DNA of 64,000 nt from Isoetes taiwanensis (Eukaryota > Streptophyta > Lycopodiopsida > Isoetales > Isoetaceae): assembly GCA_021234155.1 (NCBI GenBank), contig JAJEKV010000051.1, positions 4,344,698 to 4,408,697 of the forward strand, given 5' to 3'. The first letter of the stretch is position 1; each line of letters begins with the position of its first letter. The translations under genes and the position numbers were made by a program. The notes under the pieces were generated by a model that worked only from the letters and a program-made list of their open reading frames with translations, did no database searches and was not told where the DNA came from. Positions 1 through 64,000 of this stretch are shown piece by piece.

Positions 1-1565
1 CCTGAGAATAGGGTATAGAAATTTGACAAAGAAGCCATACTAAGCAGGGGTACAATTCTTTGAATAAGGGTTTAATGATGATAGCACTGGTTGGAGGATG
101 ATAAAATGTTATAATGTGATTATACCATTCAAGGCTCTTTGATGATTACGGTGATGGTGCAGGCTTGAAAGAGTTGAAGAAAAAAAGGATGCCTAGCTGG
201 CATATTCACCAAAACTTTTATAAATCTATGCTTCCAGATGATACTAATTCTAAGATTGCTATTGCTGCTATAGGCCAGTGGTTCATGACCAGGTACCACA
301 TAGGAGATTTACTAGGCTTAAGGTAATAACTGATACAAAAGCTACTAACTAGTAATTGTTGCAGGGATTGTTCTAGAAAGACCAATTAAGGTTCATCCTC
401 TAGTAGTGCACAAGCTTCAGGACTAAATTGCAATAGTACTAAAGTGGAGAAGCCTTAACTGCTGTACCTGAAATGGTGGAAGCATCCCAATGCGCTTCCT
501 TGCCCCCCAGTGGCATCCAAAAGCCAAACGGCGTTTCAAGTAGTTTGGCTTATGACAGAATCTTTGCTTAGCTGTAATACAATGAATATCTGCTAACTTG
601 CATTGACATGGCACTTGAGCTAACTGAACTCCCGATTTTGAGTTTCATATTGGCTCATATCGTATGGCTGGTCTACTTTAGATGCAGATGCCAAAAGATC
701 AGATAATGAAGTTCATTTTTCAAATTCTTCTGTGCAGGTAGTCAGATAATTTGTATCCAAGCTGTCAAAATATGGTGTAACATATTTGTAACTGGATTAA
801 ATAATCACAGACAAGCCCAAGGACATGGATCTTAGTTTGTTAAAAGTGTTAGCAGTCTGGAAATGCTTTTGGCATTGCAGTCCAGAAAATCAAGCTGAGC
901 CCTGATATCTACCTGAGGAGATTGGTGAAAGCATGCTCTAGCAGTTACTTACTGCCATAGCAGCAAATCAGTCATTTTCCCACTGCTGCCCGCTACTTCT
1001 TGGTTGTTATCTGCAAATTGAAAATCTCTTCTGGCCGATTTAACCAAGCCTATTTGGTAAGTTAAACTGAAATCTTTTCAAGGAACCAAATATCACCGAA
1101 GGGAAGGTGTCAAATATATGGTGTAAGCCATAATTGTGACTGGACTAAATATCTGCACCCAGTTTCGATCAAATGAGATCGCTCTTCGGTTCACAAGAAG
1201 TACCAGACAATAGGAGTTTGTTAAGTTTGTTATCATGGACATCCACATCCTATTAACAAGGATTCTGCTCTTCTCAACATGAACCGTTAGTTGCTTGCTC
1301 CTAGTTCTAACTCTTTTGTTTCTTGCTTTGTATCTTAGGATACTTGCTGCCTAGACTTCAAAGTTTCAACCAAGCATCTACGTAAATATTGTAAGAATTT
1401 CACATGATGAGAAGACAACTCACATAATTTTCTGCCAAGTAATTTATAATACTCAAGCATAACTTGCTAATATGAGCATTAAAAGCATTTCCTACATCTT
1501 GCAGACAGACTAAAACACGTGTATTCCCATGGGTTTCCTGCTAGAAATAGCACTAAAAAACTTAC
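1..1565. other. Presumed HflX intron; no gene seen
   Basis: This stretch follows the donor GTAAGT of the last visible HflX exon on the minus strand. I searched it for the expected G1 motif and the helical region before it and found neither. It is AT-rich with short unrelated open frames only, so it is best read as an intron continuing out of the window. Confidence 0.5.
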
Positions 1566-4341
1566 ACGTGAACGAAGAATACGTTTGTCCACTTCTATCT
1601 GCTTCTCTCCCATCCCCTTTACCATACCCCCAGCCTGCCTCTCTAGATGGCTCCATAGCCTAGTCAAGCGTGGCAACTGGTACTCCATTTTTGCTAAATC
1701 AACCTAGAAAATTATAGATACAACAGACATATGAATAAGTTACTGAAGCTCCTTCAAGGGAGCAAGCCATAAATGCCTTATTATATGCATATTCCTTGAC
1801 TGGTTGAAACATCATACCCCACAGCCATGGCTCCTTCACTGCATGTAATTATGCCTCAAAAGAGATGCATGCAATTAAAGAAATGCCGTTTCATTTAGTA
1901 GCTTATTTTATACTGTTTTCACCGTTCATTTATTTGGTTTCTTTAATTATTCTAATATAATCATTTTCATAGACCCTATCACTTTTCTATTGCTTCAATA
2001 CAATTATGCCACATGCATTGCTTACCTTCATACAAGGAGATGATAGCATTAATCATGATAGCCAGGCTTCATACTCATCAAAGAACAACCATCCATACAA
2101 CAGCACTGCAGATACAGAATTGCGCTCTGGTCCAACGTTGTAATATTATTAAACCATAATGATACTTCAGGTCTGTTAACTCTTCAGCTACAAGGAAAAA
2201 CTATGAACATAGCTGGATCTATCTAATTGTCTGAATAAGGCATCGTATCTCTATTAACAAGTATTAAGAATGAGATATATATACATATATTTTAGCTCAA
2301 TCAACTAAAAATGTGCAGTAACATTACTTGCAGTGACGCCTCACGTGTTGCTGCCCTCTGGCTAAATATGTCAAGGATAAGTGCAGTCCTATCACATACT
2401 CGTACTTCATCACCAAAAGCTTTTGCCAGGTTCCTAAGTTGTCTATCCATTCCAGCAGACAAATCCCTCAATTTTCAGAATTACAGTATGTTATGTTCAA
2501 AAGGAATAAAAAATATCAGGGTTGATGTTTCAGTACCCTGGCGAAATTTCATCATCAAGGATTACAGTTTCGATATTGCCAGCACGGATGGTAGCCTGCA
2601 GCTCTTGGACCTTTCCTGATGAAATGTAGGTTCTAGGACTGGGATGGTCCAACCTGATATTTTATACTACAGCAATAAAAACTGACAGCCAGGAAAAAAA
2701 AAGCATATTGAAAGAAGACAATAACAACGGAGAATAGAATTAAATATCGTTACCTCTGATACATTGAACCCACAACAAAAAGCCCAGCAGTCTCTGCCAG
2801 TTTTGCAAGCTCATCAAGAGATTCTTGGATCCCAAATAAAGGCCGCTTTCCTCTCTTAAGTTCCACACCGACTAGATAAGCTCTTTCATAAAAGACCTGC
2901 ATCATTCCAGAAATAAGTGTACCTCTATATTTCTTAGTTGCTGCCCAAAGATATATGACAGTGCACCTTACAAATCTCCCAGTTTAAAGTTTGCACCCTC
3001 CTGGTTTTATCCTAAAGCATGATTTGATAACGTGGTCTACACGAAGCAATATATGTGTTTTCACTCTTTTCCAGCGGTAGAAGTAAAAAAAAAACTTGCT
3101 AGTAAAGGAATGTTCAATGCCCTTGCAATTTAGCAATATGGCTCTCTGAACTCCATGTTTGCATTTGTCATTATGAACTGTTGCTCTATCATGTTTCTTC
3201 TCCTTATTTTACCGTGTGCAAGTTCGAGAATGGTAATGGGCATATATGAAGTGAAAGATGAATGTCCACCTGACTTCATAACACCCATGATGCTACGAGC
3301 CCATATAGTGTCAAAATATATGTAGTCTTAATTTCATGCATAGTGGCGGTATTGCTTACTGTTCCAACCCATAGTTGATACTCTAAAATGATTTATCAAA
3401 GTTCTCCTAAGAGTGTCTCGAATGCCAAAGCCATTTTGAATGCTATACATCATCTTCAAAAGCTTTATATGAGAACATGATGATGTCTGTTCTGTTGCTT
3501 ATTCTTAGGTGGCAATCGCAATTGTGAACAGCAAAATATGACCAGGCCTTTTCCAGGATTCTCAAACTATTTATCCTTTTTAAACTTGCTGTAACTACTA
3601 CTGCCTCGTCAAAGCTAGTACAACTTGCTTGAAGGTAACCTGCTACTCCAAATTTTCACACAACCTGGGCAAAGTTCTTTTATTTAATTTTCACTATTTA
3701 TCCAACATAGACGCACCACGCACTACCTCTTAAGTTTTACAAAACATAATAGAAAAGCAAGTACCTCTCTGCCATTCTGCATCCTGAACCGATCATTTGT
3801 ATTCTTCTCCTCATACTCTGTTATTGAAGGCAATGCTGAAAATGAATCATCTTCCTTAATCCAATCAGAATTATCCAAAGCCTCGTCATTTGCATCCAGC
3901 TCCACTATATCACCACCATCTTCGTCTTCAAAGGCTTCCACTCTGTTGTCAACAAGCTGAATACTACCGTTGGGAGTTGATGGTTCCTCTTTAATAGGGA
4001 GAATGCTACTATTGACAAGCAGGCCGGTTCCATTGGGTTCCGACGCTTCTTCCACTACCATTTTATTGCCAACCCAATCAGACTCTGGGTTTATAATTTG
4101 CTCCTCAGGCCGGAACGTTTCATATCTAGAATAATCTTCAAACTGGACCTCGCTTCCATGCTTCTGCTTCCACTTCCGAGCTTCAAATTTCTAAACGTAA
4201 GATTTTACACTAACAAAGGAACCAAAATATATCAGCTTATCTTACCTTGCGTTCTCCAACCAGTATATGATCTTCCTTGCCGAATGGGAAAAGAATATGG
4301 TCGGCTAAAATCCATGAATAAAGGGCGGATATGAAAGCCAT
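1566..4341 (-). CDS. HFLX: HflX-type GTPase, N-terminal exons (partial gene)
   Basis: HflX proteins are ribosome-associated GTPases; plants have an organelle-targeted form. Seven minus-strand exons with GT-AG borders and matching phases are readable: 4341 or 4304-4246, 4190-3765, 2896-2754, 2653-2537, 2442-2328 and 1703-1566, with an acidic linker in the second. Recognisable blocks are [86 protein letters not shown] and [11 protein letters not shown]...RQAGG...[10 protein letters not shown], in family order. The intron of 868 bp at 2897-3764 holds no other gene. The GTP-binding G domain that should follow is not in 1-1565, so it lies beyond the left edge behind a long intron, or is lost. The first exon is uncertain: 4341 is an ATG, while 4304 follows a good acceptor. 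No in-frame stop was seen in these exons. Confidence 0.9.
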
Positions 4342-5388
4342 GACCTTCGTTATGGAGGAAATTTGGATGGAGCGAGCTTAACTCCGGCAGTGTGGCCATG
4401 TGTTAAAGATAAGACCACAACAACCCTTGTATCCTCATTTTCATAAGTGTCAACGTCTTTGTAGAAATTTGACGTCGAGACTGCAGTGTTAAATAATAAG
4501 CAATCCTAGACCAAGTCAAAGGGTGGGCATACAAATATCATACATGAAGATAGATCAATATCAGGGTGCCTCCTCCAGATTTGTGGTTGGATTCTTCCAA
4601 TTTTTTGTTCATGATCTCTCTTCATAGGTTCACCTTTATAGTAGCATCCACCTCCTTGTTTGAATCGGGCATGTGATCACGCCTACTGATGCTCCGTAAT
4701 ATAGACGATATAGGCTTGTAACTCACGTAGACAGATTATTTCGCATAACCACCTAGCAAATCACTAAGGAGAGGAGTGACATTCTCTTCCCAAGTTCCCT
4801 CTTTGTGATGTTGATGGTAGGCTAATGTGTAGATTCTAATGACCTATAAGATTAATTGACTTTAAAATCTCTTGCTTAATTGCTATAGGTATGACTTCCT
4901 AATCAGCAAATTTGAATGTCTACAATAGACTATAAATAGGTAATATAGTCCGTTGTGTTACGACTCAAGTTTTATTGTGAGGGCCATGTCTAAAGTGCCT
5001 TGGATTCTATGGGAGGTTGTTGACTTCCATCTACCTTGTTCTATCCTTGGGATTTGTTTGCCTACTTTTTCCCTGCCTTTTGACTATGGTGAGCAAGTTT
5101 ACTCCTTGATGGCTAATCCCACATGTGTATTGAATTTGAATGGAATTGCGATAGTCGCGTTTGTCTAGGGCTTCAATGTAGAGCAAGAATGAAGGATTTC
5201 CATTGTACAATCTATCAAAGGAGATATAACACGCGTTATTCCCCTTGTTTTTATTGCTTCATGGATGTGTGGCAGTAGATCTATTATTAAATTTTACTCA
5301 TCTCTCTCTCTCATGATCTTTTGGTCTTCGTAGACGTTAAAAATCTATTCTATTCTATTCTTCTTATTGATAGAAGATTTCATTCTAC
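4342..5388. other. Intergenic, upstream of HflX
   Basis: No domain, splice-bordered exon or repeat boundary is recognisable. A 71-residue plus-strand open frame at 4953-5168 has no family resemblance I can name. The HflX promoter and transit-peptide exon could lie here but I cannot place them. Confidence 0.4.
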
Positions 5389-5573
5389 GTGTCATATGAT
5401 GATTAGACACTTTTGCTGATGCGGCATGTAGTATGCGTGTTGCTGACATAGCAGATCTTTATAAGCCATAGTCATGCGTGTAGTTGGTTATTTAGTTGGG
5501 AAGCTCAGGGAGGAAGCGTCTCATTTTGTATCTTCTCTCTATTTTCAATACATTGAAAACCTAAAGTCTTTCC
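5389..5573 (+). repeat. Probable 5' LTR of the Copia element
   Basis: The right end is fixed by the primer-binding sequence beginning at 5574. A TATA-like TTTATAAG lies near 5458. The left end, taken at a TG dinucleotide, is a guess because no second LTR copy is present to define it. Confidence 0.45.
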
Positions 5574-5585
5574 TGGTATCATAAT
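5574..5585 (+). other. Primer-binding site, initiator tRNA-Met type
   Basis: TGGTATCATAAT resembles the plant Copia/Gypsy primer site TGGTATCAGAGC with changes in the last bases. It lies directly before the gag leader. Confidence 0.6.
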
Positions 5586-6037
5586 TGGTTTTGAAAAGGA
5601 GATGCAGTGCAATTATGAGACGTCAAGTCATCTATTGTGGGACGTCAAGCTTTTTCTAGCCTTTTTCTATATTTGAAGTTTTTCAAATTTAGCTTTATCA
5701 GCTGGAGTGGATTTAGGCAGGCTTTTTAAAGGGCCTATTCTTATCATGATCGGATGATCAAGGTCATGTTCTTGCATCTTGAAAGATTTGATGTAGAGGT
5801 GGTTTTACCTCAGAATCCTTAGATTGTGGCTGAAATTTGGTCTTTCTTTGAAATTTTTTCACTGATAAGGTCGGTTTTAAGCAGTATACTCGAATGCTAA
5901 TCAGTCGGTGTATCTTTTCATCAGATCTGATAGTTCTTGCAAGATGTTGCCTAAATTCTGTCATATTCCTTCAGAAATTTTTGTTTCATCAAATTCTTTT
6001 GGATCTTTGTGATCTGTATTGCAGTTTTTGCAATCAA

Positions 6038-7017
6038 ATGGCTTCTCATACTGATCCCTAGAAGTATTTTACTCATACAGTATTGGATGCAAAGAATTAT
6101 TTTACCTGGAGGGATTCCTTTGAGATGAATTTGAACTTGAGGGATTTGGGAGATGTTTTTCTTGCTACATAGAATCCTACCAGTACAGATGATCAGAAGA
6201 AGGATATGTATACCTTGAATCATCTTAGGGCCTGCATCTGCACAGATTTTCAGAGGGATGTTAGAGGATTTAAAACATTCACAGAAGTTTTTGCATATCT
6301 TCAAAAAATTTGTACGCAAGAAGGTAAAGGGCAGCAAATCATGATACATAGCAAGATGGACAATCTTAGACTTTAATATTATACTAACATGAGGAATTAT
6401 TTGCAGCAGTTCAAAGCTTTGAGAGAAAAGTCCTTTGCAGCAGGAGGAAATATGGAGGAGATCACTCTTATCATGTATGTTTTGAAAGGGTTGTCAAAGG
6501 AATAGCAACATATCATTGATCATTATCAAATGAAAGTTAAAATCAAAATTACATTCAATCAACTTCAATAGAATCTGTTGGATGCAGAATTGAATAGGAA
6601 GAGAAGAAATCACTATAAGCATGCACATTACTCTACAACTAAGGTTTCTTTGCCTTCTAATACTTCTTTTCTTACTTGTTCCATTAATTCTTCCACTAAA
6701 TTAGCATCTAAGTCTTCATCTGGCCCTGTCACAACATCTAGAGAACCTTTTACTTGTAGGTTCTGTGGAAAGAAGGGTTATATTAAACGTGATTACAAGA
6801 AGTTGCAACGTGAATTTGCACAGTATTCAAAAGCTCACGCTATTAAACAGGTTAAACAAGTCTCGGTTCCAGCAGCCAGTTCTTCAAAGCAGGAAACCAA
6901 TGCAAACGTGTCTCATATTTCTATTGATGATTTTGAGCTTGGGTTTCTAAATTTCGCAGCAGAGAATTTTGAAGAAGATACTTGGTTACTTGATTCTGCT
7001 ACTATAAACATTTTGTA
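6038..7017 (+). pseudogene. Copia gag and protease start, with stops
   Basis: The frame opens at the ATG at 6038. It reads LDAKNYFTWRDSFEMNL, the typical Copia gag opening, then RDLGDVF and a helical region LRNYLQQFKALREKSF-like. In-frame stops occur early (codon 8) and at least four times before 6,577. The zinc knuckle CRFCGKKGYIKRDYKK has kept both cysteines of the first pair but replaced the histidine and last cysteine by tyrosine. The protease site DTWLLDSATIN has lost the glycine of DSGAT. The reading frame then shifts by one base. Function in a live copy: capsid and polyprotein cleavage. Confidence 0.85.
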
Positions 7018-7730
7018 GGGAAGTCCCAACTCTTTGACACATTAACACCTCATGATACTACCATAGTCAAGATGGCTGATGGCAATTTGGCCAAATCTAA
7101 AGGGAAGGCAGTGTTAATTTTCAAACTGAAAATTGTATCACTCTTAAAATTGAGGATGTCATTCTAGTTTCTAGATTGTTGGTGAATTTCTTGAGCGTTA
7201 GTGAATTTGACAAGAAGATGGGTTATGATGCCTTGTTTACTAGAGGATTAGTATACATTTTGCACAAAAAATCCATTAACTTTTGTGGATCTTTAAAAAC
7301 TTGGGTTTAGTGCCAAAGGCTATCTCAATGATGAAGGATTGTATATTCTTCATAAAGGGCATCATCCTTCGCAATAAGTTGCTGATACAATCCATAATTA
7401 GTCTTCACTTTCGATAGCAGTCCCTCAATCTCAAGGATCATTGTGGCATCCACGGTATGGACATATTGCTAATTCTGCTTTAGTGACAGCATCTAAATAT
7501 CAAATGGTTAATGGATTACCTATATTTAAAGCTCAAGTTGTTGATTGTCATGCTTGCAGACTTGGCAAGCAAGTCCAAGCTTCTTATCCCTCTGCAGAAT
7601 TTCGTAGCCAAACAGTTTTGGAACTCAATCATTTTAACATGTGTTATCTTCCTATTGAATCATATGGTGGTAACAGGTACTTCATGGTTTTTGTTGATGA
7701 TTTAGTAGGTATACATGTATCCTATCCTGT
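7018..7730 (+). pseudogene. Copia protease end, pre-integrase and integrase start
   Basis: After the frameshift the protease continues as HFVGKSQLFDTLTPHDTT and VKMADGNLAKSKGK. From 7441 the pre-integrase domain reads LWHPRYGHIANSALV, with the H-H pair, followed by CHACRLGKQ, giving the C-C pair. The integrase core begins GGNRYFMVFVDD and is cut off before the second and third acidic residues. Stops and a frameshift separate the two blocks. Confidence 0.8.
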
Positions 7731-7927
7731 CATGGGGTGGTCTAGGTGCAGAATATCTATTCCCCTGGTTATTTAAAACCATTGAGAATACACTTGGCAT
7801 GAAAGCATGGGGAAAGGTGTGATGTGCTTCACAACCAGTTAAGTAGTTGTTATTAGCAATCACATCTACTGAGGTGCTTGTAGCACAACTAGCTAAGTGG
7901 TAGTGCCATTGGGCTTGGGTGTAATAT

Positions 7928-8522
7928 AAAGTGGCCATGGATTTCTAAAGAGGGATAGATTGTCTTGGCTTCCAACATTATGATAGCTTGGGACAATTGG
8001 AATTATGGTTTTCTAGCGAGGAGAGGATTGTGCAAGCCACAATCATTGAATTGCATAGGGCAGGATTCAGTTAAACTGCATTTGAATTGCAATCTTGATC
8101 GGGAGTTCAATACAAGTTTGGCATGGCTAGTCTAGGGGGCTCAAGAAGTGGGAAGCCTAGGGGTTTCCCGTAGCCAAGCTTGAACTCATTTGAGGGATGC
8201 AACACATTGTCTGGATTCTTATTATCTAAAGTGGCCATGGATTTCTAAAGAGGGATAGATTGTTTTGGCTTCCAAGATTGTGATAGCTTGGGACAATTGG
8301 AATTATGGTTTTCTAGCCAGGAGAGGATTGTGCAAGCCACAATTGAATTGCGCAGGGCAGGATTTAGTTAAACTGCATTTGGATTGCAGTCTTGATCGGG
8401 GGTTCAATACAAGTTTGGCATGGGGAGTCCAGGGGCTCAAGAAGTGGGGAACCTAGGGGGTTTACCGTAGCCAAGCTTGAACTGATTTGAGGGGTGCAAC
8501 ACATTGTCCTGGATTCTTATCA
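7928..8522. repeat. Two tandem copies of a 300-bp unit
   Basis: The block starting AAAGTGGCCATGGATTTC occurs at 7928 and again at 8228, and each copy runs to the phrase near ACATTGTCTGGATTCTTAT. The copies differ by a few substitutions and small indels. No long open frame is conserved. It directly follows the truncated Copia element and may be the remains of a further element. Confidence 0.85.
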
Positions 8523-8910
8523 TTATCATAATCTATCATCTTGGTCTTTATATTCGTACATATCTTTGGTATTGTGTCTAAGAAGGAAACTTCCTTAAAA
8601 TTTGCATCGTTTACCATGAAACAAAACCTTCTAATGTGCAAAACCAAGAGCACTAATAAGCACAGAATAAAAAAAGCCAAATTAAACCTTATTTTGTCTC
8701 ATAAAGCCCAGGTGAATATCAAGATGAACAAACTTGGAAGACCTTTTATCCTCGATAAAGATGTGCGTACATATTCAATATACTTAATCATCATTTGCAT
8801 CTTCTATATAATGGAATGCAAATGCATTTTATGATTGAAAGAAATCAAGCTATTTCTAAATTCAAATCATTGGACATGCAATAACAATCTAATAAGCATC
8901 TTTACTGCAA
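8523..8910. other. No gene seen
   Basis: AT-rich sequence with short open frames on both strands and no recognisable motif. It is the 3' flank of the root-cap fragment on the minus strand. Confidence 0.4.
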
Positions 8911-9337
8911 TCAACGGCGACAAACAATGTTTGCAACTGGGAACTCCTCTTTGTCAGCATAGGAAGTCTCAAGTGGGAGCCCAAATAGTGAAACTTGGCA
9001 GTCAGTTGCAAAGAGCGAGGAGGTGGCATACAATCTCTCGCCGCCCATGATGGGCATAGCAGAAGTGCGATTTACACGAGTACCAAAGTTTGGTGCATAT
9101 GTTTGTCCAAGGACTCCTTACACCTTGCTAGAGAGATGGAAGAACCTAAAATGAAGTTCAAGATGAGCAAAGCAATCATCATCGGTAATACCATATTTAT
9201 GCACACGAGACTCCTCGACAGTAATGGGAACGACAGAAGCTTCAATGGCAAACAATCCTTGGGCTTCAACAGAAATTTTATTGGTAGCTTTATCGTGGAT
9301 GATTTGGAGGCCATCTTTGGGAGCCTCTAATACGGCA
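8911..9337 (-). pseudogene. Root-cap/LEA family protein, C-terminal domain with one stop
   Basis: The minus strand gives a continuous frame with the hallmark blocks of the plant root-cap domain family: [76 protein letters not shown]. It ends at a TGA at 8911-8913. One in-frame TAA at 9118-9120 falls just before GVLGQTY, where the family has a short polar segment. The frame before 9337 is lost, so this is a terminal exon or a truncated copy. Family members are secreted proteins of root caps, pollen and seeds; the precise biochemical role is unclear. Apart from the stop, the domain is well preserved, which suggests recent loss of function or a sequence error. Confidence 0.85.
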
Positions 9338-9470
9338 CTTTAATTTATGTGACCCAACCAACTGGACAAAAGCATGTAGACGATGAGGTTTGGCCCTCTA
9401 TATGTGGTAATTAGGTGCTGCCTCCCCAAGATCCCAAACTATATCAAATCCTCTCCCTCCTCGGAATGCT

Positions 9471-9618
9471 CGCCTTTGAGCATATGGGACTTATATCCTT
9501 CGTCCATGAGGCAATTTACCAATTGGGACGCTCCCATAGAGACTCGCCTTTGAGCATATGGGACTTATATCCTTCGTCCATGAGGCAATTTACCAATTGG
9601 GACGCTCCCATAGAGACT
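9471..9618. repeat. 74-bp tandem duplication
   Basis: CGCCTTTGAGCATATGGG and what follows occur at 9471 and 9545, spaced 74 bp, with nearly identical copies. It lies in the leader of a minus-strand LTR element whose primer site is at 9634. Confidence 0.9.
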
Positions 9619-9633
9619 TGAACTCGAGACTCA

Positions 9634-9647
9634 GGCTCTGATACCAA
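9634..9647 (-). other. Primer-binding site of a minus-strand LTR element
   Basis: GGCTCTGATACCAA is the reverse complement of TTGGTATCAGAGCC, the usual plant tRNA-Met primer site. The LTR would lie to its right but its limits are not defined by a second copy. Confidence 0.7.
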
Positions 9648-9844
9648 ATGCTACGCACTAGGACCTCTAGTGATAACCAACACACCAAAAGGGCGGACCC
9701 TTCAAGGAAATCGTTATCCAGTGGGCCCCAACCTTTCCAAGGCTTTATCCCATACCCAATAAACCATATCAATTCCTCCCCTTCTTGAGATGCTTGCTCT
9801 CAAGCATATGGAACACACCAATATTGCCACGAGAAATTGACCCA

Positions 9845-9858
9845 GGCTCTGATACCAA
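9845..9858 (-). other. Second antisense primer-binding site
   Basis: GGCTCTGATACCAA recurs 211 bp to the right of the first. The sequence to the right is the candidate LTR with a TATA box. Two primer sites this close mean two truncated or nested elements. Confidence 0.7.
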
Positions 9859-10393
9859 TTGATACTATCTACTCGGAATACCTGAACAAACATAAGAAGT
9901 TTTACACAAATTAGTAGCCAAAGCCTTATTCAAAAGAGCTCTTCACCCAACCGGGCCACTGAGCTAGCAATATTCCGGCTGGAACACAAAGATTATAAGG
10001 CATATCTGACAATCAGCATTTTCTTGGAGCTCCTGTCTCGAGCTAGAAGTCTTCTTTGACTTCTTGACACTCCTTCGGCTATATCTCTCTCATTCAGATG
10101 AAGTACGAAAAGTGCAACACCAATTTGGAAACTAGAGTTCGAGCCGGTTCCAGAAACGTAAGAATCACCCAAATTTGATCTTTGCTTGAGAAGATGTCGC
10201 CAATTGAAGTTTATGTTCTATTTATAGAACTCTCTGCGACTTTAACCTTCTTTGCCTTTGCCTTGCCTTTTGTTCCCAGCCATGAGATATATACTAGCTC
10301 TATATGATTTTGCCTATTGCTTAATCATATTGGCCACTCCCCCGAGCTCCACCATATCATAAGCCTCTACATGTTCATAGCCTAATTGCAGCT
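9859..10393 (-). repeat. Probable LTR fragment with TATA box (minus)
   Basis: The left end is set by the primer site at 9845-9858. On the minus strand TATAAATA is present at 10226-10219, suitable for an LTR promoter. The right end is arbitrary because no partner LTR is in the window. Confidence 0.5.
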
Positions 10394-10429
10394 GAGACGC
10401 ATGGAGATGCTGCACACAAGATATTGGAA

Positions 10430-11233
10430 CAACTTGTCAAACCAGTTGTAAGTAAAGTGGAGGTGGTCTGAGTCCACGTCCTCATCTCTACTACCTATTC
10501 CCACACGAAAATGCTTAACGATGTGCATATCCTGCTTAGCCACCAATACATAGTCCACCACACTAGAGTCGCCCCCTGGCTCTCCTACCTGCAAGTGTGC
10601 TTGCAAGAGGACGACCACTGTGCCAGTCTATTTCATATTACCAGGCCAAAGATGCTGCAGAGCAATAATAGCTACCATAGCACGTGACCTGATTGTCATC
10701 TGATGCCCATGGCCAAGATCCTTCTGAAGGGCAGAGTTGCAACACATCGTCAGCCAAGAGATCAAATCTCATGGGCTGCTCTACACACGCTTGCATTGAA
10801 GTCCCTGACAAACATGAGAATACCCAACTACTTCTGCTACTGTATATCATTATATAGATCGATATAAGGGTCTAGCCTATCCACATCCAAATGAATGTGA
10901 CAGAAGTTGCTCTCGGCATGCACGAAATAGCAGGCCGCCATAAAAAGAGGGTTGCAGCTGCAGTTTTGCCCATGCACCCCCAGGTATCGGTTGTGCTTGT
11001 TTGCCTTGCACAAGGAGACTGATTATGGCAAGATTATTCGGTAATAGCAGGCGACCCTCCGTGCCCTCGCTTCCCTATACAACTCATTGAAGACGGAATG
11101 CACTGGTATCCTGGCAAGTCAGATAGATTGTATCCTGCATGCTCCCATGTTTCCATGAGGAAAATGAGGTCCATATCTGCGGCAACTAAGTTGAGACTAT
11201 TTCCTTCTGCCATGAGAAGTCCCGACAATTCTA
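10430..11233 (-). pseudogene. LINE (non-LTR) endonuclease domain, decayed
   Basis: On the minus strand the apurinic-type endonuclease of LINE ORF2 is recognisable in order. DLIFLMETWEHAGY holds the catalytic Glu, followed by KRGHGGSPA; further on comes FVRDFNAS, which corresponds to GDFNA; near the end SSVVDYVLVAKQD is followed by the SDH motif as DSDHLHF. Frameshifts and stops separate the blocks, so it cannot be functional. The reverse transcriptase part is absent here. A LINE reverse transcriptase of unknown relation lies at 37 kb on the plus strand. Confidence 0.8.
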
Positions 11234-12030
11234 GAAGACCTTCCGAGGCACAATCCCTATTTACTTTGTAGGAGCCGCAGCAGCGGGTGGGGCGGTAGAG
11301 GTGGAAGCTTCATGCGGCGTGTGGGTAGCGGCAGGTGAGGCCACGAGAGCGGAGTGTGCAGCTGTAGCAGGTGAAGTAGGGGAATGGCCTGAGCAGTTGG
11401 GGCTTTAGCATGAGAATTCCGAGGAGCGTTTGGCAGTCGCAATATGTGCATTTTGCCTCAAATCAGTCCTGCAACACTCCCCCTATTTGCGTTACGTTCT
11501 TGACATTATCCAACTCGCATCTGCGGTCTTCCTATTGTGGGGGTCAGATCCTGGTCAATGTTCAAGTCAGTCCCCTTCAACTGCTTGCCCTGATGCAGGA
11601 TGGCTGCCCTCGCTCTCACACGTTCTTGACCATGAGTATGACTACTCGAGGGTGGTCATGATGTTGGGCTCCATGGCGGCTCGCATTAATGTTATGCACG
11701 TGAGTGAAAAACATCATCCAGACAAGGATCAGTATTTGGAGTCGATCACTGAGGCTTTCTTCTGCCAGCTCTATCAGGCCACACAGCTTCTGCATCCCTG
11801 CTCCTGGAGCTCTTTGATCGTCGGATGTCATGTGCGGTGGATGGGACATGGGCTACGGCTGTGCTAGGGTGGTGGCAGCATGGGGCAGTTTGATGGTGCA
11901 GCAGTGTGCAATACCAACTGACGTCGTGGGGGATGTGGGACTGGTGCAGCCTATGCTACGGCCTCTTCTTTCTAAAGCCTAGAGCTCAGCTTCTGCTAGA
12001 ATTGTTGCAAGGGGATGTCACCTAGAAGAC
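11234..12030. other. GC-richer stretch, possible LINE 5' part
   Basis: This lies upstream of the endonuclease on the minus strand. A proline-rich minus-strand frame at 11451-11257 and a plus-strand frame of 145 residues at 11430-11867 overlap it, and neither matches a family I know. Position and base composition are compatible with the ORF1 region of the LINE, but that is inference only. Confidence 0.3.
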
Positions 12031-13071
12031 CTTCCAAAACCACGTGCATAAATGGGAGGGGCTCAATTTCAATATATTTTTTTGTTTGTATACCACTAGA
12101 GTTGTCCCTTGATGGACCATAAATGGTTCATTTGCACAGTTCGCTTTAAAATTCATATAAAATCAATGGCATAAAATTCAGTTAAACCCTTTCTATACTT
12201 AATATATGGTAGTCATGTTGCACAGGAAAAATAATTAAAAATGCATAAAATTGAAAGTTATGCTTAGGTGAATCAAGGGGGGTCAAGTCCAGTTTGCTTC
12301 ATGTTTACATAATGTAAAACTGTCTCAACAAAAGAATTTTTTTTTTTTCATTATAATGATATTTTTCTATATGAGATAAGGATGAATACACAAAAAACCT
12401 TGTTCCAATCTGAAGTCTAGAAAGGAAGATATAGTCAGTCAAACATGACAGGGTCAAAACAATTTTCTGTCTCCTGTAGACCAATAATTGTTCCCAGAAG
12501 GCTGTTTCAATTAAAATTCTACAACGTTTGCATGAAAATGATTTTTTACTTCAAATTTGGTATATAAGTAGTTGATAATTGCTTCATGCATAAAAAAGAT
12601 ATTTGTTGGCCTGTAATTTGAATGTTCAGCTTTGACTTATAGTAACAATTTTAAGTGACTTTTAATTGATGTTTATTTTGTTATATTTGAAGGAAATTTA
12701 TCGAAATAGTATGTCATTGACAAAATCATATATGAATGCTTGTATGGATATGAAACCAATGAAAAAACAAATAAAGAAAAAGAGCAAAAGACACGATCAT
12801 GATAAATCAATAAAGGTTCCTGTACCTAGACCATTACTGGTCCACAGGTTCATTTTAAATCAATAACTTCTTTACCTTAGTCGATCTCAAGATGAGTTTT
12901 AGGATATTAGTATTTCATGAGATCCTCTATCAATAAAAAATATCTATTGCTAGGCTTGGGCTAAAACTTTTAGTATTAGTTCCATACAAAGGAACTAATA
13001 CTAAGTTCACATGACTAAGTTCACATGACTAAGTTCTATACAAAGGAACTTTCATATTTGCCATCATCTTC
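12031..13071. other. AT-rich, no gene seen
   Basis: Low-complexity AT-rich sequence. A 66-residue lysine-rich frame at 12666-12866 has no recognisable domain. A short direct repeat, AGGAACTAATACTAAGTTC-like, lies near 12,990-13,050. Confidence 0.35.
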
Positions 13072-13440
13072 TGTTATGTTGAGAAAACTAGTCGATTGCT
13101 GCAAGTTTTTTTGTTATTTACTTATTTTTTAATCTGAAGTGCATTTTGATACTTCAATTTCAGTATCACAGAATATCTTCTGTTTCCAAGCAAAATGTAT
13201 ATCAGAAAGTACAAAATGTTCATCAATTGTTGCATGAAGAAGTTAAACTAGTCTGTGTTATGTTGAGAAAACTAGTCGATTGCTGCAAGTTTTTTCTTAT
13301 TTACTTATTTTTTAATCTGAAGTGCATTTTGATACTTAAATTTCAGTATCACACAATATCTTCTGTTTCCAAGCACAATGTATATCAGAAAGTACAAAAT
13401 GTTCATCAATTGTTGCATGAAGAAGTTAAACTAGTCTGTG
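13072..13440 (+). repeat. 184-bp tandem duplication containing an exon-like frame
   Basis: TGTTATGTTGAGAAAACTAG starts copies at 13072 and 13256. Each copy holds TTTCAG followed by a frame reading SVSKQNVYQKVQNVHQLLHE, so an exon-like segment with its acceptor is duplicated. The function of the peptide is unknown. Copies differ at a few bases. Confidence 0.75.
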
Positions 13441-14478
13441 AACTTGTTCTGTTATAAAGGATATCAATAGCTTTTCTTTTGATTCATGAAACAAAGCAGA
13501 AAGTTGAACATGTATGGAGACAAAAACTCTTGTATTACATATCACAAGATATACAACCTGGTCATATCAGATATGATGCCAATATATACAAGTCTGTTGT
13601 TCATGTTTTATATTAACATTAAATTGCATTCAAAATCTGGTCACAACCGATGTGAAGCCAGCACATACTATTCTGCTGTTTCAATATGTTACTTTCTTGC
13701 AGCTTTGTCCATAGCCCGACATGCCATCTCTGGCCCTTGTAGCCCACAGAAAGCATTTGCCTCCGCATACAAATTTTTGTTAGTACATCGGTTGGATTAT
13801 GTAAAGGATTACGCTTCACATACCGCTTGCGGTGTCCGGTGCTATCAACAAACCCTCTAGCCATGGCTTCGAAGTGTCAAGAGACCTATGTCTTCAACAT
13901 CACTTTCCCCGCCATGAAGGTGGGCATATGCAATTTTCGTTGGGATTGAAGAGCATCTTGTACTTTCGAGTCGCCTACTATTAGTGTGTTCTTTGTCATT
14001 CCCTGCCCGGATACTTCTCGTATATAAACTCAATTGGCTTCGGATATAAAAGGTTTGTCTTGAAGTCGCAATCCCAAAGGCAGCTCCAAACAATGGCTTC
14101 CATCAAAGGTGAACCTTAAGTCCCTTATCTCGTGTCATTGTGAAGATTTTATCCACTACTCTTGATAGGTTCCATGGAGCTATTGATGACCATATTCCTA
14201 CTTCAAAGTGTTCAAATACAAATTCGAGGAATTAAATCTAGGTGGGGCCTTAAAACAACACTTTCTTGCCTATTATGTCATAATTTCCAACTAGTTGATC
14301 ATCTGATACCAAAGTCCTATGTATTTGTTTTGCCAAAACATTATTGATATCAAACACTATCAACCTTTTCTGTACACCTGCTATGAAAGAACATGCAATT
14401 TATCAATAAAGTATGGTGGAGTTGAATAAAAAGAGATTTTATTCATTAAAATTCAATGAAAAAATGTGTATTTTATAA
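13441..14478. other. Downstream of the Ulp1 half-gene; one weak exon candidate
   Basis: On the minus strand 13760-13693 reads ANAFCGLQGPEMACRAMDK between an AG acceptor and a GTAACA donor. It looks coding, but I cannot name the family. The rest shows no motif. Confidence 0.3.
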
Positions 14479-15049
14479 TCAAATAGTGTTTAGCATTGAT
14501 AATGGGGATAGGTCGCTTTCACCACATTTATTAGTACCAGGTGGTCTAATGGTTTCGGGTGCGATGTGAATGTGGTCTAACTCCTGAAGTAGTGCTCGGA
14601 TGAGAACATCACGACGATCCTCCGCATACTTTGGCAAGAACCAGTTTCGGGTAATTTGCAAATGTGACAACAATACTTACATAATAAGTGTTAAAAACCA
14701 TTTGTTTGCAAGACAAAAGACATGAGACACTCACATTGGTAGTTTTACCACACACGATTGTGTCTACAAACTTCTGCATATAAGCTGCAACATAGAGGCC
14801 ACATGAATCCCCATCTTTCTGCAGTGGACACTTATGAATCTTCACAACTGGTGAAGGATTTTGTCCATGCTTCAAAAAAGTGGGACACTCGACACAACCA
14901 CGTGCCATAGTGAGGATGTGGAGCCTGCAAAAGACAAGATCAACTTTGTAGCAAATGAATGAAAGAAGCTGCTAACATGGTATCCAATCTACTCAATATT
15001 AATAAAAGGAGATGTGAAATACAAAATACCTCTTAAGTGCAAGCATAAC
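14479..15049 (-). pseudogene. Ulp1-type (C48) cysteine protease, C-terminal half
   Basis: Ulp1/SENP proteases cleave SUMO-like proteins using a His-Asp-Gln-Cys site. Here the minus strand gives a short exon at 15049-15030 with donor GTATTT. A second exon at 14924-14735 (acceptor TTTTGCAG, donor GTGAGT) carries PLQKDGDSCGLYVAAYMQK, with the catalytic Gln and Cys. A last coding stretch at 14664-14479 reads FLPKYAEDRRDVLIRALLQE. I could find no AG acceptor for the last exon, so it may be broken. The N-terminal half with the His is missing upstream: at 15050 the sequence changes abruptly to Copia RNase H. The matching N-terminal half ends at 46,474 on the plus strand, where it too runs into Copia sequence. 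See the inversion finding. Confidence 0.85.
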
Positions 15050-15616
15050 CTGCACATTGGCAAGCTCTCAAGCGCATATTGAGGTATTTGAAACAAACCC
15101 CTCGTTCAAGGATTTGTTATCATGGAAACCATCTAGGTCCTTTCACTTTAGAGGGCATGGTTGATGCTGACTATGCAGGGGATGTGGCTTTCCGTAAATC
15201 ACGCACAGGCTTCATTTTTAAGCTGCAAGGGGGAGTTGTGAGTTGGACAAGTAAAAAGCAGAAGGCTACTGCAGTAAGCACCTGTGAATCCGAATATATG
15301 GCAATATGTGCAGCTACAAATGAAGCCATCTGGCTCAGGAGATTGCTTAAGAGCATTGGTTGTGAACAGAGAAATCTGACGATCATCATGAATGACAACA
15401 GGGCAGCTATATGTCTTGTGAAGAATCCCAGCAACTTTACAAAGGCCAAACATATTGAGACACAATACCATTTTACCAGAGAAAAGGTGGAAGAAGGCAA
15501 AGTTAACCATAACGCATTTGGAAACCCACCTTATGACTGCTGATGTATTGACTAAACCATTACCAAGGAAGAGGTTCTCCGAATGTGTGCAAGAGATGGG
15601 CATGAGCTCAGTTTGA
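15050..15616 (+). pseudogene. Copia RNase H domain, 3' end of pol
   Basis: The frame begins PAHWQALKRILRYLKQTPR, the normal link between reverse transcriptase and RNase H. It continues with VDADYAGDVAFRKSRTG, SWTSKKQKATAVSTCESEYM, AICAATNEAIWLRRLL and MNDNRAAICLVKNP, keeping the acidic residues of RNase H. One frameshift near 15,515 precedes ETHLMTADVLTKPLPRK and the stop at 15614-15616. Everything upstream of PAHW is absent here and is found on the minus strand at 46,475. Confidence 0.9.
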
Positions 15617-15913
15617 TACTGGGGAATGCAGCTATGATCAGGTAAGGAGTTAGTTAGTGATGCATTTTGTTAAGTAGGTGAAGGTTTCTGCAGGAAATCA
15701 TTAAGAGAACATGGTGGCAGATGGGCTCTTTTGGTCTACTGTGGTAAAGTTTTAGGGGGGAGCATTTTTTCAGGAAAAAAAAAAAAAAATAGTTGAGTAG
15801 TGCAGGCATCATTAACAGAACTTGGTGGCAAAAGTTCTTTCTTGTATTGTTGCAACTGGAGTCTTTCTAGGAGTTTAGATTTAGTCAGAGATAATGTTGT
15901 TGTCAGGTCAACC

Positions 15914-15924
15914 TTGAGGGGGAG
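15914..15924 (+). other. Polypurine tract of the Copia element
   Basis: TTGAGGGGGAG lies immediately before the 3' LTR, as required for plus-strand priming. Confidence 0.85.
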
Positions 15925-16119
15925 TGTTGGAAACTGGAAAGTATGGCAAGGTTGACGCTTGTCATATAGTTATGTGTTCCTAAATTACAGGACACGGTTG
16001 AAGATATCTCGGCATGCAGCCTGGCCCCTTTCTATATTAAGAATTCTGAGATGTATAAAGATAGATCTAATGAATGGAAACGCCACTTCTTCTGGTGTCA
16101 ATTTTTCTTAAGTGAATTA
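15925..16119 (+). repeat. 3' LTR of the split Copia element
   Basis: It starts TGTTGGAAACTGGAAAG and ends TTCTTAAGTGAATTA. It matches the LTR at 49,013-49,222 (minus) with one substitution and one 15-bp gap by eye. It is followed by AATTC at 16120-16124, equal to the five bases preceding the other LTR. The LTR ends in TA rather than the usual CA. Confidence 0.92.
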
Positions 16120-16309
16120 AATTCACTGGGGTTACAATCCATAATCATAACCATTTCTTGCCCGAAAGCATTTGAGAGTTAAGCCCCCCGGGTTTTGTTC
16201 GGTTACTAAAGTCTAATGGAATCAAATGCCAGAGCTAAGATCAAATTTTATGCTGATGAAATCAAACCCTGAATTGAAGCTTCAAAACCGAAAATAACAA
16301 AGTAATTAC

Positions 16310-16393
16310 CTGGTTTATGCAGGAGTTCACAAAATGCCAAAAGCTTTCAGGCCCAGAGGCTTCAATGGCTTTCTCCGCAGAGCACAAGCAGCG
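16310..16393 (-). other. Candidate host exon of unknown gene
   Basis: Between acceptor GGGGTAG and donor GTAATT the minus strand reads SAEKAIEASGPESFWHFVNS, 28 codons in phase 0. I do not recognise the protein. Before the inversion this exon would lie on the plus strand to the left of the Copia insertion, with the candidate exon at 49,386 to its right on the same strand. Confidence 0.4.
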
Positions 16394-17987
16394 CTACCCC
16401 CACAGCAGGGCCTGGTATTGGAAATCATAGAGGCAAATGTAGACCAGGGCTTACACAAGGCCCCCAAAAAAAGATAGTTATCAGTTTTATAATTTACTTT
16501 TTGTATTAAACCACTAAAATAAACTAATGTTACTAAGTGGGTTAATGTGTTGAATAACCATAGGCAGTTAAAGAGTGTAGTTTGCATTTAAGGTTTTTTA
16601 ACGTGGTATATTCATGTTGTAAATATCTATAGCTTTTCATTGTGGTTTGTTGCTATAGTTTTTTGCCATGGTTCTTCCTTGGTTTGTTGTTATGTGACAT
16701 GTGGGTGAATTAATAGTTTTATCTTTTAGTTTTCAATAGTATATGTTATTCCAAGATCTGGACCGTACATAGCGATCCTCGTTTGTGGGGTATGCATGTA
16801 CAAGTTTTTGTATACTGTATATTAAGGTTTGCAAAATACTATAAGGTTTGAGAGAATGTACTTAATGGTGTTAATTTTGTACATGTATTGTAAATATATT
16901 TTTGGAGCTCTCGCTGCCCTACGTAACCCCCCGTGTGAATATGCACCCAAACCAAAGGGGGTTTAAGGGGGATTTTAATTAAAATGTGTTAAATGCAATG
17001 GTTTGTGTTAATAATATTAATGGTAGTTGTGTGTTGATTGTTATATTAAAAAAAAATTTGGGCCCTTCGGGCCCTAACTAACGCAAACATAAGTAAATGT
17101 TATGGGCCTAAATATTAATTACTAAAAATCAAATGAGCAAATGCCACAGAAAATATTATGGGAACAAATGCGAGGAAAAGCATGTCTGAAGAAAATTGAA
17201 GAAAATTGAAAGGTGTAGAATGTAAGAACAACCAATCCTATGAACAGAGCAATAGAAATAAGGAATTGAAGTAGTATGATACAGATTCAGAAATATGTTG
17301 TTGCTAGTCTCTTCAACAATTTGGGATTTAGAAAGAAATCACACAAACATCAATCTTTTGCTAGTATAGGCCATTGCAACTCCACAAGAAACCATTAATT
17401 TGGCAGTTAAGCCAAACAGTACAAAAAAGAGCAATTGGACAGTACAAAAAAGAGCAATTGGAATGTATTGGCCACAATATTCTCTGGAACTTTGACATAA
17501 AATATCCTGAATGATGGAGTAAACCAAAACCCTTGTGATGTACCAATAAGTTCTAACTTGCTTGCCGGATACCTGCCGGTTGTTATTGGTGCTTCTTGAC
17601 CTCTTCAATCTGCTTCTGCAAGATCTAACACGGATGAACCAAAGTTATCATTATGAATAGATTTGGCAAGAAGAAATAACAGTGTGACAGAACATGGTTA
17701 GAGAATGATCAGACCAGCATATTGAGTCATCTTGAAAGCCAAATCTACTGCATTGTGCTACAATAAAGCTACAATAAAGCTACAATAAAGCTTAAGAAAG
17801 TAAATGCAAAAAATCCCTGCTATGACAGCCAGGATTCACAGAATTCCAGCTACAATAAGACATAGAGATATGCCAACACATTTGTAGAGCAAGTTTAGAG
17901 AGGACCAGCATAAGAAGACATGTTTTTTCACCCTTGCAAGGTGCTTGTCTATACTTGTCGCGCACCTTCAAATGAATAAGTAGCTCA
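16394..17987. other. Non-coding; holds one arm of the fold-back repeat
   Basis: About 16,760-17,085 carries the right arm of the fold-back family: GTGTGAATATGCACCC at 16,933-16,948, then the GGGGGTTTAAGGGGGATTTT tail and a GGGCCCTTCGGGCCC end. A triple CTACAATAAAG repeat lies at about 17,757-17,790. The rest shows no coding signal I trust. Confidence 0.5.
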
Positions 17988-18771
17988 TTAGCTTTCTTTC
18001 GCATCGAAGTTACTTAATTTTAGTACACTAGTCGCATCTTGTTCATAAGCCAATTGAAGCCCGGCCCGGAAAGTGCCACAGTCTACATCTACTTTTTGTT
18101 TCTTCGGCGCTCTATCAGCTTTTACCTTACAATCGCATAACAAATGTACTTAAGATTTTTGCTTGCCTTTATTATGCAAAGAATACAAATCAGAGATGTC
18201 ACATATCTAGCATCATGAAACTAAATTTCGGATGTGGTCGGGTCAGCCGTAGCTAGGCGAGTTTTGATTTATAACCAGTAGTGAAACTTTGGTCTAAAAC
18301 CTACTTAGGAATCAAAGAGCATAATCCGTCGCGAATTGTACCGAGAAATCAACGGCAAAGAACATACACACAAGGTGCCTTGCGTAGAATTCATCAAAGA
18401 TTATCTTGTGCATGTTCTCGCAATCGGCGGGATGAGATAAAAGTCCAAATGAACATAAGATCACGCTACCCGGAAAGGCATTCCACCAAAATTCGAGATC
18501 CACAAAAGAAGACGACAAATTTCAAAAACTTTACAGGGAATCATAACGTCTTTGCTTCTATGTCTGGAGAAGGTATTGACAGACCCACAAAGAACACAAG
18601 TCCATGCCCATCGATCGAAGTCGCCAAAGACCATTAATGTAAGCCCAAAGAGCTCTCACAACGGGGAAGAAGGTGCCCACCTTTACCTTGAAGAGCTGGA
18701 TTACCCCTTTCGTCCAAAGCTGCAAGAGGAGTAACGGAAACTCCCCATGGCAAACCTGATGCTTCTTGCAT
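17988..18771 (-). other. Possible minus-strand gene, two exon candidates
   Basis: A first-exon candidate at 18771-18687 starts ATG, reads ASGLPWGVSVTPLAALDERG and ends at donor GTAAAG. A terminal-exon candidate at 18125-17988 reads APKKQKVDVDCGTFRAGLQL and ends at a TAA after DAKES. Their phases do not fit directly, so an exon is missing between them or they are unrelated. I do not recognise the protein. Confidence 0.3.
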
Positions 18772-18944
18772 CTCTGAATTTGCTGGGCATTTTCCTAATG
18801 CTAGCCTTACCCAATCTCATCTCTTCTGGACTGAAGAGCAAGCCTCGATTATGGCATATAGAAAATCTCTTCCACCTAGCAACCCTAAAAAAAGCAGACC
18901 AAACCCTAATCCACACAAAAGCCTTCACCACAGGATTTGCCCTC

Positions 18945-19385
18945 TTTTCTAAAATCAACGGCTAACAAAAGGGTGCACTCTAGAAATACTATTTAGTACA
19001 CCTAGATGAATACGGCCACCAAATCATATGAAAACCTTAGAGAAAACAGTACAAAAACACAAAAAAACCCCCTGTTATAATGCTACATATTCATATTTTG
19101 AATTAGAAAAGGGATGTTAGTTTTGTAACGAAACTAAGACATGTCATTCGTAAACCAATAGTAGTTGTAGCTTCAAGGAATGTGCAATTCATGGTGGTTG
19201 TCCAATGAAACTATTGTTGTTCTCCAGGACAAATATATAGCATAATAACAGGGGGTTTTCTTTGTGTTTTTGTACGCTTTTCACTAAGGTTTTCCTATGA
19301 TTTCGTGATGTATTCAAATGGATGTACTAATGCGTACATCTAGAGTGCACCATTTCTGAGCCATTGATTTTAGCCTTTTTTTTCA
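18945..19385. repeat. Fold-back (long inverted repeat) element
   Basis: The left arm (about 18,945-19,095) reads CTCTAG...ACCCCCTGTTATAATGCTAC. The right arm (about 19,226-19,385) is its reverse complement, GTAGCATAATAACAGGGGGT-like ...CTAGAG, with about 130 bp between. The outer borders carry a shared CTAAAATCAA-GGCT block. No coding capacity. Confidence 0.7.
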
Positions 19386-20817
19386 ATGGTCAACAACCAA
19401 TGGCTCACAACAAAAGCCCTTTTTTTGTGCGTGTGGTGCATAATGGGCACATGAAGGGCCATTGATTTTAGCCTTTTCTTTCAATGGTCAACAACCAATG
19501 GCTCACAACAAAAGCCCTCTTTTTGTGTGTGTGGTGCATAATGGGCACATGAAGGGCTTGAAGGGCGCATGTAGTGCAGTTTCCCGCTGGCAACACATTT
19601 CTTATCATAACTTTTGATCCAAAGCTCTGTTTGAGATGATTTTTATTGCCTTGGAAAGCTCTCTCCGAGATCTTTTTGATAATGTATGATATGGATATGT
19701 TTGGTTAAGTTATCTATGCTAAAACAACAATTTTTCGGCCGGGTTTGGTAGGCTTTCACATCCTACCAGCTGATTAATATAGGATTGCGTTATTGGATAT
19801 TGTTTTATGGCTCATTCCGAATGAAGCTTGCAAAAAATTACCATGCATTTTTAGATTTTGAGGCAGTTATTAAGCAAATTCCAAGGCTTCTAGATCCTTG
19901 TGCTAACAAGCAGAAAAGTTTTCCACTTTGGTTTCTCACCACAAGAATCCATGGAGGCCAAAGGCTGCTGTTAAATTCTAGTTGAAAAATGTTTGTGTAT
20001 GGGTGTTGCAAACTTTATGACTTTCAACAAAAAAAAAAAACTTTATGACTTTCAGAAGAATAATGGGATCAATCTGCTCTATCTTTATGATAACTTTTAC
20101 TTATGTTCTATTTGTTTTATTGTGATCAAATTCAAAAGCTACAGGTGATGAAAGCCTCAAATGAATTCTAGTTTTTTTCTGGTTTAAATTCTAAAATTTT
20201 TGTCACACCGGAGGGGGGCCCTAAGGTCACCTTTGGTCGAGAAGGGCCAAAAAACTTTTTTTGCAACACAAACCATTAACATCCAACATATAAAAATTAA
20301 ATCCCCCAACACATAACAACCATTGACATTAACAACCAACACATAACTACCATTGACATTAATTAACACAACCATTGGGTCCAACACATTTAAATTAAAA
20401 TCCCCCTTAAACCCTCTTTGGTTTGGTCCCCCAACACATAACAACCAACACATAACAACCATTGACATTAACAACCAACACATAACTACCATTGACGTTA
20501 ATTAACACAACCATTGAGTCCAACACATTTAAATTAAAATCCCCCTTAAACCCCCTTTGGTTTGGGTGCATATTCACACGGGGGGTGACGTAGGGCAGTG
20601 AGAGCCCTCATAATTGTATTTTGCACGTACGAAATCAACACCATATAGTATTCCGCTTGAAATCTTACAGTATTTTGCGAATCTTGTTATACAGTATAGC
20701 AAATTTTGTGCATATCCCGCAAACGAGGAACTTTACGTACGGTGTAGATTAAGAAATAAGGGGTGAATATGCCTATCCAACATCTCTCGTTGCCCGGAGT
20801 CACCCCGTGTGAATATG
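19226..20817. repeat. Repeat module, copy A
   Basis: A head of about 950 bp begins ATAACAGGGGGTTTTC and ends at TTCTAGTTTTTTTCTGG. It is followed by a fold-back block whose left arm ends GGGTGCATATTCACACGG (20,564 onward) and whose right arm is truncated at GTGTGAATATG (20,817). The same head and tail order occurs at 23.7 and 25.2 kb. Contains no open frame of note. A diverged copy of the head start lies at 20,815-20,935. Confidence 0.8.
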
Positions 20818-21299
20818 TAGCATAATAACAGGGGGTTTTTTTTGTATTTTTGTACAGTTTTTGCTATGGTTTTCATATGATTTGATGGGCGTATTGCGCG
20901 AGGTGTACTAATCAGTATATCTAGAGTGTTCCTAGTATTTTTTTGATTAAAAATCCATTTCTCCATGGTTTACCCCTAACTTTCTTTTGTGAAAAGTCGA
21001 GCGCATGCAAAACTCGATTCTTCTATTCTAGGGTTTCTTTGTTCTTTTATTCATTCCTTTTTGTTTTTTCGTTCCGTCTCGTCTTTGGAATCAAGGATTC
21101 ATTTGCTCCAAGCTATGCTTTGAAATGCCTATGGCGGTCACCTTCTTCCGAATCGTGTACTGGCACCTATGACGGTCATGGAAATACAGAAGATCTTCTT
21201 CCGAATCGTGTACTGGCACAGAATCGTGTATTGTTGAAGGCATGGGCATTTCGTACCGTTTACTTCAGTGATTAGGTTTGAGCTTCTTTTCTCCTCTAA

Positions 21300-21630
21300 G
21301 TGCACATGGCATTTTCCAGGTAAATTTAATTCATGCAGATGATTCTGAAATGCCGAAATGTTCCTCAGATGCACCACCAGGAAAAGCCCTGGTTTCAAGG
21401 AAAGTAGGTGAAGAAAGAGCAATGTCTTAGAAGCCATCTGTGATAAAGCAAGAAAGAGTTTTCTCTATTGAAACAAGGCCAATTCACTATATTCCAAATC
21501 CCGCAACAAGTGTCTGGAGCTAAAACATCATTGGCGAAGTGTTCACCATTCCTGGAATTGACTCAAGTTTCCATCCTCCAGCAACAAAACTAGTAGAAAT
21601 TGAACCGTGGCATCTGATCTTGTGCTGATA
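21300..21630 (+). pseudogene. Unknown protein fragment with stops
   Basis: After TTTTCCAG the plus strand reads SEMPKCSSDAPPGKALVSRK and VFSIETRPIHYIPNPATSVW, then GEVFTIPGIDSSFHPPATK, interrupted by two in-frame stops. Composition is protein-like but I cannot name the family. Confidence 0.35.
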
Positions 21631-21706
21631 ATTCCAAGCTCCCAGTTAATTTCCTTCCTTTGATGTTTTGGTCAATCAAAACTTGGAGTTCAGGACTTGG
21701 GTTTTA

Positions 21707-22740
21707 TGTGTAGTTGGAACTAGATACCGTATGTGCTTCTTGTTTGCCTTTGTCATTTTCCACAAGGCCCATTAGCAATAAGCTGAAATTCCTCTTATCT
21801 CCACAAGGCCCATTAGCAATAAGCTAAAATTCCTCTTATCTATGAATGCAACGGCAATTGGGCAATGGTAAGAATGATAAGGAATTTATGACAGGGAATT
21901 TTATGTAGAGTAGTTGGCAGTGGTTAAGAATGATAGAGAATATAAAGAAAGGGCGGCTGAGCCCTGAGTCATGCAGTCCCTTTGAGAACATTAAACTGGC
22001 ATCTGCAGTTGTGGCTTCCAATAAAACCGATATGCAGCTCACAGATTACCTTTGCATTCCGACCTTATATTTGGAAGCGGTAAACTTTATATACTATGCT
22101 GCTTTAAGAAATGATGGCAAGACCAAATGATGTAATCATAATCACAGGTATGCATTTTTAAAAATGCCAGGGCTTCATTTTTTTTAATGTATGATCTCTA
22201 TTTTATTTACTTATTCTGGTTATGCATTTGCCAATTTAGTGATGTATGATCTTTGTCTCATTTTATTTGTGCTATACATTCACGAAACATGACTCTGGGC
22301 AAAGCTATTGCACATGATCTGTCTAAGAACCAATACACTATTAGCTGGTTTTCTGTGTAGTTGGAACTGGATACCGTATGTGCTTCTTGTTTGCCTTTAT
22401 CATTTTCCACAAGGCCCATTAGCAATAAGCTGAAATTCCTCTTATTTTCACAAGGCCCATTAGCAATAAGCTAAAATTCCTCTTATCCGTGGAATGCAAA
22501 GGCGGTTGGGCAATGGTGAGAATGATAAGGAATTTTATGACAGGGAACTTTATGTAGAGTAGTTGGCAGTGGTTAAGAATGATAGAGAATATAAAGAAAG
22601 GGCAGCTGAGCCCTGAGTCATGAAGAATTGTTGCAGTCCCTTTGAAAACATTATGTCGGGCATCCGCAAATCGTGGCTTCCAATAAAACTGATATGCAGC
22701 TCACGGATTACCTTTACCTTACCTTTACCTTGAAGCCTAC
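21707..22740. repeat. Direct duplication offset by 647 bp
   Basis: A block of roughly 350 bp beginning TAGTTGGAACTAGATACCGT at 21711 recurs at 22358. Inside each copy a 41-bp unit, CACAAGGCCCATTAGCAATA..., is itself repeated twice. The copies have diverged by substitutions and one insertion. Confidence 0.8.
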
Positions 22741-23404
22741 AGACTTGGTTGTCTTCTTCTTCACTCAATCGGGAAAACTAGCAGTGATCAATAAGGGATA
22801 TGAAATATTGTTCCGACAAAAACATGTTCTATATTGAACTAGTAAAAACAAGGGCAATCAGAGATATTCTAATGCAGAGTTCAAGTTATTTAGAAGTGAG
22901 ACCATTATTGCCATCTTCATTTTTGGGCTTAGGAGATAATGAAGAAGAAATGAGAATATCAGACAAAAGGTACCTAGAGTGGTTAGTTAAATAAAAAACA
23001 ATGTCAGTATTACATGTTTCATTTGGATCATGAGGCTATTGCGGGATTTTTAAGCCATTGTGGTTGGAATCCGACGTTCGATTCCCCAAGGGGGGTTTTA
23101 CCGCTTGTATATTTTTTGCGAATGTGTGTAAGAGATGCTTCTACAATATTGTAAATGTGTTAAGATGTCCTACCATAAAAACCATGTTGTGTTCGGGCCC
23201 AAAAATACACATTACCTCATTTAACTCATTTAATACAGTCTCTCTCATTGTTTCTAACATTTAGTATAGTTTATAGTTCCTAAATTTCTTTTATAATATC
23301 ATTATAATTTAAACGACCTGTTTATATGCAATACCTTTTCTAAGGCGCTGAATGTGCATTGCTCTTTGGATTTGCCCAAGCTTGATTCCTGGGGAGTTTG
23401 CTTT
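22741..23404. other. No gene seen
   Basis: Short open frames only. No splice-bordered exon or repeat boundary recognised. Confidence 0.35.
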
Positions 23405-23735
23405 GTGAGGGCCCGAAGGGCCCAAAAAAAAATTTCATATAACAAACAACACATATCTACTATTAATATTAATTAACACAAACCATTGCATTTAACACAT
23501 TCAAATTAAAATCCCCCTAAAACCCCCTTTGGTTTGGGTGCATATTCACACGGGGGGTGACTCCGGGCATCGAGAGCTGTTGGATAGGCATATTCACCCT
23601 TTATTCCTTAATCTACACCGTACATAAAATTCCTCGTTTGTGGGGTATCCATGTACAAAATTTGCTATACTGTATAACAAGATTTACAAAGTACTATAAG
23701 ATTTGAGGTAAGATTTGAGATTTGAATGTGTGAAT
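23405..23735. repeat. Fold-back family arm, partial
   Basis: Starts GGGCCCGAAGGGCCC, continues with the AACACATTCAAATTAAAATC block and GGGTGCATATTCACACGG at 23,536, then passes into the loop sequence. It is joined to the head of module B at about 23,735. Confidence 0.7.
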
Positions 23736-25207
23736 ATGTGGCATAATAACAGGGGGTTTTCTTTGTGTTTTTGTACGCGTTTTACTAAGGTTTTCCTATA
23801 ATTTCGTGATGTATTCAAATGGATGTATTAATGCGTACATCTAGAGTGCACCATTTCTGAGCCATTGATTTTAGCCTTTTTTTTTCCAATGGTCAACAAC
23901 CAATGACTCACAACAAAAGCCCTTTTTTTGTGCGTGTGGTGCATAATGGTCAACAACCAATGGCTCACAACAAAAGCCCTCTTTTTGTGTGTGTGGTGCA
24001 CAATGGGCACATGAAGGGCTTGAAGGGCGCATGTAGTGCAGTTTCCCCGCCGACAACACATTTCTTATCATAACTTTTGATTTAGAGCTCTGTTTGAGAT
24101 GATTTTTATTGCGTTGGAAAGCTCTCTCTCTGGGATCTTTTTGATAGTGTATGATATGGATATGTTTGGTTAAGATATCTATGCTAAAACAGCAATTTTT
24201 TGGCCGGATTTGGTAGGCTTTCACATCCTACCAGCTGATTAATACAGGATTGCGCTATTGGATATTGTTTTATGGCTCATTCCGAATGAAGCTTGCAAAA
24301 AATTACCATGCATTTTTAGATTTTGAGGCGGTTATTAAGCAAATTCCAAGGCTTCTAGATCCTTGTGCTAACAAGCAGAAAAGTTTCCCACTTTAGTTTC
24401 TCACCACAAGAATCCATGGAGGCCAAAGGCTGCTGTTAAATTCCAGTTCAAAAATGTTTGTGTATGGGTGTTGGAAACTTTATGACTTTCAGAAAAATGG
24501 GATCAATCTGCTCTATCTTTATGGTAACTTTTACTTATGTTCTATTTGTTTTATTGTGATGAAATTCAAAAGCTACAGGTGATGAAAGCCTCAAATGAAT
24601 TCTAGTTTTTTTCTGGTTTGAATTCTAAAATTTTTGTCACACCTAAGTCCCTAAGGCCCCCGGGGCCAAAATTTTTTTTTTGCAACACAAACCATTAACA
24701 TCCAACATATAAAAATTAAATCCCCCAACACATAACAACCATTGACATTAACAACCAACACATAACTACCATTGACATTAATTAACACAACCATTGGGTC
24801 CAACACATTTAAATTAAAATCCCCCTTAAACCCCCTTTGGTTTGGGTGCATATTCACACGGGGGGTGACGTAGGGCAGCGAGAGCCCTCATAATTGTATT
24901 TTGCACATACAAAATCAACACCATATAGTATTCCGCTTGAAATCTTATACTATTTTGCGAATCTTGTTATATAGTATGGCAAATTTTGTACTTGCATACC
25001 CCACAAACGAGGAACTTTACGTACGGTGTAGATTAAGGAATAAGGGGTGAATATGCCTATCCAACAGCTCTCGTTGCCCGGAGTCACCCCCGTATGAATA
25101 TGCACCCAAACGAAAGGGGGTTTAAGGGGGATTTTAATTTAAATGTATTGGACCCAATGGTTGTGTTAATTAATGTCAATGGTAGTTATGTGTTCGTTGT
25201 TAATGTC
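23735..25207. repeat. Repeat module, copy B
   Basis: Same order as copy A: head from ATAACAGGGGGTTTTC, then a fold-back block. Here the inner inverted repeat is complete, from GGGTGCATATTCACACGG at 24,844 to GTATGAATATGCACCC at 25,107. Confidence 0.85.
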
Positions 25208-26795
25208 AATGGTGAATATGTAGCATAATAACAGAGGATTTTCTTTGTGTTTTTGTGCGCTTTTCACTAAGGTTTTCTTATGATTTCGTGATGTATTCAA
25301 ATGGATGTACTAATGCGTACATCTAGAGTGCACCATTTCTGAGCCATTGATTTTAGCATTTTTTTTTCAATGGTCAACAATCAATGGCTCACAACAAAAG
25401 CCCTTTTTATGTGCGTGTGGTGCATAATGGGCACATGAAGGGCATTGATTTTAGCCTTTTTTTCCAATGGTCAACAACCAATGACTCACAACAAAAGCCC
25501 TCTTTTTGTGTGTGTGGTGTATAATGGGCACATGAAGGGCTTTGAAGGTCGCATGTAGTGCAATTTCCCCGCCGGCAGCACATTTCTTATCATAACTTTT
25601 GATCCAGAGCTCTGTTTGAGATGATTTTTATTGCGTTAGAAAGCTCTCTCCGAGATCTTTTTGATAGTGTATGATATGGATATGTTTGGTTAAGTTATCT
25701 ATGCTAAAACAGCAATTTTTCGGCCGGGTTTGGTAGGCTTTCACATCCTACCAGCTGATTAATACAGGATTGCGCTATTGGATATTGTTTTATGGCTCAT
25801 TCTGAATGAAGCTTGCAAAAAATTACCATGCATTTTTAGATTTTGAGGCAGTTATTAAGCAAATTCCAAGGCTTCTAGATCCTTGTGCTAACAATTAGAA
25901 AAGTTTCCCACTTTGGTTTCTCACCACAAGAATCCATGGAGGCCAAAGGCTTCTATTAAAGTCTAGTTGAAAAATGTTTGTGTATGGGTGTTGCAAACTT
26001 TATGACTTTCAGAATAATGGGATCAATCTGCCCTATCTTTATGGTAACTTTTACTTATGTTCTATTTGTTTTATTGTGATCAAATTCAAAAGCTACAGGT
26101 GATGAAAGCCTCAAATGAATTCTAGTTTTTTTCTAGTTTGTGTTCTAGTCCCTAAGGCCCCGAAGGGGCCAAAAAAAATTCTTTGCAACACAAACTATTA
26201 ACATCCAACATATAAAAATTAAATCCCCCAACACATAACAACCATTGACATTAACAACCAACACATAACTACCATTGACATTAATTAACACAACCATTGG
26301 GTCCAACACATTTAAATTAAAATCCCCCTTAAACCCCCTTTGGTTTGGGTGCATATTCACATGGGGGGTGACGTAGGGCAGCGAGAGCCCTCATAATTGT
26401 ATTTTGCACGTACAAAATCAACACCATATAGTATTCCACTTGAATTCTTATAGTATTTTGCGAATCTTGTTATACAGTATAGCAAATTTTGTACTTGCAT
26501 ACTTCACAAATGAGGAACTTTACGTACGGTGTAGATTAAGGAATAAGGGGTGAATATGCCTATCCAAAAGCTCTCGTTGCCTGGAGTCACCCCGTGTGAA
26601 TATATGCACCCAAACCAAAGGGGGTTTAAGGGGGATTTTAATTTAAATGTGTTGGACCCAATGGTTGTGTTAATTAATGTCAATGGTAGTTATGTGTTGT
26701 TAATGTCAATGGTTGTTATGTGTTGGTTGTTATGTGTTAGTTGTTATGTGTTGGGGGATTTAATTTTTATATGTTGGATGTTAATGGTTCAAGTT
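25208..26795. repeat. Repeat module, copy C, with full fold-back
   Basis: The head starts at about 25,215. The fold-back block runs from about 26,150 to 26,795. The left arm CCATTAACATCCAACATAT-like ... GGGTGCATATTCACATG is matched by the right arm GTGTGAATATATGCACCC ... ATATGTTGGATGTTAATGG. Arms are near 200 bp and the loop about 180 bp. It could be transcribed into a long hairpin RNA. Confidence 0.85.
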
Positions 26796-28384
26796 TATTA
26801 CAAAAAAAATGAACACACTTTCCATTAAAACAAGTGCGGTTTTGTGTCGTCAAGCATGTCCTATGTTAAAGGCAAACCAATGTCTTATATTATAGGATCT
26901 AATCGTGGCTTTGTATCTTCAAAGTACTTTGTGTTGGAGTCAACATAATTATACTTTGGATAAAAAATTGATCGTAGTTTAATGGATAAAATCAAGACAT
27001 CTCATTTGTAAACCAATAATAGTTTTAGCTTTAAAGGAATTGCAGCGCGTGGTGGTTGCCCAATGAAACCATTGTTATTCTATGGAATAAATAGTTCAAG
27101 TTTATTACCAAAAAGAGTGAATAAATTTACCATCACAATAGATATAACTTTGTAGCAAACCCATATCTTATATTGTGCAATCTATTTTAGTTTCACAAAA
27201 AAAAATCATCTACAAAATTCGAAACTAATCCACGCAAGCTTTTACTATGCAAATTGATTTAAAAATTTTCTTTTGTATTGTTCTCTTGATTACTTAGAAA
27301 CATTAAGCTCTTTCGTTAAAAAAAAAAACTTTGGGGCATGATTCAAGCCTAACAATCTTAATAAAACACAAGACAATATTAAAGGGATTTTTTTCAAAAT
27401 CAGGTTTCAGGAATTTTTTCCAGAATCTATGGGACTCGCAAGTGTTCCAACAAACAAGAAAGAAAGACCATTGTGTTTCCATGCAGAAGCGGAAAGGAAG
27501 AACCAAGAAGCGGAAAGGAAGAACCAACGCAATGTACCACAAAAAAAGAAGATAATTTGTACATTTAATCCTTGCAAGAAAATAACAATTTAAGCTCATT
27601 GCCATTTCTTGAAGTCAGTTTGTGTAGCAATGGCTTTGATTATCAGGGGCCATGACAAGGAATGTGGTGCTGGATTAAGCAAGTAACAAACGTTCCCCAT
27701 TCAGCTAATGATCACCATCTCCAATGGTTTTGATGGATTGAAAATATCAAGAATATTTATTAACAACCAGCTTATCAAGGCGTATAGATGACATGGAACT
27801 AGTACCAAAATATAATAAATACACAGGTACATAACAGATAGCCACGAATTCTTAGAATTTCTATAGACACCAACATAACAAGCCTATTGGCTATTTGGTT
27901 GGTATGTTAGCATGCAGGAGTTTAGAGCAAAAATTTAAGACATGGCCTCTTTCGGCCCTGTGTTTCACAATGAAAACAATAATAGATAAAAATACAAGCT
28001 TGAAGATAAAAGTTACAACAAAAAAAGAAATGGCAGAAGCTGTATAGAACATATAGACCTCTGTTTTGCACAGAATCAAAAGTCTTGGCAATCCAAACTT
28101 CAAGCCACCTCTTTTGTGTGGGATTTGGACCCAATCCTAAAACCTGATAATGACTACATTCATCATTACTGCCGTTTTCAAATACATTTCTGGAAGTCGC
28201 AGCCCACCAGAGCAAAGAATCTGTTTTAATAAATGGTAACGGCGGCAGTAGAGCATAAATGTGAAGCTTAAAGGGTGCAGGGCAGATGCATAGTATAGTA
28301 AAGGAAAACAACGGAGTAACCTAAAAGGCAAAGCACTGCACTCATCTGTACCTATAGATCCTCCTAGGTTGTAGCCGAAAAAAT
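26796..28384. other. AT-rich, no gene seen
   Basis: Short frames on both strands. A minus-strand stretch near 28,110-28,050 reads KRWLEVWIAKTFDSVQNRG and might be an exon, but no family is recognised. A short duplicated 15-bp unit (AAGCGGAAAGGAAGAACCA) occurs near 27,490-27,520. Confidence 0.35.
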
Positions 28385-28519
28385 GCTCCAGCTCCTCCTT
28401 AATAAGGATCCAGTGTTAAGAATCCTCTATCTTCGAACAAACACATCAATAGAATCCAAAGCAACGATCCTGATTGTGTTCTCACCAAGATGTGGGGCAA
28501 CCTCAAAAACAAGCCTGAC
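28385..28519 (-). pseudogene. Mitochondrial ATP synthase beta-subunit fragment
   Basis: The minus strand reads VRLVFEVAPHLGENTIRIVA, then LDSIDVFVRR, a stop, and RILNTGS. This is the N-terminal beta-barrel block of the F1 beta subunit, where the intact protein has LVLEVAPHLGENTVR and RGQRVLNTGSP. The TAG replaces the glutamine codon after VRR. No further beta-subunit block was found on either side, so this is a relic of one exon or a short insertion of gene sequence. Only about 38 residues match. Confidence 0.8.
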
Positions 28520-31500
28520 ATGCATGAGAAAAAGAGAAGATTTATGGATTAGAAGCAAGAATCAACAAAATAACGCCGCACAGGGCAACAAATATACCAG
28601 ATACGATCTACAAGAAATCTCCGGCATCTTCATCATGCCCATCTGCAAGAAAACAAACATAAACAGAGAAACCGAATACAGAACAATTGCTCCACCAAAT
28701 GAAAATGCTTTATTCTCTCAATCACGAACTGCCTGAACACGACTGCCATAAGAATCTCCTTCATGGCTTCTACTTTGCTCATGCTCTTCAAGGCACACAA
28801 CCAAGGCGGCAACTCCACAAGCAAAAACGAAATCAAAATGGGGCAAAAACACAATGCCTGGGATCACAATCTTGACCGTTAATCTCCACCGTTAGTTTAA
28901 CCAATAAGATAATAGCACTAAGATCGCAATCTCGACCGTTCACCTCAGCCATTCAACCTATACTATTTTACATACGTGTTTGGGCTTTGCTTATTTTGCT
29001 ATGGACTTTTATGCTTTAATTTAAAGTTCCTTAACAAAAGTTATGGTTTTTACAAGGTGATTCCACATATTATATATAGGAAATATAAGAAAATCCATGT
29101 AAGATACATTAAGGCCGGATTTTCACCAGGGCACTGTGGCACTTCAAAAATTAAGGCCAACCAAAGGAACATTTGCACATCATAGCTACTGCACATGCAG
29201 TCTTTCACCAAGTTTAATAGGTGCTTCGCTGCCAACACATTTCAACCTACCTACCGTCGAATTTCTATTCTAGCGGGCAATATTGTCTGATAGAGAAAAA
29301 ATCGATGGCAATAAGCCTCATTTTAAGCAGGAACTCTACCCCTGCTTGTTACAACAACCCCAATCATGGCTTCTTCATGCTAGAAAGAGCACTGGGAAGG
29401 CTTGGGAAGATAGTGCAGGTATAAAAATGGCCGGAAACAGTCAACTTGTTTCATTTTTTCAAGTCAATTTGTTCAGTTTTCCTATCAATTTGTTAGAAAA
29501 ATCGTGTTCTTAGATCTTAGTTGGCATTTGTTGATCAATTAACGAGACAGGCTCTAAAATTCAACCTGGAACAACGATGGAATTGCGAAGAATTATCTAA
29601 TCTGAATTAGTCTTGCCAGCAGAAGAACCCTAAAGGGATCAAGGATCAACAAAGGCGCTCAATAATCAGTAATATGTTATGCCGTTGCTGTTAGTGAAAC
29701 TTCTAAAAGTAGAAAATGCCGGCAGCTCGGCAGCTAGACGAATTAACTTGTTGCCACCTGGAAACAACGATGCCATGTCATTTTTTAATTTGGCACTAGT
29801 GGAAATCCGGCCTAAAAGGCCAAGAAAGAACAAATATAATGAAAACTCGAGATGGACATGGCGACACTCTGAGCAGAGGACAGTTATATTATATGTTAGG
29901 TCCAGCCAATATTGGTTGTCCTTTAAAAAAGGGCTTGGCAATGCCACATGGGTATTTTGAATGTAACTTCCACTCAAGTGGAATACATTGCAATGGTGAC
30001 TTTTTAAGCATGACAAGTTTATGTTGGGTTTCTAATTAAAATTCTACGTTTAAAGTCATTGTGGAATCTCACCCTTATCTCTACTTGCATGCCAAAATAG
30101 TGGTTCTTCAGTCACGTTATCACCAATCTACATTTCCAAAACCTTTGAATAGATTACTCCATTGATCTGGCCAGCCAATGTCATGCCATCTTTGAAATTT
30201 TAGATGAAATTCTTGAAAGCCTTTCTTCAGTACCATTTAACAGATCTTGCATCAGTTATAGGAGATAGCTCCAGACGCATGTATATGGGGTTGCAACTTT
30301 GCCTTTTGCAGCCGACATGGAAGTAGAAGAGTCTTGTTCTTATATTTATGGCTATTATTGCGAAGCTGAGGTTAAGTCCTTTTCGTTCATATATTTGAAA
30401 GCATGTTTAAATTCATGTATTTTAGCTTTCTCGTCCATCCTTTACTTTCTTATACATAACTCTTCGTGCTTCGTTCCTAGCCTCTCTACTTATGGTGTAT
30501 TAATAAATTAAGGCATAGAATCATCAATTCATCTTTTGCAGCTTGATTTCTATGATGTTAGCAGTAAATTATTTTCCATTTATAAATTGTTAAGTTAAAT
30601 TATGTCAGGCAAGAGCTCTCTGCATAAACACCCATATATATCATGCAAATTAGATAGTACAACTAACTGCGATATGATAGTAGAAACCCCTACAGAAATA
30701 AAGCAATTACTTTAAAGTAAACCCCTACGTTTTGTTAGATACACAAAAAATATTACATTCTAGATGGCTTTTTAATCTTAAACAAAATAAAGAAAGGATA
30801 ATAAAAACTTAGGTGTAACTCTCCTTTCTCTGAGGTTTCAGTGTCACAATTTGCAAATAAAATATGTCTTAAACAATGGACAAAATTACTTATGCTTTGT
30901 TTGCATAATGTGCAGCCTTTCTAAACTTAACTTAGCCAACAGATTTGTCTAGTTTGTATGTAAATTCTTTTGTCTCATAGATGTGGATTAGATGTTACAA
31001 TGAAAGTTAGAATATCTACCATGAACATTGTAAATAGTATTTCTACAATTCAATTCTTCTGTTTCCACTTTCTCCTACCATGAACTAGGAAAGGCAACGT
31101 TGAAGAAAAGCAATGAGAACGGACCCAACTTACAAGTTTCCCCAGCTTATGCATACCAACGTTGGGCACCATGACTAGTACCCAAATATTGGTTTCTTCT
31201 TTGACTTAAATCTTTATCACACGCCCTTCATGTTTTGCCACACCGTCACTCATCTTTGCCATCTCACCATGCTCATGCCATGTTATCTCCCATAATATGA
31301 CACAAATAATTTGGGCTGATTGTGATACTGATAGTTAGGATGCTTATAGGGGTATTAAGCAGGATAATGACATATGGACACTTGGCATGTGGCGACAACA
31401 TGGATATGGGATCATGAGTCATGGGGATGAATAAGACATTATGGCATAAGCTTGATGATAGGGATAATGCATGACAATCAAGACAGAACATGCCCCCCAC

Positions 31501-32272
31501 CTCCCCCCCTTCCAATGTGAATTTTGTATTATCTTTTTCCCTTGATTCTTCAAGTTATGGCTTTGTTGGTCTTTCATTGCATGGTATCATGCCCGCATAG
31601 TTAAAAGGCTAAGCCACGGGTACGCCTCGAGGCTTCTTGATCAAGTGTTGAACCCCTTTGATTCAATGGAGGTAAGGAAGAGCATCAACAATACCTTTAT
31701 TTTTGAACCCTTATGACTTGTAATTATGTATTCCATGGTGGTATGAATCCCCTCATGTGATGATTCTTATGGTGGTTACGGTTGTGCTTCAAAGGGTATG
31801 CCCCCAAGGGCACATGGTATATAGGGTTTAGGGCCTCTATATTGAGTGCATGGTGGAAGTGTGAGTCACTTGTATATTGGTTGGACTAATCAGGGTAGAG
31901 TGAGTTGATCTTATAGAGCGCACTTGTATTTTTTCATGATGCATGTATGAGTTCACCTATGGGTGAGATGCTTAGATATGATTTTTATTAATTTTTTTCA
32001 TATAGCATGGTGCCCAATTTCTTGGTTGTGGCATCTAGCCAAGGGGCATTCTCTAAGGCTAGATGGTCTAGGGTTCAAAACTTGGGCATATATTGTCCAC
32101 TTGATGGTGGAACGATCCATGCATCGCAGAGCCCTCCATGTTTATCTGCTCCATGTTTTGCTCCTAGTTTTTGTCCTGCCAGCCAATTCCATAATGCCAA
32201 GATACCCTTATATGTGGCGAGGTGTGAGTCCACTCGCCCATGAAACTAAATCTCTAAATGTAGGCTGCCCAT
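28520..32272. other. Long non-coding stretch
   Basis: I see no domain, primer site or LTR pair. Frames of up to 116 residues occur on both strands near 29.7-30.0 kb without family resemblance. The part from 31.6 to 32.2 kb is less AT-rich and reads like old repeat sequence, but its boundaries are not visible. Confidence 0.35.
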
Positions 32273-32807
32273 CAGGGATAGGTTCTATACGTACGAAATC
32301 TAAATTCCTGAAGTATAAAGTTAAAAAAATATGTATTTTTTTGAAAAAGATGTATTTTACGTATTTTTTAGTCGCCGGCCGGAAAAAAAATTTCTGTTTT
32401 GCATACAAGGTTTCGCGTACGCGAAAGTTTTTTCGCGTACGCAAAACAGTAAAAACTGCATACGTGATTTTTATTTTATTTTATTTTTTATTTTATTTTT
32501 TTTTTTTTTGCGGTCGCGTACGCGAAACCTTCTGTTTTGCGTACGCAAAAACACTTTCGCGTATTTTTTTTTTTTGCTACCCGCTTTATACGGGTTTTCC
32601 AGACGCTGAAAAAAGCGTTCACAGACGCTGTTTATAGGATTTCGCATATGCGAAATTCAAATTTCAAATTCAAAAAAAAAAAAAAAATCGCGTACGAATT
32701 TTATTTTTTTTGCCGTATTTTATATGTTTTATACGGCAAATATATGCCGTATCATACAATTCATATATATTTCGTATAAAACGTACAGCGTATTGAACCT
32801 ATCCCTA
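32273..32807. mobile_element. Non-autonomous hAT-type element, 535 bp
   Basis: Terminal inverted repeats CAGGGATAGGTTC (left) and GAACCTATCCCTA (right) differ only at the outermost base. They are flanked by the identical 8-bp duplication CTGCCCAT at 32,265-32,272 and 32,808-32,815. An 8-bp duplication and CAGGG ends are typical of hAT transposons. There is no transposase. The interior holds repeated palindromes TTCGCGTACGCGAAA and TTGCGTACGCAA amid long T and A runs. Confidence 0.9.
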
Positions 32808-32956
32808 CTGCCCATAGCACAGTCTACATTTCCAGATTTTCCTTTACCAGAAAGGGGCCTTTTATGGTGCATGCTCGAATAGCCCAGTTCCCAGATCCAC
32901 AGTTGAATAGTCAATACATGTGAAAAGAAAAGTATCCACATATTTTGGAAAGGTCC

Positions 32957-33392
32957 GACGGTTAGATGTGCTACAAATGCATATCAGCTTTGCGGACCGG
33001 GTGGGGGGGAAGGGAAGAAAACATTGGACGACCATCTTGGACACTACAAGAACCGGTTGCTCCGCAGTGTTCAGACTGCAATAATACCTTAGAGATGAAG
33101 TTTTGTGGCCATCTGATATATTGTCACCTCCACGTGTTCAATTCCTAGTTGAACATGGGACTTGATACATTACTGTGGCTGTTCTAGACTTTGGACCCTT
33201 CTCCCCTTCCCATAAAAATTGGTCCCTAGGGTAATGGTAGTCTGAACACCATGGTGCAATTGGTTCGTCGGAGTATCTGGAATGGTCATCCAGTGCTGCA
33301 TCCCCCTTGTCCTCAAGGGCTGATGTGCATTTGTAGCACTTCCAACCATCTGATGTTGCGAATGACCTACCATTGTGCAAACTACAAATCAT
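32957..33392. repeat. Diverged inverted repeat at the array start
   Basis: The plus strand from about 32,957 (GTGCTACAAATGCATATCAG) and the minus strand from 33,392 (GTGCTACAAATGCACATCAG) share a block of about 150 bp in opposite orientation, including TTCAGACT and GGACGACCAT phrases. Read as protein, both give CYKC followed by APQCSDC or APWCSD. I cannot say whether this was ever coding. Confidence 0.65.
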
Positions 33393-36300
33393 TACACGTT
33401 TTTATTGTAAAAATATGCAATTTGTGATTCTAAACAATTCATAGCTATCTTGTGAAAATTAATGGATTTTAATTAGTAATGCTCGCTTTAATAGCATGCA
33501 TGATTTTGCTGGAATTGATTTGTTGGATGAAGAAAAAGTATATGTGTTGTCTGTTGTTGTTGTAGACATAGTAAAGTAGAAACATATGTGGTTTGTTTGA
33601 TGTTTATAGGATAGGTTACATGTTGATGGATGCAGCAAAACAAATTTGTCGTGTCAAATAACAATATGTCTTTAATCATGCAGGTACACAACGAAGTTCT
33701 TAACTATTGAGCTAGATGATTATTGATACACCATAACATAAGCTATAATAACACTTAATAAATCATTTGTGATTGCAAGGGCCATATTGTCATCCATGTT
33801 TCTTGAAGACAATGAATCTATCTTCGAACCATTCCATTAATCATTTAGATGAATTCAAAAAACATTACTACTTTTAATAAACTAGTAATAATTTTAGTTT
33901 GTGTTTGAAATGGTCCCATAAACTACAACTATTTTAGCAAACCACTATCTTATTATTAGCTGATATAAATAACCATGTTGTAAACCACTATCCTGGACGA
34001 CCATCCTGGACACTACAAGAACCGTTGTTCCTCAAGGTTCGACCGCAATAATACCTTAGAGATGAAGTTTTGTGGCCATCTGATATATCGTCACCTCCAC
34101 GTGTTCAATTCCTAGTTGAACATGGGACTTGATGCATTACTATGGTTGTTCTAGACTTTGGACCCTTCTCCGCTTCCCATAAAAATTGGTCCCTAGGGTA
34201 ATGATGGTAGTCCAACACCATGGTGCAATCGGTTCGTCGGAGTATCCGAATGGTCATCCAAAGGTCGCACCCCCCTTGTCCTCAAGGGCTGATGTGCATT
34301 TGTAGCACTTCCAACCATCTGATGTTGCGAATGACCTACCATTGTGCAAACTACAAATCATTACACGTTTTTAGCAAAAATATGCAATTTGTGATTCTAA
34401 ACAATTCATAGCTATCTTGTGAAAATTAATGGATTTTAATTAGTAATGCTCGCTTTAATAGCATGCATGATTTTGCTGGAATTGATTTGTTGGATGAAGA
34501 AAAAGTATATGTGTTATCTGTTGTTGTTGTAGACATAGTAAAGTAGAAACATATGTGGTTTGTTTGATGTTTATAGGATAGGTTACATGTTGATGGATGC
34601 AGCAAAACAAATTTGTCGTGTCAAATAACAATATGTCTTTAATCATGCAGGTACACAACGAAGTTCTTAACTATTGAGCTAGATGATTATTGATACACCA
34701 TAACATAAGCTATAATAACACTTAATAAATCATTTGTGATTGCAAGGGCCATATTGTCATCCATGTTTCTTGAAGACAATGAATCTATCTTCGAACCATT
34801 CCATTAATCATTTAGATGAATTCAAAAAACATTACTACTTTTAATAAACTAGTAATAATTTTAGTTTGTGTTTGAAATGGTCCCATAAACTACAACTATT
34901 TTAGCAAACCACTATCTTATTATTAGCTGATATAAATAACCATGTTGTAAACCACTATCCTGGACGACCATCCTGGACACTACAAGAACCGGTTGCTCCG
35001 CAGTGTTCAGACTGCAATAATACCTTAGAGATGAAGTTTTGTGGCCATCTGATATATCGTCACCTCCACGTGTTCAATTCCTAGTTGAACATGGGACTTG
35101 ATGCATTACTATGGTTGTTCTAGACTTTGGACCCTTCTCCGCTTCCCATAAAAATTGGTCCCTAGGGTAATGATGGTAGTCTGAACACCATGGTGCAATC
35201 GGTTCGTCGGAGTATCTGGAATGGTCATCCAGTGCTGCACCCCCCTTGTCCTCAAGGGCTGATGTGCATTTGTAGCACTTCCAACCATCTGATGTTGCGA
35301 ATGACCTACCATTGTGCAAACTACAAATCATTACACGTTTTTAGCAAAAATATGCAATTTGTGATTCTAAACAATTCATAGCTATCTTGTGAAAATTAAT
35401 GGATTTTAATTAGTAATGCTCGCTTTAATAGCATGCATGATTTTGCTGGAATTGATTTGTTGGATGAAGAAAAAGTATATGTGTTATCTGTTGTTGTTGT
35501 AGACATAGTAAAGTAGAAACATATGTGGTTTGTTTGATGTTTATAGGATAGGTTACATGTTGATGGATGCAGCAAAACAAATTTGTCGTGTCAGATAACA
35601 ATATGTCTTTAATCATGCAGGTAGACAACGAAGTTCTTAACTATTGAGCTAGATGATTATTGATACACCATAACATAAGCTATAATAACACTTAATAAAT
35701 CATTTGTGATTGCAAGGGCCATATTGTCATCCATGTTTCTTGAAGACAATGAATCTATCTTCGAACCATTCCATTATTCATTTAGATGAATTAAAAAAAC
35801 ATTACTACTTTTAATAAACTAGTAATAATTTTAGTTTGTGTTTGAAATGGTCCCATAAACTACAACTATTTTAGCAAACCACTATCTTATCATTAGCTGA
35901 TATAAATAACCATGTTGTAAACCACTATCATGGACGACCATCCTGGACACTACAAGAACCGGTTGCTCCGCAGTGTTCAGACTGCAATAATACCTTAGAG
36001 ATGAAGTTTTGTGGCCATCTGATATATCGTCACCTCCACGTGTTCAATTCCTAGTTGAACATGGGACTTGATGTATTACTGTGGTTGTTCTAGACTTTGT
36101 ACCCTTCTCCGCTTCCCATAAAAATTGGTCCCTAGGGTAATGATGGTAGTCTGAACACCATGGTGCAATCGGTTCGTCGGAGTATCTGGAATGGTCATCC
36201 AGTGCTGCACCCCCCTTGTCCTCAAGGGCTGATGTGCATTTGTAGCACTTCCAACCATCTGATGTTGCGAATGACCTACCATTGTGCAAACTACAAATCA

Positions 36301-36901
36301 TTACACGTTTTTATTGCAAAAATATGCAATTTGTGATTCTAAACAATTCATAGCTATCTTGTGAAAATTAATGGATTTTAATTAGTAATGCTCGCTTTAA
36401 TAGCATGCATGATTTTGCTGAAATTGATTTGTTGGATGAAGAAAAAGTATATGTGTTGTCTGTTGTTGTTGTAGACATAGTAAAGTAGAAACATATGTGG
36501 TTTGTTTGATGTTTATAGGATAGGTTACATGTTGATGGATGCAGCAAAACAAATTTGTCGTGTCAAATAACAATATGTCTTTAATCATGCAGGTACACAA
36601 CGAAGTTCTTAACTATTGAGCTAGATGATTATTGATACACCATAACATAAGCTATAATAACACTTAATAAATCATTTGTGATTGCAAGGGCCATATTGTC
36701 ATCCATGTTTCTTGAAGACAATGAATCTATCTTCAAACCATTCCATTATTCATTTAGATGAATTAAAAAAACATTACTAGTTTTATTAAACTAGTAATAA
36801 TTTTAGTTTGTGTTTGAAATGGTCCTATAAACTACAACTAGTTTTAACAAACCACTATCTTATTATTAGCTGATATAAATAACCATGTTGTAAACCACTA
36901 T
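33023..36901. repeat. Four tandem copies of a 967-970 bp unit
   Basis: The landmark AGAGATGAAG recurs at 33,091, 34,058, 35,027 and 35,997, giving units starting near 33,023, 33,990, 34,959 and 35,929. Copies differ at few positions, so amplification is recent. Each unit contains one complete right arm of the inverted repeat and part of the left arm. A minus-strand frame of 84-85 codons (SDGWKCYKCTSALEDKG) is open in copies 1, 3 and 4 and disturbed in copy 2. A second 67-codon minus-strand frame occurs in all four. Confidence 0.95.
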
Positions 36902-37034
36902 TCAAGTTGACAAACCACTATAGCATGTGGTTTTCTGCTATCAAATAAATTCTTGTACAAAAAACCATGTCCATCATAGTTTTTAGATTATCTAATACCA
37001 TTTTATTATGGTAGTTCATTTTTGGGTGCCTTGT

Positions 37035-38480
37035 GTTACAACATCTAGCCAATGGAAAAACGCAGGACCTGGATGGAATGCAGGCAGAGCTGCTCAAATG
37101 GGTGGGACCATCCATAGTATCGGTACTAGCCACCATGGTCAACGGGGCATTACAGGATGGTTTTCTCCCGCAAAGGACCATTAGCAGAGTTATCCCCATA
37201 TACGAGGTAGGTGATCCAAACTGCTCAGCCAATTATCAAATCATAAAGTTCAGCTCGATATTTGTGAAAGTGTTGGCCGGGTTTCTCAAGCAGCAGTTGA
37301 CAATATGGATAGGGGCAGCAGGCGTGCGGGCTCTCGCACATGCAGGGTTCAGGCTGGGCACTCAACTCTTGATCATATCTTCACACTGCAGACCCTGGTT
37401 GAGGACAACAGGGACCATCAGCAAGATCTCTATTGCTGCTTTGTGGACTTCACAAAGGCTTTTGACACAGTGCCTGAGGAAAAACTATTGGTAAGATTGC
37501 AACAGCTGGGGGTCCCCGTAGACCTACAAAATGTTGTGTACAGACTGTAAGAGACATGCTTATGCTGGTTGCAGCATAGAGGCCAGCCATTCAATAGCAA
37601 TATCGGGTCCATCAGGGATGCCCTCTTTCTTCTACATTGTTTGAACTATACATTGATCAGTTGGAGAGATGGCTTGCTGAAAATGGGGGCGACAGAGCTC
37701 ATCTCTTGCACCATATTGTCAGGTAGCTAACATATGCTCATGATTTGGACCTCCCGACTTAGACTTCGGTAGACATGCAGTGCCATCTCGATGCCATGGA
37801 CACATTTTGCCAAGCGACTGATGTGCGTGTCAATTTGGCCAAGATTAAGGTGGTCCTCACATCGCATCAGCCAAGGGCTCCCTCCTTCAGCTATCGCATG
37901 CAAAGTGTGGAAGTGGCACCCGCATGTAAATACTTAGGAGTGGAGTTCCCCTCTGCTATGCACTGGGAACTACTAGCCACTACATCTACAGGCAACAACG
38001 GGCTGAAAGGGGCTTTATGCAATACAAAACAACAGTCATAGAGTGGAGCTATATGATTGGGGCCATCGGCCGCACCTCTTCAAGGTATTGGTGGAGCCTA
38101 TCCTTTTGTACGGGGTCAATGTCTAGGGCCCCATGGCCTCCTTCGCTATCTGAAATGACTTGGAGCAAGTGCAGAAAGCCTCATTGACTCGAGCACTAGG
38201 GGTGAAGTCCACGGTGCCATAATCCTATTGCAAGAGACAAGATTCTTGCCCCTTCAGAGGGCGGCCCTTAATCATCACATTGTCTACTTTCAGAAAAAGC
38301 GAGCTTAGTGGCTCGCCAGATATGCAGGAGCACAGGTGCATACAAGTACAAAAAGAAGCAGACCGCTATAGCTCGAGGCAATACCTAGATGCTTGCTTCC
38401 TCCACAAGCTCTGGGATGCATAGTACCTTAAAGGCATGCACTTGTGTGGTGCCAAGAGAGGTTTATCCATGAAATAACTT
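37035..38480 (+). pseudogene. LINE (non-LTR) reverse transcriptase, decayed
   Basis: Starts NGKTQDLDGMQAELLKW, then LPQRTISRVIPIYEVGDPN (fingers), HSTLDHIFTLQTLVEDNRD and CCFVDFTKAFDTVPEEKL, the motif A region with its Asp. A damaged stretch follows where the catalytic DD motif would be (SYICS-like, TYAHDLDL). Then come VNLAKIKVVLTS and ACKYLGVEF, and the post-polymerase block VEPILLYGVNVWGP-like, QKASLTRALGV and LPLQRAALNHHIVYF. At least three frame changes and several stops are present. It begins at the edge of the tandem array, so its 5' part is lost. Confidence 0.85.
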
Positions 38481-39284
38481 CAATTGCCTCATATGTCAGT
38501 TGCTCCAATTCTAGTATGCAAGCCTTTGGATGTTATATTAATACTAAGCCCATAGAAACAAAGATGATGAATTTTTCACTTGTTGACTTCTTCCAAGCAA
38601 AAATTTGGAGTAAAGGATAATCAATAGCAAGTACATGTAGAGTAAGATTCAAATGAGATGCCCGAGGTCGAGATGCTCCATGTTTGCAGTAAAAAAAGTC
38701 CATATCCATATGCAATGACTTGTGTTTGTGCCCTCGTCTCCTCAATCCTTCTTAGTTACTTGGCCAGAAGAGAAATCTCCTTAGCAAGGGCAAGAGCTTT
38801 CTTTTCACTAGCATTTCTCGATCACTGATGTATGCTATAGCTTTTCTCCAGAACTCCTCGTGACCAAAACTCTCATATTACGACAAAAAACTTTTCCTGA
38901 ACAAACCTCGCCCGTTTGGAGCCCGCCAATCAACTTCCGCCCACACACCACGGATCCCAGATCCCCCTCGTTGATCAATATGATGCTGCTCCCATCCGGT
39001 GTTTCTACACACCACAGATGGTTGATCTTTCTCAGCTGATTTCCCCTGAGTTAATAATCGTCCACCTGCACAGTAGGCCCAATTCGACCACCAGAAGACA
39101 TGACCTTCTCTGTGATCACCACCGCAGGTTCATGCTGCCAAATCGGAAGCTACTATCAAGTCTCAATCCAATCAGATGTCTCTAGCTATAGAACCAGCCA
39201 CGGGGGGTTCACCTTTATCACATGAGCATATGCCACCTGCGTGCTTAAGGTGAGAAGAGACACCCCTATATACGTACGCAAAAG
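38481..39284. other. No gene seen
   Basis: Lies between the LINE remnant and the Gypsy LTR. An 89-residue plus-strand frame at 38,916-39,185 has no recognisable motif. Confidence 0.35.
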
Positions 39285-40055
39285 TGTTGGAAAAAACCCC
39301 TTCCGTGGATAAAACACACTAGAATGTCAGTAAGAGGGGGATTTAAACCCCTAGTATACGTACGAAAACGTCGAGAAAAAACCCCCTTCCATACACTCAC
39401 TAGGTTTATACGGGTCTTCTGTGTGAATCCCCCATGGAACCAGCTTCTTTCTCCAAACCCAATTCCGGCAGCCCCCCAGATGAATTCATTCTCCAGGCTT
39501 TATAATGTAGCCTCCGGAGTTCACCACAGTCTTCTTTAGTCCAAATTCGACCTGCCAAGCCTTAGATTTGATCCGAATTGCAGCTTTCACCCACGACTCT
39601 CAGATCTGCCATTCCGGGTCTGATACAGATTCGTCCGGCTGTTCAATAACATGTTTTTTTCCCATCAAACCATTTAATGCCACGTGTCCATATAACCATT
39701 ATATTTTAACATAGCTAACTTTTATTCTTTTATATTAATGTTTCAACCCCTAGTGCTAACATTCATACTACTAACATTAACGAATAACGTTAACCATACA
39801 TTAATATAAATGACAGATCTCGCAAGCTCTTCTTCCGCACTAATATTATTCGATAATATTAGTGCCCCTAGCGACCCATTATCCATCCCTATCAACCATT
39901 GTCTCTTATTCCGCATTCCGTCACCATAGACTGATTACAGCCAACATGGCCCATTAATCACAACTGTCTGGCAATTGCAACTAACATTAACCCCATGCTC
40001 ATGGACATCCGTCAAGGGTCCGATTCCGGCTATACCCTTGGGAGCACCTGTAACA
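39285..40055 (-). repeat. Probable 3' LTR of a Gypsy element
   Basis: The start (minus strand TGTTACAGGTGC at 40,055) is fixed by the adjoining polypurine tract. A TATA-like ATTATAAAG occurs on the minus strand near 39,505. The left end at TGTTGG (39,285) would give CAACA as terminus, but with no second LTR it is a guess. A diverged pair of ACGTACG...AAAAAACCCC phrases lies at 39,270-39,400. Confidence 0.5.
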
Positions 40056-40072
40056 TTCCTCCCCCTCCTTTT
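40056..40072 (-). other. Polypurine tract of the Gypsy element
   Basis: On the minus strand AAAAGGAGGGGGAGGAA directly precedes the LTR start TGTTAC. Confidence 0.75.
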
Positions 40073-40113
40073 GGACCTTGTCCTCAAGGTTGATCTTTTA
40101 GACGAGGGAACTG

Positions 40114-41500
40114 CTACACAAATTCCTCCGTCTCCCAGGTGGCATCCTCAGGAGACTGGTCCTGCCACTGAACCAGATGTTCTACCACATCCCTATTGCG
40201 CAGCCGCCGAACTCTTTTATCCAAAAGACATTCTGGCATTACAGAGGAGTTTAAGACAATTGGTACACTTCGCGGACTAACCACATTAGAGGTATCCAGT
40301 ATAGCTCTTTTCAGCTGACTTACGTGAAACACAGAATCGATTCCTATTTCCTGCAGTAAGTTCAACTCGTACGCTGTTTTCTCGATCCTTTTAGTAATCT
40401 TAAAAGGTCCAGCATACCGCAGAGTAAGTTTGGGCACCCGACCTTTAGTCAAAGGCCACAAACTGTTCATTCTTAACAAGGAAGGATAAACAACCCTTAG
40501 GAAAATATAATCACCTTTCGCATAAAAGATATCACATCTATGATGATTAGCGGACGCTTACTTGCATTGCTGCAAGATTGCATCCATATCATGGAGCATA
40601 TGTACTGCAACTTCGGTTCGGAGGTATTTATGTATACTGAATAAGACCTTGGATTTTGACCCATCATAGCCACAAAGGCAGTCATCCGAATTCCCGTATG
40701 ATGGCTATTATTGTAGGCAAACTCTAGATAGGGTAGATAATCTTCCCACCTGGATTGCTTCTCATGGACAAAGCTTCGCAACATATCCTCTAGGATCATA
40801 TTTATGCGCTCGGTTTGCCCGTCCGTCTGTGGATGATTTCCACTACTCATGTACAATCGGATCCTCAATCCTTTCATGAGATCTCTCCAGAAGTGACCCG
40901 TGAACTTAGTATCCCGATCACTTACAATGGACAAGGGAAGTCCGAAAGTTGGAAATATGTGTTGCATATAGGCAACTACTACGTCATGTCCCCTAGCCTC
41001 CCCTTTTAATGCTATGAACTTAGCATACTTGGTTAACAGATCCACTACCACCAAAATTTGAATATGTTGCCTAGCAATTCTAGGTAATGCGACTATAAAG
41101 TCTATACTCACGCTCTCCCAGCGTTCATTTGGTATAGGGAAGGGTTGTAATAATCCCAGGGCTTTCCCATGATCCGTCTTCACAGCTTGACACACCAAGT
41201 AGTGACTTACCAAGTCCTTGACTTGATCTTGCAACTCTGGCCAGTAGTAGAACCTTTTAACCAATTCATACGTTTTCCATTCACCTCCATGCCCAGCTTG
41301 TGGAGTATCATGATGCTCATGCAGAATTAACTCCCTAAGATTTCCACTCGAAGGAACATAAATCCTTCCTTTGTAAAAATAAAAATAGTCCTGTGCTTTG
41401 GGGCACGTGACTAACACCAGCCCCCCGTAACCCAGCCTCATGCCCGGGAACACCAACAACCTAATGCCCCCTCGCATGACGAGCTTTTTTGGGAAGACCA
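40114..41500 (-). pseudogene. Ty3/Gypsy chromovirus integrase and chromodomain
   Basis: The minus strand gives the zinc-binding segment HEHHDTPQAGHGG...RFYYWPELQ, with one cysteine of the C-C pair lost in SHYLVCQAVK. The integrase core has the first Asp in SVSIDFIVALP, the second in VSDRDTKFTGHFW and the Glu in HPQTDGQTERIN. After one frameshift near 40,550 it continues as DIFYAKGDYIFLRV, RYAGPFKITKRIEKTAYELN and VFHVSQLKRAI. It ends with a chromodomain, VEHLVQWQDQSPEDATWE. Chromodomains steer insertion to particular chromatin. Reverse transcriptase and gag are absent; similarity starts at about 41,410. Confidence 0.92.
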
Positions 41501-41639
41501 AGTGGTTGGACCATCACGAAAATGGCCCAAGCAGATGGCAAGGATAAGGGAGAAGCCTCTTCCACGAGGAAGGATGCATGGACGAAGGCCCAATCAATAA
41601 GGCCGGCCTGACAGACTGTTGATAGTTGTTTAGGCCCCA

Positions 41640-42240
41640 CGGTAAATTAGACATTGACAGATACTTTGAAACATCTCGTGGCGAGAATTGAAGGTAACAA
41701 TATCGAAATTACATGCTTCACAGAAGAGGTGCAGTCCTCAATGCCCCACGTGCTAAAAGGCAATTGGAGACCCGCACCCAGCAAATGGAAGATGACATCT
41801 AGTTCGCAACACTTCGAGAGGCAGTAGGACAAGAAGGATCTTGCCAACCTACGTGCTCGCACGGAATTGTCCATCATCATGGAAGCCATAACACAGGATA
41901 GGCAATGGGCCGAGCAGGAGACGATAGCAACCATCTCTCGCCTTCGAAAAGAAGTTGAGAAGGCTACCAGCATGGCAAGAGGTGTCCAGGCGACCTTTGT
42001 GGAGAGCCAGTCACAGCTGAAAGCCCTTCAGAGTAAGATCGACTCATGGGAAGTGCCCTCATCAGCAGTGAACCCTGCCCTGAACACCTTCTCGTTGGAA
42101 CTCGAGCACAACTCGCTGCTCGAGACCAGGCGGTGCAGAAGCTGCAGGCGGCTATCATGAGCAAGGCAATGGCCTCCATGCAGAGGCTCATGAACAACTG
42201 CAACGATGCATGCATGAATTGTCAAGGCAACAACAATTCT
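41640..42240 (+). pseudogene. Coiled-coil protein fragment with frameshifts
   Basis: Reading across three frames gives TLKHLVARIEGNNIEITCFT, then RQLETRTQQMEDDI, LSIIMEAITQDRQWAEQETI, SRLRKEVEKATSMARG and RAQLAARDQAVQKLQAAI, all heptad-like. Frame changes fall near 41,725, 41,820 and 42,060, and stops are present. It may derive from a retroelement gag or a host coiled-coil gene; I cannot tell. Confidence 0.5.
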
Positions 42241-43379
42241 CGAGGGAGTCATTTATGTAATAAGGGATATACCACCTGTGTTCATGTGATTGTAAGAAAA
42301 CCCCTAGAATGTTTGTTTTTAGCTAAAAGTTCCTCACATACAGTGTTTAGATTTCCTTTATTTGCAGCCCCTCTCGGCTTTGAATGTCATATTATCATTT
42401 ATGATCCCCCCCATGTTTGGATTTCATTATATTCGTCGCCCCTGTCGATTTTATACAACATTTCATTATTGAAAAACCCCTCATACACAATTGAATCTGC
42501 CATTAAAAAGTTCCTCTTGTACAATTTTATGTAGCCTTTAATGTTGCATCCATGTTCATACCTTTTTTATGATTGACAACATAGCATACTAATCAAGAAA
42601 ATTGTGATAATTGATGCTAGCTAGGTTACTGTTTTGAATAACCCTATGTAATGTGCAGTCTATAAACTTGCCATGGCTGGGAAAAAATCATGCTTCTGTT
42701 GGATGACAATCATTGGTCACAATATCGAGATGTAAAACTATATCCTAAACTTCTTCTTCATTAATTAAGGAAAAACATACAAATTTATTTGTTAGCCTTC
42801 GAGAATAGGCATGCTAAAGCAAAGCAAAGTTAAAATAGTTATAAAGATCCAAAGTGTTCACTTTTTTTTTCTTGCCTCCAAAAATAGAGAATCCAAGTCT
42901 TCAGTGAGCACGAAAATAAGGAATCTTGAGCTTTCTTGAACAAAATAGGTGTTCTGAGAATATGTAGGTCAATATTATCCAAGTAGATCTTTGATCTTCG
43001 GCACCACCAAAATGATGAGAAAAAAGAGGGGAAAACAAGGCAGGAGTGGGTAAAAGAAAGCTAGGGTGTCTAAAAAAAATGCCCTTACATTATGTATAAT
43101 GTAGGGCATGTAGGCACCCGTTTTTGTTATTTTTTTGAATTTTAGTTAGTTGGGATATGTAATCATTAGGAGTAGCCACGTCAGCAATTCAAAATTATGA
43201 GTGGCAGTGGCAACTAGAACGGACCTTCATTGCAATTTTTCGGAGGGAGATTGCGAAGTGTTTCCTGTTTAGGAAAAAAAATTGCCGCCGTTCCAATTTT
43301 TTGTGTTTGTGAGTGACCAACGAAGTAATTCGACTGTAACTTATTCTTCTTCCTCGAAATCCTTGCCCAAATCCAAGCA
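42241..43379. other. AT-rich spacer with a small hairpin
   Basis: TGCCCTTACATTAT (43,080-43,093) and ATAATGTAGGGCA (43,096-43,108) form an inverted repeat with a one-base bulge, set in GGGTGTC...GGCACCC borders. It resembles a tiny inverted-repeat element. The last 100 bp before 43,380 would be the leader of the next gene. Confidence 0.5.
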
Positions 43380-46300
43380 ATGGACACCTTTGCCTCCCAG
43401 AAGTCACCCAGATTAAACAAGAATTTGAAAATAGTCGATTCTAGCAAGAAAGCCGAAAAAAACAAGAGGAAGGTTCAAGCTTCTGAGGAACCAGGGCCAA
43501 AAAGAAGACTTATTTGTGAAGAACCCGCTGTTGTGGAAGCAAAGCATGTAAGATGTGTCAATGTAGATGAAATTTTTCCAGATTTACAACAGATAATGGA
43601 CGAGCAGTGGGGACCCAAAGACATACGGGGGTTCAAAGAATCTAGCGTGAAGCCAGAGTGGGCCGAGAACTTCTACAAACATTATGAAATTGTTTTTGGT
43701 AAGCGGGAGGTCACAAATCGCCATGTACCTGAGTACTTTGCTCGTGCATTTGCCCTTCAATTGACAGGTAAAAAAGTAGATTGGGATACTTTTAAAGTTT
43801 TGGCCAAAGATTTGGCAAAGGGAGGAGCAAAAGAATCTGCTATTACAGAAGAAATTGGGACCTCTAAATCCACATCCAAGGTTCCTAAATTTCAGCAAGG
43901 ATTTTACCCTAAGGAAGAGCTTGAATTTGCGTAAACTCACATTGCTGCGGCAAGTGTCATGAAGAGTTAATTAGCAAAGACATCCAAGGTTGAAGAACTG
44001 AAAATTCAGCAGCAGTTATTATGTGACAATATAAATAAGATTTCGTGAAGAAAGGATGCACATGAAGAGGACCTAGACATCAATAGTGTTCTCGACGACG
44101 CTAAAGCGTAAAGAGAGACATCAATAGGAGGTTGACCTTTTGATGAGGGATAGAACCAGAAGGAAGAAATGTTGAAGAGAATTCAGAGCCATTGGAGAAA
44201 GCCATTCGGGAAAAGGAGTTATGTGAAAAGAGGATTGCGGAACTTGAGGAGGCTCACAAAGTTCAGTTTGAGTGCTGCAGACGGCTTGATGATATGCATA
44301 AGTACATGATGCATTCCTGCAGCAATTCTCCTTCAGCCCAAAACAAGCTTAGTGACCTCTCCAGCTGAAGCAAAATTCATATCTATGCATGGATGTGTAT
44401 TTTGTAGTAATGGCTTTGCTAATAATGAACCTATCCTAGTTGCTCCATGCGAGCATTCATTTCATATCTTCTGTTTCTCATATTCTATTTCTGCTGGACT
44501 ATCCTGCCCAAGAGCATGCAAATGGGACGAAAACATTTCAAAGATCTTGGGTGTGTACACTGGAGGCAAGCAAGATTTTCATGATTTATGTTTAATTTGT
44601 CGCACCCGTGATTACCGCAATGTAGAATCCATTTACATGTAGAATCCATTTACATGTAGATTGCTTTGCACTTAAGGTTTTGCTACAAAGATGTAGGAGT
44701 GTATTGGTTATTTTATACTTATAGTTCCATGGCTTGCATGTCATACGATATGTGTTTCTTACATACATGTTGTACATTCACGATGTAGGGTCCTAGATGT
44801 AGAACTTAAATACATAAAATTAGGAGTTGTATATCGAGTTTTGTGGCGTAACATTTAGAGGTATTTTATGTAATGTCCGATGTGTACATGTGCATACATT
44901 GAGCACATTCATGTACATTACATGTACATTCCATCTAGATAAATAGTCATTTTACATGTGTATGTACTTAAAGTACTTCAATGTAGATCGATTCTAGTAA
45001 TATGTACCGCTATTGTTCAACGAATAGTTAGAGACCCATTAGTTTGAGACCCGATATCCGACCGTTATGTGATTTATTTTCGAGCTTCAAAGTGCCAAAA
45101 AAACCGAAAGCGTAAATTACACCACGATCGGTAGCTTGTTTTTCAAATTGTTTTGCATTGTGTCAGAGGAAGCAATTTCTTATTCTTGGTTCGGTTTTCA
45201 CAGTTTTGGAGGTTCCAAAGAAAATTGAGGTGCAAGATGTAGCCGAGGGAAAGAAAGCAGTGATTGAAGGAAAAAGCAAAATCACTATTCCTACGGTGAT
45301 ACAGGTTGAGGAGGCTGGCACTTCAGGTCTGCATGGTGACATTCCAGATTATGACGAGGAACTCGAGAGATTGAGGGAGCAGGCTAAGGCCACATCTTCA
45401 AAAGTAAAGGCAGCAGCAGAAAATGTGACTCCAAAGAAGAAGTCCACGCCTAAAAAGCCACAGAAGAAGACAATTAAAGCAGTAGAAACAGGTAAGAAAG
45501 CATTTTATTTCAGTGTACAGCAGCTGAGAAGTCCATGACATCCTATGTTTACAGGTCCTAATGAAGAGGAATCTTCCGAGCGCCAAGATCTAGAGCAGGA
45601 TACTCTTAAGTTTGTGTCAAATCTTGCTTCTGACATAGTAAAGGAGGCTGAATTTCATGACAATGAGAAATCAGGAGAGGTTGAAGACGAGGATTCTGGA
45701 CCTAATAAGAATCTGAGTGAGGAAACCAAAAAAGAAGGGAAGGAAATGGATACTGACTCCGAGAAAACAGTATCAGCAGAGCATAAGAATGATCTCTATA
45801 GGTAACTTGATCTACATATCTTACATTTTTTTTTACATCTAGTATCCAAGTTAAAAACTTTAAAATAATATGGATAGTAGTAGATGAATGTAGATGATTT
45901 GTGTAAATGTACTGGTCATTGAACCCAGACTGCAGTTCTGAATACAGGCCATATGATGCCTTGCTCAACCGAATGATGAAGCTCAAGAAGGCAAGGATTT
46001 TCCCAGGATCTTTGCCTGAAATGGAGTGTTATTTATTTGAACAAGATGTGTTGGACATGGATGTGGGAAAATTTTCCAACCGGCATGTGGATATGTATGC
46101 CAGGTACTGGACTTTGAACTTATTCATTTGTATATGGAAGTCAAGTTAGTAATTTTATCCTTTTCAACTTGTTATAGGTACCTGCAGCTCTGTGTTCCAG
46201 ATGATAAGAAGGCCGACGTCTGGTTCTTCCCACCGGACAGCTTCATGGAATTTGCAGCATACTGCAAAGCAAGCGAAAACGATAAATCTATGGCAGCCTC

Positions 46301-46474
46301 CGAGCGTGAAAGAGATATTGTAAAGGTAGCTCTTACAGGGATAAATTGGCTGAAGTGCAGATGGATCATGATTCCAATGCTATGTAGAGTTACTGAACAT
46401 CACACTTTGGCCATCTTCAACATGGCACTTACTAAGAGTAAGAACACCATCAACATTCAGATCTTCAATTCACA
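43380..46474 (+). pseudogene. RING-like/Ulp1 protease gene, N-terminal part
   Basis: The first frame opens at ATG 43,380 with a basic N-terminus and runs to a stop at 43,932. Stops also interrupt the coiled-coil stretch up to 44,330. A cysteine-rich block at about 44,364-44,640 (HGCVFCSNGF, PCEHSFHIFCF, LSCPRACKW) is RING-like. Exons ending at 45,491 and spanning 45,555-45,801 encode a Lys/Glu-rich linker. Exons 45,936-46,103 and 46,178-46,474 encode the start of a Ulp1 protease: YLQLCVPDDKKADVWFFPP, then WIMIPMLCRVTEHHTLAIFN with the catalytic His. The usual Asp position reads Asn (IQIFNS). Splice borders and phases of the last exons fit. At 46,475 it runs into Copia sequence. The missing Gln-Cys half is at 14,479-15,049. 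Confidence 0.8.
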
Positions 46475-46980
46475 CTCCATGAATTGGCTAAGTGTAATAA
46501 CATTTTCTGAAAGTTCTGGCCTTGTACAGACCATAAAATGTAGAAGGGAGCCTATTACACTCCTATAGGGCACCCCAATTTTGCTATCCACCTCCTTGCA
46601 CTTTGGAGAACATGTTTCAAAAGATAAGCTAGAATGCACTGTTGGAGTACTTACGTGTCTGGCGGAGTGCATGTTGCACTTTGTTAAGAGAGACTCAACA
46701 GCCTTCCCTTGATGAATGGTGATGGTCTTATGCTCCTGATCTGCAAGAACATGAATATCCAAAAAATATTTCAGTGGCCCTAAGTCAGTCATGTGGAACC
46801 GAGCTGCCAAGGAAGTCTTAGTCTGCTGCATCAGCATGGTGGAATTGGAGGCAAGGATCAAATCATCGACATACAACACAATGATGAGAAATTGGGACCA
46901 AGCTGCTTTACATAGACATTCCAGTCTGCATCACTTCTGTCAAAGCCCAAGTTCGAGAAAAAGCTATGAATGGTCTTATA
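46475..46980 (-). pseudogene. Copia reverse transcriptase, C-terminal part
   Basis: Reads LGFDRSDADWNVYVKQLG, then the catalytic block LYVDDLILAS, then TDLGPLKYFLDIHV and VIGSLLHFMVCTRPELSENV. A frame change near 46,900 accompanies the join to the integrase fragment. The fingers and motif A region of the polymerase are missing. The end at FME marks the right-hand breakpoint of the inverted segment. Confidence 0.92.
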
Positions 46981-47414
46981 CCATTATGAATGGTCTGCAA
47001 GAAATCTGAAAATTCAACACTGTTGAACTTTCCACCTTGGTCAGTCCTTATTTCTTTTATCTTCTTATCCTTAAAATTTTCAACCATGGCTTTCCAAATC
47101 TTGAAGTGTTCAAAGACATCTGACTTCTTCTTGAGAAAGTAAACCCAATTCTTTCTCGTATAATCATCAATGATTAATAAAAAATACCTAGATCCTCCTA
47201 TGGACGTGACTCTGGCTGGTCCCCATACATCCATATGAACCAGTTCTAATGGTTGAGAAGCACGTGTCCCCTTCTGCTTATGATAAGGTTTTCGGCTTAG
47301 CTTGGCAAGAGCACATCCTTCACATATACCCGTGGGAGCTTTGACCCTAGGAAGCCCTCTGACAAAGTTTTTCTCTTCCATCTTCTTAAGGAACTGATAG
47401 TTTACATGGCCCAT
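46908..47414 (-). pseudogene. Copia pre-integrase and integrase N-terminal core
   Basis: MGHVNYQFLKKMEEKNFVRG and CEGCALAKLSRKPY are the zinc-binding pre-integrase segment. The core has the first Asp in LVHMDVWGPARVTSIGGSRY and the second in IRTDQGGKFNS. The third acidic residue and all that follows are deleted; the frame continues into FLQTIHNGIR and then shifts into polymerase sequence. Confidence 0.92.
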
Positions 47415-47534
47415 TCTCTCATGCTAGATCTAATTGATATTTGCTGCTGCAGCACTCAAAGCAATAGAGGGACTTTGAGACCACCTGAGTCTATATATAC
47501 CTTCATCCTTATTTCCTTCAGCCAAAACATCTTC

Positions 47535-48032
47535 TCAAATGAGACACTTTCCTCCTCCAAATGTGGCATATAGCCCAGCATCATCCATTTTCCCAATGGA
47601 TATTAAGTTTACCTCAAGATCGGATACACACAATGTGTTTTTCAGATGCACCATTTCGGTAGGGAGCCTTAATGCTACAACACCATACCCAGTTACTTTA
47701 AGCAGACCTTTTCCAATTTTTACCTTGTTGTTGCTTGAAACACTCGTGAAGTCCTTGAAGAGGTCTTTCCTGCTTGTCATATGATCACTGGCCCCTGAGT
47801 CTAGATACCAGGTTCCATTCTCTACCTCTGCTATAAAACACATTGCTTTGCCATGCAGATCCCCTTGTCCTATGATTTCTGTATCATCTACTGAGGTCAT
47901 GGACTTACAAATGCGTACTGCTTCCCAAATAATCAGAACTAGGCATTGAATGTACTTACAGAACCTGTCATAAATCATATGGACAAATCTCTCTTTTGGT
48001 TGAACAACAACAAATGCCCTGGTTACAGTCAC
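47535..48032 (-). pseudogene. Copia protease
   Basis: The active site reads GTWYLDSGASDHMTSRKDLF, with the DSGAS triad intact. It is followed by VKIGKGLLKVTGYGVVALRL and VNLISIGKMDDAG, the end of the domain that leads to pre-integrase. It is out of frame with the gag reading frame, one frameshift apart. Confidence 0.9.
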
Positions 48033-48035
48033 CAG

Positions 48036-48956
48036 CTAATCACTGCTTGAGGTTCCATCTGAATCTTCAGATTTGCTGACTTTGGATGCCCGGTGCCCAC
48101 CATGAGAATTTCCTTTCTCTTTCTTTTCTTGAGATTTCTGCTTCCTCCTACGCTTATCTAGTTCTTGACAATCTCTAGCCAAATGACCCTGTTTGCCACA
48201 GTTGAAACATTTTCTGGTTTCATTCCCTTCATTCCGACCTACAAATGCTTGGCTTTCCTTATTCCCTCCCTTCTTTCTGCCAGCTTGGTTGACTTCTTCC
48301 ATCAAAATCTGTTGACATGCCCATTCAAGCTGCACATGCTCAACAGAGCCAATAAGATTCTTAACACTGTTATACGAAATAGGAAGGCCTAACAGAAGAG
48401 CACCAACAATAAGATCATCATCGAGCCCTTTCTCCATACCCTTCAGTTGTAATGCAGCTGCTTTTATCTTTGATATGTACTCCTCAGCTGAGGAACAATC
48501 TTTAAGGTTGGTAGTGAATATCACAGCATAGAGATTGGCCTGTTGAGAGAAGTGCTTCTTCTTGTAAATTGCCATGAGCTGCTCCCATGCTTCTTTGGCA
48601 CTTCCTGCTGCTTCTACCTGAGCAATCATTGTATCATCAAGGTATCTCATGAGGCGATTTCTTGCCTCCCAATCCTTCTGCACCCATTTCAAAAGAGCAG
48701 CATTCTCAGCCCCTAATGCCTTTGCATTAGCATCTGCTTCTACAGGTTCACTATTGGATCCAGAGGTGGATCCTTTGACTATCTGGGCAGCACTAGGTGG
48801 TCCTGTGGTCATGGATAACCCTTTCTTACTTGGAACACCCAGTCTAGGCTCATCTCCAGATACTATATTCCATAAGCCCTTCTCTGCAAGCTTTCTTCTG
48901 ACCTTAATGAACCAGTAGAAAGCATTACTATGGGACAATCTCTCGATCTTTCCCAT
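48036..48956 (-). CDS. Copia gag, 306 residues
   Basis: A long intact frame: SNAFYWFIKVRRKLAEKGLW near the start, VQKDWEARNRLMRYLDDTMI and AAGSAKEAWEQLMAIYKK in the gag core, then the zinc knuckle CFNCGKQGHLARDC with a complete C-C-H-C set. A Lys/Ser-rich tail follows. Gag forms the virus-like particle of the element. This is the best preserved part of the element, in keeping with its young LTRs. Confidence 0.92.
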   Translation of the reverse strand: MGKIERLSHSNAFYWFIKVRRKLAEKGLWNIVSGDEPRLGVPSKKGLSMTTGPPSAAQIVKGSTSGSNSEPVEADANAKALGAENAALLKWVQKDWEARNRLMRYLDDTMIAQVEAAGSAKEAWEQLMAIYKKKHFSQQANLYAVIFTTNLKDCSSAEEYISKIKAAALQLKGMEKGLDDDLIVGALLLGLPISYNSVKNLIGSVEHVQLEWACQQILMEEVNQAGRKKGGNKESQAFVGRNEGNETRKCFNCGKQGHLARDCQELDKRRRKQKSQEKKEKGNSHGGHRASKVSKSEDSDGTSSSD

Positions 48957-49000
48957 TTCGCTCTAATCTTGAGCAACCTCTTATCCATAGAGGATGACCC

Positions 49001-49012
49001 GCTCTGATACCA
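49001..49012 (-). other. Primer-binding site of the Copia element
   Basis: On the minus strand TGGTATCAGAGC follows the LTR end directly, the standard tRNA-Met primer match. Confidence 0.92.
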
Positions 49013-49222
49013 TAATTCACTTAAGAAAAATTGACACCAGAAGAAGTGGCGTTTCCATTCATTAGATCTATCTTTATACATCTCAGAATTCTTAATATAG
49101 AAAGGGGCCAGGCTGCATGCCGAGATATCTTCAACCGTGTCCTGTAATTTAGGAACACAAAAAGGCAAGTATCCTAACTATATGACAAGCGCCAACCTTG
49201 CCATACTTTCCAGTTTCCAACA
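49013..49222 (-). repeat. 5' LTR of the split Copia element, 210 bp
   Basis: Begins TGTTGGAAACTGGAAAG at 49,222 on the minus strand and ends TTCTTAAGTGAATTA. It matches 15,925-16,119 apart from one substitution and 15 extra bases near GGATACTTGCC. It is preceded on the minus strand by AATTC. Confidence 0.95.
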
Positions 49223-49385
49223 GAATTGACCTCTGCATAAATAATTCCTTTTGTCTTCGTCATCACACTAGCAGAGTTCAACCCGGGATTTAAGAATCCA
49301 ACGCTATAATTCAATTGGAATCGAGCATTACAGAAGAATTGTAAGAGCTAATCCAGATGCATTTTTACTTTCCTTGCCCTTCCAG

Positions 49386-49459
49386 AAACAGTGGCGAACA
49401 TAGTTCAAAGCTGTGTGGCTTATAACTGTGCGAACCATGCCGGTGCCTGCTCAAACAAG
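49386..49459 (+). other. Candidate host exon of unknown gene
   Basis: Between acceptor CTTCCAG and donor GTAAGC the plus strand reads TVANIVQSCVAYNCANHAGA then CSNK. I do not recognise the family. Its phase does not fit directly with the exon at 16,310-16,393, which would be its neighbour before the inversion. Confidence 0.4.
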
Positions 49460-50404
49460 GTAAGCTTTATGCTGAGTCTAATCTAAAGCTTCAATTTAAA
49501 ACCTAGTTTCGTGTGCTAATTATAATTAGCACAACAATAAATACTCAGTCCCAGAAAGCTAACTACTTGCCATAGCTGCAAGTTTTAGGCCCCAAATATA
49601 TGCTTGCATACAGAGTACCTTTTCTGGTCTGGTGATAGACCTGAGCATAATACTCTTTGAACGCCCTTTGAACCTCTATTAAACTGTAACTCTGGTAACA
49701 ATGGATTCTATGCAAATTTCCCATCGCCCAAAGTCTATTCCGGGGACATGTGATTTTGGGCTCAGACGGGCCAGCATGGCTGCTCTTTTGAAAAATCCGG
49801 CTCTTTATGGCTTGGGCGAGATAGACACTCAACAAAATTCAAGCCTAAAAACAGAGTGATTGGATTGAATTAGTTCTAAGACCGCAGATTTGTATGGCTC
49901 ATGTGGATTTCTTGTGTCAACAAGCAGTTGCTTGCAGGATAAAAACGTAGCCCAAATGTTTTTCTGGGCTTCAAATGCATGAGATGGGTAGAACATGATT
50001 TTAAGGGCTTGTAGCAACACATGAGAAGAGAAGGACAAAATATCATACGAGTTGGGTCTGAGCTTCTTAATCAGGCTGAATCTAGCTATCAAAGGGAGAT
50101 TGAATGCCTAGCTTTGCATTCGATTCAAATTTTTCTTTCCCCATTTTCGTTACAGATTCATGGTCAAGAAGGATTCTCGTCAGAAAGAACGATAGGAAAA
50201 CAAGGTATTTATGTCTCTTTATGGTATCCCAGTGGAAAGAATGGAAATAGAATCAGCTTGCAGAAACATAGCAGAGATATGAAAGGGATAAAAACAGAGG
50301 CATCTTCGAAAGACATAGCTATAATACCAGCCGATTTCATCTCTAAGATCTTCTTATTGAATCAGAAGAATGCGAAAATTTATGGTAAAAATGGTGAAAC
50401 TTAC
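49460..50404. other. No confident gene
   Basis: A 138-residue plus-strand frame at 50,021-50,437 and a 90-residue minus-strand frame at 49,835-49,563 are open but show no family motif. Parts may be introns of the STPGR gene on the minus strand. Confidence 0.35.
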
Positions 50405-50624
50405 GGATTTGCCAGTCAGCCTGTATGCAGGTCCTGAAGGACTCCATTATCTTTCATAGATGCCAGGTCCAGGCGTCTCCAGTGGCTTATCCCTGTCAAG
50501 ACGAGGGCCAATTGTATAAGATGCAGAGGATGGGCTTAGTCTCACATCGGTATAATATGATCCTGGTCTTAGTGAGTCTGATCTGATAGGTGATATTAAC
50601 CTGCCTGGCATACTATATGCACCA
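50405..50624 (-). pseudogene. SHIPPO/STPGR-repeat (ciliary-type) protein exon
   Basis: The exon lies between AG at 50,625-50,626 and donor GTAAGT at 50,404. It reads GAYSMPGRLISPIRSDSLRP, PGSYYTDVRLSPSSASYTIG, ETPGPGIYE and SPSGPAYRLTGKS. These are spaced PG-Y repeats of the STPGR type known from outer-dense-fibre and ciliary microtubule proteins. A TAA at 50,448-50,446 interrupts the frame between two repeats, so the copy is mutated or the codon is a sequence error. Neighbouring exons were not found. In a plant the gene would serve motile sperm. Confidence 0.65.
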
Positions 50625-51429
50625 CTATCACGATTTATTAACATAACAGAATTTGTTAAAAATATTTTCGCACTGGAGTTGTTATGTTAGTTTTTAACTT
50701 AACAAAATCTGTTAAAAAGCTTTTCACATTGCAAAACAAAAATTAATATGTTAATGGTCATTTCATAATCTGAACAAACTGTTAATGGTCGTTTGGCTCC
50801 AAGAATTTACTAACAGTTTTACAAGAAGAACGTGTACAAGAAGAACGCATGCATCCATAATACAACCAGCATTTATATCCAGCATAACATTGCATTCACT
50901 GGATCGTTTGTATATTCTTGATACAAATTCTATTGTATACATAATACAAATTCCAGAAATAAACTTGGTTTTGGAACAATGATAAAGAGAAAATACAAAA
51001 ACATTAGAAAACTGGCCTGTTGCCTGCCTCAGAAATATTGCTGCCAATGTTATCAGATATGTAAGAAAGAGGTAGTCATGATGGCAGATTTGATTGCAGC
51101 AGCTGCTCCAGGAAGGATGACCGTACCTCTATAGCAGATAGAAAAATACTACTCTGTTTGATCCTACGAATACTGGCATGGCCCTTTGTGCACATACTCT
51201 TGGCTCGCAGATACCATGTCTGCATTCCTATAGCTTGTTGCGCCACATTATATGCTCATAGTTACAAATACTAAGATACCACTAATGTAGAAGCATGCTT
51301 TGCTTAGAGGATTTTGTGAACCACGCACATGGTCAAAAGACTAGTCTTGTGCCACATTAGGCTAGATTAGGGATATGTTCAAGGCTCGAATTAGTCTTTC
51401 TGTGCCAACATTTTTAGCACATTGTAGTG
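50625..51429. other. No gene seen
   Basis: AT-rich with a short AACAAATCTGTTAA-like repeat near 50,650-50,720. No domain or boundary recognised. Confidence 0.35.
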
Positions 51430-52099
51430 CTGGCACAAATGTCAATGCTTCCATGCTTCATTTTGGTAAGTTCCACTTGTGTTTGCATAAGTAGCTGCAT
51501 CCTTTGCATCTGCAAAATTGCAGCATTGAGTGGGAACGCTAAATTTTTCTTCCAGTATTTAACTGCACAGAATGTTACAAAAATGATATTGCTCCTTGCA
51601 GCCAATACACTATATACTTGGTTTACAAGGGACTTAACAGAAGAATTCACAGTGGAACACTGCAATATGTCCGTCAATTGGGTTGCAACTAGGTCTGACA
51701 TGTGCAAAGTTTCTGGACTGTAACAAAATACACCTTGAAATTACAGTTAGCCACGACTTACTGTTAATCATAGTCAATACCAAATGAAGGCATTCTCTTT
51801 GTTGATGTGTGTCAAAGAGCATGTCAAGTTCCTGACGAAGCATCAGAAAATTCTTCATCGTTGTGTTATAATTGTCAATTCAACATGCAGCTCAAAATAT
51901 CAAGAGGCAATAAACTCATTTAAACAAAGTAAAGTAATACAGAACTTACCCAACTGCTCATATTGCGGACATCAATGTCAATGCTTTCATGCTTCATTTT
52001 GGCAAGTTCCACTTGTGTTTGCATAAGTAGCTGCATCGTTTGCATCTCCAAATCCCTTGTAAATTGCATTCGTATTTTCATTAAATCTGATAGCTGTTG
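51430..52099 (-). other. Duplicated coiled-coil exons of an unknown gene
   Basis: The exon at 52,099-51,950 (acceptor GAAGTGCAG, donor GTAAGT, 50 codons) reads QQLSDLMKIRMQFTRDLEMQ and MQLLMQTQVELAKMKHESID. A second copy at about 51,505-51,430 repeats MQLLMQTQVELTKMKHGSID. Between them lie exon-like pieces HMSDLVATQLTDILQCS (donor GTAAAC) and NDEEFSDASSG. The family is not recognised; a Gln/Met-rich helical tail like those of some plant DNA-binding proteins is possible. Confidence 0.5.
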
Positions 52100-52456
52100 C
52101 TGCACTTCAAAAAGTATAACCCAACATGCTATCTCATGCAACACTCTGAATATTCCTGAATCCTTCACTTATACTTTAGACAGTAGCCCATGCCAATGCC
52201 AAGCTTATACAACACCCAATTTGAGTACAATGGTGACCCTGCACTTGGGAAAGCTAGTTAGCCTGGCCTATTTAATTTAATGGTCCACAGATCTCCAACA
52301 CATCTTACCGTGTACCGTATACTATCCCATGTGCACCACAACTGTAGCCATGAAGTGCTATTTCAAGGTTGATCAAGATCTGGCCATATTGATGTATTAA
52401 TGCATGGTTACCCCATGTGGTGCCCAAAGCATATGTTCAAAGGCAAATGTACTGAG

Positions 52457-52830
52457 TGTTACAACCCATTGAACGGGCCAAGTTTGGCTACCATGAACCC
52501 CCTGGATTCCCCACTCCTCGAGTCCCTTGGACTCCCCACACCAAACTTGTGTTGATCCCCTGGATCAATACTGCAACATCGTGCAGTTCTCTAATCGTTC
52601 CCAGAACGATTCTTCATGGCCTCCTCTTCTTGAGATCCATGATCTCTTATATAGGGTACCTACTCTTGTGGCATGCCGCCACATGTCTGCATGCATGCAT
52701 ATGGACTCTTGGAGTCTCCTTATGCCACTTGTCCCTTAAACCTCTAATCCTTAGGTTTAATGGTCCTATGACCTAGGGACCAACATATGCATATAACATA
52801 TGACTTAGGGCCTAACCTATGTTCGTAACA
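52457..52830 (-). repeat. 3' LTR (374 bp)
   Basis: Termini TGTTAC and GTAACA are perfect inverted repeats. The minus strand carries the start TGTTACGAACATAGG at 52,830. It differs from the other LTR at C/T in CTCGAGTCC and A/G in CCCTTAAACC. Confidence 0.95.
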
Positions 52831-52885
52831 TACCTCCCCCCTTCAAATCCTTGGTCCCCAAGGATCATGGGAGTATGTGTATCTT

Positions 52886-53105
52886 GAAACCTATTCCCTG
52901 GGTCACCCGGTGACCATGGTTTCACCATCTAGTCCATTTGAAACCCTTTCCCTAAATCACCTCGTGATCTTGGTTTTGTCTTCTCGTCCCTTCAGAAACC
53001 CGTTCCCTGGATCACCCTGTGATCATGGTTTCATCCTCTAGTCCCTTCCAAAACCCGTTCCCTGGATCACCCTGTGATCATGGTTTCATAGCTCATTCTT
53101 TAGCG
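52886..53105. repeat. Four tandem units of about 55 bp
   Basis: TTCCCT landmarks at 52,894, 52,948, 53,003 and 53,058 mark units each containing a GATCACCCTGTGATC-type inverted repeat. They lie just inside the polypurine tract of the LTR element. The two right-hand units are the most alike. Confidence 0.85.
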
Positions 53106-56100
53106 GACGTCCTACTTGTCATCCCTGATGCAAGTCTCTAATTCTTTAGTTTTAGGTAACTGACCTCATATTGACTCCACTAATCCTTCCATGTTATCAA
53201 GGGATTTTGAGTCAGATGAGGATTTGGTACATGTACACTTCACTTTCCCATGTGGCCTTGGGAAGTGACCGATCTCGCCACAAGATCTAGTACTGCAATA
53301 CTCTTATTGCTTTGCGCACCTCCAAATGCGAAAGTGTCTAGAATCGCCTCAGGAGTTACCTCAGAGCTAAGGGCTAGGAGTACTGTCACAATCTTTGGAC
53401 AATATTGCTTTCTTGAGTTGACTTATGCGGAATAGGGCGCACTCCTAATCCATTCATAAGTTCTAACTCAACTCATATGCTGTCTTCATTGACCCTTCCT
53501 GAGTCCAACACATTGGGACATCTATAACTAATGGTCTCAAGGTTCTTACCTTGCCACTAGTATTATAATACCTATTTGGAACCTTGCGTCTATTCTTCTG
53601 CCAAGAACCCCAGGTTCTTTATGACGCATGTACCAACTTTTTGGACTAGAACAGAGGCCCACTTTATCCCTTAGTTGACACTTAGTGCAACTAAGTACCT
53701 GATGCTAGTCATGTGAATTCACTAATCTATGTGAATTCAATATTTTTGATCCCAGATCTAAGAATACTATGCTACAAAAGACCCTGCTTCTTATAAGCAA
53801 TACAGTGGTAATGACCATAGACTCCCCCAGAAATCTAACTAGAAACAAGATTCTAATAATTGTACCACTCACACTCTGATCATTTATCAGAGATTTTTTG
53901 CAACATTAACCCCAGGTTAAGCCTTGCATTTCTAGAGACCTTGCTCTATAAATACCCAGTACACCAATTATGGCTAATCATGAATTCTAATTGGATTCTC
54001 TATCACAACTCCCATAGTTGATTCTCTTCCGCCAAACATCTCAAGAATCCTTATATTCATGTATACTACTTTGATAACAAGTAGTGATAGTTCAGACTTT
54101 GTTCTTTTAGGTCTCCATGGCATGCCTGGCCCTGCCAGCATAATGCCATTCCTCTAGGAAAACATTCTTCCTAAGTCTGACAACCTTCGTATATTTATTA
54201 GGTGAACCCTTTCCTCAACAATTTTGGGTTCCACATTCACATTCCAGTTTGTGACCCCTTTTTCTTAGGGTCCCTTTCAAAAAAAAAAATCAAGCAATCC
54301 TTTGCTTTTGGAAGTGAATTCTTAAAGTCATATGCATCCAATTAACAGCCTGACATAGAACTTATCTATTACTCAGCTTGGATGATATACTAATAGGAGT
54401 TTTGGCCACTCTCTAAGCCTTGCTTATAAGACTTTTGACTATTCCCTAAATTACTGTATGGTGGTGTTCCTAGTGAAGCCTCACTAGAACCCAAATAAGA
54501 TTGAGCAAGAAGACCTTTAAGTCTATGCTCACACTCTTTCTATAGAGCCAACGGGCCTAACTACCTTACTTCTTAACTTTGTTGGCTTCCATAGCTTAAC
54601 ACCCCAAGTAATGCATCATCAATTCCAAATTGATTTGCAAGCCCAACCAACGCATTGGCAGAGACCACTTCCAGGTCTCTTACATGCTTAATTTGTGGGG
54701 TACTTTGATGCTCATGCCATATTGACTCTTAAAGATCACGATTCTAGTAGATTCCTCATCACGGAACTACTCTCTCACTTGACGTAAGTCACTAGACTTA
54801 GCTCTAAATGATCTTTTCAATAGGCATCATCGATCTCCTAGGGACCATTGCATCATAAGTGAAGCACCATTATGCTCCATCCATACATCAATCAGTATCT
54901 GTTCATACACATATGTGTTTGATGTTAATACAGAGTTCATGCAAAAAAAAATCAAGCAACTCAGTTTAACACGACTAATTGGCCTTGCAAACTCTAACAT
55001 ATAGAATTACATGGACCTTGGTTTCCACCACTTCCTAAATGATACCACCACTCTCATTAGGGGTTCTTGTTGTGCCTAGCTTTGCTTTTCATGCTTTGGC
55101 TTAGAGCTAACCCAAGTCATTCTCGACTTTGCTCAATAGCCCTTATGGTTGCATCACATGACTTACCTAAGTCAACTGCAACTTTAATTGGTCCACCAGT
55201 ACCACAGCTTCTTGACCTCGTCAAAAGCTTCCCGTTGTACTAACCCCTAATTCATACTTGAACTTCATTCAAAATTCTTATGGGGCTTTGATTTCCCAGA
55301 ATACACTTTCAACCATTGGCAGCCAAGCCAGCAAAATTTTCAACCTCAAGACACTCTTAAAGGGTGAAACTATTCTTATACGGCTTGCCCCTTACTGAGA
55401 TCCTCTTTTGAAAGTGAATAACTCTTATCAATGGGAAATTCATAGATAGGATCCAATTATTTGGTTTGAATTATGTGCCATAAAGTCAAATTTCTTGACT
55501 ACTTGTTCTAACACATATTCATTGCTTTGCCAATCTATGGCTATAAGGCATAAAATACATCTCATAATACCTATACAAGCCCAGCTTATATATTGCGACC
55601 ATATGTTTTACCCCAAGCCCCGCTTGAACATACTGGGCAATAAGATGTATTCACAACTCCTAGTTGCATATAGATGTAGGAATATAACTCTACTAACATT
55701 CTTGTTTCCAAACAAGAGATATTGAGATTTTCTAACCAATCTCAGTATCTTAGTTTGAGCATAGATAGAGTTTATGGAACTAGACAATCCAATCAATCAT
55801 ATTGTAGCTTGATTCATCCTTGGCATCTTTCCAGAGACACCCTCTGAAATTAGTTTAACAAACGCTACAATAATCTATTGCATGCATCCATATGATCCTA
55901 GTTGAATCCGTTTGCTTCTTTATTTATTTTAAGTGCTCTTCCCAGAAGAACCCCTTAAAATGACTAACAAGTTGCTTTGCAATTACTATCTTATAGTTTC
56001 TACCTGATAAGTTCTCAACCTTATCAGTACTGCAACTTGTCTTCTCTAGATGCGTTAGCTAGCATCTCTATAGTACTTTTAAACTACAGATTCCATGTGT

Positions 56101-57698
56101 AGATGTTCATCTATGAAGGTTATTTTCTTGACCCAACAATCGCAGATTGTATATGTTCCTTTGGAATTTTTCAAAGGAATACTTCAAGCTAAGTTAATTT
56201 ATTGCCACTTTCCTTTATGCAACCAAGATCTTTCTTGGTGCTTATAAGAAAGCATATCATACAAGGCATAAAACCTTTAAATCCTTCAAAATTCATTCCT
56301 AGAATTCAAGGACCTTATTCTCAACACTTACCACAAGTGTTGTTATTCCCAAGTGTTACTATGTTCCAAGGAACTAGTTAGAACTTCCGATGTTCTAATA
56401 AAAGCTCTGCTTCCAAGATGTCCACTTAACGGACCCCAAATCCTCCAAGTAACCAAGTCCTAGCATTCATGAAGAACTAGTATCCACAATATTTCCCAAA
56501 TATTGTGCATTTCTAGCACAAACCCTAGGTCGTGCACTAGTGACCCCTTGAGTCAATAGTAATATATCCGTCACCAATTCCCTACAAGGATTGTTTAAAG
56601 GAACATGCAACCTCGTACCACCCTACCCAGTAGAGTGAGCCAATGATCCCAGATCAAGTGGTTATCACGGGCAACAACATTCGAACATTAGACTCCATTC
56701 TCCATTTCTAGTTTCTTCTTACGCCACACTACCCAGTAGTGTGCGTCAAGTGGGCATGATCCCAGATCATGACACCCTATGATGCACTCATTGAAAGGGA
56801 TCTTTGGAGGGCAATAACGCTTTTTGTTAAAACATAATTTCTCTTAGTTCCTTGAACGTAAAGACGCTCTTCAAAAGAACCATCCTGGATATCAACTAAT
56901 TTTAAAAACTCAAAGCTCTAGGGGTCTTATATTAAGCATATTCACATGCTCCAAGGTATGGCCCATCTCCATGTGGTTCGTCTATGTTCCACTACTGAGC
57001 CCCCGACTCCTCATGACGAAACCACCTAACACTCTTGGAGTGCTATACCAATGTTACAACCTATTTTCCTTTCACAAACCCAGTTTGCAAGAATGCAGTA
57101 GATGGTAATACCAACAAGTGCCCTTGGCCCTTGTTCATTACTAGTTCAACTAGTACCAACATTAGCTAAAATCGTAAATATTAACTACGGTAAGTAACAA
57201 CCCATTAAAACCTTCCCTTTAATTTTTAATGGTTGATGACGGGGAACAAAATCCCTGATTTTTATTAATGGGCTGATAATGGGTCCTGGTTACCCTTTAG
57301 CAAAAAAATCACAGAATCGAAAATCTCAGAATCACGAAGTCGTGATTCCGTGCCAGCCAAGATCGATCACTCCGGGCTGCTCGGTACTCGGATTGCCACG
57401 AAATTTGACAGGTAAGCATTTCGGCCTCAAACGCTCCTGCTCGTAAATTTTCAGCTCAAACCGAGCTGTTTTGCAAAATCCGTTTTTCCAGGCCCCAAAC
57501 ATGATTTAGCAAGCCCTGCTTGCCCAGAGACTGCTACAGCGATTTCATATTGGCTTCTCAGGTCCCCAGGAGCCTGAAGAACGATTCTAAGGCCAAAATT
57601 TTGCACTTCGTGGATGCTCCAAAAATTGCTCTCAAGTTCTGCTCTCTTAACTGTTGTGCAGCCTCGAACCCAGCATCAAACTTAGGCTCTGATACCAA

Positions 57699-58072
57699 TG
57701 TTACAACCCATTGAACGGGCCAAGTTTGGCTACCATGAACCCCCTGGATTCCCCACTCCTCGAGCCCCTTGGACTCCCCACACCAAACTTGTGTTGATCC
57801 CCTGGATCAATACTGCAACATCGTGCAGTTCTCTAATCGTTCCCAGAACGATTCTTCATGGCCTCCTCTTCTTGAGATCCATGATCTCTTATATAGGGTA
57901 CCTACTCTTGTGGCATGCCGCCACATGTCTGCATGCATGCATATGGACTCTTGGAGTCTCCTTATGCCACTTGTCCCTTAGACCTCTAATCCTTAGGTTT
58001 AATGGTCCTATGACCTAGGGACCAACATATGCATATAACATATGACTTAGGGCCTAACCTATGTTCGTAACA
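57699..58072 (-). repeat. 5' LTR (374 bp)
   Basis: Same length and termini as the left LTR. The minus strand primer site TTGGTATCAGAGCC abuts its inner end. A CTTATATAGGG phrase near 57,888 could be a TATA on either strand. Confidence 0.95.
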
Positions 58073-58077
58073 CTGAG

Positions 58078-58180
58078 GCATCGAGGCATCTGTTATCAGG
58101 TCCAAAAGCATCTGTTATCAGGCCCAAAAGCATCTATTATCAGGTCCAAAAGCATATATTCAAAGGCAAGTGTACTGAGG
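58078..58180. repeat. Short tandem repeat at the insertion site
   Basis: CATCTGTTATCAGGTCCAAA occurs three times with small changes. It is followed by CATATATTCAAAGGCAAGTG, which resembles the left flank of the element at 52,428-52,456. The element inserted into an older duplication. Confidence 0.75.
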
Positions 58181-58338
58181 CATTACAAACAACCCAAATT
58201 CGCCGACAAATGACTGACTCCATGCCAGCATCATCCTAATCATTAGGTTATTTTGTTCAAAGAATGACAAATGGTCCAGGAGTCAATACTCTCAAGCTGC
58301 TCCTCAGCCTCATCTTAATCCACTCTTAACTTCTCCTC

Positions 58339-59390
58339 CTACTTCTGTCTCATAATTTCTTCCGCCTCAGCAGCTTCTAAGCTACTTCTTGCATATGGTA
58401 CAAGAACAATATCTCGGATTCTGAAAGTCTGAGATGTCTGAGTTTGAAAAGCAACTGAGCCCTTCCCTTTAGGTTTTGCTAGATTCCCATCAGCCATCTT
58501 AACTATATTATTATTATTGTAAGAATATAGCATTCAATGTACAGAATCAGAGAAAGATACAAATGGGTAGCGCTTAGCTAATTAGGCTCTAGAACCAATA
58601 AAGCGTGCTATGAACTTATATAGGCCTGCCATATTAGCAACAGGCATGCTATGGGGTAAGACACACTAAATCTGTTTCATACGCGTGAAATTGCTCCCAG
58701 ATAATGGCTTGATAAAATTCTTCTTCAGTAGAACAGTAAACAAGTGAGAGTGAACCATTTTCAAACTCTTTTCTAATAAAGGAAAGTTTACTATCTTAAG
58801 ATGCTATATAAATATGCAAGAATGGGCAGAAATACACAGGATAGCTCGACTAGTGAGTAAACTGAGTGTAACTATAAAGATATGACATCTATGACTTTAC
58901 AGTGGAGCCATGCCAGCAACATAGGTGGTTACTAAATACAAAGTAAAGGCTAGGATCAGCTGTTGATCTCTGATATCCAAGCTACAGGAGAAAGGTATTG
59001 ATTTTAGTGTTCCAACGGCGTGGTGCTTGTTTAAGACTATCTGTTCACCTTGCATGCATAAGTGGGAAGATCTTTGTCTTTAGAACCAGGTGGTTAACAC
59101 ATGTACAGATCCTCTTCTAGATGTCCATTCAAGAATGCAAGATTTGAAGTCCATTTGATAAACAGGCAGCCTTTTTCTGCTGCCAAAGTTATCACTGCTT
59201 TGATGTGTCTAATCTAACCATTGATGCAAAAGCATCATGGTAATCAAAACCTTTCTTTTCTGAGAACCCTTTGGCAACTAACCTTGTTTTATGCTTGGAT
59301 AGAGTGCCATCAGAGCATGAAATTTCGTGCAAAACACCCACAACTCCAATAATATTTTTGCCTTTAGGTTTAGGCACCAACTTTCCTTAG
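58339..59390 (-). pseudogene. Scrambled Copia fragments (RT then protease)
   Basis: From 59,390 leftwards the minus strand reads KTRLVAKGFSEKKGFDYHDA, RLDTSK, NLAFLNGHLEEDLYMC, SLKQAPRRWNTKINTF and GYQRSTADPSLYF, the first half of a Copia reverse transcriptase with frameshifts. Then from 58,510 comes IVKMADGNLAKPKGKGSVAF, which is protease sequence. In an intact element protease precedes the polymerase, so these pieces are out of order, from rearrangement or two separate insertions. The protease block matches that of the element at 7.1 kb. Confidence 0.85.
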
Positions 59391-59471
59391 TTACGCAGCA
59401 TAGTTAGTTGTTTTCCCATTGCTGTAATTCAGTGAAATTCTTTTGCTCCTTGTATATGATTGACAGGATCT

Positions 59472-59570
59472 TAAAGCTGATAAAACCTTGGTCATAAGAG
59501 CATAATTACTCTTATGAACAATCAAAGCTGATAAAACCTTGGTCATAAGAGCATAATTACTCTTATGCAA
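59472..59570. repeat. 51-bp tandem duplication
   Basis: AAAGCTGATAAAACCTTGGT to TACTCTTATG occurs twice in a row with almost no change. Confidence 0.9.
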
Positions 59571-59618
59571 TCAGACCATGTGAGGCTGTCAAAGGTCCAG
59601 AGGGGTCCCTTGGTCTTC

Positions 59619-59626
59619 TATAAAAG
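59619..59626 (+). promoter_or_regulatory. TATA box candidate
   Basis: TATAAAAG is followed by a CT-rich leader (CATCTCTCATTCC). The next ATG, at 59,736, opens a frame of only about ten codons, so any transcript is unexplained. An LTR promoter is possible. Confidence 0.4.
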
Positions 59627-60139
59627 GACTCCTCCTTTGCATCATTCTCAAGCATCTCTCATTCCTTAGCTTTGCCTTTTGGGCTCTGAGCCATTGCCAT
59701 TCTTGGCACCGATCTTCTCCTCAACCCACAAAAATGACAAAACCAAGATCCCAACTTGGGGATCTGTGAATCCTGCCAGTATTTCTGCCAGTATTTCCAA
59801 GGGACACAAGGGCCTTTTACTTGGTGCTTACTGCAGAAGATATTGAGGTGCATGGTTTTTGTGTGCAGACTCGTGCATGGTTTTTGTGGATATTATCAAG
59901 GTCATGAATTATCTCACTTGGGTGCTGCTAGTGCTGTGCAGGGATCTATGGCAAACATGCTTATCCTAGCGAACCTGGACAGCTAAGGATTTAAGGAAAC
60001 CGCAAGTTCTTGATTCCTGCAATATGGGATCCTATTACATCTTCTTGTGCATATCCTTCTTGAACAGATCCAATCTAACATAGAAGACTGCAATGTAGAA
60101 TGGTTATTGCATGTCTCAGAACGAATGCAGGAAGACAAA
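59627..60139. other. No confident gene
   Basis: Leader-like sequence after the TATA candidate. A 76-residue plus-strand frame at 59,756-59,986 contains repeated CQYFCQYF and HGF phrases, without family resemblance. Confidence 0.35.
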
Positions 60140-60535
60140 ACGAATGCTGGTTGTGGTACTTCGCTAATTCAACTGAATGCATACCAGAGATAAATACCAG
60201 AGATAAATACCAGATAAAACTGAATGCTGGTTGTGGTTGTGAATAAATACCAGAGAAAAATACCAGATAAAACGAATCTTTGGTTGTGGTACCAGCTATT
60301 CAACCTAATGCCACCGAGATAAATACCGATAAAAAAAAATCTTTGGTTGTGGTTGTGAATAAATACCAGAGAAGAATACCAGATAAACGAATGCTGATTG
60401 TGGTACTTTTGCTATTCAACTGAATGCATACCAGAGATAACCAGAGATAAATACCAGAGATAACCAGAGATAAATACCAGATAAAACTGAATGCTGGTTG
60501 TGGTTGTGAATAAATACCAGAGATTGGCGATGTCG
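60140..60535. repeat. Irregular minisatellite
   Basis: Units built from AAATACCAGAGAT, AAATACCAGATAAAA and GAATGCTGGTTGTGGTTGTG repeat in varying order about a dozen times. No regular period. Confidence 0.85.
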
Positions 60536-60687
60536 ATTGGCGATGGAGCGTCGATGGACCCGCCGTAACAGCACTAAACCAGCGGCAGGGGCATCGATTA
60601 AAATTTCGTCCACAAATTGGAAGATTGTTAACGAATTGTTAATGTTTAACATAACTATATGCAATGTGAAATCCCGTTATCCTAACA

Positions 60688-60827
60688 TATATAAAGCAGT
60701 GTGATTTTTTGTTTGAAAAAATAAGTTCCTAATATTTCCGACCCTGAGAAAGGCTCTCCAGTCGACACGTTAATTTTTAGGCCATTTCTGTTTTTTTTCC
60801 CCTCTATTTTCTTTGTCCTCCACGTGG
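60688..60827 (+). promoter_or_regulatory. Possible lectin promoter: TATA and G-box
   Basis: TATATAAA at 60,688-60,695 and CCACGTGG (G-box core) at 60,820-60,827 lie ahead of the lectin ATG. The G-box falls downstream of the TATA, so the arrangement is not textbook. Confidence 0.35.
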
Positions 60828-60952
60828 TTGGGAGCCACAAGCATTGGCGATGGAATTATTACTTTGCTTTGAAGCAAAGCCCGAATTGTCCGGCGATTCA
60901 ATCGACTACCATAAGGATAAGCTCTTCGCCGGATTTGCCCAACCATTCTGCC

Positions 60953-61378
60953 ATGGCCAGGGCTCCATCCGGTTCTGTTCTACTATTCCTTTGTATCTGT
61001 CTCATTTTCTCCCCTTCATTTGCCGATTTTTGGTTCCCAAAATTTGAAGGAAAACAGCTCGAGTTGCTCAAAGCACGGGACAATATCACCAGAAGGATGA
61101 ACGAGCTCAAGCTTAACGGATTGTCAAATAACCAGCTTGGAAGAATAGTTTACGCCAAGCCGCTCACGATCTGCCCGAAAAATGGCTCGGTAGTTTCTTT
61201 TACCACAAATTTTACGTTTATCTGGGGGTTTTGGCGGGGGGCCCGCATTTGCTTTCCTTATAACTCCTAAATCTGAAGGAAGCCGCCAAGGCCGGTTTCC
61301 CAAAAATCCCCATACGGAAGTTTCCCTTCCTTAGCATACGGTTCTCGGGTTTACACGGTCGATTTAATCTGAACCGTT
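60953..61378 (+). pseudogene. L-type (legume-like) lectin domain, N-terminal fragment
   Basis: ATG 60,953 opens a signal peptide (SGSVLLFLCICLIFSPSFAD). Then come LELLKARDNITRRMNELKLN, LGRIVYAKPLTICP and SVVSFTTNFTFI, matching the first strands of plant L-type lectins. At about 61,225, in a G-rich run, the frame shifts. The next frame gives GGPAFAFLITPKSEGS, the conserved GxGLAF-ITP block. Another shift gives KFPFLSIRFSGLHG before a stop at about 61,378. The metal-binding loop and any kinase part are absent. Intact relatives are secreted lectins or receptor kinase ectodomains. Confidence 0.75.
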
Positions 61379-62207
61379 GATTAAACATTTGTTACCAGCT
61401 AATAACATTACCTTGTCCCAAATTTTATAACATTCTGTAACATCCTAAGCGCGTTCCGGCGAAAATTCTCATAACGCCCTAAGCGTGATATGACTCCGAT
61501 CTGGCGATTCGGTGGGCGAGCATTGAAGGTTGGGCTATGGCGCATTTGAAGGCTGAGCTATGGCGTTGGATGCGGTGCGACTATGGCGGTCCCTTCCAAA
61601 GGCTGGGCTATGGCCCGAAAGGCGGCGCGGAAAGCGATGTCGAAGCTATGGCGGATCTCGGTGGAGCTGTGGCGGCAAATATAGCAACAAGGAAAGCGGC
61701 AACAAAGTTTTTTTTTCTTCTTTTCGGCAAAGCACAAAGAACACGTGTTCTTCCTTTCTTTATCTTCCTTTCTTGACCGTTTCACGGGGGACTCAAAACA
61801 GGGCTTAGCAACAAAGACCGGTGTCGAAAAGCGGGGTTCAATTCCACTGCCTTTAATATTGATCTGTCTAAGCTTCAAAGCGGGGTTCTATTCCAAACCT
61901 CCATTCCACTTTTTACAAAAATAGGCGACTTCATGAAGGAAATAGCCGCTATATCCTATTTCGGCCTCTCATCCAAAATCCGGCATTCAAGAACGGGTGA
62001 TTCTACCTCCGATCTTGGTTCAAAAACATCGCGATTCTATCTCCTCGATCAATGGTTCAAGAACGGATGAATCTATCTCGTGATCGCGACAATCGCTTAC
62101 GAACGGCAATGACTGATTTGCTATTTCCTCGAAAAACCCTCGAACACAGGCGTTAAGGCGATAGCATACGGCCCTGAGTTCTTGGCAAAAAAATTCTCGG
62201 GCCATTT
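61379..62207. other. GC-richer stretch with GCTATGGCG repeats
   Basis: Between 61,530 and 61,670 GGCTATGGC-like phrases recur about six times. Frames of about 80-106 codons overlap on three frames and show no family. Near 61,980-62,060 a phrase TTCAAGAACGGRTGAWTCTA is repeated twice. Confidence 0.4.
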
Positions 62208-62237
62208 GGCCAAAATGGCCACATGGCCATTTTGGCC
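62208..62237. repeat. Perfect 14-bp palindrome arms
   Basis: GGCCAAAATGGCCA at 62,208-62,221 and TGGCCATTTTGGCC at 62,224-62,237 are exact reverse complements separated by CA. More GGCCAT phrases flank them. Confidence 0.9.
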
Positions 62238-62338
62238 ATGGCCACATTTTTTTCCCAAGAACCCTCGCCCGTATTATCTACACCATAATTTGGGGAGAGG
62301 AGGCAATGATTAGGATTGCTTGGGTTTGCTTTAAACAA

Positions 62339-62550
62339 AATTCAGGGGAAAAACTACGAAGTGGGAGGTCGAAATGTTGACCCATTTGAAGGATGAGCCG
62401 ATTCAAACAGAGGGATGCGAGAATCAAAGCTCTTGATGGAAGCAAAATTCAGGGAAGAGATTATGAGCTGGTGAGGCCAAAATGCTGACCCATTTGAAGG
62501 ATGAGCCAGATCAAACAGAGAGATGCAGAATCAAAGCTCTTGGCGGATTA
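62339..62550. repeat. 108-bp tandem duplication
   Basis: TGACCCATTTGAAGGATGAG occurs at 62,378 and 62,486. The copies share most of a 108-bp unit but differ at about one base in eight. Confidence 0.85.
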
Positions 62551-64000
62551 TGATGCGATTAGGGCGCGAAATATTTTGGCGGGGAGTTATGCTCGCCAAC
62601 GCAATGTGGGCTACAAGATTAATGCCCAATGGGATCCATGGGGGCAAAATATGCAAGCCATATATAGAACCATAGCTGGAAGCTCGACAACCCAACTTAC
62701 GACTTTCGCCTCCTTCGAACTTCATGCCGGGATGAACCTCTCTCATGGAATGGGTTTAGAGCTTTAAGCATTTAAGCACTGGATTGCACGTGAATTGCTT
62801 TCTAGAGTAAACTAGTTTTACACCATATTTGTACAAGGTGTATTTCGGATGGGTCTGTGTTTGGGAAAGGGAAGACACAGGCAAGAATTAGAATTAGATT
62901 ATATGTGGTTCATCAAGTCTATCATATGCAAAGCTTTTACCGTTGTGTTGAACCAAATAATTTTACTTGGCCTTGCATGTGCACGTGAGAGAGTGGCACT
63001 TCTGGTCACATTTGAGCTGTCCATTATTTCTCATATGCCATTCTTCATCGCAGGAGAGCATTGGAGTATGTTCAGTGTCTCTTTTATTCTCAGGTTTTTA
63101 AAGGTGCACCTAGCAGTATTCTAATCTGTCTCCATTAATAGTTCAGCATAAACAAAAAAGCATCTCAGATGGATGGCCAGCTCTTCCTAATTAAACACCT
63201 CCTTATTTTATGAGAACAAGTTGGTCTTCCTCTAAGGTTGGTGAGAAGCGCATGTTCACAATTCCGGGGTAGAGAAGGTTTGTTCCGGTTGAAGCTAAGA
63301 ATTTCCGTTTGACTTAGCGCATTGCAGGAAAAATTCCGGTAAATTTTTATGCATATTTGTATAAGAGTAATACAAATTTCCGATTGGGAACTGAAAATAT
63401 CCGGCTATTTGATGAAAGAGTAGGAAAATTTCCGATTGGATTTAAAAACTTTGCCCAACACATTATGGGTTTCTATAATGTGCATTATCTATTTATTTAT
63501 GTGTAAACATTCAGAAAGTGAAGTCTTTTCTTATTGTCATTTGACATGTTAGCCTAGCTAAACTGTCCATCTAAACTGTCCATGTTCATATTCATTGTAT
63601 GATTGTTTAATAGTTGTATTCCTCATTTATAACATGAGATACTTCTACAAGTTGATACAGAATTCAATCCCAAGGGTTATAAATGACAAAATTTGAATAA
63701 AAAAATGTTCACGGTAGCCTTGGCATTGATGAAATTGATTCCCCTTTTATTGAACCAAGCTTTGATAACTTCAATCTAGGACCAAGCCACTACGAGAAGT
63801 CCTAAGAGCATATGAGGTGCTAAGAAATAGAATCTATAAATTTGAGATACAACATTTTGATGGATAAAAGTATCTAATTATAATTAATTAATGTCAATGG
63901 CTTCTTTTGCAATCCCTCAAACTAAAACGGATTTCTAACATCTATATTTATGTTAGGCCTAACTACCATAATTCAATCAATAGTAAGTCAGTTGGAAAGA
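62551..64000. other. No gene recognised
   Basis: Plus-strand frames at 62,501-62,767 and 62,849-63,124 are open but unfamiliar. AATTTCCGATTGG is repeated at about 63,375 and 63,427. The last 500 bp are AT-rich without features. Confidence 0.4.

Follow-up and report, generated by a model that had tools for sequence, protein, structure and literature searches.

A segment of 31,425 bp is inverted in the analyzed window (64,000 bp of Isoetes taiwanensis, C1058:4,344,698-4,408,697, from an assembly of 1.66 Gb), and its two ends split two transposable elements, a Copia insertion and a copy of a DNA transposon that carries a Ulp1-like gene. Comparison with copies of both elements elsewhere in the genome showed that a single flip of the segment mends both. 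We consider it highly probable (roughly 0.87) that two breaks occurred in cis after the Copia insertion and that classical non-homologous end joining then put the segment back in the opposite orientation. The positions of the joins and of the elements are given in Table 1. Searches of the window for plasmid and viral-contig sequences gave no match, nor did Rfam at gathering score, and no tRNA was found in it.

Table 1. Features of the inverted segment, its joins and the elements that they split (window positions)
Feature	Position	Strand	Details
Transposon copy, 3' part	13,018-15,046	-	match to full copies stops at 13,018
Ulp1-like C-terminal exons	14,482-15,046	-	about 15,030-15,046, 14,735-14,924 and 14,482-14,628; Q..DSCG motif
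Left join, blunt	15,046/15,047		Ulp1-like unit (minus) / Copia RNase H (plus)
Inverted segment, 31,425 bp	15,047-46,471		C1058:4,359,744-4,391,168; other copies of both elements unbroken at both points
Copia 3' part	15,047-15,924	+	RNase H, purine-rich tract
Copia 3' LTR, 195 bp	15,925-16,119	+	
Target duplication AATTC, copy 1	16,120-16,124	+	
Copia downstream flank	16,120-16,378		16,202-16,378 matches L042, which also carries the other flank
Transposon copy, 5' part	43,048-46,471	+	terminal repeat end at 43,048, RING-like exon, Ulp1-like N-terminal exons
Right join, blunt	46,471/46,472		Ulp1-like unit (plus) / Copia RT (minus)
Copia 5' part	46,472-49,012	-	gag, zinc knuckle, beta-barrel domain, truncated integrase, RT tail
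Copia 5' LTR, 210 bp	49,013-49,222	-	
Target duplication AATTC, copy 2	49,223-49,227	-	GAATT on the plus strand
Copia upstream flank	49,223-49,313	+	belongs to a repeat also found on C13, C1018, C1044 and C907

Structure of the two joins

The original prediction had placed the joins at 15,049/15,050 and 46,474/46,475. Both joins exist and flipping does restore both elements: elsewhere in the genome, 15 of the 16 places compared have the Ulp1 halves side by side, and the Copia element is unbroken in two of two. The true joins lie 3 bp further left. Because each element has other copies that preserve the pre-inversion sequence, the losses and the microhomology are known to the base. For the Ulp1 side, we read 16 other genomic places with the Ulp1 unit across the break point. 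The gap between the halves is 22 bases in 11 places and 20-21 bases in 4, whereas the remaining place (L015) continues for 11 bases beyond the break point and then enters an internal deletion of its own. Relative to the other copies, about 22 bp were lost at the Ulp1-side join and 4 bp at the Copia-side join (two of two places), rather than the 6-10 bases per join that had been estimated. Microhomology is 0 at both joins, where the flanking bases do not match those expected from the opposite partner, and neither join contains filler sequence in comparison with the other copies. These values are in agreement with the end-joining reading of the original prediction.

Recombination between inverted repeats, or an aberrant transposition reaction, would also invert a segment, and both breakpoints do lie inside transposons; in Brassica napus, Copia and Gypsy outnumber all other transposon families at the breakpoints of inversions (PMC12599057). 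We found no inverted match of at least 11 bp between 14,050-16,050 and 45,474-47,474, that is, within 1 kb of the joins, and in the self-comparison of 12-19 kb against 43-50 kb the sole match was the LTR pair, whose orientation before the flip is direct. Furthermore, the joins fall in the interior of the elements rather than at an LTR or a terminal repeat. We regard both routes as very improbable.

An error that inverted the segment in the assembly only is somewhat less improbable, but still unlikely, since both broken elements are repeats, where assemblers err. Against it, the window is without any N and sits within a 10.4-Mb contig with both joins mid-contig; the partners share no sequence at the joins, so that neither resembles an overlap; and both joins have lost bases, a loss that a scaffold flip would not produce. 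In addition, among the 40 matches scored for each join query (from 384 and 263 first-look candidates), no place other than the window spans either join and could have served as a template: 38 end at the Ulp1 side, one covers Copia only and one is the window itself. From this indirect evidence, we infer that the inversion is present in the plant rather than only in the assembly.

One Copia insertion and its flanks

The two Copia pieces are one insertion, because their LTRs are nearly identical, the same duplication lies outside both, and their two flanks occur together in a single repeat elsewhere. The LTRs are identical at 194 of 195 aligned sites and differ further by one 15-bp gap. AATTC abuts the outer edge of both, and the chance that two random 5-mers from the window agree is 0.0014. 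Adjoining the LTRs are a purine-rich tract and a primer-type site of the tRNA-Met kind, TGGTATCAGAGC. The original prediction had concluded from the LTRs and the shared AATTC that the pieces are one insertion, and that conclusion stands.

The flanks of the element, now 33 kb apart, are found in restored order in one repeat elsewhere (L042). Four loci (L040-L043) were picked for their match to the right Copia flank, and the left flank was then scored alone. The score was 283.7 for L042, a weak 53.4 for L041 at the same place, and 20.1 and 23.8 for L040 and L043, respectively. Among 300 random 500-bp pieces of the window, three exceeded 43, and all three overlap the left flank; the joined-flank control (200 random joined flanks, best score 43) is unfair to L040, L041 and L043, which were preselected by the right flank. 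No left-flank match was found in 36 other loci (196 kb). At the empty site itself, only 10-14 left-side bases, of which 5 are the duplication, directly adjoin the right flank in three of the four loci. The longer left match of L042 lies about 510 bp from the site, as compared to 68 bp in the window, and two of the four loci are without it; these points count against our reading.

Both families are present elsewhere in the genome, and the two Copia pieces, like the two Ulp1 pieces, might be unrelated to each other and stand in this order by chance. We regard this as the least credible of the explanations, given the LTR identity and equal 5-bp duplications, the presence of both Copia flanks in one repeat, and the resumption of the elements within 4 bp (Copia) and about 22 bp (Ulp1). 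With a single Copia insertion, the predicted order of events is borne out, the inversion being younger than the insertion. The term "dated inversion" holds only in part: the Copia element sets an upper bound on the age and gives no date beyond that bound, and because the LTRs differ by one substitution the possible ages cover some three orders of magnitude.

The copies at C1053 and C1107 are unbroken across the join point, and the latter continues to the 3' LTR. At the protein level, the RNase H piece has 15 relatives, and each of the six that were aligned continues across this RT-RNase H point. The order of integrase, RT and RNase H expected of Ty1-copia was found in a copy elsewhere and in the two pieces separately. 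The element resembles Ty1-copia in its gag, zinc knuckle, integrase, RVT_2 and RNase H domains, its TGGTATCAGAGC site, and its two TG..TA LTRs with a 5-bp target duplication. Unlike an intact element, the window copy is missing about 1.2 kb internally in its 5' part (a deletion at 46,983/46,990), contains in-frame stops and is split by the inversion. The gag protein search gave one distant match among 2732 candidates, and PDB sequence searches with the Copia pieces returned nothing related.

The Ulp1-carrying transposon

In the original prediction the inversion, if real, broke a SUMO-protease-like gene. That this is a single host gene is not supported: the Ulp1-like unit occurs in at least 38 other genomic places at 97-98% identity and is part of a transposon. 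Full copies are 8.9 kb long, have 24-bp inverted ends starting GGGTA and 4-bp target duplications, TCTA and TGTC (two of two full copies), and also carry a NIF-phosphatase-like gene and a RING-like gene. The match to full copies stops at 13,018, so the window copy lacks its distal 3.4 kb and one of its terminal repeats. The inversion therefore split two transposon copies, and no single-copy host gene is shown to be affected.

The C-terminal piece scored 15.6 bits against Pfam Peptidase_C48 (PF02902), below the cut-off of 20.7 (E 0.015), and we therefore call the protein Ulp1-like only; its Q..DSCG motif is typical of C48. Joining the halves brought no gain (15.5 bits). At the level of sequence, the genomic copies, and not Pfam alone, prove that the N-terminal half belongs to the predicted Ulp1-like gene. 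The Ulp1 query protein search gave no match among 121 candidates, and the joined protein had one weak match among PDB sequences (E 0.019), in the C-terminal half only. Folding the N-terminal half without relatives gave a poor model (pLDDT 54); no Ulp1 was listed among the structures that it matched, and these matches are untrustworthy. The nearest-relative rankings of the two halves across eight copies agreed loosely (rho 0.62, p 0.10), a result that counts against our reading.

Kaonashi and the non-TIR MULEs (PMC13317346) and Ginger1 (PMC2836005; CCGG/CCGT target duplications, TGTNR ends) are described as transposons that carry Ulp1, and our element is like them in bearing a Ulp1-like protease on repeated DNA. 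It is unlike them in its inverted ends, its duplications, and its NIF-phosphatase-like and RING-like genes. As these groups are described there, the 24-bp inverted ends rule out a non-TIR MULE (Kaonashi), and the duplications together with the GGGTA ends rule out Ginger1, in both full copies. A candidate transposase ORF had nothing above the Pfam cut-off. We tentatively suggest, at somewhat less than even odds, that these dozens of young copies represent an undescribed lineage of plant DNA transposons with a Ulp1-like protease, a RING-like finger, a NIF-type phosphatase and this unclassified ORF as a possible transposase. If so, it would be a mobile element bearing three protein-modification genes, and may be of more interest than the inversion.

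Proposed origin and comparison with known inversions

In the proposed mechanism, two double-strand breaks would have occurred 31.4 kb apart on one chromosome, one in the Ulp1-carrying transposon copy and the other in the young Copia insertion, and the intervening segment would have been rejoined in reverse via classical non-homologous end joining. The features expected of an end-joining inversion are present, namely reciprocal joins mended by one flip, no long homology and small losses, and the event would count as a clear, if ordinary, example of break-and-rejoin repair.

A study of irradiated Arabidopsis (PMC8581144) reports that inversions mostly lost a few nucleotides, that most used microhomology, and that 6 of 23, with indels of less than 10 bp, were ascribed to classical end joining. 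The 22-bp loss exceeds that class and counts against this pathway. The inversion described here also differs in having no known treatment, a length of 31 kb, no microhomology and both breaks within transposons. It is like the Arabidopsis inversions of that study in being reciprocal, in losing from a few bases to some tens at the joins and in its freedom from long homology.

Positions of the inverted segment's joins

The window occupies positions 4,344,698-4,408,697 of C1058, a 10.4-Mb contig of a 1.66-Gb assembly (1110 contigs), and contains no N, and both joins are present in the sequence as given. Its retrotransposons and a legume-lectin domain suggest plant-like DNA. We compared each join with the rest of the assembly. 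For the query 14,800-15,300, 38 of the best 40 of 384 candidates cover 14,800-15,046 only (97-98% identity), the remaining two being the window itself and one match starting at 15,044. For the query 46,225-46,724, 38 of the best 40 of 263 candidates stop at 46,470-46,471 (95-98%), and the other two are the window itself and one match from 46,472 only. Among the other places retrieved for the Ulp1-like unit, sixteen were readable across the break point. The two halves are consecutive in 15 of these, the intervening stretch being 22 bases long in 11 places and 20-21 bases in the other 4; the two Copia halves are consecutive, with 4 bases between them, in both copies read. In one Copia copy, L014, reverse transcriptase, RNase H and the 3' LTR follow one another without interruption. 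Because both elements are thus unbroken elsewhere, the limits of the segment and the losses at its joins could be set: about 22 bp on the Ulp1 side and 4 bp on the Copia side, in place of the 6-10 bases per join originally estimated. The original prediction that flipping the segment mends both elements is borne out by these counts; its joins (15,049/15,050 and 46,474/46,475) exist, but copies elsewhere place each 3 bp further left.

The sixteenth place (L015, on contig C1096) continues for 11 bases beyond the break point and, after an internal deletion of its own that begins there, near locus position 1760, resumes further down the Ulp1 unit. The closeness of this deletion to the window break point may reflect chance or a weak spot.

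An assembly error would be favored by the fact that both joined partners are repeats; however, there is no gap, the joins are located mid-contig, the partners have no common sequence there, bases are missing at the joins, and no template for them occurs among the matches listed, and we consider such an error quite improbable. A partial search found no un-inverted haplotype.

Features of the window
Feature	Position	Strand	Observation
Inverted segment	15,047-46,471		31,425 bp
Transposon copy	13,018-15,046 and 43,048-46,471		split by the flip
Copia LTRs	15,925-16,119 and 49,013-49,222		194/195 identities, one 15-bp gap
Copia internal deletion	46,983/46,990		~1.2 kb, relative to L014
Related repeats	16746-27081	both	clustered; three ~1.1-1.5 kb units at 19232, 23733, 25215
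Tandem array	33025-36901		four ~970-bp units, 97.4-97.7% identical
Gypsy-type integrase, then chromodomain	40114-41501	-	87% identical stretch on contig C960 adjoins a Ulp1-transposon copy
Direct repeat	52457-52830 and 57699-58072		374 bp, 99.5% identical, 5.2 kb apart
Legume-lectin-domain protein start	60824-61270	+	PF00139, E 5.9e-08

The Copia insertion and the age of the flip

AATTC lies directly outside both Copia LTRs; the chance that two random window 5-mers agree is 0.0014. The right flank (49,223-49,313) belongs to a repeat, and four copies chosen by their match to it (L040-L043) provided a test independent of Copia. L042 contains, within 800 bp, both the right-flank match and a match to 16,202-16,378 (176 bp, ~93%), in restored order and orientation. 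Scored alone, the left flank reached 283.7 in L042, 20.1 in L040 and 23.8 in L043; L041 gave 53.4, from a weak match at the corresponding position. Two of the four repeats thus lack the left flank; in a control of 300 random 500-bp window pieces, 3 exceeded 43, all overlapping the left flank itself. Positions 16,120-16,620 were unmatched in 36 other loci examined (196 kb). At the empty site, gap-free alignments in L040, L041 and L043 (92/96, 92/99 and 66/70 identities, respectively) take in 56-86 bases of the right side and 10-14 of the left, the duplication accounting for 5 of the latter; by themselves they are weak support for the left side. The two left-flank matches are separated by 68 bp in the window versus ~510 in L042, so the window locus has itself been altered. 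The window Copia also carries in-frame stops. The near-identical LTRs, the shared AATTC and the presence of both flanks in L042 uphold the claim that the Copia pieces are one insertion.

Because that single insertion was split by the flip, the flip is the younger event, as proposed. One substitution in 195 LTR sites translates into a central age of 0.2 million years at a substitution rate of 1.3e-8 per site per year, 0.4 million at 7e-9 and 1.2 million at 2.2e-9, within an overall range of 0.005 to 6.5 million years. The inversion had been called dated; Copia does set an upper bound, but it limits the age from above only, and loosely.

The Ulp1-carrying transposon

The proposal of a broken SUMO-protease-like gene does not hold for a single host gene, as the Ulp1-like unit is part of an 8.9-kb transposon. 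Full copies on C1037 (8,884 bp; L024 and L027) and C1013 (8,881 bp; L025 and L028) end in 24-bp inverted repeats and are flanked by 4-bp duplications (TCTA and TGTC). The element is of TIR type, with Ulp1-like, RING-like and NIF-phosphatase-like genes (the last PF03031, E 5e-18) and an unclassified ORF containing the motifs MDFAENY and SGHGKGEHDG. The window copy is 91-98% identical to the eight copies compared; its match to full copies stops at 13,018, and it therefore lacks one terminal repeat and ~3.4 kb of sequence. The Pfam C48 score of the Ulp1-like unit is under the cut-off, and the Ulp1 name is a weak assignment. The N-terminal half is tied to the unit by genomic copies only; one of these keeps the reading frame open across the break point. 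When 8 copies were ranked by their closeness to each half, the two rankings agreed only loosely (rho 0.62, p 0.10).

Probable repair at the joins

At both joins, the base on either side differs from what the other partner would supply; there is therefore neither microhomology nor filler. Homologous recombination as the cause of the flip is unlikely, because no inverted match of at least 11 bp was found between 14,050-16,050 and 45,474-47,474 and the LTRs would have been in direct orientation beforehand. Two breaks arising in cis, with classical end joining resealing the segment in reverse, would fit best. In a study of irradiated Arabidopsis (PMC8581144), most inversion junctions show microhomology together with losses of a few nucleotides only; of 23 inversions, 6 with indels <10 bp are ascribed to classical end joining. 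Compared with the inversions described there, a loss of 22 bp is rather large, and the present joins lack the microhomology seen at most of those junctions.
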